A stretch of DNA of 64,000 nucleotides from Trametes villosa (Eukaryota; Basidiomycota; Agaricomycetes; Polyporales; Polyporaceae), in the NCBI GenBank assembly GCA_002964805.2, contig PUDQ02000066.1, positions 930,001 through 994,000 on the forward strand. Reading direction: 5' to 3'. The position numbers and the translations under genes were made by a program. The notes beneath the pieces were generated by a model that had not been told where the DNA came from, ran no database searches, and saw nothing but the letters and a program-made list of their open reading frames with translations. The stretch's first letter is position 1, and each line of letters begins with the position of its first letter. Below are positions 1-64,000 of this stretch, piece by piece.

Positions 1-1632
1 CAATACCACCGCATTGTCCTGGAAGTGGATGGTCAGAACTGGCAGCTAAATCTTGGAAAGGCGATGAGGTGACACATACCCCACTCTGCAGCCTGCGCAT
101 TAACCATCTGCGCAACGGCGAGGGCCACGCTCAACTGGACCGCGGTGAAGAGCTGCATGATGACGGGTGAAGGTTCTCCAACGAAGAGTCCTCCGTCATG
201 CAACGCCGCTTTATATCTCGACGAGGAGGTGCACATGGCACTCCCGGCTGGCGAAGGCGTCCGAGAATGCCCCCGCAAAAGAATTGCACAGGGGCGACGC
301 GGGCCGCCACAGAGTGGGCCTTACGTGCCAGCGGGCTCCGCGTCTTCAGTTCGAGGTGTGCCGCGTGACTGCCACGGATCGTCGAGCTTGCCGTCAGCGT
401 AACGTATAGGAAGAAGACGCAGGCAGACGTCACGAAGGAGGCGAGGCGCGATGTCCGCCCCTTTTCCATGGTGCTTGGCACACTTCGCGTACAGCACATT
501 CGGACCAACGTCGGGTGGGACCTGACTGCCACCGCTTCGTCTGCTAGAGGTAGACACGGATATAAAGACCAGGGTCGGTGATCGGGGCGCTTCCAAGTGC
601 CAGAGATGCAATGGGTGCTCCGCTGGCTTGTGGGCTGGTGACGAAGTCGGGTGTTTCTCCGGTGATGCTATTTAAGGAGGCTATAAGGGCGCGGCAGGTG
701 ACGGAATCGCATGACCATCAATGAACAGGTCGAGTAAACGGAATACGAGAGTGAATGTCCACTCTACCGACGCCGGGCACGTTCGCGGCCCGCACGACGC
801 GTCGGCGCCCGGTGCCCGGGGAGTCAAACGTGGACAAGACGAGTCTGCGGCTCCGCGCGTGGCCTCGAAGAATTTCAGCTCGTCGTTCATAGATCCCGAA
901 GTAGTTGGTGAGATGATCCGAGACAGAACGCCTGACGGCCGCCGGGCGTTCCGAATATGGTACTCCCACAACTACTTCATGGGAAGCCTGTTGACACCTG
1001 GCATCTGTGAGCAAAACATTCACCTCGAGTAGGTGCATGTGCCCTGTCGCACCTTCTCCTCAGGTCCTACGCATACTAGCCAGATACCGCCACAGTGCTC
1101 CTTGTGCGAGTACTGCGTTAAAATCCTCCTGTCAAGTTGAACCCATCGTGGCACGCGAGCGCGGGACCAAAGGCAGATCTATGCTGAAAGAGATTCGGGT
1201 TTAACTGGCGTTCTAGAGCATTGATGAGCAGAGGAAGTTGTGAATGATATTGCGGCTGGTGGTACTAGCACAAGAGAAGTGGCGGCGCTTGTCGAGTGAG
1301 GGAAGCGCCTCGAGCGTGCGCGTGAGACAGGTTCAAGCTACTTCAAGGCCACCGTCATTACGCATGCCAAGATATGCCAGAGGGCTCGGTGCCGCTGAGA
1401 AACCCGCTGCGCGCATACAGCCATTGAAGATTGAAGGGCATCATTGCACTCACGGTCGGAGGATGACGCCTCTTATCCCGCGGATAGCGCCGCCAAACGT
1501 AAGCAGTGCGCAGATGGTATAGTACCAGCCGGCCATCGGGGATATGACTTACTTAGCTAGTGGCCGAGAACTTATAGGACGAAACTGGATGTGCAGATGC
1601 CCAACGAGCTCTTGCCAAACTCCCCTGCAAGA
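1..1632. other. 5' flank without a convincing gene
   Basis: No complete gene could be assembled here. On the minus strand two stretches look as if they could be membrane-protein exons: about 140-270, with a hydrophobic run ending VALAVAQMVNAQ, and about 410-480, with a hydrophobic run around SACVFFLYVTL. They are not in a joinable order that I could confirm and match no family I know. A further open stretch on both strands at about 720-1030 is equally unrecognised. This may be the decayed or cut-off end of a membrane protein gene. Confidence 0.2.
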
Positions 1633-2868
1633 ATGGACGCATCACTATACAAGGACCTCAAGGTCTCGCGGGGGCTGACTTACCACTACTACTACTCCCC
1701 GGCAGCTGCGGGGTATCCAACCCTGCTCCTTCTTCACGGCTTCCCCTCCAGCTCGTTTGATTGGCACAGGCAGGTCGAATACTTCCAGCCGAAGGGGTAC
1801 GGCCTCCTCGTGCCAGATGTCCTCGGTTCCGGAGGGACCTCCAAGCCGGACGACCCAGAGGCATTCCGCCTCTCGTTGATAGCACGGGACATCATCGATG
1901 TGCTTGACGCAGAGAGCCTAGACAAAGTAGTCGGGATCGGGCACGACTGGTGATTTTCAATCAGTCGCGGCTCGCTAGAAAACAAGCACTGACAGTATAC
2001 CGTCCGCAATCGTACAGGGGATCCAGGGTGCTGTCCCGCCTTGCGAATCTCTACGACGACCGCTTCCATGCGTACGCGTGGAACGCAGTCGCATACGCGC
2101 CACCAAGGCCCATCCCGGTTGACATCGACACCATCATTAAGACCTTGCAGGCGCAGACCGGGGACCCTCGCTTCGGATACTGGAAGTTCTTCAACACCGA
2201 GGATGCACACATCGTGTGCGAGCAGAACGTAAGGACACCTCGCATCTAGATCATGCCCGGAGTGTATACTTTGCTGACGTCGCCCGGCCTAGATCGATTC
2301 CTTCCTGCAGCTCGTATACCCCCAGCACCCGGAGGTGTGGTACGAATGGCTCACGCCGGTTGGAAAAGGAGAGCAATGGGTGGAGGAGAATCGCACACCC
2401 GGCATCCCGGATTGGTTGACCCAGGAGGTAAGTGCACAGTCGAGAACGCGCAACGTCATCTGACGCGATGTGTAGGAATACGACATATTGCGACAGACTC
2501 TAGCCAAGGGCAGCCTCAAGTCGTTCCTGAACTACTATAAAGCAGCGGTCAGACACGTAAACCTGGCAGACGACAAAGGTTCGGTTCAACATCACCTTGT
2601 CCTCTTGTCGCGGCTAACGGGAGTTGTACGTCGTACAGAGATTCCGCATGAAGCGTGGACGGTTCGTAAACCCGCGTTGTGGATCGCCGCTGAGCGCGAC
2701 GCCCCGGGGGCGCCTGCCATAGGCAAGCCGAACATGGAGAAGTACGTACCGCATGCGAAGGTGGTTGCTCTCGACGTCGGCCACTGGGTCCAGTTTGAGG
2801 CCGCCGATAGGCTGAACGCGGAATGGGAGAGCTGGATCGAAGGGCTCAAACTACGAAGCGCCATCTGA
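1633..2868 (+). CDS. Epoxide hydrolase-like alpha/beta hydrolase, copy 1
   Basis: Predicted soluble epoxide hydrolase that would add water to an epoxide through an Asp ester intermediate. Five exons are visible: 1633-1949, 2018-2228, 2293-2427, 2476-2578 and 2639-2868, giving 331 residues. Seen directly: the oxyanion-hole motif HGFP near residues 35-38, the nucleophile elbow GHDWG with Asp at about 105 (split by intron 1 inside the Trp codon), a cap-domain Tyr pair in LNYYKAAVR, and the C-terminal histidine in GHWVQFEAADRLN. An upstream in-frame ATG exists at 1591, but the paralogue at 9.4 kb starts at the equivalent of 1633, so that start is preferred. The gene is convergent with the P450 at 3.2-5.3 kb; P450s make epoxides, so a functional pairing is possible but inferred. 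No break was seen. Substrate unknown. Confidence 0.87.
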
Positions 2869-3241
2869 AGGCAATGTCTCACTAGTGTATGACAGCGTCA
2901 GCGACCACATGTATTATTATATGTATCAAGGATGAGATGACTTATGACTCTGAGTGCCTCTGTTCAGGAGGAGCATCGCATCCGGTGGCTGGGGCGAGCC
3001 GCGCACTGAGGCGCAAGCTGCTGACCCGGAGCGGACTTGACAGCATTGCCGACAAGCCCCATTCACTAATTACCGCACATCGTTGGAAAGGGCGCGAGCT
3101 TGCCGTGTCTATGCATCCCATATGCTGTCCGATGCTCGAACTCGCCGACCATGAAGTGCGCCCACGCCATACTAATTGGAGACTATATATCGCATGGGCC
3201 TACAACGCCCAAGAAGGTGTCAATAGGCTCGGCGAAGAGGC
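2869..3241. other. Short spacer between convergent genes
   Basis: Shared 3' flank of the epoxide hydrolase (+) and the P450 (-). I see no gene, repeat or clear element in it. Confidence 0.4.
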
Positions 3242-5341
3242 CTACGCTCCCGCGGATCCGCTGCTCTCCTGAAGCAGCGCCTCAGCCCAGGGTGCGCGCG
3301 GCTTGATGTCGACGTCGAAGGGCTCTGGGTACCTGTTCCGCCATTCGTCAGGACCACGCAGTAAGACGGAGTGTCAGGAAAGGCCCATACGCGACGAGGC
3401 CGGTGGTCATCTTGCCCTCGAGTTTGACCGGGCTTCCGCTAGCATCGAGCGGAGCGGAGATCGAGAGGGTATGCAGCACCGTCGCAGTGATCATGAAGAG
3501 CGACGCTTGGGCGTAGTGGCGTCCAGGGCAGATCCTACAGAGTGCGGTTTTTCGCTCAGGATAGCCTGCATCGCTCGAGATCGTAATCCACATACCTTCT
3601 CCCGTATCCGAATGCGAAGGTGGTCGGATCGAGCACGTCGGGGTCAAGCTGGCCGTTCTTCAAAAAGCGTTCTGGCTTGAAGACCTCCGGATCCGGATAG
3701 TACTCGGGATCGTGTGCATATGCCCTATATTCCGCGTTAGACCAGCGTGACCAAGCGACGGTCGCGGACATTTGTAGGCAGTGGACGTACCATACGTTCA
3801 TGAGGACTGTGGTCCCCTTGGGAATTAGATAGCCGCGAAACTCGTCATCCTCGGTCGAACAGTGAGGAAAGCCAAATGGTGTGATCGCTTTCCAGCGCAA
3901 ACACTCCTTCGCGAGGGCCATGACGTACGGCAGAGACGCCTGGTCGGAAAAGCGGGGGAGGCGATGCGGGCCGATAACCCTGTCCAGCTCGTCCTGAGCC
4001 CTTTTCTGTGCCTCGGGGAAGGAAGCCATGGCCAGGAAGAAGGTTTGGATCGCGGAGAGTGTCTGTTTCGGAATGTTAATTTCGCCTGGGTGTTTGATTT
4101 CGTAAATCAAGGCACTCACGATGTCTGCTCCCGCTGGACGCGACATAGACATGATTAGCAGGCTCGGACCCGCATGTTAGAAATCCGCTGCTCACCGGCG
4201 TACGCGACCGCCGCCACGTTACGTGCAACTTCTTCGTTCGCGGTTTTGTCGCTTTCAAGGGCGGATATATGATCCATGAGGCTACTGACAACCGAAGGCC
4301 TTGCGGATTCTTTACGCTAATAGAATTTTATGACGCGCGTTAGTGTCACAACGAGGCTACAAGCAGATGGAAAAGCGTACAATGTTGTCCACAGCATGCT
4401 CCCAGGGAGAATCGCGCATACGGCGGTTGAGAGGGGCCCAGGCCTCAGCCTCGCGCTTGAACTTTGCCCCAGGGAACCAGGATGGAACATAGCGCAGAGC
4501 CGGTATGACCTCCACCAGATACTTGCCGGGAACGGACACGGTGCTGACTGAGGCAGCGGTGGCTTCGGCGAGGGCGACGTACTCGTCGCGTATATCGTGC
4601 ACTTCAATGTCGTACGTTACACGCATGATCGTGGCCGCAAAAACGCTTTGGTGAAGATATATGAGCAGGAGATTTCGGTCAGGAAGATGTATACCGATCG
4701 CACGTACAGTTGAATATGTTCGCGCAGGCGCGTCGGGTCCTCCATGACACGAAAGGCGAAGCGATGCGCCTCGCGCGCTTGAGTAGGTTGGTACTGAGCT
4801 ATAGCGCCGGCATTGAAGCATCGATGGAAGAGCTTGCGGTGCTGCCTCCACCGGGAGCCGTATCGCTGCGTGGCAAAAATCCAGTCCCAACCCGACCTAA
4901 GACAACATCCGACCGTTGGAGGATGTTAGTAACAGGAATACGACCCGGAGGTTACTCACAGTTCTGCCATGATTAAGACATTTCTGTCCGAGTAGATTGA
5001 CGAGCGTTTTTCCAGGAGCTCGATCGCCGTCGCATGCGTCCCTAGCACTATAATCGGCCTCCCAAGGACGTTCAGGTAAGTAATGTCCCCTAGTCGGGCC
5101 CCGTTAGCTGACAGGAAATATTCAGAGATAAGATCTCCGCACCGTATTTCGTAGTCATTTCGGAGAATGCTGTAATTTGGTTACTCGACGGCATATCGAG
5201 CAGGTTGCCAATAATCGGGAGTCCCCGTGGACCGGGCGGCAGCGGACGGCTCTCCCAAAACATGAACCATCGCTTCTGCCTGAGGTAGACCAAGAACCCT
5301 AGCCCGATCGCAGCCAGCCATAGCGTGGAGTTCGAGAGCAT
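3242..5341 (-). CDS. Cytochrome P450 monooxygenase, family A copy 1
   Basis: Membrane-anchored haem monooxygenase. The N-terminus MLSNSTLWLAAIGLGF forms a signal anchor, followed by the proline hinge PLPPGPRGLPIIGN. Later exons give WRQHRKLFHR (helix C), the I-helix A-G-A-D segment, KECLRW (the ExxR region), PEVFKPERFL and the haem motif FGYGRR/ICPGRH, which is split by an intron. It ends APWAEALLQESSGSAGA before a TAG at 3242-3244. The exons I joined keep frame throughout, including the phase-2 junction before YPEPF, so the gene looks intact at roughly 500 residues. It closely resembles the P450s at 47.0 and 51.1 kb. It looks like the basidiomycete group often annotated as O-methylsterigmatocystin oxidoreductase-like, but that name does not fix the substrate. 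It lies tail to tail with epoxide hydrolase copy 1. Confidence 0.9.
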
Positions 5342-6930
5342 TGTCGTAGTACTCGAGGATGTGGAGCCTCTCGGTCACCGATGCGCTTATAAGGCGGCTG
5401 CGTGGAGGCATTACGTGAGGCTACAGCTCGCCTCACCTCAAGGCAAGGTTTGCACCCTCATTTATCATGTCAAGTTCTACTTCCTAGCAGCGGCTCGACG
5501 AGCAAGGGATGGCGCCATGTTAGGGCGGATGCCTTTTAATATGTGGGCATGAACGCCAAGTCGACAACGCTAAACCAATGAGTAAATGAACGTCAGCTCG
5601 AGGCACGAATGTAATCTACGCACCAAAATCCGCTTGCAAGGGCGGCCGCGGAGGAACAACCAGGGTTCGAAGTTATCGAGGCAAGTGTGTGCAGTTCGAG
5701 TCAGCTCTACAAATTACACCAGCCGAGCACCAACCGTATGATACAAGTACCAGCCCTGGAGAAATATCATCTGACTCGGGCCACTCCGACACAGTGATAT
5801 CTAGGCGAAAACTGGGCTTCCCAGCATGCAGGAGGAATTGCAGCCGCGGCGTGGACGGCCAATCGTAAAAGCCGCTGTCTTCAGGGAATCTGTTCAGCAG
5901 CATTTGAAATTGGGGTTAAAGGGCAGCAAGCCACACGTGGTACCAATGAGGCGTCACAGCACGTCTCTATCGAGCCATACCCAGCACCGAGGGTGGCGAG
6001 AGAGGTACGGCACTGAAGCAGATACGATAGCTTGTCTCCCAACAATTATGAAGCACGTACCCTGATAGGCAGTTCCTGGAGGCCTTGTGTCGTTCGAGCC
6101 GGCGGCCCATTTGAAGAAAACCTGAACAATATGCACCAAACGCGCTAGCGGCATGGAGGTATGGCAGTCTATACACTGTCTACGTGCGTCGTCGTCAAAT
6201 TGTTCGAGGTTTCGAGCGCCCAAACGGTGATGGGCTCTGAGAACAAATAGTCACAAATAGCCTCCGCCACAGCCCACTTCAGGTTGCTGGCAGCAGCGCC
6301 GGCGGTGCCAACTGTCCAACGAGTCGTTAAGCTCGGAGCATCGGTCAGGAACATGAGCCTCCGTGTGCTACACGATGAAGGTTCGTTTCTTCATCACCGC
6401 GATGTCCCATCGAGGCCGACGTCGATACAACACCGCGCAGAGATTCTCCTGGCAGGGAGCCCGAGCCCGTCGGAGGCTAGTACTACCGGACGTTTCAACG
6501 TCCAACACCGCCACAGATGACCGCTGGTTGTGTGCAAGCGGCGGAGCGTGAGTACGGACCATTCCTGTCTCTCTCTCGAAGAGACGCTGTGGCGTGGCGC
6601 GGGCGCGCCGCTATTACAAGCCAGGGTATAGCCTAGCCTTGCTCGTAGGCGCGGTTCCCCGATCGTCTGCTCAACGAGGTAGAGTTATGCAGACGCTCAC
6701 GTGAAACGACGGATGCTCACCTTGGACGCATCGCATGGTCTATAAGGTCGGGTAACTTCCTAGTTCGCCGCACCAGCGTATCCGGCCTGTCGGCCTTACG
6801 CGCGACTATTGAAGTGAAAAGCCGAGGGCGGGGTTGGTCGCTGCTATCGTCACGTCATTAGCACAAACCCCCCTCCGTCTCCTACTTCCCGATGTTCGTC
6901 AGTCAAACAGGCCCTGCAATTTCGGCCTAT
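5342..6930. other. Spacer with unresolved coding-like stretches
   Basis: Upstream flank of the P450 (-) and of the DUF6533 gene (+). Apart from the doubtful minus-strand stretch listed separately at 5673-6354, I see no recognisable gene or RNA. Confidence 0.3.
5673..6354 (-). CDS. Possible gene or gene remnant, unrecognised
   Basis: Three minus-strand stretches read like protein. About 6354-6180 begins MFLTDAPSLTTRWTVG and ends at a GTAGAC donor. About 6120-6060 contains VFFKWAAGSNDTRPPG. About 5903-5690 contains NRFPEDSGFYDWPSTP. A plausible splice joins the first two, but the third could not be joined with confidence and no start or stop is secure. No family is recognised. It may be a small gene with short exons or a decayed copy. 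Confidence 0.25.
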
Positions 6931-8622
6931 ATGTCTGACCCATCTACCCTGTACGCCTGTCCCTACCTATGCGCGCTGTCTCCACGGTTCAACAGTGTGT
7001 TGCAGAATCACAAGCGGGCGAGTCGACCTAGCAATCTCGGGTAAGTCACTATGCTTTACGTTAGGACATGCGCGCTGCTACTACGTCTCTTTGATAGCCC
7101 TGGTCTTGTACGAATACGCCACAACATTCAGCGAGGAGGTCAACCTGTTCTGGATGCGCAAGAAAACTGGGGCATCCTGGCTATTCTTCGCCATCCGCTA
7201 CCTCGCAATCCTATTCTACGTCTTCATTTCTCTCGTGTCATACGCGCACATGTCAGATGAGGTGTGCCCCCTTCGTCTCTCTGGCTATTTACCGTGCGCT
7301 CACGTATCACACGGTGCAGAGGTGCGCCCTACTTACCTTAGGTCACTATGAACCGCGGTGACGGACAACGTTCGCTCTAGTTGCATTACCTCCCAGAAAG
7401 TGGCCCTGCCTATCGAGGTCGTGCAATACGTATTCTGGGCAGGCAAGTCCCCGATTGCACCTCCTAGCCGATGTATCCCTCACATTCACCCAGCATTTTC
7501 GGGTCTGCGCGTGCTCGCGCTGAGCGGCATGAACTGGTTGCTCGGAGGCAGTGTCTTCCTCATCCATTCCGGTCTGTTTGTGATGTGTGTCGTACGTGAC
7601 ACCCACTAGCTTCACTTGACGTCGTCCGCCTCACCATTTTTATGCAGTGGGAAATTTCGCTTGGCGTATCCGGAGCCAACGTTCCTGTTGGTGGGTGCAC
7701 TGGTGGCGCGAACGTAACAAGCACCCAGGACCTATAGTAAGTGCAGGCTACTCCTCGTGCTGTGTATGTCAGGGCTGAACGTAGCGACTTACAGCGGTGT
7801 GTGTACCCTTCGTCTCCCTTGCGCTCCGCTCAAGGCCCCTGCCTACCGGTGCAGTCGTGACGATATCGCGTTGCTGCGTAATTGTAGCGGACCTCATAGT
7901 GATGGTCGTAACTTGGCGCTACTCGGTTCGTAACGGTATCACGATGGGTGCGCACGAAGCGGTCCCCTCAACCCTCGCGAGCATCCTACTCGTTAATGGT
8001 GAGTGAAGGCGCAGCGGCCCGCTTCAAGTGAGTCTTGTTGCTCACCATCATCCTGCGCAGGGACTGTGTACTTTCTGTCAGACATCATACTATACAACAT
8101 CCCCGAGTATTGCTCATGCACATCGCAGGGTCCTATTGGCCCTCAATGTCATCCAGCTCGTATCCATCATTTCTGTAAGTGCTCCTCCGCCACTAGAAGT
8201 CCCGCTAGCATCACTCTGAGCCCCGAACGCGTTCGCACAGATCTTTCATCCACCTTCCGACGTCTTTATCTACTTCACCTTCGTAGACCCGTAAGCACCC
8301 CTCTTCATACCCCTCTCTTCCCCAACACATGCACACATCTTTCGACAGGCTAACGGCGATCCTTATATGCCGCCTCATGCTATCGCTACAGTCCGCGCAC
8401 CAGCGGACTTGCGACGGAATCGGCTTGGACACTTTAACGGTCACGGAGGGAGACGAGCATGGCGGGTCGCTGCGATTCGCGACGGCACTGATTGGCTCCA
8501 TCGCGGAGCCGGTCATCGCGTCCGGCGAGGACACACTCTCGCTCGACGCGTATGGGGATGACCCTTGGCCACGAGATGAAGATGTGCCGGCGGGTTCCCA
8601 GTTGGTCCGGAGCGTCTGCTGA
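6931..8622 (+). CDS. DUF6533 multi-pass membrane protein
   Basis: Predicted seven-helix membrane protein of the basidiomycete DUF6533 family, whose function is unknown. The best 5' model has a 20-nt first exon (6931-6950, MSDPSTL) and a 35-nt second exon (7006-7040), then an exon from 7098 with the family block LVLYEYATTFSEEVNLFW. Later exons carry GLRVLALSGMNWLLGG (about 7500), ADLIVMVVTWRYSV (about 7890), an YFLSDIILYNI helix (about 8075), and a last stretch with TAILICRLMLSLQSA and an acidic cytoplasmic tail ending before TGA at 8620-8622. The order of blocks matches the family. Internal exon ends between 7262 and 8260 are approximate. Nothing in the sequence indicates a ligand. Confidence 0.72.
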
Positions 8623-9424
8623 GGACAATGTCCGGTGTACCTGCAGGTGTACTATACTCGAGTGGCGGGACGTGGATTATAGCCTTGAGGACTCGCGTGT
8701 TCCCCTGCTCTGGGTTTCCTGAAGTTGTCGCTATCTGTCCTACGACCATATTTACCACGATGTCTGACTGCGTCGCCACTGCCTCTGGGGAATGTTTCGC
8801 GACAACATGTACACGGTGTGATGGAAGAGAAATGTCCGACACATGGGTCTTCATGCGTGTAGCGCAATGAGTCATGTGCGGGATCGGCAAGCAGGATGTG
8901 GCGTCCATAGCGGTATCAAGTGGTGTTGAGAACCATGTCCAAGCATCCGACCAGCATACGAACAACTGCGTTCTTCGCTTGACCGGGGCACTCTAGACAT
9001 ACGGCACGAGGGGAGATTCCTAGTCAGCCCACGAGCCGACCAAACAAAAGACGAACACACTCACAAGCACGTACACTTGTTATAGTTGTTATCGGCCCAG
9101 CGCGGGTCTGCGCGGGTTCGACACATCGCTCCCCGCCGCTACTCACGCAATCCGACACGCGCCGTACACATGTCCGCCTTCTATCGGCCTCGCCAAGATG
9201 ACCACCGACCCACAGACCCTCGGGGAGGCCCCCGTTTTCTAGCACACTGGGCGCCTATGTCAGCCTCCGCTACACCTCGGGATACCGGTTCGCAAACGAC
9301 CAGTGAATAAGCGGGCTCGCCCCGCCGCACATTATCGCCCTCGACGTAACCTATAAAGCAGGGACCAACGAACGGTCCTGGCGCACCATCACCTCCAACA
9401 CCACAACACGACCCACAACCCACC
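8623..9424. other. Intergenic region upstream of epoxide hydrolase copy 2
   Basis: Open frames exist on both strands (for example 8628-8870 +), but none shows a domain or a sensible splice pattern. The right part is the promoter of the epoxide hydrolase at 9425. Confidence 0.4.
9352..9357 (+). promoter_or_regulatory. TATA box of epoxide hydrolase copy 2
   Basis: TATAAA about 70 nt upstream of the ATG at 9425, followed by a CA-rich leader (ACACCACAACACGACC). The spacing suits a short 5' UTR. Confidence 0.6.
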
Positions 9425-10637
9425 ATGGACGCCTCCCTGTACAAGACGACGACCGTCTCGCGCGGGTTCACGTACGGGTACTACTACTCGCCCGCAGCCG
9501 CGGGGAAGCCGACGCTCCTCTTCGTGCACGGCTTCCCGTCGAGCGCGTACGATTGGCGGCGCCAGGCCGCGCACTTCCGAGCCAAGGGCTTCGGCGTGGT
9601 CGCCCCAGACAACCTGGGTTCAGGCGCGTCATCGAAGCCGAACAGCCCGGATGCGTTCCGCTTCGCACTCCTCGCGCGCGACATTGTGGATGTGCTCGAC
9701 GCGGAGGGGCTCACGACCGTCGTTGGCGTCGGACATGACTGGTGCGTGCGCTGTGGCATGGTGTGTGGCGGGTGCTGAGGCGAGGCGTAGGGGCTCGGTG
9801 ATCTTGTCCCGTCTCGCGAACCTGTACAGCGAGCGATTCCATGCGTTTGCCTGGCTCGCGCTGTCGTACCTTCCTCCCGCGTGGCAGGCGGTGAAGGTCG
9901 GCGGAGAGTGGGACGAGACGGGGAATGAGGGGTTCGGATACTGGCAGTTCCTCACAAGCGAGGACGGAGCGGCCCTATGTGAGAAAAACGTCAGTCCATT
10001 CTCGTCAGCTGTGTCCGTACGACGACTTGCGCTGACTGGGCATTCTGCGCGACTAGCTCGACTGTTTCCTGCAGATGGCCTACCCGGTGACGCCGCAGCT
10101 CGTGCACGGCTGGAACATACCGCCCGGCAAGACGCGGGAGTGGATCACAGCCAACTACCAGCATGGACAGCCCGCGTGGCTCCCAAAGGAGGTGAGCGGG
10201 TTCTACCTTCGCGTGTAATGCGAAACGCTGACGCGCCGCCGTCATCAGGAGTACAACACCGTTCGGGACATGTGGGCTAAGGGCGGCCTGAAGTCGTCCT
10301 TCAACTACTATAAGGCCGTGGTTCGGGGTCTGAACGTGCAGGATGACGAGAGTGCGTACCAGTGTATATCCCCCTACTCGACATGCTGACGCGATACTGT
10401 TGACGGTCAGAGGTACCGCAGGAGGCACACAATATCAAGAAACCAACGCTGTTCATTTCGACGGCGTTTGACGACATCTGCACGCCTGCCCTCGTGAAAG
10501 CGGTGATGGAGAAGTACGCCCCTCAGACCAAGTTTGTCGACCTGGAGACCGGCCACTGGCCGCAGCTGGAGGACGCCGCGAGAGTGAACCAGGAGCTCGA
10601 GCAGTGGGTGGAGAGTCTTGGTCTTACGAGGGCTTAA
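9425..10637 (+). CDS. Epoxide hydrolase-like alpha/beta hydrolase, copy 2
   Basis: Paralogue of the gene at 1.6 kb, 326 residues from exons 9425-9741, 9791-9989, 10057-10191, 10249-10351 and 10411-10637. Exons 1, 3 and 4 have exactly the same lengths as in copy 1 (317, 135 and 103 nt), and all intron phases agree. Seen: HGFPSSAYDW, the nucleophile elbow GHDWG split at the same Trp codon, cap tyrosines in FNYYKAVVR, a likely acid residue in STAFDD and the catalytic-His segment GHWPQLEDAARVN. The third exon is set by homology at CTAG/CTCGAC; a later CAG/ATG acceptor would shorten it. A TATA box lies upstream. Substrate is unknown; divergence in the cap suggests a different preference from copy 1. 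Confidence 0.88.
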
Positions 10638-10747
10638 GAAGGCGTGCGCTGCAGGCGTGTGTAGGGATACGAACGGTTTGCATTACCGCACGAGTGCATT
10701 AGTATAGTACGTGACGCGTGGAAACCCAGGATGATCGTGAGCACGGT

Positions 10748-12170
10748 CTACTGCTGCTTGGCCTCGCGCTCCAGCTTGCGCAGCGCACGACGGCGGATGC
10801 TCTTGTGCAGGCCGTGCGTATACCGCACGAAAGCCATGTGCCAGCCGATCACGTTCTGTCGCATGCGATGAGGAAAATGGGCGAACGCGATTCACGAGCT
10901 TATACGCACCATAACGTAGTCGAGCAGGGAGTGGCTCCAGTACGGCGTGACGACGCCGGGGCGTTTCGTCCAGAGAGCGCCGCAGGGAAGGCCAACCTTG
11001 GAGAGCACGCTGCGCACGAAGGCCTTCGGCGTAGGGATAAGCGCACTTGCCTTGCGGATCTTCGACATGTTTGAAACCTAGTATCGGAACGTCACGCATT
11101 TAGCGCAGGACACTATAAAGTGAAGCGTAGAACAAGACACGTACAACGAAGTACGTGTTCACGCATTCGACGTCAATGCCCTTGCCCCGGACTTCCTCGG
11201 CGAGAGAGCCGGTGAAGGAGGAGAGGAAGGACTTGGAGCCAGCATATGTCGAGAGCATGGGCGAGGCGACGCTGATGCCAGAGAAGGAGCCCATGTTGAT
11301 GATCAGACCGCGCTTCCTGTGGGCGCATGTCAGCGCGTTGCCTTGTGATGGGTTACGAGAGAACGTTACCTGTCGACCATGCCAGGAAGGAGCATTCTGG
11401 TGAGGCGGACTACAGAGGAGACGTTGATGGTCACGATGTCTTCCATGTCCTTCGCGTTGGTGGCATGGAAGTCCTCGGGGTACTGGTAGGACTTCCCCGC
11501 GTTGTTGACTGGATGCGCGTCAATTCCATGAATCTCATCCCCGCAGAGGAAAACGTACCAAGGACACCGACGTCCAGGCCCGACAGCTCGGCTTCAAGCG
11601 TGCTCCACTGAGCAGTGTTGTCCAGCTTGGAGAAATCCATGGCTACGGCCTTCGCCTGGACCTTCCTGTCGCCAGTAGACTTCGACTCTGAGCAGCATGG
11701 GTCAGGATGACCAAACGTGACATGCAAAACAACACGCACCAATCTCCGTGACGAGAGTTGCCAAAGCGGAGGCGTTCCGAGCGGAGACCACTACGTTGAA
11801 ACCTTTCTGGGCAAGCTGGAGGGCGAACTCGCGACCAATGCCTTCCGAGGCACCTGTAACGACTGAAAGTGCACAGAATGAGAGTTGTGAATGTGTGAGA
11901 GGTGGCGTTGTAGCGTACCAGCCCAAGCACCCTTTCCAGCACCATATTTCTTGAGCTGTGGCGTCAGGTGACATCCCCACATGTCAGTGTATACGGTGCA
12001 CATCACATTCATTGGATACTCACGCTCTTCCCAGACACAACAAAGGTCTGGAGCAGAACGAAGAGGGTCTTGAACGCGAACCTGGCGAAGGAGAAGGATC
12101 CGACGGCAAGCAGGAAGAGGGCGAGCTTCGGGTAATCCGTGACTAGATTCCGAGTCAGAATGAGGAGCAT
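10748..12170 (-). CDS. ifa38: Very-long-chain 3-oxoacyl-CoA reductase (KAR)
   Basis: NADPH-dependent reductase of the short-chain dehydrogenase fold that carries out the second step of fatty-acid elongation at the endoplasmic reticulum. The N-terminus [19 protein letters not shown] includes a hydrophobic segment. Then come the cofactor loop [14 protein letters not shown], the adenine-pocket strand VVVSARN, the catalytic [11 protein letters not shown] (Tyr-x-x-x-Lys) preceded by the serine-bearing strand in INMGSFSGI, and the family C-terminal block [20 protein letters not shown]. The protein ends [16 protein letters not shown]...LEREAKQQ with TAG at 10748-10750; lysine at -3 is suggestive of an ER-retrieval tail. 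The exons keep frame. It is divergent from the GNAT gene at 12.8 kb. Confidence 0.88.
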
Positions 12171-12764
12171 TTCACTTCCTAAGCTACATACCTATGACAT
12201 GAGACGACGGAACGGATACAGCGGAAAGAAAATTGGCCATGTCGGGGAGGTGGACGTTGAGAGCAGACCGTACGTGGTGGGCGCTAGCCTCGTGAGCGCG
12301 ACGCGTCTATACGCGTTTGGGCGCCTATCGTATCAGTCTCGCCCATTCACTCTCGGATCTGGCCGCTTTTGAGCTTTCCCTCTCTCTCCCTCCCACCACC
12401 TCTCGTTACCGAAAGGATTCTAAGCATCCCTTCTGGTCGTAGTGTCTCAATGGAATGGCATCCACGGAATGAGCATAGCGCCATCAAGCGGAACTGTTAT
12501 GCAGGTAATGTGAGGCACGCTCAGGGGACACGAGTCGAGTCAGTACTGTACGTCAACTAGCGGGCAGCATGCGCACGCTGCGGTGGTTCGTGGCTTCGCA
12601 AGGAAGCGTCTGGCCCTCTATCTCCAGCTATACGAAGACCGCTCGTGACCGCCTCGTGAGGTTGGAGGAAAAGCGCACGACCACCCACGAGCCAGTCTCA
12701 AACTGAGGACTAGTCCGACCTCATACGCCCTCGCGAGATCCCTATCCCTACCTGCACCAACACC
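12171..12764. other. Divergent promoter region
   Basis: 594 nt between the start codons of the reductase (-) and the acetyltransferase (+). There are pyrimidine-rich tracts (for example TTTCCCTCTCTCTCCCTCCC near 12375) but no clear TATA box or further gene. Confidence 0.4.
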
Positions 12765-13657
12765 ATGGCAAATCCGTACACCTTCCAAGTCCTCAACGAG
12801 GCGCAAGTGACCGAGGAGCAACTCAAGGCTTGCGCCGCGTTGTTCAGCAGCAACTACGGTGTGTGGGCTCCAGACGCACCAGCTCCCTTCAAACCGGGTG
12901 CGCGCTCGCCCATTCCGCAGATCTACTCGATATCCTGAGCATCCTCGCTAGGTGCCCGTGTTAGGATGACCGCTTCAAAGTTACGGAAGGAGTGTCTGAG
13001 CGGACAGGATAACTCCTTGATCGTGACCTGCACCCTGGGCGACGAGCATGTCGGACATGCATGCGTAACTAAATGGTCCTACAAACAAGGTACGAAGGTG
13101 CTGACCTCTCGGGTGGCACAATCTTCTGCAACTTCGTCGTCCAGGATATGTCGGTTGGGTCACGCAGCTCGTTGTCGACAACAGGCATCGCCGGCGGCAT
13201 ATCGCGACGGGCATGCTCCGCAAGCTCAAGGACCATCACCCGTGGTTTGACGACGTCGCGATCATGGGGATCGCATCATCGCACCCTGCGGCATGCAATG
13301 CGCTCTGCAACATCTTCGGCACGTCGCATGCGCTGCATCCCACTTCTCCTTACATAGATTGTTGACTTATCATCGACAGACGGCAACACGCGGGACGCCG
13401 ACCTGCCCTTCATAGTCGATCACGCCGCGACCACTCTTGCATGTTCCCCCATTCCATATCTCAAGGACGCTCCTGCAATTGGTGCACTCGCCGGTATCCC
13501 AGGAGGCCCCTACTCAGCAAACACATCGTTTTTCGTCGACCACACCGAGCCTCTGGGGATTCTACAGTCATACCTGGAGCACGATAAATGGGCTTTCGGA
13601 GAGCTGCTCGACGGGCACGAGTTCGTGGTACTCATCCCCGTCCCCGGACGCTCGTGA
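12765..13657 (+). CDS. GNAT-family N-acetyltransferase
   Basis: Predicted acetyl-CoA-dependent acetyltransferase of about 240 residues; substrate unknown. Exon 1 (MANPYTFQVLNEAQV...) ends at about 12899. Exon 2 carries VRMTASKLRKECL and GDEHVGHACV. Exon 3 carries the core WVTQLVVDNRHRRRHIATGML, in which the usual glycine of the acetyl-CoA loop R-x-x-G-x-A is replaced by His (RRRHIA). The last exon carries DLPFIVDHAATTL, FFVDHTEPLGILQSYLEHDKW and GELLDGHEFVVLIP. Frame is kept across the last intron (13319-13379) only with a GC donor (TTCG/GCACGT), joining NIF to DGN. It is convergent with the dioxygenase gene and separated from it by only about 130 nt. Confidence 0.75.
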
Positions 13658-13784
13658 CTGCGCTGTGGATTTCCCATCCCATGTATGACATTGTATGCTA
13701 TTTACGACCTTGCTCAGGCACCCAAGCACATCGGATATTATAGTCAAACCCATGCTGAACTACGAGCGATGCAGGCAAGTCCCC

Positions 13785-15317
13785 TCAGGATGCAACGACG
13801 ACCTGGTACGACACCGGCCCGTTGATGTGCATGCTGTCGACCGTCCCACCCGTTTTCAGCGCATGCGCCTTCATGCGCTCGACCTCCTCGATGATGATTG
13901 CGTCCTTCCCCGCACGCGTGCGCGGGACAAACCGCCTCCGCGGTGAGGCTATCTTCCATTCCGGAAGCCGTTCCACCCCGAGCTCGCGCAGGACCTTGAG
14001 CTCGACGAGCGACTGTATCGCGCAGGTCAGCTTGCATAATAAGATGCGTACCAGCAGATATACGCACGTAGTCTTCTGGGCGGGCGCGATTCAGGTTGAG
14101 GGGCTCCTTGAGCGTGACGGGTGGATTCGTGATGAAACGCGGGATCCGTAGATGGTTCTTCGAGGCAGAGTGCGGCTGCGGAGGTCGTTGTTACTCGTCT
14201 GCACCAGGCCACACACACCAGACGATCGGCGCACCATGAATGGGTGCAGGAGGATAACATCCCCAGCCTCGCCAGTCAGCTGCAAGATTCCATGCTTCAA
14301 CTCGTCTCTGTCTCTGAGCACCGCTCGCGCAAATGGTGGACGCACCTCGACGAATTCCCGGCATGTCTGGATCGCGCAGATGGAACGGCTTCCGTCCGGG
14401 TCCTGCGGCATCTCGTTGGCACCCTCCGGATGCTCATATAGCCTGCGGTGCGCCATACCATGTCAGCCGTCAGGAGTCCTGCACTACTGGCGAGGATGGC
14501 GGCACCATTTCACGACGTTCTTGATTCCGTCCTGGGCGATGTACGTCCCTCCGGCGCGCCGGTGGATGTCGTTGAACAACACAATTACCGTTAGGCCTTG
14601 CTCGCCGGAGTCGAGGAAGTGCGTGAACCTGTATCGCGCATCAGCGCGTGCCATTCATGTGCTACAAACATCGAGGAGCACATACCAATCTCCATCGCTG
14701 CCCAAGCAACACGATGGTCAGTTCATCTTCAAAGCACCGTGAGACATGTTGACACTGATACGCACATATGCCAATTGCCCAGATCCTTCGGTTGGATCTC
14801 CTTCTGGGCTCACACTTCAACCCGCTAATCCCAAGGACACCAAGTACGCGCAAGACGTACGTCGACCCACTCCTCCGCCCCGAGGTTCACTATCAGACTG
14901 TCTCCGCAGCTCTCGAAGAGCGTCGGGTCGATCCGGTCCTCCCCGCCGAGCAACTCGCCTGTTTATCACCAGTTTCTCAGCCGCGCGTCGCGGAAACCCG
15001 AGTAGCGAGCGTACACATAGCTCCCCAAGCCGCCGGCATGAACTCTCGCGTCGGGATCTCGCGGTGTCGTGGCATGTGGATCTGCTCCGGAGGTCAGTGT
15101 CCATGGTCAACGGTCAACACCGGGCGTGTTGGGGGCGTACCTTCTCCTTCGACCATGTGGACTTGTCATCGGGGTCGTACCCAAGACGAACCCAGACGTT
15201 CTCGGTGAACGCCTTGAGGTACTCCTCCTTCACCGCCTTGGGGATTTTGACCCACCCGTGCTCGAGAAAGTGCTCGCGCTGCTCATGGGTAAGGTATTTG
15301 TACTCCGTGGTCGACAT
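13785..15317 (-). CDS. Phytanoyl-CoA dioxygenase (PhyH)-family protein
   Basis: Fe(II)/2-oxoglutarate-dependent oxygenase; substrate not predictable. It starts MSTTEYKYLTHEQREHFLEH. Later exons give REIPTREFMPAAWGAM, GGEDRIDPTLFESCGDSL, then the iron ligands NWHIDGDWFTHFLDS, assembled from three exons. The Asp lies in a 12-nt micro-exon at 14686-14697. Further on are VLFNDIHRRAGGTYIAQDG, GEAGDVILLHPFM and the third-ligand region PHSASKNHLRIPR, with Arg suited to bind 2-oxoglutarate. The C-terminal part runs EVERMKAHALKTGGTVDSM to a stop at 13785. All junctions checked keep frame, so the gene looks intact at about 330 residues. Strength of the call comes from the HxD...H arrangement. Confidence 0.85.
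14686..14697 (-). other. 12-nt micro-exon carrying the iron-binding Asp
   Basis: On the minus strand CGATGGAGATTG is bounded by GGGCAG and GTATGT. It joins AT (end of NWH-I) and G (start of W-FTHF) to give I-D-G-D-W. Skipping it would remove the Asp of the HxD motif. Confidence 0.8.
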
Positions 15318-15744
15318 CTTTGAGGCGCAAACGGTGGAGCAAGACGAGTACGCTCGGATGCGGGGAAGGGGAAGGGGGGGCTGGATCTTATCTGTGTGTA
15401 TGTATTGGTGTCGAGCGAAGACGGGAAACGGTCCGGGCAGGGCATATGACCTTGAGCTATAGCACTTATGAATACAGGCGCGGTCGTATGATGCAATAGG
15501 GTGGGCGAGAATAGAGAGTTGCACTTGAGCAGGCGTGCGGAGGAATGTCGACGAAACACACCATCAGCGCTGCCGCCGGCACCCACCGTTCCAGCCGAGT
15601 CCCGCTGTCGCAAGCACGCACCATCGTCTGCACGGATAGTTCAGTAATGCCTATGTACACAACATGGTATGGCGCACGTACACACACATGCCAACCCCCG
15701 CCCACGCCTCTATCCCCCAATACGCCGCAAACCGGCCCCCCAGG
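15318..15744. other. Spacer between two minus-strand genes
   Basis: 5' flank of the dioxygenase and 3' flank of the Ser/Pro-rich protein. The dioxygenase side has a pyrimidine-rich leader on the minus strand. No gene seen. Confidence 0.4.
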
Positions 15745-18700
15745 CTACGACCCGTCCGGGTGCGCGATCGTCCACTGCCCGTGTACCTCCCTCAGCAGCG
15801 TGAGGTACTTCTTCGCCTGCATTCCCGTCGTGATCGGCGGCGTCTCCTCGAGCATCGCGCACACGCGCGCGTCCGCATGGCGCGTCCCGCCCGGTCCATA
15901 CAGCGTCGACAGCACGAGCGTCTCCGTACAGTCGTCGCCCCAGCTCAGCGACAGGTTGAATGCGCGCATCACCTGCGCCTACACCAACCCCGTCAGCACA
16001 GTGCCCGGCTTGCGACGAAGAAAAAACAAGAACAGAACATACCTTGGTGATCAGCACCCCGCCCGCGCCCTCGAGGTCGACCGGCGTGCGCGTGCCCGCG
16101 AAGCGGTCGATCACGCGCTGCACGTACCGGTACTGCTCGAGCTGCTCCGCCATCTTCAGCAGCCGCGTCCTGTTGCGCACGAACGTGTCCCACGCCGCCT
16201 CCTTGCTGATGATCCCGCGTATCCACTGCCCCACCGCGTTGTCCAGCCCCGTCGTCGTCACACCCGAAAGCGACGGCGCAAGCGAGGTCGCGGAAGGCGC
16301 GAGCGTCGTCGGCGCGGGATGCGTAGAGGAGACGGTCGAGAGGGAGGGGATGGACGGGAGGGTGATGCGGTTGCTTTGGCTGGCGCCGCTGCGGCTGGTG
16401 TCTTGGTGGCGACTGTGGAAGCCGAAGGGGGACCCGTACTGCTCGAACGGGTTCGCTCTCGCTGGGGGCGGCGGAGCCTTCGACGATGTCTTGCTCGAGG
16501 AGAAGCTCGGGGTAGATGACTCACCCCACGACGGCGCACGCGAGCTGCTCCACGAATACGCCGACGACGGGCTCGGCCCCGGGGACACGGGCTGCGGATC
16601 TCGCGAACGGTGGTGGTCCTCGGGCACAGCGAGCTTCGCCCTCTTGGGCGGAGACTGCACAGACGTGAATGGGGATGATGCCTGTGCCGGCGACGGCAAC
16701 GGCGCCGAGTGCCCAGGGTGAAAGCCCGGCCCCGACAGCTGGCGCAGCGGTTGGGAGAACGGCGTGGGTGCGCTGAATGGTAGGCGGGAGGGGATATCCG
16801 GGGATGGCGGCGAAGAAGGGGACATCGGTGCATGGCGCGTGTCAGAATGTGAGTAGGCTGACGTCCGTGACGACGTGCGCGATGGCGCAGTAGAGGACGT
16901 TCGTACAGAGGGCGAGGGAAGGGTGTATGGCGAAGCGGCAGAATGTTCTTGAGGCCTCATCGAATAGCTCTCTGAGAACGTGGACTGTATACTCTGCACG
17001 CTGGCGGAGCGCTGCCGCTTCCGCGACGACTCCGAAGTGGTGGATGGGGCCCTCGCACGGGTGCCAAATCTGTCGTCCACGGGGGATGAGGCGTCGCTAA
17101 TACTGAACAAGCTGGACCGTTTCGGAGGCGAGTGTACGGGAGCGGGCGGCGGGGAAGAGATGCGCTCCGTGACAGGAGGCAGTGGCTCGCGCTGGGGGCG
17201 CGGTGGTGTGGCATTGAGAAGCGTATGCAGCGGTTTCTCCCCTTGGCGCCGGTTCTATAGAGTAGCCGCATCAACGACACGGTACGCGCAGGGGGCCATT
17301 GTTGCACTCACATGTTCAACGAATATCTCCAGAGTCCGATCAGTTGAGACCTTGAGGTTTGCAGACTGACTGTCCGTCTCGCCATCGGCAGATATTCGCA
17401 GGAAGTATTGCTTGTACTTTCCCCGCATCGTGTAGACCTTTGCAGCGCCTGCGATACTTCTCAGAGCTGGCCAACGTCGGAAATCACCGAACTTACCATC
17501 GATACGTGAAGGCCCTTTCTGAAGCTCTTGGGAAACCTCCTGCGCGTCTGCCCAGAACCCTTCTTCGCCAGCATCAGCCTGCTTCAGGGGCACACGAACT
17601 TCCGCGAGCATTTGCTCGTCGTCCGGGTTACGCTTGTCTTCAATCAGGAGGGTAAGAACACGACACACGCGTACTGCAGGTGGAGGAACCCCCTGAACGG
17701 CCGGCGCCGGCGCACCGGTAGGCTGCTGGGGCGGAGCCTGGGACTGTTGTGCTTGCTCGTGACGATGTGGACGCGACTTTGATTTGCGGCGAGGCTCCGA
17801 TGAGTGCGAGGATGGGGGTGAATGTTCTGGGGCGTGTCGAGAACTCGAAGAGTAGGCGTGAGAAGGTTGCGGCGACGGATGCGTGGGAGGAGGACGAGGC
17901 GGAGGGTACAACAAGTAAGACGTTGGTGGGGGTGGCGAAGGACTGGCATAGTAATCATCGGGAGGCGAAGGCGAGGAGTCGTCGTTATCGTAGTAATCGG
18001 GTTGTGGTGGGGGATTGTGGGCGGTAGACTGTGTAGGTCGATCGTCGCGTTTGCTTGAACGCGACGTGTTCGGGCGCGGCTCAGCTTGGGTTGGCGGTAT
18101 GTGCGGGGGATACCGGTACTGCGTCTGAGGTTGAGGCTGGGGTTCAGTTTGGGGTGGTGGAGGGGCCGGAGCGGGTGCTGGTGCTGGTGGCTGAAACGTC
18201 GCCGGAACGGTTTCAGGAGACAAGTCTACCAGCGGACGATCCTCGTCGTAATTCCACCGGTAGTACGACGGACGTGGACGTAGGTCCTTGTCATTCAGGT
18301 TGCGTAGGCTCGAGGGGGAAGAACCGTGGTAACTCGTATCCTGCAACGGGGTATAATAGTCCGGTGGCGCCTCCTTGGATGGAGGGAGAGAATGGGCCAG
18401 TTCCACCTGAGCTTGCAGTTGTGCCTTCTTGCTAAGCTTAGTGTTCTTAGGCTTGGTGTTGTCGCCAAGGGTAACGCGGTACGTAGAGCCGTAAGGACCA
18501 TCCTGAGCACCATAGTACGGCGATGCGACCGCGTTCGGGTCGTTCTTGTACTTGCATACGCGGAACGCAGTTCTCTGAATACTCTGAATGGGAATGGGGT
18601 AGCTATAGTCCTCATCGGCGCTGGCCTCTTTCGCTTTGCGCGGGGAGGTATTGGTTTTCCCCTTGGATGTGTCCTTGCCCTTGCTCTTACCCTTACCCTT

Positions 18701-19015
18701 ACCCTTGTTCTTGGCGGATTTCTCAGGAGGGTTCGGTGAGGGCGCCGCGGGGGCGCTCTGTCCCGGAAGAGCGAGTTGTGCGACCGCGGAAGGTTCGGGG
18801 GGAGGTGCTTGATAGGTTGGGACGGAAGGAGGACTAGTACCGAAGCCAACCGGTTGCCGGAGGACTGGTGCATTGTTAGATTGCGATGCTTGAACAGCTG
18901 CAGATGGGTGGAAGGGGGTGGAGGATGGCTGCCACGAGCTTGGAACAGAGCTCACAGCGTCCGAACCTGGAGACTCGGGTCGGAATCGCACCTGCAGGAA
19001 CGGGTTGATGAACAT
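15745..19015 (-). CDS. Large Ser/Pro-rich protein of unknown function
   Basis: A protein of about 1000 residues starting MFINPFLQVRFRPESPG. The N-terminal half is low complexity (K/G-rich GKGKGKSKGKDTSKGKT, then Pro-rich). It is followed by a conserved-looking block RVCRVLTLLIEDKRNPDDEQ ... KVYTMRGKYKQYFLRISADG. That block contains a 48-nt in-frame intron (IDG/AAKVY) which a reader could take for coding. A splice at about 17312 joins IFVEH to NRRQGEKPLHTLL. A second Ser-rich tract then leads to a folded-looking C-terminal region: VGQWIRGIISKEAAWDTFVR, LKMAEQLEQYRYVQRVIDRF and, after one more intron, VMRAFNLSLSWGDDC with the end GQWTIAHPDGS. Long disordered tracts between two compact blocks suggest a nuclear or scaffold regulator, but no family is recognised. 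A CT-rich leader lies upstream. Confidence 0.7.
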
Positions 19016-20743
19016 GGACGGAAGCGAGAGTCGACAAGACGACTCACCGGGGACGACCCTCCGCTCCTTCAGGGACGGAAGGATGAGTCAGTTGGTCCTC
19101 ACAGCGAAGCACACCCAGGGGACAAAGGATGGACTCACGACGAACCACTGCTCATGCGGGGATTGGATAAAGCAGAGAGGAGGTTAAAGCAAGAAATCTA
19201 AGCAGTTCCGGCAGATCTAGCAAAGCATAGGACGATTAAGCATAAGTATAGCAACGAGACAGAGCGAGAGAGAGTATAGCAAGCTGTAGAGACCGATGGA
19301 GAGATACGAAGCAGAGGGAGGCTGATCAGGCGAACATGGACATGATTTACCAGAGCAAGTGCAGCTCACCGTCCGAATGCAGGGGCCGCATGCCCTCCTT
19401 CCGTCGCGTCAGCTATCGGCGGGCCCCTTTCTCCATATCCGGTGAGTAAAGCCTCCGGACACGCCCCCGTGACTATCACGGGACTCATCGACCACGACGC
19501 GTCCTCCTCGCGATAGCGATCGGTGTGGGAGAGTTGAGAAGCGAAAGGTCCGTTTGAAGTTGTCTCTGTCGTGGATAGCTCCTCGCTGCGAAGGCGATAC
19601 CATGAAAGTGGCTTGATGCATAGAAGCGAAGGCTGATGCGAGGACTGAGAGTAATACTCGAGGGGGCATTCGTGAGGGAAACAGTATTGGGTCTCGTTCG
19701 TGGGCGGAACCCCGTCTTATATACAGTATACGCAACCGCGCAACCGAATTGTCGTGGTCGAAGCCGTTCTCAAGCTTCGCGATCAGTTACCGATCGTTCA
19801 GGTGGGGTTGTATCGTGAAGGAAATGTCGGCATGTCAAGAACAGAAGCGTTCCCGGCCGTCAGCCACCTTCAGCCACCCGTTCAGCGCGTCGATCTCGCA
19901 TTCATGGTATGTCTCGGCGCGAGATCGCTCCGCCAGAAGCTTCCCTTACTGACGCGTACGTACGTACGCGCGTTGCTATGCATGTACTTTTGACGGGTGC
20001 TCCGAGTGAAGTATGTGTGGCGCAGAAGCGCCCCTGCCGGTCGACGCCACTCCTCTTCCTCCCATCGTTCGCTGTCAGACGGCTTCTACCTGCACTGGCT
20101 GGCGTGCATCGAGCGATCGTGATCGCGTTCTTTGCTTCCGCGGTGACATATCGTTCTATACCGAACGCCTGTGTGAGTGCGACGTCAACCTTTCCTCACT
20201 TCCATGGACACTGGATCATCAATATCATGGTGGTGCCGGATACAGCTTATAACTCTCCGCTAAGGAAACTCGAGCGAGCTCACCTGCAAGCTTCATAACC
20301 CCCTCACATTGACACTCGCCGAGTCCGCCGGCGCTGTAGACGGTGGGACCGCGTCAACGTGGCTTGTACGATTGCACGGGAGGCCTATGCGAACGGGGTC
20401 CAGTCATTGACATAGGTTAACGTTGATGCACCCTGGAACCGGCCGTCCGGTTCATCCTGAAAGTGACGGGCTTCCACAGGATCTGGCACACTCACCTTAA
20501 CTCCCTTAGCGGAGAGTTCTACTGGCCCCCTGTGTAAGGGCAGAGTGCTGTCCAAGGAAACGAGTCCAAGGCAATCTGCTTCGAGCACAGCAGCACAACG
20601 TTCAGTCCCCCGTAAAAGTAGCGGCTTCAGCTAGGTAGTACAATGATTCAAGAATTGAAAGTTCAAGTGGCGATTAAAAGAAAGAGCGGCACGTTCACCG
20701 CGAAAAACCTGTGAACGACGATCTAGCCAATGACAGCCGCAAT
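19016..20743. other. Long upstream region of the Ser/Pro-rich gene
   Basis: A purine-rich strand at 19255-19330 (pyrimidine-rich in the minus-strand transcript) looks like a 5' leader. The rest, including a TATATACAGTATAC stretch at about 19718, holds no recognisable gene. An upstream untranslated exon of the Ser/Pro-rich gene could lie here. Confidence 0.35.
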
Positions 20744-23102
20744 CTACTGCACGAGGGAAACCATCAGCGGCATTTGCGGGCCTGCCTTCATATCCTCCAG
20801 AACCAGAGGCGCAACGAGACCCGCAGGGAAGCTGATGATGGTAGGCTTGTCCTCCGGGATGGTGAACTCGAACTGCTCGATGAGCTCGACGAGGATAGCC
20901 TGCATCTCAATGATCCTGGAGGAACGCAATTATCAGCAACGCATCGTCGGTGTAGGCTAAGACTACTCACGAGAATCGCCACCTGCACACGAAAGAGGAG
21001 TGCGGTCAGCTTCCGGATATTTCAGCAGGGAGGACAGATATACGCACCCAATACAAGCTTGGAGGCCCGCACTGAACGTGAGCAGGTTCGACATGACGCC
21101 GACGTACGTCTGGCCCAGCTTCTCATGCTCGATCCACCGGTTCGGGTTGAACTCGTCCGCGTCCGGACCCCAGATTTGCGGCAACCTGCATGCGGCGGGG
21201 ACTCGGGTGAGCAACCAGTCATCGAGAACCCACTGCGAGAACTTGCCTGTTGTAAGCCCAGATGGAAATGTTGCACGTCGTACCCTTCGGGATCGGGATC
21301 TCGTCCACGGCCTCACCCGTCGAGGTCGTGATCGGGGTCGACAGCGGCAGGACGTCGTCACGGCCAGCCTCGCGAATAAGACCGTACACAATCGGGTGCA
21401 GACGCAGGACCTCCTTCATGGCCGCGAGCACGTGCGTCATCGCGTCGAGGTCGCTGACGGAGAAGTCGGAGTCGCCGCGCTCGGTGACGCGTGCGCGGAT
21501 CGCGCGCACCTCCTCGCGCATCTTGCTCTGGTAGTCCGGATGGCGTGCGAGCTCATACAGCATCCAGGTCATCGAGTTCGCGGTCGTCTCGTGGCCTGTA
21601 GGGCGCAGCAAAGTCAGCTCCGTGTCCGCCTCGGGTATAGGAACGAAGCTCCGCACCGGCCAGTAGGAAGGTCGCCATTTGCGAGATCATCTCGGTGTCG
21701 GTGAGACGGGACTTCGGGTTCTCGGAGGCGTTTGCCTTAACTGTAAGCGGCGGCAATGAGCAGAGTTTCGCGCGTGAAGAGGAAATCTGCGTACCAAGGA
21801 TGCTCATGATGTCCTTCTTGTTCTCGTCCTTGCCCGCGAGGGCGGCCTCTGTCTTCTCCGCAATCAGCCCCCTGGCAAACTCGTTGATCACCTTGAGCGT
21901 GCTCCGGAAGCGGATATGCTCCTTCGTCGGAACGTATTGCACGAGCGACAAAATGGGCATCGGGATGTACCGCCAGAAGTGGCGGAAGAGGACCGTGAGC
22001 TTTGAGGGGAAGGGGATCGCATCCGTGCTAAGGGAGCGAGAAACAGTGAGTACAGCGACATGAGAATGTCAGGGAAAGCACAGGCACATACAACATGTTC
22101 TTGTATGCGTGCATAACAGGGTTGAGCGAGTCGTCGAGGGCGCCACACTGTACATCAAAGCCAACTAGACACGCCACAACAACATAGCGTACTGTCAACA
22201 TAGCACAGCCAGTTCTCGGAAGCTGGAATGCGTACCTTCCCCGATGACATCGAGAGTACACCGTGCGAGCCAGGCAGTAACGTTAACCCTCTGGGCCGCT
22301 TCCGACCCACTCTGGAGCTGATCCTTCCACTTCTGTCCGAGCTGTTGCGAACCAAGAACACGGTGAGTTCTGTGGCGGAGCGGGCGCCACGCTCGGATAC
22401 GCACCTTCTGCGCGGACTGGCGGAAGAGCGGGAGGAAGGACCGTAGTTGGCTCGCAGTGAACGCGGGGTTCATGATCTTCCGGATGCGCGCATGGTCCTG
22501 GTCTGCAGCGCTCGATTAGCGCACTGGGCGTCAGCGAACGAGGTAAATGCATACCGTGCGCGAAGAGGATACCCGGGCCCGTGATCTCGCGGGTGAACTG
22601 CCTCGCGATAGAGCCCTTGTGGAAGTGATAGCCTGACTTGTGGAAAATGTATTGGAGTGCCTGCACACGCGTTGCCGCCTCAGCGCTCGGTCCGAGGAAG
22701 GAGGGGGGTTACCAAATCTTACCTTCGGGTCGGCGATCTCAAGCGCGTCCTCCTGTGTGCAGCGGTCATCAATCGGCCCATGACACCGGGCATGACGGGC
22801 AAGATGGTGGACGGCGGCTTACGTTGAAGCACCCCTTGAGGCGCCATACGAGCCCGTACTCCTTGATCCACTCCCTCTGCAGCTTTCCCACCTCGAATTG
22901 AGAGTTTATCACGTCGTTGTGACCTGGTAGGTGGTCGCGTTCAGGTGTATGAAGACTTGAAATAGCGCTTGGACGTACCCATGAGCCAGCTGGGTGCCGC
23001 TGGGCCTCGGACCTTCCTCAGGTGTCGGCCAGCAAGGTAACTGCGCACGAACAGCGCGAGCAGCAGCCCGCCGCTAACGAGCAGGGCCAGGAGTGGGTCC
23101 AT
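20744..23102 (-). CDS. Cytochrome P450 monooxygenase, family B
   Basis: A P450 of a family different from the three CYP genes at 3.2, 47.0 and 51.1 kb. It starts MDPLLALLVSGGLLLALF (anchor). Later exons contain FHKGSIARQFTREITGPGIL, HARIRKIMNPAFTASQLRSF, the I-helix FLLAGHETTANSMTW, KEVLRLHP (ExxR), DEFNPNRW and the haem segment FSAGLQACIGWRF. In the haem motif FxxGxRxCxG the usual Arg is Gln. The last bases of that segment come from a 12-nt micro-exon (20971-20982). It ends KAGQMPLMVSLVQ-like (ending MPLMVSLVQ) at 20744. All exons read in frame, giving about 540 residues. It is close in style to basidiomycete P450s with long-chain or aromatic substrates; the substrate cannot be named. Confidence 0.9.
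20971..20982 (-). other. 12-nt micro-exon after the haem-ligand loop
   Basis: The minus-strand sequence GTGGCGATTCTC lies between GTGCAG and GTGAGT. It completes I-G and supplies W-R-F-S before IIEMQAILVEL. Without it the L-helix frame is lost. Confidence 0.8.
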
Positions 23103-24039
23103 GGTATCCTGTCAATCTGGAGTACACTGTGCGTGAGCTCCAAGCGTGCGCTATCCGGAGAGGGGGCGAAAGCTCACCTAAAGTCGCCCGAAGGTGCAAT
23201 GTGGTGGTCGGAAAGCAAGTGCGTGGAAGACTGGGCGGGGGCGTGAAGCGACGCCTCGGCAATATATGTGTGAGATTCCACTCAATCTGCGATGGACCCG
23301 TGTTCCTTCCCACGCGGCAGGACTTTGTAGATGGAAGGGAAGTCGGCCCATATGGGCGCCGATTTTGTCAGCACATGAGCTAAGCTCGTTGCCCGCGGGC
23401 AGAAAAACCCGGTAGCGGGGGCGTTGGCAGGGCGTTGGTACCCCGCAGTCTGCCGTGGAGGGGGCGAGGAAGGTGCGGAGCTGTGCTTGCTCGGGGATAC
23501 TAGTGGGTGTAGAAGCAGTGCTGCGGAAATCAATATCGCCGTCCTTTTCGGGCCGCTGCACGAGAGGCGTACCTAGCAGTACTTCCCCGACCTAACCGAG
23601 GTTGGTTGATCCCGGCCTGGAGCCGGTGTATGTTCTGGTGATGTAGTGTGACAATTGCCAAGAAGGTCGTAGGAGTATCATACCGTCGCATGGACGCTAC
23701 GTAGCCCATACTAAGCCCCGTCGGGGACCGGGATCATTAATTTCTGTTGCCTATCAACAAGCTCCCGTGAGACTCGCTCGACATAGAAACTGACCTCAAG
23801 TATTGATACTTCCATGGGCACTGCATCCGAGAGTAAGGGTTTGACACGGGCTTAAGGCGCTGCGCGCTACTGCACAGTCGAGCACAGGGGCGCGACGTCT
23901 CGCTCGCATGCGCCGCAGCTCGCAGATAATCGCCCCGAGCCCATGGACGGACCGACGCTCGCGTAAGTCCTCTGTGTAACGGGCCCGGCGGCGACGTGAA
24001 CATGAATAGAATGTGTGTAGGAATGCGGGAGAAGATCTA
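23103..24039. other. Promoter of P450 family B and 3' flank of the carrier gene
   Basis: No gene recognised. Several short open frames on the minus strand at 23074-23561 have no family resemblance. Confidence 0.4.
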
Positions 24040-25550
24040 TCACATAGCCTCTATGCCGAACCAATATCTAACGCGTTCGAAGATCAAGAACGTTAAGATG
24101 GTATGCGTGCCCAGCTATATGCGCACATGTCAACTCGGAGATAGACCGCATATGAACGAGGATAGCTTACCCTCGCCCAGCACATGCCGAAGCCCTTGTA
24201 AAACCCGAAGGGCCCCTCGCGCGCCATGACTTGCTTTATGCAGTCGAACGCACCCTTGAATTCGTGTTTCTTGTCGTTCATCAGTCGTACTTTCACAACG
24301 TCTAAGAACCGGTGTTAGCTATGAGGCCTCGTAGAGGGCTGTGACGGACTCACCAACTGGATTTGAGGTGATCGAGCAGAACAATCTGAAGCACCCGTCA
24401 GCATCCACTTCGGTAGCGCGTTTTCCAGATCCCAGAGACGTACCCAGCGAATGTACTCGCGACCAGGTGCAGCGGTACGCCCTCCTGCATCACGCCCCGT
24501 CTCTTCAGGGTCTGCTTGATCTGGTCGTACGAGCATATCTGCGTCGCTGACAGGACGATGCCCCTTATCGTCGTCGCCTCCACTCCGCGATAAAGCGCGC
24601 CGAGACCTCCCGATAGGGAAGAAACGCCTCTGGACACGGCGAGGGTGGCGCCCTCTTGGTATATGGATGAGAATGCATGCCGCATGTTGCGGTATGGGCT
24701 ACCATCAGGATAATGCGCCTGCATTCGAACTGCGTGGGTATATGTAAGCGAAAAAGTACAAGAATGCGGCCAGCAGCGCTGCACACCTTTGACGAGGTCG
24801 GCGGGATTGGCCAGAGCACTACCGATCGTGGCAGCAATGGTAGCAGCGCTGATCTTCAACGCGAGGCCCTCTCGACTAAGTGCGCCCTTGGATGCCGTAT
24901 GTAATCTGCAGGCACACGTGCATTAGCGAGGATGTCCTTTCGAGGGAGATCTGCGAGAGACGGACTTGTCCTTGAAGTACTCGTAGGTGCCCATGCGAAT
25001 CCCGGAATATACGAGCTCGCGAAGCATGCTCGCTGAAATGCCTCCTGCGAGGCTGCGCACGCCCTCTGTTCGTGCCATCTCGACACCGACGGACAAGAAT
25101 GAGCTTCCGCTCGCCCCAGGAGCTGCGGTGGCTTGTCAGTTATTTGATACGTCAAGAGATGGACACCGGATACGCACTTTGTCGTCGGAGCTGCTGCCGG
25201 ACCTAGACAGTTCATCAGGACATAGACATTAGGCGCTTATGTTCAAGCATGCTCACCTTGACACTAAAGTTACAAAGATAAGACTGACGTTCAGGATGCC
25301 GCTCTAAGCGTATGCGTCTCCGTACTCACATATCTGTCGGGTTGCATATCGCAGATGATACCATGTCTGTGCACAATCGCTCGTCAGTAGCAGCCTACTT
25401 TCACCTCGATGACTGTCCGCACGTACTGCTTAACGCCGCGCCCACGAACTTGAGCGCATACTGCGACTCGCGCGGGACCTCCGCTACCTCCAGCACGGCC
25501 ACCTTCTCCTCGAGGGGGTTTACCGTGATCGTGGCTGGAGCCGCAGCCAT
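24040..25550 (-). CDS. Mitochondrial carrier protein (dicarboxylate/UCP-like)
   Basis: Inner-membrane solute carrier built of three repeats. It starts MAAAPATITVNPLEEKVAVL. Repeat 1 gives CNPTDIVKVRQQLRRQ, assembled from three exons with a 7-nt micro-exon (25257-25263). Repeat 2 follows after LAGGISASMLRELVYSGIRM and gives NPADLVKVRMQAHYPDG. Repeat 3 gives SITSNPVDVVKVRLMNDKK, then GFYKGFGMCWARLGTHTIL. All three carry P-x-D-x-x-K-x-R. The C-terminus FERVRYWFGIEAM stops at 24040-24042. The closest resemblance is to dicarboxylate/uncoupling-type carriers, but the substrate contact residues were not analysed. A short in-frame segment ATLAVSRGVSSLSG in repeat 2 is longer than usual and might hide a tiny intron. 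Confidence 0.88.
25257..25263 (-). other. 7-nt micro-exon in the carrier signature motif
   Basis: The minus-strand TGTCAAG lies between CTTTAG and GTGAGC. Joined to ...GACAGATAT upstream and GTCCGGCAG downstream it gives T-D-I-V-K-V-R-Q-Q. The essential Lys of P-x-D-x-x-K is encoded in these seven bases. Confidence 0.82.
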
Positions 25551-26664
25551 GGTCCTGGGAGCGATAAGGTTGAGGAAGCAGTAATCAGAACAGTGTAGCT
25601 CAGAGATCGTCGCTGGCTGCTACAGAGCGGCGCAGAGAGTAAAGATGGATCCAGGAGCGACTGTCTTGAGGTTAGCTTATATGGGGACAGCGGCTTCGCG
25701 CACTGCGGCCCCTGTGTGCCGGTAGCCCGCCTGCCCGCCGTGCGTCGTCTACGTCCCTGGTGTCAGCGTCAGGCGAGGTCGGGGAGACGAACAGGGTGCG
25801 TGGGGGCGAGTCAAGTGATCGTGGCGGTGGTCCCATGATGGCGTCGCCTCCGCCGCCCTACGGCAGCGCGCCGATTCCATACGTGCTGACCAAAACGCGC
25901 GACATCGGTCGGCAGCCAGGGAGGCAGCAGAAGATATTCGGAGCAGAGATTCGGAATAGGTGCAGAGCGGGAAGATACGAACAATCCGAGGATATTCGGA
26001 AAAGGGAGACATTCCGAATAACATGGCTTCCAGAGCGAATCTTGCGGCAGGCATTACGTCTGAGCACGATGTTCGGCTGCTTCATGTCGGCCTTCGCAGT
26101 CGTACCAGGGTAGGTAGTACCATTGCAGGCAGCGGGGATTACTCAAGAGAGGCGGTGGTGGTTGGAGCAGAAGACAGGCAGAGCTCACCTTAAGTGAACG
26201 CAGGTCGGGATCAAGGTGTCTTAGGCGCCAAATTGCCACGAGGCTCGCATTCTGCCGCCACATGGCGCTCAGTGGCACTCACTCGACTTTGCCCTCCAAT
26301 CTTGTCTACTTACACGCAAGCAAACAGAGAATCCGGCGGACGTCTTACGCAGAGGAAACTACGGCGTATGCGAACTCTTTCCAGGTCGTGAGCCCTTCAC
26401 AGGTTCAGTCATCGCAAGAAAGCGCGGGCGGAAGCCCCAGCAGGTATGTCTCTTTCATTTCATACAAATTGATACAATTACAGATTCTCCGTCATGACTG
26501 ACGCCTTCCCGTCATAGGTTGCATATGGGTGCATACAGTGCATACTGTCACGTCCCTGCCGTGCTCGATGAGCATAGTGATGTCTAAGTCGAACTGCGCT
26601 GAAATCAGCGATATATCCCAACCACGTCATCGAGCATGCGCTTACTCTCGGTTCGGAAGGTAAC
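25551..26664. other. Carrier promoter and 3' flank of the NFKBIL1-like gene
   Basis: No gene seen. It contains an imperfect inverted pair, ATTCGGAAT at 25949-25957 and ATTCCGAAT at 26011-26019, plus two further ATATTCGGA copies at about 25934 and 25993. Their role is unknown. Confidence 0.35.
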
Positions 26665-27615
26665 CTACTGGCTCTCCCTCTCTAGCAGGCCGTTCAGACA
26701 CCGCACAACGATGCCCACGCCCTCTTCGACGGCTTCCCTGTCTTCCTCGTCTACCCGCGCGAGAATACGGCCGAAGCGATCCGGGTGCCACCGCCGCAGG
26801 GCGTTCCGGACCTTCTCCCTCCGCGTCTCCCCGGGGTGCAGCGGCGACAGCACGAACCGCGTCACCTTCGCGGCCGTAACGCCGTCCAGCGATCGCGGAG
26901 GTGAGAACGTCGGCCACGGGATGTCGCAGAACCCGAGCGACTCGGAGGTGCTCGAGAGTTCCGCCCACCGCGCCTCGTACTCGACCTGCGCCGCGCGTTC
27001 CGCCTCCTGGCGTCGGTTCCGCAGCGCCTCGCGCTCGCGCTCCCAGCGCGCCCGCTCCTTCTCCTCCTCCCGCCGCTGCTTCTCGAACGCGGCCCGGTGC
27101 CGCTCGCTCTCGCGCCGGTACGCCTGCAAGCGCTGCATCTCCTCCTCGAGCATCAGCTCCGCCTCGCGCTGCCACCGCCGCATCCGCCGCGCCGACTCCT
27201 CCATCGCGGCGTAGGAGTCGCTATAGTGGACGTCCCCAGCCGAGGGTCGTCTTCGGTGGCCGGACGCAACGACGCGGTACGCAGTTTGCTCGCGCATGGT
27301 GTCGCGCGCCTGCTGCTGTTGGATCCACTGTACGGTCTCGTCGTTCTGCTCGGCCATGTGCGCGAACTGTTGCTCGAGCACCCACGCGTACGTCTTAGCC
27401 ACGTGCTGCCACGGGCTCGCGTCTTCATGCTGGGGGCTGGCTACCGTGCGGGAGCGGCGCATTGCTGGGTGAGCGCGTGGGGTCGAGCTGTGCGATGTCG
27501 ATGCTCGCCCGGAAAACGACGCCCGGTCATCGTAGTACTGCTTCGGTGACTGGTGGTCGTGGCTGTAGTGGTGGTGGTGAGGTTGGTAGTACGCCGTCTC
27601 TGGTGATGCGAGCAT
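26665..27615 (-). CDS. NFKBIL1-like coiled-coil protein
   Basis: A single exon of 316 codons. The N-terminal third is low complexity with a His-rich run (QPHHHHYSHDHQSP). A long charged helix region (about residues 155-225, with AFEKQRREEEKERARWE) predicts a coiled coil. The C-terminal block EKVRNALRRWHPDRFGRILA followed by EEDREAVEEGVGIVVRCLN matches the short J-like element RWHPD(R/K)F found in NF-kappa-B inhibitor-like 1 proteins and widespread fungal relatives. The canonical ankyrin repeats of animal NFKBIL1 are absent. The start at 27613-27615 is chosen because the sequence turns protein-like there; the frame stays open upstream. Function in fungi is not established. Confidence 0.72.
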   Translation of the reverse strand: MLASPETAYYQPHHHHYSHDHQSPKQYYDDRASFSGRASTSHSSTPRAHPAMRRSRTVASPQHEDASPWQHVAKTYAWVLEQQFAHMAEQNDETVQWIQQQQARDTMREQTAYRVVASGHRRRPSAGDVHYSDSYAAMEESARRMRRWQREAELMLEEEMQRLQAYRRESERHRAAFEKQRREEEKERARWEREREALRNRRQEAERAAQVEYEARWAELSSTSESLGFCDIPWPTFSPPRSLDGVTAAKVTRFVLSPLHPGETRREKVRNALRRWHPDRFGRILARVDEEDREAVEEGVGIVVRCLNGLLERESQ

Positions 27616-28763
27616 CGCGATAGTGTGTGGGGAGGACGAAGAGGTAGCAGAGAACGAGGCCGAAAGCGACAGGACGCTGGTAGCGGGCGAGGGGACTAGG
27701 ATGCGGGTGCGTGTATAGCGACCCTGCGCGCGCGAGCCGCACCATATGTACCTCCCCGGAAGACCGGCCGCGAGAGGAAGACCTTTGTGTGCGTTCGCAT
27801 GCGATCGTGTTAGGGGTGCAGCAGCTGCGCGCCTCTGCCTGCCTCCCCGCCTCCTCGTGCCGGAAATGGAGGCTCTCCGGTGTGCGCGGCTCCCCCGCAC
27901 CGACTATCTGAGGTGCCTCGATCCGGCATCGTCGCCTTGTCCGCTCCGTGCTCTCCTTTATGAAGGCGTCCTGGCTGGACGCCGTGTAATGCCGCGCACT
28001 CGCTTTCGGAGGAGGGGGCGGGCGTCCCCGGTGCGTCTGCATTCTCTTCTGAGTCCTCACGCTGATTGCATTGTGCCCGGCGCTTCTGCCGCACAACCCA
28101 GTACCCCTTCCCGAGTGACCCCTTCCCCGGGCCTGCGCGAGATCCACCCTGGAGATAGATCGCGTTGGAGCGAATGGACGCCTTCCCCCGTGTGCCAACC
28201 CAGTGATCCAACCAATGACCAAAGTCCGCACTGCGCGTACGCACCGCCATCCACTCCCTTGACCCGGGCCTCGACGCGGTAGGCGGAGTGCGTTGCGAAC
28301 TGGCAAACAAAGTACCACCGAGCTCTCAGAGATGTCGTAAGATGATGGGTGCAGCCCACGCTCGATCGCGGGCTGGTTATCACGCAGCGCGGGCACGAGG
28401 CTCGCGGCGAAGGCTGCCTCCCAGCCTGCTGGCAGCTGCGTGGCGGTCGACCGTGGGCGACACGGACCTGTGGCGCGCGTCTTCGCTCTTCTCGAGCCCG
28501 GCCATCCGATGACGGTGGAGCGACCGGTGCTGGCATATTGAGGGCGATGGGGCCGACAGGGGAAGGGCGATTGAAGCGTGTGTATAGGATAGACAGCAGA
28601 TATACAAGCACAACAACGCACGTAGAGCTCCAGGTGGTACAGCATTGACATGGTATGGTTTTGTGTAAAGGATTGGAAGGGTACGATACCGCGGTAGGAA
28701 ACTTCAGAATCCAGGATACTCTCTCACCTGCCCAGGTGGAGCGTCCACCTCCAGAACATGGGT
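27616..28763. other. GC-rich spacer with overlapping open frames
   Basis: Several frames on both strands stay open for 180-370 codons (for example 27527-28651 - and 27746-28282 +). This is expected from high GC; none shows a domain or membrane segments. A gene with short exons on the minus strand around 28050-28530 cannot be excluded, but I cannot support it. Confidence 0.35.
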
Positions 28764-30899
28764 TCAGACGGTGGACGCAGGGCGGCCCTTCTGGTCTGTG
28801 GAGACGCTGTCAGGAGTGTCGTCCGTCGCATAGTCCACCGTCTTGTCCACAGTGATCTGCACCTGCGCAAACGGGGGCGTCAGCGACACGCCCACGCCTG
28901 CGCCCGATGTCGTACTCACCCGCGTGCCGAGGTTCAGCTGGTCCGCGTTCTGCACCCAGGATCCCATCAGCTGACACACGGAGAGGCGAAGGGAAGGCGC
29001 CGCACCGAATGGCGCATGGCCCTGCTTGCGAATATCACAGGGAGTCGGTGCCCACTCCCGGAGTGGGACTGCGATTGCGCGAGCAGCGCCTTGCGTGCGT
29101 TCATCCTGCGTACGGCAGCGATGAATTAGGCGTCGTAATGAGCACATCGCAGGCACTATCTCGCTTGTGCGGGGGAGGGGACGTACGAGGCGAGGAACGA
29201 GTTGGCGTAGACTGCAGCGATAGAAGGCCGGATCTCAGCCAGAGAACCCGCGGTGAATCGGAATGAGGTACGCACGCTTGCTGATGGCGAAGTGCAGCCC
29301 GAGATAGATCAGGACATGAGGCTTCACGAGCCACTGCGAAGGGAGGAATAGACGCAGTCAGCGGCGCCTGGCCACGAAACATGCGTCTTTCATAGATGCG
29401 GGGCAGTACTCACGAAGATGAGCGAGACAAGCGTGGTCACTCTGCGTGCGATCCGATTAGCAGGCTGGATAGACGCGCAAGGGCGTGTGCGACGCACGAG
29501 GTGAGTAAACCGTTCTCGACGGTATATAGTGTGACGGAGTCGAGTATGTGATCGAATCTAAGGGCGGAGAGAAGGTGAGCAGCGGGTCCCTCCGCTGCGG
29601 TATTAACGGATAGAGGACCGTACCTCCCGGTGCCGGTACGGTTCCTGCGCAGGTAGTAGCATAGACCGCCGGTGATCAAGAAGTCGACAACGGACGAGAG
29701 GACAAGACCAAGGGTGAATACCCACTGCGGAAGTGGCAAAGGGTAAGAGAGCTGCGAGAATAGACTGACTGCGTGTATGCTTACTCGGAAGTGCTCTCCG
29801 AACTCGTGAAAACTCCCGAGGCGAATCCTACAGTACGGTCCGTGAGCCTTGAGCGCATCGCAAGGGACTAGGGTTCGGGGACGCACAGCTCGACTGTCGT
29901 CACTGCAAGGATCGAAGGGCGTGAGAACACATGCTGAACACCGTTTAGGCGGACGGCTCACCGAAAGCTGCGACTGCACATGCGACCAGCGAATGTCAGT
30001 ATGTGCATGTCAGCAACCGGTGGCCATCACACACCTACGCGGGCCACCGCAAGCATAGCCTAACACAGCTACGGGTCAGCCCGCCGATTACATGAACATG
30101 CGACGAAGACACTCACAATGGGCACCGTCACCCAGTAGTTACCCTTGCTCACTGTGTCGAGTCAGCGATTACTCTAGAACATCGATGTGGATACTGACGT
30201 TTGAAGAGTCGTAGCGCGAAGAATCTTAAGATGTTGAAGTGAGAGAAAGTGAGCAAGAAAAGAGACCAACACTCACAGATGCACGACCACAGTGATGATA
30301 GCCTGCAACACGTTCAGTGAAAGGGAATGAAGTAACCCAGCAAAACCACTCGCAGTAAGAGCTATAGATATCTACCGCAGAGAGCTCAGATATGATAGGA
30401 AGTGGATGCAAGCATCCGACTCACCCCGACGGCCCTGACAGGTTGTGAGAACGGATTTCACTACACACCATGACACCACTCACCAGAAAACGCGGTCCGT
30501 AATCCCAGTGTCCCCAAAGTTCGTCACAAAATACATGTAGTTTGCCGCAGCTATCATCACCGAGTGAAGCAAGTCCAGGATGCTGAAAGAACGATCAGGG
30601 AGCCATTGAATACGAAGAGGTTGCAGTCGCTTACAAGACGCCTCCAACCTAAACGTACGTCAGCGAAGGAAAAACAGACATAACATGGCACATACCTGCA
30701 GCTTGGTTGAACGCTTGTCGTGGCTGAAGAGGCGGAAGTATAGGACAGTCTGCATAGCGACAACGCCAGTCAGACTGCTCGGGAGGTTAGGCGGACGTCA
30801 ACCTAGGCATAGCTTCTGGACGTACCCTGTGCACACCATGCCCCCGAGGATGAGGGCACCCAAGCTCCTCTTGAGATCTGCCTCTGATATCGCGACCAT
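28764..30899 (-). CDS. DUF6534 multi-pass membrane protein
   Basis: Predicted seven-helix membrane protein of the basidiomycete DUF6534 family; function unknown. Many very short exons encode, in order: MVAISEADLKRSLGALILGG; LSGVTALQTVLYFRLF; a 14-nt exon (VGGVF); ILDLLHSVMIAAANYMYF through DRVFW; a 10-nt exon (W-A-V-G); ISIALTAS; AIITVVVHL and LFKLSKGNYWVTVPI. Then come WVFTLGLVLSSVVDFLITGG, the family block DHILDSVTLYTVENGLLTS, and HVLIYLGLHFAISK. The tail ends DQKGRPASTV. The stretch between TAS and AIITV can be read as coding or as an intron. It sits in the same window as a DUF6533 gene, a family with a similar topology. Confidence 0.75.
30425..30434 (-). other. 10-nt micro-exon in the DUF6534 gene
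   Basis: The minus-strand GGCCGTCGGG lies between CTGTCAG and GTGAGT. It completes the Trp of DRVFW and adds A-V-G before ISIALT, matching the usual W-x-x-x-I-x-I-A-L-T pattern of this family as I recall it. Confidence 0.65.
30635..30648 (-). other. 14-nt micro-exon in the DUF6534 gene
   Basis: The minus-strand GTTGGAGGCGTCTT lies between TTTAG and GTAAGC. It links ...TKLQ to FILDLLHSV as V-G-G-V-F with frame intact on both sides. Confidence 0.75.
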
Positions 30900-33288
30900 C
30901 TTCAGCCGTTTTCACCCTGGGGGACGCCGGGCATGCAAGAGGGACGGGTGAAAAGCGAACGCGGGGCGAGTCGTCCGCGCAGACGTAAGTATTTGAGAGA
31001 GGGTACGGGCGCGTGCGCATCCGCGAATCTCGCTGCAATTTACGACCAACTCCGCGCGCGTCCCAAACAGGCTTGAGCTGTCGACGGCTACCCGAGCGGT
31101 CAAGCGGATGGTCCCAGTCTGCACGTCAGATCTGGATCTGGATCATAAAAATCACACATTCGCTTGCCGCCCTGGCCGTTTCGTAGCCCCGCCGCGTCGG
31201 CCATCGTGTTTGAACCGCATGTACCTGCCCGTTCGGGATGGCGACGTCGACGTTTTCCTGGACTGCACAGTTTTTGAGCATGCATAGTTGGCGTTTTCCA
31301 TCGTTAGGTGGGTAGGCTATGTCGGTGCGACGGTGCCACGGAACATATCGTACGAACATCAGCTTCCCCGCATTCGGGACCTCACGAGCGCGGATGAGAG
31401 TTAAAACGGCGGGGTTGGTGTTCAAGGCCTTTGGCGATCTGGGCGTTGTGTTGTCAGGAACGAAAGAAGGCGATAGCGCCCCGCAATTGGTTACCGACGG
31501 GACGTCGAAGAGCATTGACCCCACATAGTGACCGGGAAGATAGCTTGGCCTGGATAGAGAACGTTCACCCATTAAGCTATCGATCGGCATCATCCTCAGC
31601 GCCGGGGCGGCCTTGCCAACTGGCAACAGCCAGACGTCAGCTTGTTCCGAGGACCAATCAGGAGCATGAATGCTCAGAAGACCAAAAAAGCCCACCTTCC
31701 ATGGCCTGGAGACATATGCGACGCATCTTGACGGCGAGGGGCACTGCTTCGAGAATCTCCTATGGGCTTACTGGGTCAGTTCAGCCGGCTACTAGTGCGG
31801 AAAGACATACATACACCCACTCATGCGCAGTGCAGCGTAAATGTACGCGACGATATGTACGAACAACGTCAGAGTCAGAGTACAAATTCGTTGACATGTC
31901 TCAAGTATAGGGGCGTGGCGGGAGTTAGCGCTCATCTTGAACCTGTGGCTGCTCTGATGGATGCGGCCGCCGTCGTTTACGCAGTGGCGTCCAGTGATCT
32001 GCGGGGTCCAGTCGGTTGTGGACCACGACCGGTGAGACAAGCAGGGCCCTTAGCACTCCTCAGAGGACATGTCCGCGCGCAGCTCAGGGCTGTTCGGGAC
32101 GATATCGTGAACTGATACTTGGAGATGATTGAGTTTGCTGCAGCGGCGCACACGCCCTGGGTTCATTGGGCCTACGCCGCGATACAGCCGCAGCCGAATG
32201 CAAGTGTGTCCGGAGGCGCTGAATTGGTTCGTTATATATGGCCATCGAAGAGCACCCATAGCGATACTCAGAATATGCACAATGCGTGCCTCGAAGATGG
32301 CAAGCACGCCCAAATGAGCGTAGCATCGGGCGTTCGGGTACTTGTCAATTGCTGCGACGAGTACCGGTACCTGTTCCTGGCCCAGTGTCAACCTCAGTCT
32401 CTACACCGGTACGCCGAAGCGATGTGAGACGACGGCACACCTGATCGCCCCGGCCATAATGGCACTAAACCGGCTTGTAGGGTTTTCGCCGATGTGGCAT
32501 ACGGTCCACAACGAGTTCCACGGCCTAACACATCTAGCAACTAGTCATCCAGAACTGCAATATAATCTAGCCGAGTGACATAGAGAAGTTGGAGGAGAAG
32601 GACATTGGACAGCGGCCTGAGCGAGTTTTCCTGGTCCAGCGGATAGTTCATTGGCGCCTGCCCTGAAGCAATGTCAGAGGGGGCGCTTAGCTACCTTCAA
32701 GCAAGTTCATCCGAGACGTCGACTCCGATGTACTTGGGGACCGCTTTCTGTGCCTCGAATATGTTGCCTCTTCTTGAGTCAACCACACTACTTAATGCCA
32801 ACCTTCCACTCCCGAGTTGAATCAGACCCCGCTCACTTTATATTGGCGCGATCTGAGACGCCGGTGTCGACGGGGGATACCAAGTAGTAAGTTCCAGCGC
32901 GGGTCCGGTCAACGGTAGTGGAACACATCTATCGCACTCGTCTCAATGCTGGTCTAACCCCTAATTATAGATGCTCTAAGCCTTGTGCATCACTTTGACA
33001 TCCGGAGCCGGACCTTGCGAAGACCCACCGAGCGCGCACGTCGTTGCGTCCGGTCCATCATCGTACACATCCGGGCAGCGTCTATGGCCGGACAGAGAGT
33101 GGTCACGTTCTAACTGGGGACTGCCTAGCAATGTCGGAAGTCTATTCGGGGCTAGCTAGTGTGCTCGCGGTGCGACGGGTCTCCGTATAAAACGACACCG
33201 ACGACTCAGGGGATCCGGAATCGTATCACCGCCAGCACTCTTCGCAGCGTACCTCCCAAGATCTAGAATTCGCAGCGGCTAAACCGAC
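30900..33288. other. Long region without an assignable gene
   Basis: A 189-codon open frame at 31126-31695 (-) has no recognisable domain. Around 32700-32830 (-) the phrase NIFEAQKAVPKYIGVDVS resembles the start of a SAM-methyltransferase motif, but nothing downstream continues it. This may be a decayed methyltransferase or chance. The last 300 nt are the promoter of the gene at 33289. No repeat or transposon ends were found. Confidence 0.3.
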
Positions 33289-34937
33289 ATGAGCTACACC
33301 TTGACAGTCATCGTTAACAGTGCGGATATCGGTCCTCTCAAGGCGGCAGGCTACAAGCTCTGTCTGGCGAAGAAGGTCAACGGGACATTCAATGTTATCT
33401 GGCAGGGTGGCAAGTATGTCATCTCATCCCTGAAGCTGTTATACGCAATGCGATGCTCACAAGGAGTCCAGCTTTCTCTACAGAAACGTCTTCTCCTGGA
33501 GCCCGAAGTATCAAGTGTTCGGTACCGACCAGTTCTCCGGCGGAGCACTAGTACAGGCGGCCACCGAGGTCGTGAACATCCAGTTCGGTGAGCGCTCATC
33601 GTCTCCCCGCTCGCTGCACCTGCTAATGCCGAGCGGCCTCTCATAGGCCAGAAGGCGACATTGGACGTCGATGGCAGCATGCACAACGCCACCGGCACGC
33701 CGAACAAGTCGGGCACGTTCGTCGTCGACAACGCATACGGCAGCATCAACATTGGCGTGAACGGATACCTGAACGGCACCTATGCGCCCATATACGTCTC
33801 TTCGAAGCCCCTTGTGTCCGGCCCCGTCGAGCTCACCCCCGAGGAGGAGGTCCTCGTCTGGTTCGACGCGAGGTTCGTCACGAGCACGATGATTCAGGAC
33901 TCCATCACGAACTCTATAAACGTACGTGCGCCGTGTCCCCGTTCAACGCGCGCACGCTAAATTCTGCCTGCAGATCGATTTCACGCAAATCTCCTCCCGG
34001 TCTATAACCTACGCTTCGACCGCGGGCCAGCCGGGGCGCGGCGCCTGGAGCCTCGATGGTCAACTTGCGCTAGCCAGGACGTACGACGTACGCACCAACC
34101 GCTTCGCGATAGAGAAGCCCTCCCCTGCGCTGCTCGCTAAGATGTCCAGTATTCTTTCCACGCCTAAGAGCGTGCGGGTCGAGCCTGCGTTGGTGAAGGC
34201 TACAGCCGAATTCGAGGCGGGCGCCGGAAGCGATTTCGCGGACTATCTCCGGGTTGCACGGCCAGACTGGGATGTGAGCGGGACGGACTCGACTGTTGCG
34301 GTACATCTTGCGCCAGCGAACGACGGTCCAGACGAGTACGACGCGGTGCGGAGTTGTGAGAACGCCTTTCTAGAAGCATACCGCGGCTTCCAAGGCGAGC
34401 CCTACCAGAAGCTCACCTTCGCGGTCATCACCGCTCCTGAGGGTCGGTGCCTTCCGGCTACTTCGCATCTCTCATCCTCAGCTGACACGTGCGCCCATAG
34501 ACAGCGAGCCTCTCGGAGGAGATCCCACTTTCGCCGTCGCGACGGCCACGGACGTGAGCACCGGCAAGGCCGTGTTCCGCTTCAGCAACATCCCCAACGC
34601 CGACTCGTTTGCAAAGACGACTGCCGGCCAGAGCAGGGGCGGCGTCACCCTCGCGGGTGCGCTGAAGGGCGTCGCTGTGGTCGTGACCGCGTCGTTTGAT
34701 AACCCGACGAGCAACGTGGTGGCGGACCGCGCGGCCGTCAAGAGCTCGCTGGACCAGCGCGTGGCCGCGTGGCAGGCCTTGGATAAGACCAAGTCCCTAG
34801 TCTACCAGGGGTCCCTCATCTGGAGTAGGCGCCCCCCGCTGTTGTCAAGTTGGCCTCGGAATACTGACGCATCCCTCCAGAGGCAGATCCGTGATCCGTG
34901 GACGCTGGGATACCCGCGTGTATATTGGCACGTATGA
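33289..34937 (+). CDS. Conserved-looking protein of unknown function
   Basis: Unrecognised, but clearly coding. It starts MSYTLTVIVNSADIGPLKAAGYKLCLAKKV. Exon 1 probably ends after GGKY (33417), followed by ESSFLYRNVFSWSPKYQVF, then QKATLDVDGSMHNATGTPNK and VDNAYGSINIGVNGYLNGTY. Further exons give IDFTQISSRSITYAST, LAKMSSILSTPKSVRVEP, FAVITAPEDSEPLGGDPTF, ATDVSTGKAVFRFSNIPNAD and the end RDPWTLGYPRVYWHV (TGA at 34935-34937). It has no signal peptide or membrane segment. The N-terminal half is rich in beta-type alternation, reminiscent of a cytosolic beta-sandwich or lectin-like fold. I recall similar openings in other basidiomycete proteins but know no function. It is convergent with the O-methyltransferase. 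Confidence 0.7.
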
Positions 34938-35055
34938 TGGATGGAGAGTTGTGGGTGTGCGTAAAACCTACAGCGAAAATGCTATGCTCCGGTTGTGGTC
35001 CCAGGGAAAGATATTGCAGTGAGAAGAAGCGCATGTCACTGTGCTACCATTCCGC

Positions 35056-37132
35056 CTAGCCTCCGATGGGCGTCGCCGCAGTATACCCCCACAAGGAGCC
35101 CGCCCCGCACGTCGTCCCCGTCACCTTCCAGCCTGCACGGCGCGCCAACGCGGATACTTCCCGGATCGTGCGCTCCTTCGCATCGAGTACCGCCATCATC
35201 TGCACGCACCCACACATGTCAGCGCCCATTACCTCTAGAAGCAGCCCGGATACGTACGCAGATGTCGAGCTGGTATAGGCTCACGTTCGCCTTGCCGAGG
35301 TTTGCGAGCAGGGGCGAGCCCGCGGGCACGAGCGTGCGCAGCGCACCGGGGATTTGTTCGGCGTCGTCCACCTCGTCTACGCATGCGTATGGGAGGACTG
35401 TGTCCACGATTAGGAGCTGCGTTGTTGGCGCGGCCCTATCGCGGAGGTGCCCGAGCATCCTACGCGTACACTATCGACATCAGTGTTCTGATACGGCGGG
35501 GTCTAGGGGCGGTCGTGCGCACCTCAGCACGGCGTCGTCGGGCCAGTTGTGGACGCAGCCGCGGATGAGGTATACAGCAGGAGCGGAGACATGCCCAATT
35601 CTAGGTACGTCGAGTGTCGTTGGCTGCGGGTCGAAGAAGTCTTGAGCTGTGAATGATACACGTCCAGAGCGAATGAGTTCCGCCTCCGAGTTGTCCCAGA
35701 ACTATACGACCCCAGTCAACGGTCAGCCAGGACACACGGGCCGCGAGGCGCAAGCCGGGGGCACTCACCGAGGGAGCAGATCGCACCACTTTGGGCCTGT
35801 CCTGCACGATGAAGTGTAGATGTGGATACGCTCTGGCGAGCACCATAGACGTTTGACCGATCCCGCCCCCAACATCGACTACGACCGAGTCTTGAGGAAG
35901 GTCCCTCCAAGGGAATGCTGCATAACGGCCTATGGTCAGCTATGTCCCGCATAAGGCAGCCTGTCCGTCCTCACCGTCGATGATGTTTTCGTTGACCTCC
36001 CACGCTCGCGCCGCCGTCATGGCACGCCCGAAGTTGATCATGCGTCTCTTGTTCTCCGGGAGCTCGAGCCACTCGTAATATCCGAGCTCGGTGCGGAAGG
36101 CGAGGTTGAACGGTGTCCGATATTTGCCGGTATCAGGCTTCGTCTGCCTCGAGCGTGCGCCGTCGAGCAGAGTCCGAGTCGCGATGGACCGCTCACGCTC
36201 GGGTAGAAGCTGGTCGGTGAGAGACACGGCGGCTTTGCAGAACTCGTCTGTCCTAGGAAACGCCTCGGTATCAATACAGTGTCTGTTAAACGGGTCCTGA
36301 CCAGTAATGCACTACCAGCCACATACTTCATGGACACAAGGGCGGCAACCCCGTCGGTGTCGTCGTACTTCTTCCGCGGGCTACATAGGCCAAACAAGTC
36401 TGTAAATGCCAGGATATGCACGGGATATCAGCGTATCGTCTACTCACTCCGCACGGAGCTGGTCTGGCGTCTTCCCCGAATCGATATAAGCTGACAGACG
36501 GTTATTCGCGAACACGTCCGGCCGAATCTCCTTGAACCAATGGTGCGTCGCCAGGAGACGCAAGATATGACCTGTGCGGCGCAGCTTGTCACCGACCAGC
36601 AGCTTGAATAAGGGAGGCTAAAGGCCATACTGAGCTTCCCGGGCTCGAGCGGCACGATATTCGCGTCCACAGCCCGCCGCAGGTCGTTCACCCTGTCCGT
36701 CAGATCATTGACGTGCAGTCCGCCGTCGCCTGCAGCGCGGAGGATCTCCACTGTATGCGTTGCCTCGACGAAGCCGATGCAAGACATCATGATCTCCTGT
36801 CAGTACAACACTGATCAGCAAACCCAGCTATTCGATGCTAAAGGTACACGCACGCCCATATGCGCTTCGCACAGCTGGAAGAAGGGCTTGTGCAGCGTCG
36901 CCGCGATCTGTCCGCACGCCGCGACAGCCGTATTCGCCGCGGTTACGACGGTCGGGTGCGCTGAGAGGTCTTCCGCTGCGCTCGACGCGCCATTCTTGTA
37001 GAACGGCACATCGAGTGCGGGGTAGTCGAGCGAGCCGCCGCCTTCGGGCGCCTCACGGAAGACGCGCTGGATCTCGTTGAGGGCGTCGCCGATGAGCGTG
37101 TGCAGAGCGCGGAGTGTCGCGAAAGTCGTCAT
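35056..37132 (-). CDS. SAM-dependent O-methyltransferase (COMT type)
   Basis: Predicted to methylate a hydroxyl of a small aromatic compound. The N-terminal part (MTTFATLRALHTLIGDALNE, then GGLHVNDLTDRV and LLATHHWFKEIRPDVF) fits the dimerisation/winged-helix domain of plant-type O-methyltransferases. The catalytic part has motif I SVVVDVGGGIGQTSMVLA, the acidic strand HLHFIVQDRPKVV, DFFDPQP, and RGCVHNWPDDAVLRML, whose His in H-N-W-x-D is the expected catalytic base. The C-terminus KERTIREVSALARQAGWKV leads to ATPIGG and a stop at 35056. An in-frame ATG at 37201 would add 23 residues. Its neighbours give no substrate clue. Confidence 0.87.
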
Positions 37133-37895
37133 ATCGGTGATAAAATGGGCGGGCGATGGTGGGGGGAGACGATGGAGCTCCAATGGAAGGAGGACCGGCA
37201 CTACCTGGATGGCGAAACCTTATACTTATGGCAGGCCATCTGCTAGTCCTAGTAGAGGCTAGAAGGCGTTCAGTGGAGGCAAGGTTATTGATGAGTAAGG
37301 CCGACCGGAGCGCATGTACACCACCTGCACAACAAGGTCCGGACGCCATTCCGCGTATCGGTACCTCTACGCTCTCTCCCAACGAAACCTTCTGGGGCAC
37401 CCGATATCAGGGGTGGTCAATGTCACGGTGTACCTCGCGATAGAGCTTCTGTACCATTTCTGATGAGGGTGCGCGTCTGGCCGAGAGGCTGTCTCGCCGA
37501 GTGCCAGTTGCGGGCTCGAGCGTATACACAGCTCGAGACTGGGGCTTGAAGCTTGAAGCTTGAAGCTTTGAAGGGCCAGCCTTAGATTCGGGACATCATG
37601 ACTATGGAGGGCCTTGCGCCCGGTCAGCTCAGGATGCGTGCCAGAGCTTGTCAAAGTACTCTGATATACGAAACATGAGGACAGAGGTCATCGGCAATGT
37701 AGATGGTCACGTACCATGGGCATTTGCATTTCACGCATCGCACTCGCCATGCACTTCTGGGTTGAGGCAGACGACACGCGCGCGCAGCTGCACCATCCAA
37801 ACCGAACTGATATTGATCATACAATGCTACATCCAACCTGATACCAGACATCCCGAGCCGACTACGAGGACCAACGGACCTACGACGCGCAACGC
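37133..37895. other. Spacer between O-methyltransferase and polyubiquitin
   Basis: Promoter side of the O-methyltransferase and 3' flank of polyubiquitin. It contains a short 7-nt tandem repeat (37544-37573) and no gene that I can see. Confidence 0.4.
37544..37573. repeat. Short tandem repeat, unit GCTTGAA
   Basis: Four head-to-tail copies of a 7-nt unit, the last with one extra T (GCTTTGAA). Too small to have an obvious role; likely polymorphic. Confidence 0.85.
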
Positions 37896-40451
<2,556 letters not shown>

Positions 40452-40552
40452 GAACCCTTGGCACAGTGGTAGCGCGTGAGATTCCAGCTGTCGGAGCATA
40501 TCCGGAGCAAGGGAGTTCCTCAAGGTCGTCCGTTCAATCCGGGCAGGGTTCA
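40452..40552 (+). tRNA. trnW(CCA): tRNA-Trp (anticodon CCA) with a 29-nt intron
   Basis: A perfect 7-bp acceptor stem pairs 40452-40458 (GAACCCT) with 40545-40551 (AGGGTTC), discriminator A at 40552. The A-box region GTGGTAGCG sits in the D arm, and the T arm GTCCG-TTCAATC-CGGGC (40528-40544) contains the B box. The anticodon loop reads TT-CCA-G, with CCA at 40484-40486. An intron at 40488-40516 interrupts it one base 3' of the anticodon, the usual eukaryotic site. The D stem and anticodon stem each have one A-C mismatch, so a slightly decayed copy is possible. Confidence 0.78.
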
Positions 40553-40574
40553 TCGATGATCGTCAGATGTATTG

Positions 40575-40579
40575 TTTTT
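40575..40579 (+). terminator. Pol III terminator of the tRNA
   Basis: A run of five T residues 23 nt after the tRNA 3' end. Confidence 0.55.
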
Positions 40580-43500
40580 ACCTCCTTTCGCTCAGCTTCC
40601 CGTTGACTGCTTTAACCCATGGTTCAACGTATCTTCACCCGGGCCCCTGGACGATACTGTCTGCGTCTTCACGACGTACGCAGCATTCTGTTTCAACTTT
40701 TGCCAAGTATATCATTATTCACAGGTCTCCTACACAACTACAAATGACGATAGCAATGCAGGCTAACACCTTCAACGGTCTGCCTCGCAGCGGTGGTATA
40801 CGGCTAGTCGAGGGACAGGGCCGCCGCTCGCAGGTTGGCGCGAGCCTCCGACCGCCCTTGAGTAGCGAGCGAAAGGAGCGGGATACCGGGTACAGACGGG
40901 GGGTTCTCGCTAGCAGCTAGCACCTGCAGCGGAGCCGAGTGATAGCAGTGGACAATTCGTCGCCAGCTGAAGGACGACTTCGGCGCAGTGCTGATCGTTA
41001 GTTTCGGTGTCTCGGCTTACTCAGGCCCATCTTACTACATCCCGGTGAACGAGGCACAAGAGTGTATGCATGCGGGGCGGAGGTGTTCGTGGCGTCTGCA
41101 GAAGACAGTCAGCTCCGAGCCGTCGAGCCGCCTTGCCAGAGACATACCTGAGGCACCCCTTCCGGGCTATCTTCGGCCGCTCATACAGGAGGCGTCTGAG
41201 CAGGACGACTAACCTCCGATGCGCCGATATGCGATAGTACTCCCGAGGGTATGACGTTGGGGGAGAGGTCGAGTCAGTTTGGATTCAATGGTGCCTGTCC
41301 GAGTACCCTGAGCGTTCGACCTCCCCATAGAATGGATCGCAGTGCGAATACTGCTAAGAGATTTGACGTGAGAGCGTATGTGTGTGGCCGCACGAGACGC
41401 CAACTCGGCCCCAGCGTTCTCCTCCAGGTACCGGGCGCAAATTGTTGCTGACAGAGGGCCGCAGTGCAAGAAGGCTGATGAACGCTGTGAATAGGAGAAT
41501 AGGCTGGAAGTTCGGAGTCAGATATATCATATTCGAGTTGCGCGGTAAAGGAAGTGCTCACCTCATACCGCTCGAGCACGGCCTGACAATAGCTCAGCAC
41601 GGCAGGGGGACGCGTAGACCTGGGAAGTGGACCGCGCACCCAGCAAGCCTCGGGGACGTACGATATCTGGAGATATTTGGGAAGATACCCATGGTTCGTC
41701 TGAGCACCTACCCGGTCTCAAGTGCATGATATTTTGCGATTACTCGACACTGTAGTAAGTCAGGATGCTCACCGTATCCTGGTCTACTATTTTAGCTGAC
41801 ATACGCGAGGCTCCGGGCGTATTGGACACTAGTACACGACCTTACAAGGAGAGAAAGTCCGGGTGCATCACCCAGTTGCGGTGACGCTACAGCCTGGTAC
41901 TGAGGCTGGAGTAGAAGTACGAGATCGTGGACCGATCGGAGTCCTCGGCTTAGACTGACACGGCGCTTGCCGAGGCGTTCAGTATCTGAATCCGCGCGCT
42001 TGTATCTGCCACACTTGGACAACCTCCTCCGACTCGTTGTCAGCATCCTACACACACGCGCATCTCTAGGCATCTTCCTGTTCTCTGAGGATTTACATCG
42101 AGCGATGTCTAACCAGGTGGCATGTTGACTGGAACGAATGCACAGTGCCTGTGAAGGTAAATCGTACGGCAGGAGATGCGATAATAATCATATCTCTATG
42201 AAGTGGTCGCTTCTGCCGCCTCGATGGTCGCTCACCAGCTCCGTCGGCATCGGCAATGACCCATCCGCCCCCAAGCCGTCCTCCGACTCGCGCCCACGTT
42301 TAGTGAACCATGAGAGTCGCCGTTTGCGCGGAGCGATAGGTAATGTCGTCAATTATAGCAAACGTGCCCCACTTCCCGAACTAGGTCCTCCAACCTCTCT
42401 ATTTTGAACGCAGTGAGTTCTCATGCACTTTTGAAGATGTGCGCTCATCTCGCGCTCCGCTCGCAGAGCGATCTTCCGCTCACAGGCAAATTTTCGATTA
42501 GGCAATGATTTAGACCGTGCTCTTCTCCGACCCTCTGCGTCGGAAAGCGCCTCTCACGCTGCACCGCTTCACGCCGGCTCTCTTGTCTGTTTGGCGCTCC
42601 AACTCGACCAGCTGCAGTATGTTGACACCGGCATCGAAGCCCCGCTCTCACAGAGAACTTAGCTGTACGACTTCCCTCTCGTGCCAGACCGGTCTGTGCT
42701 TCAATGCCGATGGCCGACACTCAGACAAGGCCTGCCGCAGAACCTCGAGAATGCTGCCGATTCCTCCGCACATCGGAGACGTCCCGCGCTTCACGTCCAT
42801 AGCCGGTCTCCGCCCTGCGGCGGCTCCCATGAAGTCGACCATCAGTCAGGAGCTCGAGCCTCGACGGCGGCTCGGCGAGCGAAGACCTCGAACGCATTTC
42901 GCGACGGCTGCGGTCTCCGTTGCCGCCTGTCTGAAACGAGTCGCCCGCCTCCCCGCATGGGCGGGGGGCGATCCTCGTTGCATTCATTCCCGACGCCGCT
43001 CGCCATCGCCATCGTGATGCTCGGACAGTCGGACTCGGGTGCGCTGCATTACCTCCAGTTCGGCGCGCCAGCCGCACTATCAGCGAGAGCTTGTGCGTCG
43101 CCGGACGGCAGTCGACGCGTACGCGCTCTCGGTGAGCGTTCGTACGTCCCGTTTGTCAGACGGGTGCGATAGATGATTCATGGCTCTCAGCAGGTTAGTT
43201 AGCATTCACATCCAAATTTCAGCTGGAAGAGTCTATTGCCACACCAGGTCAAAGGCATTGCAGACGCGCCGACGATGCCGGTACCGACAGGAGCGTTTGG
43301 CACTCCACTCCTGCGTCCTGCAGAACGGGACGTCCCACGAAGGTTCCTGGCGCGTTCCTGGTCGGAGTGCGCGACGAAGGCCAGCATTTGCCTTTGCAGG
43401 TCACAATGCGGCGGGGCAACGACACCTTCGCGAGAACGGATCTGTCGCTCCCACACATCGCCCCCTCCGCGCCCGGGTTCCTAGCGCGCCCTTCCACGCC

Positions 43501-43946
43501 TGTCGCCGGGCGGTCCTGTGTTGCACAGCTCGGCGGGCAGCACCGTCCAGCACACAACCCGCAAAGACGGTACAACAAATGCTGGAATCAACGCGCCGCG
43601 ATTGGGCGTGTCCGCTCCGTCGGGTCGGCGGTCTCCTCCGCGCGTGCCGCGTCGGATGCGCGCGCGCGCGCTCTCACCGTTGCCCTGTCCCTCAGCGCGG
43701 GGCCGCGCGGCGGGCGCGCAGGCGCGCCCGGCGGTGCGGTACGAGACACACGCTCAGTGGGTTTGGTCCGGGTGCGGCCTTGGCCCGCCTTGGATGCACC
43801 GGCCGACTGTTGATCAGCCCGCCGCATCGAACGGTATAAAAGCCGTGCGGGGAAGAGGGGATCGGCACCAAGCAACGACACCCGTCGACGACACGCAGAG
43901 CAGCACTTAGGACCCTTTCACCACCCTTTTTTCGACTTTTTTCATC
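40580..43946. other. Gene-poor stretch before the peroxidase
   Basis: Three kilobases with no assignable gene. Open frames at 40988-41212 (+, ending RDIPEAPLPGYLRPLIQEA) and 41209-41469 (-, with TICARYLEENAGAELASRA) read somewhat like protein. They could be gene remnants, but cannot be extended. GC-rich DNA from 42.5 to 43.8 kb keeps several frames open. The right end is the peroxidase promoter; a TGCGCGC at 43657-43663 fits the TGCRCNC metal-response consensus but may be chance. Confidence 0.3.
43835..43841 (+). promoter_or_regulatory. TATA box of the peroxidase gene
   Basis: TATAAAA about 105 nt upstream of the ATG at 43947, followed by a T-rich stretch directly before the start codon. Confidence 0.7.
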
Positions 43947-45722
<1,776 letters not shown>

Positions 45723-46964
45723 ACGCCTGCATCACGGTCATGGAAGTAATGTCTGAGACGGCGAACGGACTTGGTTTTGGGCTTCTTGATAGATAATTTT
45801 ATGATCCTGGTATTATGATGGCGAAGGCGTTTCTTTACAACGGGTCTATTTGTGGAACTGTGTTGTGCTGTCGCTCATCCAATGCATTTTCCGTTGCTGC
45901 TCTGCTACATTGTTGCGTCGTGCGTTCTAAAGGGCGAGCTGTAGGCGGTGGCTTCGAAGTAAGTTCAAGGAGTCTCGCAGGGGGGCCACTGCGCAGCGGT
46001 GGCTAGACGAGCGTGTGAATAATTGAGTCGCTGAAGCGCTTCTAGGTGGCGTCCGTGAGCGCTCTCTCTTGTGCGCCCCGATGTCGACCGCGACATGTGC
46101 ACATGGTCCAGCGCAGCGTCTCGTATCTGTCTGCTTTGATCACTGGACGTTGCGTTTGAAAACCTCGAGATGTTTTGCGGATTGAATTGCCAAGGTACGT
46201 ACTTCCAAATCATGTTCAGAGAAGCCTACATCTGCTCGAATACCGGACTTCTAGGAAATATGAGCATGCGTGTGGCTTTGGATGTATATCCCGGGGGCAG
46301 CGGTGTGCCCTTTTCCTCCAATCGTCCCGCGGGTGGCTTGCCGCTCTTCTGAAGCACCGTGTGCTCTTCCAGCGAAGCGAACGGCTCGTGCGTTGGGCTG
46401 CCTGCGTCGCGGGAGCGATTTGGTTCGACCTCCATGGGCGAGCCAGCAGGTGCCCGGACCCCTCGTGTCGATATTGATACTGCTGCAGCTGTCACACACT
46501 ATTTGAATTCTTTTCTTCTTGGCCCGGCCGCGACCCGACACTTGCCTCACCACGCAGGTGCTCAGTCAGTGACCCCACCGTCCGACTCATGATGAACCAG
46601 TACATCAGTTCCAGCACGAGTGGAAAATTTTGCACCTACCCCTGGCTCACTATGAATTAAATGCGAGTATGTGGATCATAACCATGCTTCGAGTTGATAG
46701 TCAGTGACTTTTTAATGCAGTGTGAACGAGCCAGCGGCACTCAGATTTACAGTTTGACATGCGCCCCCTGGGGCCTGCCACTACGTCAAGCCAATGGCAT
46801 GGGGCGGACGCCTTTACGCCGATAGGAATGAAGGTGAGGGCATTGCTTTGGCACGCGCCAAGTTACACTCTCACGTGGGTACCGCCTGGCAGCTATCATA
46901 TAAGCTCGGTGTCCATCGACAGCGAGGGGCAACACACATCCTCGAATACGCCTACTCTGCGACG
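45723..46964. other. Intergenic region between peroxidase and P450
   Basis: 3' flank of the peroxidase and promoter of the P450 at 46965. No gene, RNA or repeat recognised. Confidence 0.4.
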
Positions 46965-49048
46965 ATGCTCTCGGAGTCTATCCTGTGGCTGTTCGCGTTT
47001 GGGCTCGGCTTTCTGTTGTACCGTACGCAGAAGCGGTGGTCCATGTTCTGGGATAGCCGTCCGCTGCCTCCCGGTCCGCGGGGATTCCCGGTTATTGGGA
47101 ATTTGCTCGATATACCGTCGAGCAACCAAACCGCAGCATTCTGCAGATTGAATGCGAAATACGGTACGAGCTCCCCTTCCCATCCTCCTACCATGCGATT
47201 GAATGCGGCTTGATTAGGGGACATCGTGTACTTGAACGTACTGGGTCGGCCGACCGTAATCTTAGGGACGCATGCGGCCGCCATCGAGTTCCTGGAAAAA
47301 CGGTCGTCCATATACTCGGACAGAAATGTCTCTGTGATGGCCAAATTGTGAGTCCGCTGCGGCAGTATCCTTCGCTAATGCCCTTCCAATCGCCTGCGAA
47401 TGTTTAGGACAGGCTGGGACTGGGTTTTTGTTTTGTTTCGCTACGGACCCTGGTGGAGGCGGCACCGCAAGCTATTTCACTTACACTTCGGAGCCGCTGC
47501 AGTATCTCAATACCAGCCTACCCAAGAGCACGCTGCCCGGCACTTTGCCCACTGCATCATGCAAGACCCGAAGAGTCTGCACGAGCACATCAAGTTGTAC
47601 GTGGAGTCCTATCAGCCTATCGGAAGTCTGCTCAAGTTCACTCACTACAGCGTCTTTGCGGCCACGATCATGCGCGTAACCTACGGTATAGAAGTCTGCG
47701 ATAACAACGACAAGTACGTTGATATTGTTGAAGCCGGTGTCAGCATCATCAGCGCCGTGTCTGTCCCCGGCAAGTATCTGGTGGAGGCGATCCCGGCTCT
47801 GCGCTTTCTTCCGTCTTGGTTCCCCGGGGCAAAGTTCAAGCGTGACAGTATCGCCTGGGCACCCGTCGTCCGCCGCATGCGCGATGCTCCTTGGGAGCAT
47901 ACTATGGCCCAGATCGTACGTTCTAGTGCTTATTTGCAAGATACCCAACGCGGTCTTCTCATGTGTTCTGTGATTTCTTCAGTTCAGCGGCTCCGCTGCG
48001 CCCTCAGTAGTCAGTAGTCTCGTGAGAGGTATATCCACCCTTGAAGGAGATAAAGCCCAGAATGAAGAGGTTGCACGCAACGTGGCCGCTGCTGCCTATT
48101 CGGGTGAGCGGACTGCCTACCAATCGGCAGCGAGTGGCTTACAATGCCTATGTCGTCAACAGCTGGGGCAGATACTGTGAGGATGCTCGGATCATGGATT
48201 CAACTTCTTGCTCTAATGATCATCTTAGACAATCTCGGTGGTTCAAACATTTTTCCTGGCAATGGCGTCTTACCCCGAGGTGCAGAGGAAGGCTCAGGAC
48301 GAACTGGACACAGTCGTCGGCGCGCATCGCCTCCCGAGCTTTGCTGATCGGGCGTCTCTGCCATACACCACGGCCCTTGCGAAGGAGTGTCTGCGCTGGC
48401 GAGTAGTCGCTCCCTTCGGTTTCCCTCACCGGTCGGCCGAGGACGACGAGTATTGCGGATATCGTATCCCGGAAGGAACCACCGTCCTCACGAACATATG
48501 GTACGTCTACTTCCCAGCAATGTCTGCCCCCGACCCCGAGTAGCGCTAACCTGGTGTATGTTATAGGGCGTATTCACGCGACCCCGAACATTATTCCGAC
48601 CCGGAGAGGTTCATGCCGGAACGGTTCTTGAAGGATGGTCAACTTGACCCGGATGTGCTCGATCCGGCCGTGTTCGCATTTGGATATGGTAGAAGGTCGG
48701 TGTATTGTGATCTCTCGTGACGCAAGCTATTCAAGCAAAGTATCACGTTCTGTAGGATCTGCCCAGGACGGCAATTCGCAGAAGCATCGCTCTTCATCCT
48801 CACCACTACTGTGTTGCATACGCTTTCGATCACTGCTCCGCCAGACGCAAGCGGGAAACCGACTAAACTCGAGGGCAACATGACCGCCGGCCTCATTGCG
48901 TACAATCTACTCATGGTATCTCACTCATTCGTAAAGTGTTAACGTGCGGCCGAGCAGGCACCCCGAGCCCTTCGACGTTGACATCAAGCCGCGTGCGCCC
49001 TGGGCCGAGGCGCTTATCCGGAAGAGTGGCGGCGCCGCACAAGCGTAG
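46965..49048 (+). CDS. Cytochrome P450 monooxygenase, family A copy 2
   Basis: Very similar to the P450 at 3.2-5.3 kb, exon for exon. It starts MLSESILWLFAFGLGFLLY (anchor), with hinge PLPPGPRGFPVIGNLLDIP. Later exons have LFHLHFGAAAVSQYQPTQE, VFAATIMRVTYGIEV, VPGKYLVEAIPALRFLPSWF, the I-helix S-A-G-A-D-T, TFFLAMASYPEVQRKAQDEL, KECLRW (ExxR) and PERFLKDGQLDPDVLDPAVF. The haem motif FGYGRR/ICPGRQ is split by an intron. It ends LIRKSGGAAQA at 49048. All joins tested are in frame, so it appears functional. Together with the next P450 and a decayed copy between them it forms a small tandem array. Confidence 0.9.
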
Positions 49049-51050
49049 GCACCGGGGCTGGAAGTATTGTATTGACTACCTCTTGGGGCATCCAGGCACA
49101 TATTATACGCATCCACTACTTCTCGTGAGATTCGCACACTGTATTAATGAACTGTACGTTAGTATGTGTGTGTGGGTACTACCAGCAACCCTCCCTGATC
49201 GATGCGCCCCCTCGCATGATGTGCGGAGGGTGTCTGGGTCCTGTTTGCGCCGCCATCAAGCCAGGTGACCTCCGGGTGATTAGGTGAGTTGTGTCTTCGG
49301 TCCTCCGACTTTCATACCGTAACTCCCTTGCTGAAGCCACTAGTCTTTGACGAACACGACTGTGAAGGTCAAGTATGGGACAGTCGTGGAGCACTCAGTA
49401 TCACACAGCGGGTTCAAGGTCTCGAAGCGCAAGTTGCTTCGCTCTATAATACCACGACTTCATAATTTGCACGTCAAGTCATCTCTCGGATACCTCATAC
49501 AGGTACACATTTTCCATCTTTGTTTTGCGCACCATTCGCATGCAGTGCAGCCATTCCTAATCACTCAGGCCAACTGCCTGACAGGAAGGCACGTGTAGTA
49601 CGGTGTACGTGTACATCAATGCCCCAGCGAATACCTGCTGTCTCCGAGTCCCCTCAAACCAGATAGCTCACTCCGCTCTTCCTCCCTCTGACAAGCAAAT
49701 ATAGGCGTCGGGTAACCCGTCCATCGATGCGGTAAATGGTACGTCGCGGTGTTCGCGTCATCCATGGAGCAGCCGTTGACGGACGTCAATGGTAGTACGG
49801 CAGTCGGGTCATACAATACACATACGCCCCGATGGCGTCCACTCGCCGACCCTGACAGTAGCTTCCATGGACCCCTGGTAAGGGTACTACTCGAGGGGAA
49901 GATGACACCAGGCGTTCTCTCGTAAGTGAGCCTTCCATGCTATGCGGTTCCCGATACCCACGCAAGAGAACCAGTTATGGGCCACAGCCCTTGGAAGCAG
50001 AAATCACACCGCGCGCCGGTCCCTGGGCCGAAAAACTGGTACGAGAAGCTTGCAGCCCGGCAGCATAGGCCATGACATACGCAGCGCTGCCCGTACACGG
50101 TTGTGCTAGCGTGCGTTCACGCCCTATGTACGTGTGCCTACAGGAACCGACAATGTCAGAGCCTCTGTAAGCGTCCATAGCGCCCGCGGATACCAACCAC
50201 GTAGCTACGGGCGCCGTCTTGAACGTCACGCCATACGCATCCTGGAATCAAGCACCTGCCCGGAAGCTCTGCCAAAACGCCCCAATCTGTTCGGTTTGCA
50301 GATCCTGCCGCAGTCGCCTCGTCTCGCCGCTTCTCCTCGTACGCGGTTGGCCTTACTGACTTCCTTTGAGATGCCCCTCTTCCTCACAGTGCAGGCCTAT
50401 GCACACGCTGACTCGGACGCCATCGTGGTCCCACACGGGCCCCTCTCCCTATCAAGCCTCCGAGTGCGTGTAGGCCTCCGTAGCTCCGCGTACGTAAAGG
50501 TAGGCTTCGACAAACCTTCGCTGCATCTCACTCCTCTCGAATCAATTGGTCCACCCCAGGTCTGCTTTCACTAGAACGACGATGACAGCACTGTGATAAT
50601 CTTGGGAACGACTCTGTGTCAGACTCTAACGGGTGCGCTTTGCAGTGATATCCGCAGCCCATGATTGGAACCAGTCACTGCGATACCCCGGACCCCCTCT
50701 ATTCGCTCTACATGACAAGCGGGGTTCATATCTATGCTCGAAGAGCCTGGAAAGGTTATCGCCTGGACAGTCTGGGGATGTGAGCTCCGCTCCCTGGGTA
50801 TCGTCGCCCTTTTGGAGCGTGGAGCTATACCAGCCGGACGCTATCGCCGGGCAGCCGACGCCATTCGTCGCATCACGAGCGCATACCCGTACGTTCGCCG
50901 CACCCTCTTCGAACGGAGGATCAGCATGGCTCACCAACGTTGTCTCCGTAGGCCCCCTCTATGGTGAACTCCCCAACTGGAGAGACCGGCTATAAGGGCA
51001 GATGCTCTACTATCTCAGATCCAACGCGATCACTCTCCCCATTCCTCACT
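49049..51050. other. Spacer containing a decayed P450 end
   Basis: Apart from the P450 remnant at 49880-50068, nothing is recognisable. A 146-codon open frame at 50134-50574 (+) has no domain. The right end is the promoter of the next P450. Confidence 0.4.
49880..50068 (+). pseudogene. Remnant of a family A P450 (last two exons)
   Basis: LLEGKMTPGVLS followed by a GTAAGT donor at about 49921, then after ...AACCAG/T the stretch SYGPQPLEAEITPRAG-PWAEKLVREACSPAA and TAG (50066-50068). These match the last two exons of the P450 at 51.1 kb (LEGKMTPGVLS; YPEPFEANISSRGPWAEALIRGAC). The haem-binding exons that should precede them are not found, so only the 3' end of a third tandem copy survives. Confidence 0.75.
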
Positions 51051-53172
51051 ATGAGTCTTTGGGACTCACCTCACTGGTCCATCGGGGTCTCTTGCGCTGT
51101 GGTCCTGTACGCCGTATGGAGACGGAACCGGCCTCATAATCGGGCTCCACTGCTTCCTCCTGGCCCTCGCCGCCTCCCCTTGATTGGGAGTCTCCTCGAT
51201 GTCCCCACAACAGACATGGAAAGGAAGTTCCGTGATATGAGTGCCAAATACGGTGCGATCACATCGCTTTGCACGTTACTCAAGGCTAACGATCTGCTTG
51301 CGAGCAGGCGACGTTGTGTACTTGGAGGCGCTGGGGCAGCCGATGGTGGTCTTGGGCTCACACGAGGCCGCCATCGATCTCCTCGAGAAGCGGTCTTCCA
51401 TCTACTCGGATAGGACCATATCGAACATGGGCGAGCTGTGAGTCACCTTGCACAGTCGTTCCGGAAATGCACGCCTCACAAGCACTAATTACAGATCAGG
51501 CTGGGGTTGGCTTATGTCCATCCAACACTACGGACCGCAGTGGCGACGTCGCAGGCGGGGTTTCCACCAGCACTTCAACACCGCGGCTGTCGTCAAGTAT
51601 CAGGAGTCCCAAAAGCACGAGGCCTGTCGCTTCGCGCAGCGTATCATCGACGACCCGAAGAACTTCCTGCAGTATACTCGCCTGTACGTGTATCTCGTCC
51701 GGCCTCCGAAGTACTCGCTCTCACTGCTCACTCGCTCTCGGCCGGCAGTGTGTTCGCCGCGACGATCCTGAGCGTGACCTATGGCATCGAAATCGAGAGC
51801 TTTGACAGCGCGTACGTCGCAATCGCCGAAGCTGCTCTCGCCGTATTCTCCGCCGCCCTCGTGCCGGGGAAGTATCTCGTGGAGACGTTCCCCAGCCTCC
51901 GCTTCCTGCCCTCCTGGTTCCCCGGTGCAAAGTTCAAGCGCGAAGGGAAGGCCTGGACACCGCGCGTACACCGCTTGCGGGACACCGCGTGGAACCAAGC
52001 GCTGGCCGATATCGTGCGTGTTGACATCGGGAGCTCTCAATTCTCCAGGTTCACATTGGCGATTTGGCTCTCGTCTCCGTTCTAGCGCGACGGCACGGCA
52101 AAACCCTCCCTCGTGACCAGTCTCATCAACCAGATTGACAAGACTGGCGATGCAAGACACGCGGAAGAGCTAGAGATAGCCAGGGATATCGCTGCGACCG
52201 CGTACACCGGTCAGTGCCATGCAGCGTGTCCCAGTGGGAACACCGTACTGACACAGGCTCTACCGTTCTAGGAGGCGCAGACACCGTGAGCATGAGCCCT
52301 CTCGTCGCAGGTTGATGTGTCCGGCTGCCCTGCTGACGCTACGGTCATAGACCCTCTCATCCGTGCAGACCTTCTTCCTCGCTATGGCGTCGTTCCCCGA
52401 AGCGCAGCAGAAAGCCCAAGCAGAGCTGGACGCCGTCGTCGGCCCACGCCGACTCCCGGACTTCTCAGACAAGAGCTCCCTCCCGTACGTGTGCGCGCTC
52501 GTCAAAGAATGTCTGCGCTGGCGATCTGTCCTCCCTTTGGGACTGTCGCACGGATTGATTGAGGACGACGTATATCGGGGGTACTTCATACCCAAGGGGA
52601 CGACTGTCGTCGCCAACGCATGGTGAGTCTGAGTTACCCCTAGCGGCCAGTCCGACACCGTCGTTCATGGCTAGACCGGCACGCTGCAGGGCATATTCTC
52701 GCGACCCGAAGTTCTACCCCGACCCCGAGGTGTTCTTCCCGGATCGGTTCCTGAAGGATGGGAAGCCGAACCCCGACGTGCTTGACCCCTCGATGATCGC
52801 GTTCGGATACGGGAGAAGGCGCGTGCTCCGCATCTCGGTGGACAGTCGCCTTGAGGGCGCGACTTGGGCTGACCGGGATTGTGCAGGATATGTCCCGGCC
52901 GCCACTTCGCAGAGGCGTCGCTCTTCATCATCGCCGCGACCCTCCTCCACACGCTCTCCATCCGCGCCCCGCGCGACGCCGACGGGAACCCGGTCAAGCT
53001 CGAGGGGAAGATGACGCCGGGCGTCCTCTCGTGCGTATCCTCTAGTTTTCTGCCTATGTTGCTCACGCGAATGGCGTATAGATACCCAGAGCCGTTCGAG
53101 GCAAACATCTCTTCACGCGGGCCTTGGGCCGAAGCACTGATCCGGGGAGCGTGCATGAAGCCACCGGCCTAG
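51051..53172 (+). CDS. Cytochrome P450 monooxygenase, family A copy 3
   Basis: Starts MSLWDSPHWSIGVSCAVVLY (anchor) with hinge LLPPGPRRLPLIGSLLDVP. It has QWRRRRRGFHQHFNTAAVV, VFAATILSVTYGIEIES, VPGKYLVETFPSLRFLPSWF, the I-helix G-G-A-D-T, TFFLAMASFPEAQQKAQAEL, KECLRW and PDRFLKDGKPNPDVLDPS. The haem motif FGYGRR/ICPGRH spans the intron 52819-52886, whose donor is GC (AGAAG/GCGCGT). A GT donor four bases on would break the frame. It ends ALIRGACMKPPA at 53172. It is more diverged from the other two family A copies than they are from each other. If the GC donor is not used, this gene would be a pseudogene. Confidence 0.85.
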
Positions 53173-53523
53173 AGAATGTATGTTCGCAAGCCCGTCCACC
53201 AAAACGCCTATATGTTCTCGTCAGCCACGCGCCTGTACAGACCTGTACGTAACGGTACTGTGCACAAGGGATTAGGTCAAGGACAACGCACTTCGTTTCT
53301 TCCGAGCTATGCCACAGCCCACGACTCTTACGAGCTGGCTGCCGCGCTGGTGCGATCTTGCATGAGACTCTCAAACCGGAACGTTGCGCACAGTTGATGA
53401 AGCAATCGAAAAGTGATGCAAAAGCTGGGATAGTATGCTACACATTATTCAAGCAGAGAGATACAACGTATCGTACACCTCCAATCCTCCGAAAAGTCTC
53501 TAGTGAGCCTCGACTGCGCCACC
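53173..53523. other. Short spacer between convergent genes
   Basis: 3' flanks of the P450 (+) and the HAM1-like gene (-). No feature seen. Confidence 0.4.
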
Positions 53524-56287
53524 TCATACAATCGTGTACGCCTCGCTGCGCCACTCCTCGCCCGTCTTCGCCGCCTGCACGCGCTCCTGCGTGCGGTTCA
53601 CCCAACCGTCGGGGTGGCCCGCGTTCGGCAGGAGCTCGTCGCCCGGCTGCGTGACGACCTTGAACTGCGCGCCGCGCTCCTCCTTCTTCGCCTTCGCGCG
53701 CTCCGCCTCCTGCTTGCGCGCGGCGAGCTGCTGACGGAGCACATCGCGCCGGCCGACGTCCTCGCTCGCCTTCGCCTGCGCCATCTGGTCGCGCACCGCG
53801 ACGAGCTGGCCGTCGACGTACTCGAGCGCGGTGCGCACCGCCTGCCCGACCGCCTTCTGCAGCTGCTTCTTCACGAGGCCCGTCGCGAGCGGCCCGAGCA
53901 CCTTGTACAGCGTGTCGTGCTTGCTGTCGCGGATCGAGAACTTGAGCGTGTGGATGCTCGTGCTGACGTCCTTGACCTTGAACACGGACGAGCGGTCCTT
54001 GTCGGCCGAGACGAGGTGCACGGTCACGGTCAGCCCGGAGCCGCCGAGCAGGATGTCGGCGAGGCCCGAGTCGGTGAGCTTCGGCGTGCCCGTCTTCTTG
54101 CGGAAGTAGAAGGCGACGTCGCGCATGTCCGCCTGCACCTGGCCGAGCGTGAGTGTGAACTCGTGGTGGAACTCGTCCCTGCGCATCATCATCAGCGTTC
54201 AATTCCTCGCAATGCAGTCGCGCAAAGACTCACTTGATGTTCTTGTACGCGGAGAGCTTCGCGAAGTTGCGTGCCTCCATGCTGATGAGGTTCGGGAACA
54301 GGTTCTTGCCCGAGAGCGCGAGGTTCTCGATGACGAGGTCGACGGCCTCGTCCGTGTACTCGATGCGCGGGATGGGCACGTAGCCGACCTGGTCGATGAA
54401 CCCGGGGATGATCTGCTGGCGGATGTCCGCCCACAGCTCGGGCTTGAACTTGAGGTTCCCGTCGCCGTCGAAGAAGAGGTCCTTCGCGAGCGTCGCGAAG
54501 TTGTTGCCGATCCTGCGCACAGCGTCAGTATCAAATCGCGAGGTAGCGGGGATGAGAATGCATACTGCTTGTTGAGCGGGTCGTCGGCGATCGCGCCGAA
54601 CCACGTCTGCACGCTACTGATGAGGTTGTCGAAGTGGCCCTTGTACTTGTCGTCGTAGAACTGGCGTCCGTTCTCGCGGAGCTCTTTCGCGCGCTCGTTC
54701 GCCTGGTCGTCGAGCACGTAGCCGGCCTCAAGCAGCACCCGGCGCACGTACTCGTCGACCTCGCGGAACCAGTGCCGCAGGCCCTCGTCCTTCTGCGCGT
54801 CGTCGTACAGCGCGCGCACGGCGTCCCCAATGGTGTCGAGGCTGCGCCCGTTCGCGAACCGCTCGAGGAGCGTGCGGATCTCGGTGAGCGAGGTCTGCAG
54901 GTTCGGGTCGGCCGCGAGCTGCTGGTGCGAGTCCTTGCCGTGCCCGGCGATCGTGCGCCCGTGCGAGGCGTACTCCTCGAGGAAGTTGAGGAGCCATTGC
55001 ATGGAGCCTTGGTAGTCCTGGTGGCTCTGGCACTCGTAGACGACCTAGAGGCAAACTCCTGTCAGCGCTGCGGAAGTGAACTGCGCGCGAGGTGTGACAT
55101 ACCTTCTTCAGGCGGAAGATGAACTGGTCGCGGCGCTCCTCGGGGAAGTACTCATCACTGAGGAAGTTCTTGACGCGCTCTTTCTGCTCGTTCGCACGAT
55201 CCTTGTGCTCATCAGGGACGCGGCCGCGGAGCGTGTCCTTGACGTCGGTCCACTTGTCCTGGAGACTGCGTTTGCGCGTCTGCGCGTCAGCCTCGTCCTG
55301 GATGGGCTCATCGGGGGCAGCGCGCTGCTTTACGTCCTCTTTTTGACGGTCGGCCTCGATCTGAGATGTGAATGTCAGAAGACAGCCTGGCGCGCGGTCG
55401 AGGACAAACGTACCTGAGCTTGGCTCTTGAACTCCTCCTTGCGGCGAAGGGCGTCCTCGAGGGCCTCATCTCCGCGCCTAACCTCGTCGCCCTTCTTGAT
55501 GGCCGTTCCGGCCGCGGGGTCGTCGGAGCGAGGCTGGTGCGCGACGCGAACGTCAGTGCCGGGCAGTTGCACCTCAGGGACCTGGGAAGATGTCAGAATT
55601 CGCGAAGGCTGGTACTGCGCAGGTGCAACTTACGGGAGTCTCGTTGGGGCCAACCTGGCGGCCGCCCTCGCTCACGAAGGTGTGCTCAGGGGCGGGCTCG
55701 TCGATGCGGCGAAGCGCGTCCTCGTTCGGGCGCGCTTGCTCAGCAACCTTCTCCGCGCCGCGCGCGACGAGGTCGCGGCCGATGACGCTGAAGTCGGAGA
55801 AGAGCTTGCGCACTTCCGCGTTGGTGAAGACGAGCGAAAGGAGGGTGCGGAGGTGCTGGACGGCTGTCTGGCCGTCAGACTTGACCTTGTCGCCCTCGAC
55901 GGGGAGGACCTCGTTCGGGTCCTTCTTCGCACGGTCGACGTTCACGTCGCGCGTGTGCCAGAAGAAGTTCTGGAGGAGCTCGTCCGCGTTCTTCTCGGCG
56001 ACGAGCTTGCGGAGCGTCTCGATGACGTCGTGGGTATCCTGGACGAGCTTCTGGCCGTCGGGGGAGAGGGAGTCGGAGCTTGCGATGCTGGTGTGGGAGA
56101 CGTGGGAGAGGATGGCGTCGATCTGGTCGTTGGTGGGGAGGCGCGACTCCTTGATGGCGGAGAAGATGCCGTAGAGGCGGAGCTTGCGGTCGACGTCGGT
56201 CTGCAGCTTCTGGCGGTCGATAGGCTCAGTCACGGCGTTGGCGGCGGGGTTGGTGCCGATGTCCTTCTGCGCCTGGGGGAGAGACAT
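53524..56287 (-). CDS. HAM1-like (DUF5923) protein
   Basis: A large cytosolic protein of about 800-850 residues. It starts MSLPQAQKDIGTNPAANAVT. The N-terminal helical region includes DVDRKLRLYGIFSAIKESRL and QNFFWHTRDVNVDRAKKDP. A charged linker follows (RKEEFKSQAQ ... DKWTDVKDTLRG). The C-terminal part has PELWADIRQQIIPGFIDQVG, LVIENLALSGKNLFPNLISM and FHHEFTLTLGQVQADMRDVAF, then LADILLGGSGLTVTVHLVSA and ends GEEWRSEAYTIV at 53524. This layout matches the fungal HAM1 N-terminal/DUF5923 family with its C-terminal beta-rich lipid-transfer-like domain. Members have been tied to hyphal fusion in ascomycetes, but the role in this fungus is unknown. Introns at about 54193-54240 and 55030-55100 keep frame. 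Confidence 0.8.
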
Positions 56288-58364
56288 TATGGTAGATGTG
56301 TAGTCGTAGGAAAGTTGGGTGGGTGTGTGGGTGGTCGTGAGTTGAGCGCGGGGGGTCGTGTCGTGAAGAGTGTCGTAACGTTTGTGGGGAGAGGGGACGC
56401 GGTCGCGGGACGCTATATAGGAGGGCGACGGCGCAGCGTCATAGGACTCCCTCGGGTGGATCGACTGGACACCTTCCCATTCTGCGTCACGGCAACGTCA
56501 GTCCTGCCTGTCGCTCCACTGCGTCTACCACTTACGGGAATCGTCTCGACCCTTTCCTCCGCCACCTTGTAATCGTCCACCGTTTGTTCAGAACACGCGT
56601 TACTCGCGATCACTTGCGTTCTGCGGTCGAGACCTCTTCCGCCGGAGAGAGCTGTCTCGCATACCCGCCAGTGATGTCATAGCATGTCGGGCAAATCCCA
56701 TCCACTCTGCGCAGCTCCCGGGCGGCGCCTTCCGTATCCCAAGCACCACATGCCGATTGTACCCACCCAGACGAGGTTCTAGCGTGGGGGTGTAAACGAT
56801 GGCGAGCTTTCCCGCTGCCATGCCGGACATGCTAGTCTTCGGCAAGTGCTTGGACTTGCAGCGTACCCGACACCCTACAAGTGATCGAAACAAAGGATGA
56901 TGTCAGTCAATTAAGCGGGAAAGATTATGCGCACAGAAATTCCGCAGCGAAACATACGAAAGGCACCGGAGGTGGGTTCAAGACGGATTCAATTTACTCG
57001 TCGCGCGAGTGGCGGAAGCGGAGTAAACGCGCTACGTCATAGCCAAATAGCGCCAAGCAGACGCGTCGCGCTCCCACCGAAGACGCGTCTGTGGCGCAAC
57101 TGGCGCCTACTCCAAAACTACCCTTCGGAGGCGCGAGGGTGACTTTGAGACAGGAGCACATCCATGAGCCCCACGTACTCCCCTACAGAACCAGACTTCT
57201 CTAAGTGCAAAAGGAATATAGTCACGCGTGGGTAGGTCGAAGGCATGCCACGGCAAAGCACTAGAGATCTACAACTTACCCAAGACCTTGCACCACGCCA
57301 GCCCTAGCTGAATTGACTTTGCGACAGTACGCCATATATACGCAGCTGTGTGAGAAGGTGAGTACACATTGGAGGAAAAGAGGGCCATCGCATACGTGAA
57401 GCTTTCGAATCAAATTAGCAGCGGTGCATACTCACAGCGAGGATGCCTCGGTGTCTGACCCGGCTTTCCCTGTGCATTGTACTTGCTTCCCGAGCCCAAA
57501 CAACCAGTGAGTTGCTTCGTCAGGACTGCGCAGAGTACTCGTCAGCCTGTCGTGCGGACAAGCTCTGCGCTGTTTCGTTGGACCAGGTAGACGCAACTTG
57601 CCAAGTGCGCTGCAGTTCAGCAAGGGGGTTCCTCGGCGTAGAGAAGTCGACTGCGTCTAACGGACGAGGTACTCGGCGTAGAGAAAACGACTGCGTCCAG
57701 CGGACGAGGTGCTCGGCGTTGGAAAGACGGCTGCGGATGCATGGTGACATGATGGTGATGGTCGAAGACAAGCAGTCTATTGACGCCCAGACGGCTGATA
57801 GGCATTCGACAAGTAACTATGACTAATGATGCCTAGGATAGTTAGCACTCCGATGCTTTCGGTGGTTCAATACTTGGAAGTCTACTTAGAGCAGCCTGGA
57901 ATCTGGTCGCGCGATGCATATGGCCTCCAGCGTCGTCGAAGTCCATAGCTACTTGTTTACGGCACCCTGCGTTCCTGAGCACACCAGTGCGCCGCGCCGC
58001 GGTAATCGGAGACACTTCGCCGTCGGTCTCAGCGCGATACGCCTCCGCGAGCATCACGCCTACTGCTCAACACCGCATTACCGGAAGAACCAACATCAAG
58101 GTAACGATGATGGCCGACGAGGACGGGCCGCCTTGGTGTGGCACTGGTACTTAGCTCCGTAGTCCGCAGACGGCCGCCCAACCGACTCCTGGCGCGCACG
58201 ACGACGATAAGGTCCTGTCACCAGGTGAGAAGAGCTAGGGACGCGTAAGCTGCGTCGAGACGCGTACATATAGCCTGCGGTCTGAGACGCGTCATCATAT
58301 CACTGGCATCTTCTCCTCTTGATACTACATACTACTTAGGGGAGACGCGTCGTTCAAACACGAT
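56288..58364. other. Divergent intergenic region
   Basis: Two kilobases between the HAM1-like (-) and ABC transporter (+) starts. A TATATAGG element at about 56413 may serve the HAM1-like gene. A 97-codon open frame at 56600-56893 (-) has no recognisable domain. A 40-nt tandem repeat lies at 57632-57736. Confidence 0.4.
57632..57736. repeat. Minisatellite, 40-nt unit, about 2.6 copies
   Basis: Units start at 57632, 57672 and 57712 with CTCGGCGT. The first two share the pattern CTCGGCGTAGAGAA..CGACTGCGTC followed by CGGACGAGGT; the third is partial and more diverged. A 40-nt period is not a multiple of three, so this is not a coding repeat. Confidence 0.85.
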
Positions 58365-61300
58365 ATGGACGCGTTAATCCTTATGGACGTTCTACTGCTC
58401 CCACATAGGTCAGTCTTTCTGGGATAGATTGAACTCGCAACGTGAATTGACGCGGGGTTCCTAGGTTCGCCCTCGAGGATTCCCGGCTCATCATACTCTG
58501 CGGGATAGTATTGTCGGTCGCCGGGCTGCTGCTGCAAGCCATTCACAAGACGCACCTCTCGCGCACCTCGAAGAGCGTGGCTCCCAACGCTGCTAACTTT
58601 GGCTCTACTACTGCTGGTGGTCAACTTCCAGACGAAGGGCGTGCTCACGGAAGCTTCGTACACCGCTCAGGCGGGGGTGTCGTCTTCGTCTACAAGCTGC
58701 TTCGTTTGATCTCCTGCGTCGTCTTGCTGGGCTTGTCAATCGCTACCGTGACTAGTGGCTCTCATGGACTCGACGTCTCCGCGACGTGGTGGTCACGCTT
58801 CGTGCAGGTCGAGACATACGTACGTATACCGCCTACCAGGTCTACTGTTGCTCTAAGCTCATATAATTTGCCACTTACTAGACCTACGTGACTGCGCTCG
58901 CCTTGGCAGTCGTACTACTACCTGCCCACAGTGCTCTGCTGTCTCGCCATGTCTCCTTCGTTCTCCTCTTGACCTGGATTGTCTACGTGTATCGGGACGT
59001 ACTTCCACTGGCGACTACCACCCTGCGCCCCGCAGACGCGGATGAGGGCGTGCTCCTCTGGGTGAAGCTCGTGGTTCTGACAGAAGCTGCCATCTTCATC
59101 CCTATCTTCACTCCCCGTACGCCTACCATTCAAGATCCGGTGGTATGTGGATGGTCTCTGATTATATGTCGTCCGTACTGATTGGCTGCGTAGGAGGGCG
59201 CAAAGGCTCTCAACGAAGAGCAGACGGCTGGTTGGTACTCGCGGAGAATGTTCAGCTGGCTCAACCAGACCATCGCAAAGGCGCATCGGGTAGAGCATAT
59301 CCCGCTGGACGACCTTCCTGTCCTCGCGGATCGGGACAGCACGCGCAACCTCGTCAAGGACAGCCTCAAGGTAGGTGTCGGACCCACCAGCCTTCCGGTG
59401 TTGGACGTGGTGCTGACCGCGACGACAGTACCTAGACCCTCTGGAGACACAGAGGGACACGCATATTTTCTGGGGATTCCTGCGGCTCTATCGTGAGTGC
59501 GACAGCCTAGCGACTCGTTCTTGCTCTGATACTCTACCAGAGTCCCAATACCTGGTTGGGGCATCACTGGTCGCTGTTGCCGTACGTTCGACATTTCCGT
59601 GAAAACTTCCTTCCCTAACCACATGTTTAGTCTACCGCTCTCTTGGCATACCCCCTTGCTACTCAGGGTGTCTTATCGTAAGTAACCGTTTACTGTGCGC
59701 TCTTGCAGCGGTTTGGCTCACTCGCTCCTCTTAGCTATCTCGAGAAGGGGCACACCGAGTCGGCCGTCCAGCCGTGGGCGTGGGTGCTGCTCATGTTCAT
59801 CGGCCCGACTATCGGAACAGTCTGCGAAGAGTGGTACCAATGGATCATGGTTCGTCCCTAGCCGCACTATCATCGACTCGAACACGCCCGCTCATGACGT
59901 TCGCTACTGTAGAACCGGCTGAGCATCCGCACCGAAGCTATCGTCACCGAGCTCCTCTTCCAGCACGCTCTCCGTATCCGCATGAAGGCCGAAACGTCCA
60001 GCAGCGAGAGTGAGGGCCCGAGCCCGCCAGCCGACAGTTCCCCGGCCACCAGTACTCAGCCGAAGAGCGACTTCCTCGTCGGGAAGCTGAACAACCTGAT
60101 CACGAGCGACCTCGCGAACATCACCGAGGGGAACAAGCAGTGGCTCATTCTGTGTACGTTCTCTCCACGTATCCTGCGGCGGTATCGCTGACTGCGTACG
60201 CGTTTGGTTTTCGCAGTGATACAGTGCCCGGTGCGGATGGGCATGGCGATCGCGTTCATGTACAGCGTGTTGGGGTGGAGGTACGTCCCGAGGTTCCCAG
60301 AGGACATGCGTGATTGCAGGACTTACGCAAGTCCGAAGCGCATTGGTGGGGCTCGCCACTCTGGTCGCGCTCTTGCCGATCCCGGGATACATCAGCGGCT
60401 GGATTCAGACGTTCCAGAAACGCATGATGGAGAAGGTGGATCGCATACATGGCGTGCGTACGATCGCTGTAACTGACGCATTTGTAGACGGACGCGCGGG
60501 TCCAACTCCTCAACGAAGGTGCGGCCAGCCATGCGACGATCTGCGTCATATGCTAAACCACGCGCACATATAGTCCTGAACGTTGTTCGCATGATCAAGC
60601 TATTCGGCTGGGAGCGTCGCGTGTCCTCCCAGATCCAGGAACGCAGGGAGGCTGAGCTCAAATTCCTAAGCAACTCGCGCTGGCTGGAGATCACAAACAG
60701 CCTGTTCAAGTGGGTATCATATGCATACGTGCTGAGAGGATCGGTGCTAAAGACCGCATAGTTATAGCATCCCTCTGATCGCGATGGCGGCGACATTCGG
60801 TTTCTACGTAAGTACTGGTGCGTCAATCAGCTGTGCTTGTGCAATTAACGTGAATATGCTGCTAGACCGCTGTTATGAAGCAAGAGTTGACGGGTGGGAA
60901 ATGGTCTTCCGCCCTTTCGCTATAGCTCACAAGCCCTCTACTAGCTTCGAAGCTCTTCTCGTCCAACGCCGGTACGTGCACACGGTAACATGTTGCAGAC
61001 AACCCTAATCGTGCGACTCGATTCCAGCCTTCATGATCATTCAAATGCAGATGCACACGATCTTTTTCGCTATCCCTGTCCTAACGCAAGGCATGTAGTC
61101 CTTCCACACCTTGTTGCGCCCCCGCTGATTGTGCTACCCTCAGCCCGAGTCTCTCTGGATCGCATCAACGGTTTCTTGCACGACGTAAGAGCTTCCTGTC
61201 TTCGTCTCGCAGGTGCCATGCTCACGTTCCCCAGACCGAGCTCCTCGACGAGTTCGTGAACGGCCGCTCCGACGACCTTACCACGACCGCAGAGTACATC

Positions 61301-64000
61301 CGCCCCCGTCAAGACGACGACCTCCTCGGGATCAAACAAACCTCCTTCACCTGGTCGCACGACTCCCCAGACCTCCAAACGCCCGCCTCCGGCAGCTCGA
61401 GCGGGCAGCAGCGCCGGCGGTTCGTCCTGAACGTCGACGGCGAGCTGCTCTTCAAGCGCGGCCGCACGAACCTCATCGTCGGGCCGACCGGGGCGGGGAA
61501 GACGTCGCTGCTGATGGCGCTGCTCGGCGAGATGCACGCGCGCCCGGCGGGGCCGGAGTCGTTTGTGGGGCTTCCGAGGGGTGGGGGCGTTGCGTATGCG
61601 GCGCAGGAGTCTTGGGTCTTAAGCGACACCATCCGGGTGAGTTGATTTTCGCACTCAGATCCGGGAAGGAGAGCTCAACCCGCTGCCAGAACAACATCGT
61701 TTTCGGCGCGCCGTTCGACGAGGCGCGGTATGCTAAGGGTATGTCCCTCTTGACTGCTATGCTCAGGACTGCAACGCTTACAGGTCAAAACGTCAGTGAT
61801 CAAGCAGTGTGCACTTGAGCGCGACCTAAGCCTCTTCGATGCTGGAGATCAAACCGAAGTTGGCGAAAAAGGGATCACGCTCAGGCATGTCGCTCGAAAG
61901 CTGTAACTTGATTCCTGCTCTGACGATGCCGGCGTTCTTGTTTGTAGCGGTGGCCAAAAGGTCAGTACACTACTCCACGTCTCCCATCTCCTCTATTCCC
62001 GCTAATGTCACAGTCTAGGCTCGCATCACTCTTGCGCGCGCAGTCTATTCAACGGCCGAGATCCTCTTACTCGACGACGTGGGGGCTCTACCGGTTTCCA
62101 TCATGTATCACGCTGATGAGGTGTCGTTAGGTGCTTGCTGCTCTCGATGTCCACACCGGGCGATGGATTGTGGACCAGTGCTTCAAAGGTGATCTTATCG
62201 CCGGTCGCACAGTCCTACTCGTGGTACGTTCAATCAAACCAGTGGGTCAGCACCGCGAAGCGCTAACTACTACGTACCGAAGAGCCACAATGTAGCCCTC
62301 ATACGCCCGATCGCCGAGTTCGTCGTCGCGCTTGGGTCGGACGGGCGTATCGCTAGCCAAGGAAGCCTCGACAAGACCCTACAACAGGACAGCAAACTCC
62401 TCGCAGAGCTCGCCTCCGAGGAAGAACAGCTCAAGGATGCGGACAAGGAAGTCGACAAACCCGAAATCGAAGCCGAAGACGCGCAGAAGAGTGGAAAGCT
62501 CGTTGTTGCCGAGGAGATCAAGGAAGGATACGTGGGCTGGAGCACCTGTGAGTGTCACCGTGGTCGACCAGGCCTCGATGTTGTACTGACTCCGAGTGGA
62601 AGTGCGCCTTTTCGTGGTGAACTCGTCCACGAAGCCCGTCTTGTACTGGAGCGCGTATATCTTCATGATGGCCCTCACGCACACTATCCTGAACAGTCAG
62701 GTCAGCTACCTCTCATACTTCCTGGCATTGTATTATCTCACGTCGTTTCTAGTCGTATTACCTCGGCATCTGGGCCGCGCAATACGAGAAGCATGCCCCT
62801 TCCGAGGTATCGGTTTCATAGTGAGTGGACCACAATTACAGACGTGCCGGTGGCTCACGGTTTACACAGCTACCTGGGCATATACGGGCTCCTCGTCGTT
62901 GCGACAATCATCTCATACGGCGTTGCTTGGTTGTTCTACATATCTGGCTCGAAGAGGGCATCAGAGAGCATCCACAGCCAGCTCGTTGCGTCCATCCTAG
63001 GTACCACTCTGAGGTATGCCAATCGCCGTCGGTTGCCTCTGCCCCCTCCCCCCGGCTACATTGCTGATCCACAATTAGATGGTTAGATATGACTCCCACG
63101 TCTCGTATCATCGCTCGCTGCACGGCGGACATGCAAGCAGGTAATACTCCTTACGACCAGCCTCGTCGTTATAGTCTCTGATTATCCTCCGTAGTCGACA
63201 CCACCCTTCCCAGATACGTCCTCGCCACTGTGGAAACCTGGATCTTCATGGTCCTGAGGATCGTCGCCACGGCGCTGGTGGCCCCTCTGTTCATCCTCCC
63301 TGCGATCGTCGTCGGCATACTGGGTGGTCTCTTGGGACGCATCTACATGAAGGCACAGGTATGCGTCAAGCGCGAGATGAGCAACACCCGAGCGCCAGTT
63401 CTGGGGCACTTTGGGTCAGCCATCTCGGGGATAGGTGCGTTCCCAATATCATAAGCTATGCGTGGGGTTTCTCACATGTGTGCATAGTCTCTATTCGCGC
63501 GTACGGCGCGCAGGAGCAGTTCAAGAGCGAGTCCTATCTCCGAGTAGACCGATACAGTCGCGCCGCCTTTGTCTACAACGGCCTGAACCGGTGCGTCCAG
63601 ATATTTCCGTCGCTGAATGGGGCTTACCCTGACGCGACTACTTGCAGGTGGATTACCGTGCGAGTGGATGTGATGGGGACGCTGCTGTCCGTGATCCTTG
63701 CAGCCTATCTCGTATATGGTGGCCGGGCCAGCGCGTCCAACGCTGGTTTCGCCATGAATATGGCGGGTACGCAAACTCCGGTCTCTATACAATTCAACCC
63801 CGTGAGGCTAACAGTTACCGCTGTAGTCGGATTCAGTGCGACCATCCTCCAAGGGGTGAGATTCTTCAACTATCTGCAGCTGTCAGGTATGTGTCATGCC
63901 TGGTACGATCCCCGTCATACTTCTGACATTGGGCATACGTCGCACAGCGAACAGGTCCGTTCCCGCTTCAGCGTCCTAATGGCTTCGACTAACCGTTGTC
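58365..64000 (+). CDS. ABCC-type (MRP/YCF1-like) ABC transporter, cut off at the right edge
   Basis: ATP-driven exporter. The model starts MDALILMDVLLLPHR, joined to FALEDSRLIILCGIVLSVAG, and has several extra N-terminal helices (TMD0-like) before the linker YSRMFFSWLNQTIAKAHR. TMD1 follows, including EKTDARVQLLNEVLNVVRM and KLFGWERRVSSQIQERREAE. NBD1 has Walker A GPTGAGKTSLL, a Q-loop AAQESWVLSDTIR joined to NNIVFGAPFDE, signature LSGGQKARITLARAVYS (its GGQK from a 13-nt exon), Walker B ILLLDDV followed by LAALD, and the switch His THN. An acidic linker with repeated Glu/Lys and TMD2 (SRIIARCTADMQ; GHFGSAISGIVSIRAYGAQ) follow. NBD2 lies outside the window. The array of short introns is in frame where tested. 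Family members typically export glutathione conjugates or drugs. Confidence 0.88.
61948..61960 (+). other. 13-nt micro-exon carrying the ABC signature
   Basis: CGGTGGCCAAAAG lies between TTTGTAG and GTCAGT. With AG from the preceding exon (GC donor at 61885-61886) and GCTCGC after it, it gives L-S-G-G-Q-K-A-R. Confidence 0.8.

What the first reader, a model, noticed from the sequence alone, without database searches (positions are those of the whole stretch)
14686..61960. Seven micro-exons in six unrelated genes within 48 kb
Lengths of 7, 10, 12, 12, 13, 14 and 14 nt occur in a carrier, a DUF6534 membrane protein, a dioxygenase, a P450, an ABC transporter and a peroxidase. Four of the seven hold residues of the family signature. 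A spliceosome tolerant of tiny intron-defined exons is the simple explanation. The bias toward signature motifs may be partly because that is where an eye can detect them, so it needs an unbiased count.
Basis: partly seen in the sequence, partly recalled or inferred. Interest (0 to 1): 0.75.

Follow-up and report, generated by a model that had tools for sequence, protein, structure and literature searches.

The report
Real tiny exons in intron-dense genes
A wood-decay fungus cuts several of its genes so finely with short introns that some coding pieces are only 7 to 14 bases long; the pieces look real and some are shared with related fungi, but they are no more frequent than dense introns would give by chance, and published gene lists sometimes drop them together with catalytic residues.

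Summary
A motif-blind gene finder trained on this genome, with homologs and paralogs, supports all seven exons and three more: ten of 15 nt or less in eight genes of the window. In control genes it falsely called 0 of 1668 internal exons; it recovered 543 of 639 planted ones. In the dioxygenase 4 of 118 covered homologs lack exactly this 12-nt exon and its HxD Asp.

The count is not above chance: random placement of the same introns predicts 21.7 such exons in 74 genes; 10 of 237 internal exons were seen. The window is intron-dense (4.9 against 2.1 introns per kb coding elsewhere), though elsewhere they are scarcer than density predicts.

Signature bias is suggestive, not established: 3 of 10 exons overlap signatures (0.59 expected, P 0.017), but they are not significantly more conserved than other junctions of the same genes (P 0.13).

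Paralogs suggest tiny exons form when an intron appears near another. Best reading: by-product of dense short introns under intron definition. Basidiomycete P450 micro-exons were described in 2005. No RNA was available.

The parts
14686..14697 (-). 12-nt exon 5 of 9 of a PhyH-like dioxygenase (gene model 13785-15317); last base of I, then DGD and two bases of W of HIDGDW, the HxD metal motif
   Evidence: called ab initio; 4 of 118 covered homologs lack exactly this block and read HM-FTHF, the product of skipping it
20971..20982 (-). 12-nt exon 11 of 12 of P450-a (gene model 20744-23102); last base of the G of C-I-G, then WRF and two bases of S, directly after the heme loop
   Evidence: called ab initio; same 12-nt exon in the paralog on contig C83 (L030)
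25257..25263 (-). 7-nt exon of a mitochondrial carrier (gene model 24040-25550, corrected by hand); last base of I, then V and K of the signature P-T-D-I-V-K
   Evidence: forced-start parse, read from the DNA; Pfam Mito_carr 66.4 bits with it, 37.7 for the best parse without; 91 of 108 covered homologs carry the signature
29887..29902 (-). 16-nt exon of the DUF6534 gene (VTTVEL)
   Evidence: called in a low-scoring gene; 16-nt exon of the same phase in paralog L008; block absent in 3 of 87 covered homolog annotations
29962..29973 (-). 12-nt exon of the DUF6534 gene (VAAFV)
   Evidence: in paralog L008 joined to the preceding 25 nt as one 37-nt exon
30354..30371 (-). 18-nt exon of the DUF6534 gene (ISIALT), followed by an intron with a GC donor
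   Evidence: missed by the gene finder; found from orthologs; an 18-nt exon follows a 10-nt exon in paralog L003
30425..30434 (-). 10-nt exon of the DUF6534 gene (last base of W, then AVG)
   Evidence: 10-nt exon at the same place in paralog L003, 28 nt (10 + 18) in L008
30635..30648 (-). 14-nt exon of the DUF6534 gene (VGGV and two bases of F)
   Evidence: 14-nt exon at the corresponding place in paralog L003
44429..44442 (+). 14-nt exon 5 of 12 of a class II peroxidase (gene model 43947-45722); last base of G, then GGGA and the first base of D in GGGGADGS
   Evidence: ab initio; Pfam peroxidase 95.3 bits with it, 83.8 for the best parse without; same residues in manganese peroxidase 4bm1; same 14-nt exon in paralog L046
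52272..52285 (+).
   Evidence: ab initio; Pfam p450 225.8 bits with it, 211.4 for the best parse without
4120..4133 (-). 14-nt exon of a third P450 (gene model 3242-4626); GADI of helix I; same length and phase as in P450-b
   Evidence: the gene finder merged it with an in-frame 57-nt intron; read from the DNA
61948..61960 (+). 13-nt exon 21 of a 32-exon ABC transporter model (58383-63979, near the window end, so perhaps incomplete); last base of S, then GGQK of LSGGQK
   Evidence: ab initio; YCF1 aligns as gislsggqkar

Best explanation
These are real, probably constitutive coding exons in a Trametes-like polypore. Short introns of about 50 to 65 nt, each recognised on its own by intron definition, sit so densely in some genes that neighbouring introns often lie only 7 to 18 nt apart. 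No special micro-exon machinery is needed, because the two introns can be removed one after the other. A tiny exon appears when an intron arises close to an existing one, as the paralogs suggest, and it persists because skipping it would shift the frame or remove needed residues. Shown here: existence by sequence, homology and controls; conservation in some relatives; number not above random placement; variable intron positions among paralogs. Inferred: splicing in RNA, constitutive inclusion, order of intron removal, and gain rather than loss of introns.
For: A motif-blind caller finds 10 of 237 internal exons of 15 nt or less in 264 kb. Controls: 0 of 1668 internal exons falsely called at 15 nt or less in eight sets of chimeric genes, 543 of 639 planted exons of 4-15 nt recovered exactly. 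For 15 of 15 exons of 16 nt or less the best parse contains the exon, by a margin of 1.7 to 16.8 nats over the best parse without it; containing it is true by construction, the margin is the information. Pfam bits are higher with the exon in 3 of 3 genes so tested (carrier, peroxidase, P450-b). Four named polypore dioxygenases lack exactly the 12-nt block. Two Trametes versicolor annotations differ by several DUF6534 blocks. Paralogs: P450-a exon kept on C83; the 48-nt heme-loop exon of L035 is 11 + 37 nt in L038 and L043; DUF6534 boundaries recur in L003 and L008; the intron before the peroxidase exon is shared by six genes, the one after it by two. Flanking introns have ordinary lengths and donors. 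Expected number under random placement 21.7. 7 of the 10 window exons of 15 nt or less are not multiples of 3, which argues against optional cassettes.
Against: No RNA data. The introns used to plant control exons were ones the finder already recognises, so its sensitivity is flattering: it missed the carrier gene, the 4120-4133 exon, the 18-nt exon and the 11-nt exons of L038 and L043. The carrier parse has no positive ab initio score (-1.2). Two margins are only 1.7 nats (DUF6534 10 nt and one L010 exon). The 264 kb is not a random sample: 104 kb is one stretch of contig C64, which holds 9 of the 10 exons, four of them in one tandem P450 cluster. Density does not explain everything: on other contigs 1 of 95 internal exons was seen with 8.5 expected (P 0.0005), in the window 5 of 99 with 9.6 expected, in its neighbours 4 of 43 with 3.6 expected. 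Acceptor-plus-branch and total scores beside micro-exons are somewhat higher (P 0.012 and 0.011), possibly a calling effect.
Confidence: 0.85

Rival explanations
1. Tiny exons are selectively kept, or preferentially formed, over catalytic and signature motifs: frame and sequence constraint there removes every splicing error, so micro-exons in loose regions are lost and those in motifs remain.
For: 3 of 10 motif-blind calls overlap a textbook signature, 0.59 expected, P 0.017; with tandem copies collapsed 3 of 8, P 0.005. Two more (peroxidase GGGA, P450-a WRF) fall at conservation percentile 0.99 and 0.93, and gene means exceed 0.5 (P 0.004). P450 paralogs show intron positions moving within the heme loop. 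[quoted passage not shown]
Against: Against other junctions of the same genes the excess is not significant (0.67 against 0.57, 11 exons and 61 junctions, P 0.13). The three DUF6534 exons tested lie at 0.22 to 0.40. The carrier's percentile depends on the measure (0.50, 0.60 and 0.83). Signatures and families were defined after seeing the genes. ABC and GH3 were not in the conservation test; P450 and peroxidase panels were small (13 and 8 sequences).
Confidence: 0.3
2. Many of the exons are artefacts: the true transcript uses other splice sites or keeps an in-frame intron, and the fit to motifs reflects the eye or the model.
For: No RNA; the finder keeps some in-frame introns; the DUF6534 gene scores low (13.4), its 10-nt exon has a margin of 1.7 nats, and the carrier parse scores -1.2.
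Against: 0 of 1668 false calls in controls; homologs carry the residues; paralogs keep exon length and phase; alternatives lose Pfam score in 3 of 3 genes tested.
Confidence: 0.07
3. The exons are regulated cassettes, included or skipped to switch protein function, as reported for Xlr2 in Trichoderma.
For: Such a case is described in a filamentous fungus (start of the abstract seen in search listings only, PMC11121469).
Against: 7 of the 10 window exons of 15 nt or less are not multiples of 3, so skipping would break the frame; the 12-nt dioxygenase exon holds a metal ligand. Inclusion was not testable.
Confidence: 0.05

Closest known systems
Micro-exons of Phanerochaete chrysosporium P450 genes (PMC1184071, passages read)
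   Same: Basidiomycete P450 genes with frequent small introns (45-55 bp) and micro-exons coding 2-10 residues, in nearly a third of the P450s, not tied to one family
   Different: P450 genes only in the passages I read; here also carrier, dioxygenase, peroxidase, ABC, GH3 and DUF6534 genes, with a controlled count and a null
One-nucleotide exon of Fusarium CYP621A and I-helix micro-exons (PMC12940212, passages read)
   Same: Tiny exons inside conserved P450 motifs, missed by annotation; an 8-nt I-helix micro-exon of P. chrysosporium is mentioned, and the idea that such exons are favoured in conserved motifs
   Different: That case is in an ascomycete and has transcript support; no count or null in the passages I read
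Plant micro-exons of 15 nt or less (PMC8831610, abstract and one section read)
   Same: Conserved, often misannotated, many coding parts of known domains
Class II peroxidase genes of basidiomycetes (PMC6937255, passages read)
   Same: Up to 15 introns and very short exons, for example 6 nt for a last exon; intron patterns vary among sub-classes
   Different: The 14-nt exon over GGGA(D) is not mentioned in the passages I read

Membership tests
Constitutive coding micro-exon of 15 nt or less | internal coding exon of 15 nt or less between two spliceosomal introns, frame kept | tested here: met
   ten exons in the window
Constitutive coding micro-exon of 15 nt or less | same exon or residues conserved in relatives | tested here: met
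   dioxygenase: 4 exact omissions in 118 covered homologs; carrier signature intact in 91 of 108; exons of equal length in paralogs for P450-a, peroxidase and DUF6534 and for the two helix-I P450s. For ABC only the residues were compared, with PDB chains
Constitutive coding micro-exon of 15 nt or less | present in mature RNA, included constitutively | not testable with these tools
   no transcript data held
Regulated (neuronal-type) micro-exon | length mostly a multiple of 3 (recalled) | tested here: not met
   3 of 10 window exons of 15 nt or less are multiples of 3
Regulated (neuronal-type) micro-exon | alternative inclusion | not testable with these tools
   no transcript data held
Spliceosomal twin intron (stwintron) | an internal intron interrupts a splice site of an outer intron, with no exon between (PMC5639578, start of abstract in a listing) | tested here: not met
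   the 7-14 nt between the introns code residues that homologs carry

The most novel reading that the evidence does not exclude
In polypores introns repeatedly arise a few bases from older introns inside motif-coding stretches, and only those tiny exons that lie over indispensable residues survive. Micro-exons would then be enriched over catalytic motifs, conserved across Polyporales and partly into Russulales, and systematically missing from public proteomes, where a scan for near-exact losses of catalytic residues would recover them.
Probability: 0.3. Interest if true: 0.6.

Novelty: new member of a known kind. Interest (0 to 1): 0.4.

Why it matters
It turns an impression into a measured rate with a null: in the genes sampled, tiny exons are about half as frequent as random placement of the same introns would give, so no special machinery has to be invoked. 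It also points to a practical fault: public proteins of named species lack catalytic or signature residues where a 12-nt or 7-nt exon seems to have been dropped, which misleads searches by motif and structure prediction. The paralogs show intron positions shifting within a heme loop and around the peroxidase GGGAD stretch, a usable system for the question of how introns are gained.

Tried and rejected
Rejected: that seven in 48 kb is an excess over what the introns would give at random. Not shown: special splice signals beside micro-exons; lengths and donors do not differ, acceptor-plus-branch and total scores differ slightly and possibly by selection. Not established: motif bias. Three conservation measures were used. 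One search penalised gaps, which lowers exactly the exons that annotations drop; one search ignored gaps; one search used windows of five residues and compared with other junctions. In some searches the DUF6534 exons of 16 nt or less lie below the middle (0.24 to 0.44) and the 18-nt one above (0.59, 0.74); the dioxygenase lies at 0.88 to 0.99. One search covers 8 gene models, 11 exons and 61 junctions; ABC and GH3 were left out for want of an alignment, and the gene L010_5567 was left out. Homolog alignments held the best 120 listed of 1120 dioxygenase hits, 120 of 746 carrier hits and 88 of 94 DUF6534 hits. In one search the pattern for the ExxR motif probably picked a wrong place in P450-a and P450-b, and no motif was found in the partial GH3 protein (random P 0). 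Gene models scoring under 20 were dropped before the counts, which removes the DUF6534 gene (13.4); the carrier gene was never in them. The dioxygenase reaches 20.0 bits with Pfam PhyH, under the cut-off of 22, though homologs are labelled so. A whole-genome count was not possible: the genome is not given as a file. One fetched peroxidase locus, L052, gave no match at the motif. Two further papers (PMC3990503, PMC4014442) only mention a mapping option. Literature searches were made; no listed title or passage that I read reports these exons in carrier, dioxygenase or DUF6534 genes of polypores. Signature motifs, the names of iron and heme sites, and the orders of the fungi are recalled, not from a call.
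Full report
WHAT WAS ASKED. I tested existence, number and bias separately.

SETTING. The window lies in a 46.7 Mb genome of 140 contigs. The carrier is 91% identical to a Trametes versicolor protein and the dioxygenase 82% to one of Dichomitus squalens, so the organism is taken to be a Trametes-like polypore. No RNA and no DNA of relatives were available.

METHOD. I wrote a gene finder (a hidden Markov model with three-phase coding statistics, splice-site, branch-point and intron-length models, geometric exon lengths and no minimum exon length) and trained it on the window plus 20 stretches of 10 kb of the same genome. In 74 genes scoring 20 or more it introns and 237 internal exons; 10 of the 237 are 15 nt or less.

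CONTROLS. In eight sets of chimeric genes built from real coding sequences and real introns, with no internal exon under 30 nt, 0 of 1668 internal exons were called at 15 nt or less. Of planted exons of 4 to 15 nt, 543 of 639 were recovered exactly. The planted exons used introns the finder already recognises, so real sensitivity is lower: it missed the carrier gene in the free run, merged the exon at 4120-4133 with an in-frame intron, and missed the 18-nt DUF6534 exon and the 11-nt exons of two P450 paralogs.

EXISTENCE, GENE BY GENE. For 15 of 15 exons of 16 nt or less put to the test, the best parse holds the exon (by construction) and beats the best parse without it by 1.7 to 16.8 nats. 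Dioxygenase, 14686-14697: codes the DGD of HIDGDW. Of 118 homologs covering the place, 4 (Trametes meyenii, Gelatoporia subvermispora, Lentinus brumalis, Somion occarium) lack exactly this block and read HM-FTHF, the product that my model gives when this 12-nt exon is skipped; 2 more lack HxD otherwise. The simplest reading is that the exon exists there and was missed, with loss of the Asp of HxD. The two paralogs in this genome have no intron there (L044, L045). P450-a, 20971-20982: the C83 paralog has the same 12-nt exon. Carrier, 25257-25263: T-GTC-AAG completes the signature P-T-D-I-V-K. The forced-start parse holds it but scores -1.2 overall and needed one exon mended by hand. Pfam gives the first repeat 66.4 bits with it, 37.7 for the best parse without. 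Of 108 covered homologs 91 read NPx[DE]xx[KR]; of the 17 others, 5 are different sequences with the K kept and 12 look like broken annotation, among them Artomyces, Dentipellis and Lactarius, which I recall as Russulales. DUF6534: exons of 14, 10, 12 and 16 nt were called in a low-scoring gene (13.4), and orthologs add an 18-nt exon followed by a GC-AG intron. One T. versicolor annotation (P0241) has the blocks; another (P0251) lacks several. The divergent paralog L003 (score 17.3) has exons of 14, 48, 51, 10, 18, 26 and 26 nt where the window gene has 14, 99, 10, 18, 26 and 26. In L008 (score 70.1) the run is 28, 26, 61, 37 and 16 nt, which is 10+18, 26, 26+35, 25+12 and 16 of the window gene: the same boundaries with three introns absent. 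Peroxidase, 44429-44442: GGGA and the first base of D, same residues in 4bm1; 95.3 against 83.8 bits. P450-b, 52272-52285, and its paralog at 4120-4133: helix I, both 14 nt; 225.8 against 211.4 bits for P450-b. ABC, 61948-61960: GGQK of LSGGQK as in YCF1. In sum ten exons of 15 nt or less in eight genes of the window.

NUMBER. Placing the same number of introns at random in each coding sequence gives 21.7 internal exons of 15 nt or less (sd 4.2) against 10 observed; exons of 16 to 30 nt are likewise about halved (19.4 expected, 10 observed). By region: window 5 of 99 internal exons, 9.6 expected; its neighbours 4 of 43, 3.6 expected; other contigs 1 of 95, 8.5 expected (P 0.0005). Intron density is 4.9, 4.1 and 2.1 per kb of coding sequence. 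So the crowd in this window needs no cause beyond its intron-dense genes. Density alone does not explain the scarcity on other contigs, where tiny exons are rarer still, and four of the ten lie in one tandem P450 cluster (L010). Tiny exons are tolerated but perhaps mildly disfavoured; part of the shortfall is missed exons.

MOTIF BIAS. With signatures taken from memory, 3 of the 10 called exons overlap a signature, 0.59 expected at random positions, P 0.017; with tandem copies collapsed 3 of 8, P 0.005. On conservation, 11 exons from 8 gene models have mean percentile 0.67, above 0.5 (P 0.026; by gene means P 0.004), but 61 other junctions of the same genes have 0.57, and the difference is not significant (P 0.13). 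DUF6534 exons (0.26, 0.40, 0.22) go against the idea. The bias is open, not shown.

ORIGIN. Three comparisons suggest that tiny exons arise when an intron appears near another. In the P450-a kin the heme loop is one 48-nt exon in L035; in L038 (2251-2261) and L043 (2239-2249) the DNA reads as 11 + 37 nt (my reading; the finder skipped both); in P450-a the upstream boundary sits 12 nt before the shared downstream intron. In peroxidases the intron before GGGAD is present in the window gene, L046, L047, L048, L049 and L050 and absent in L051; the intron after it is present only in the window gene and L046; L052 gave no match. DUF6534 is described above. Gain rather than loss is inferred; no tree was made.

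MECHANISM. The 20 introns beside micro-exons have a median of 57 nt against 57.5 in 278 others, with ordinary donors and slightly better acceptor-plus-branch (P 0.012) and total scores (P 0.011), which may reflect calling. Only 3 of the 10 exon lengths are multiples of 3, so skipping would mostly shift the frame. That fits constitutive exons between independently recognised introns. It is inference without RNA.

PRIOR WORK. Micro-exons coding 2 to 10 residues in nearly a third of Phanerochaete P450s were described in 2005 (PMC1184071, passages). A 2026 paper on a 1-nt exon in Fusarium mentions several I-helix micro-exons and suggests that they may be favoured within conserved motifs (PMC12940212, passages). 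Short exons are noted for class II peroxidases (PMC6937255, passages), very short exons are said to be poorly recognised with long reads in Ganoderma (PMC11590231, passages), and plants have a full treatment (PMC8831610, abstract and one section). The kind is known; the count with controls and null, the carrier, dioxygenase and DUF6534 cases and the paralog comparisons are what this adds, as far as searches show.

Noticed in passing
window 24040-25550 (-): In the carrier gene introns interrupt or abut the signature PX[DE]XX[KR] in all three repeats: around the 7-nt exon in repeat 1, one base after the K codon in repeat 2, inside the D codon in repeat 3.
   Followed up: partly
L010: Three tandem P450 genes carry the same 10-nt exon (QIPT) just before the helix I motif; the first also has exons of 12, 18 and 20 nt.
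   Followed up: partly
window 30303-30353 (-): A 51-nt intron with a GC donor (ACT|GCGAGT) follows the 18-nt DUF6534 exon.
   Followed up: partly
contigs C77 and C87 of the genome: Peroxidase matches with identical scores in mirrored order on two contigs, as if two haplotypes or a duplicated segment were both assembled.
   Followed up: no
window 1633-2868, 9425-10637: Two similar alpha/beta-hydrolase-like genes with nearly the same exon lengths, the first next to the P450 at 3242-4626; family name by eye.
   Followed up: no
window 37896-38699 (-): A polyubiquitin-like gene with three tandem repeats.
   Followed up: no
window 13785-30900: Dioxygenase, carrier and DUF6534 genes lie close together also in Trametes cinnabarina, where homologs are named g11, g13 and g18 of one scaffold.
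   Followed up: no
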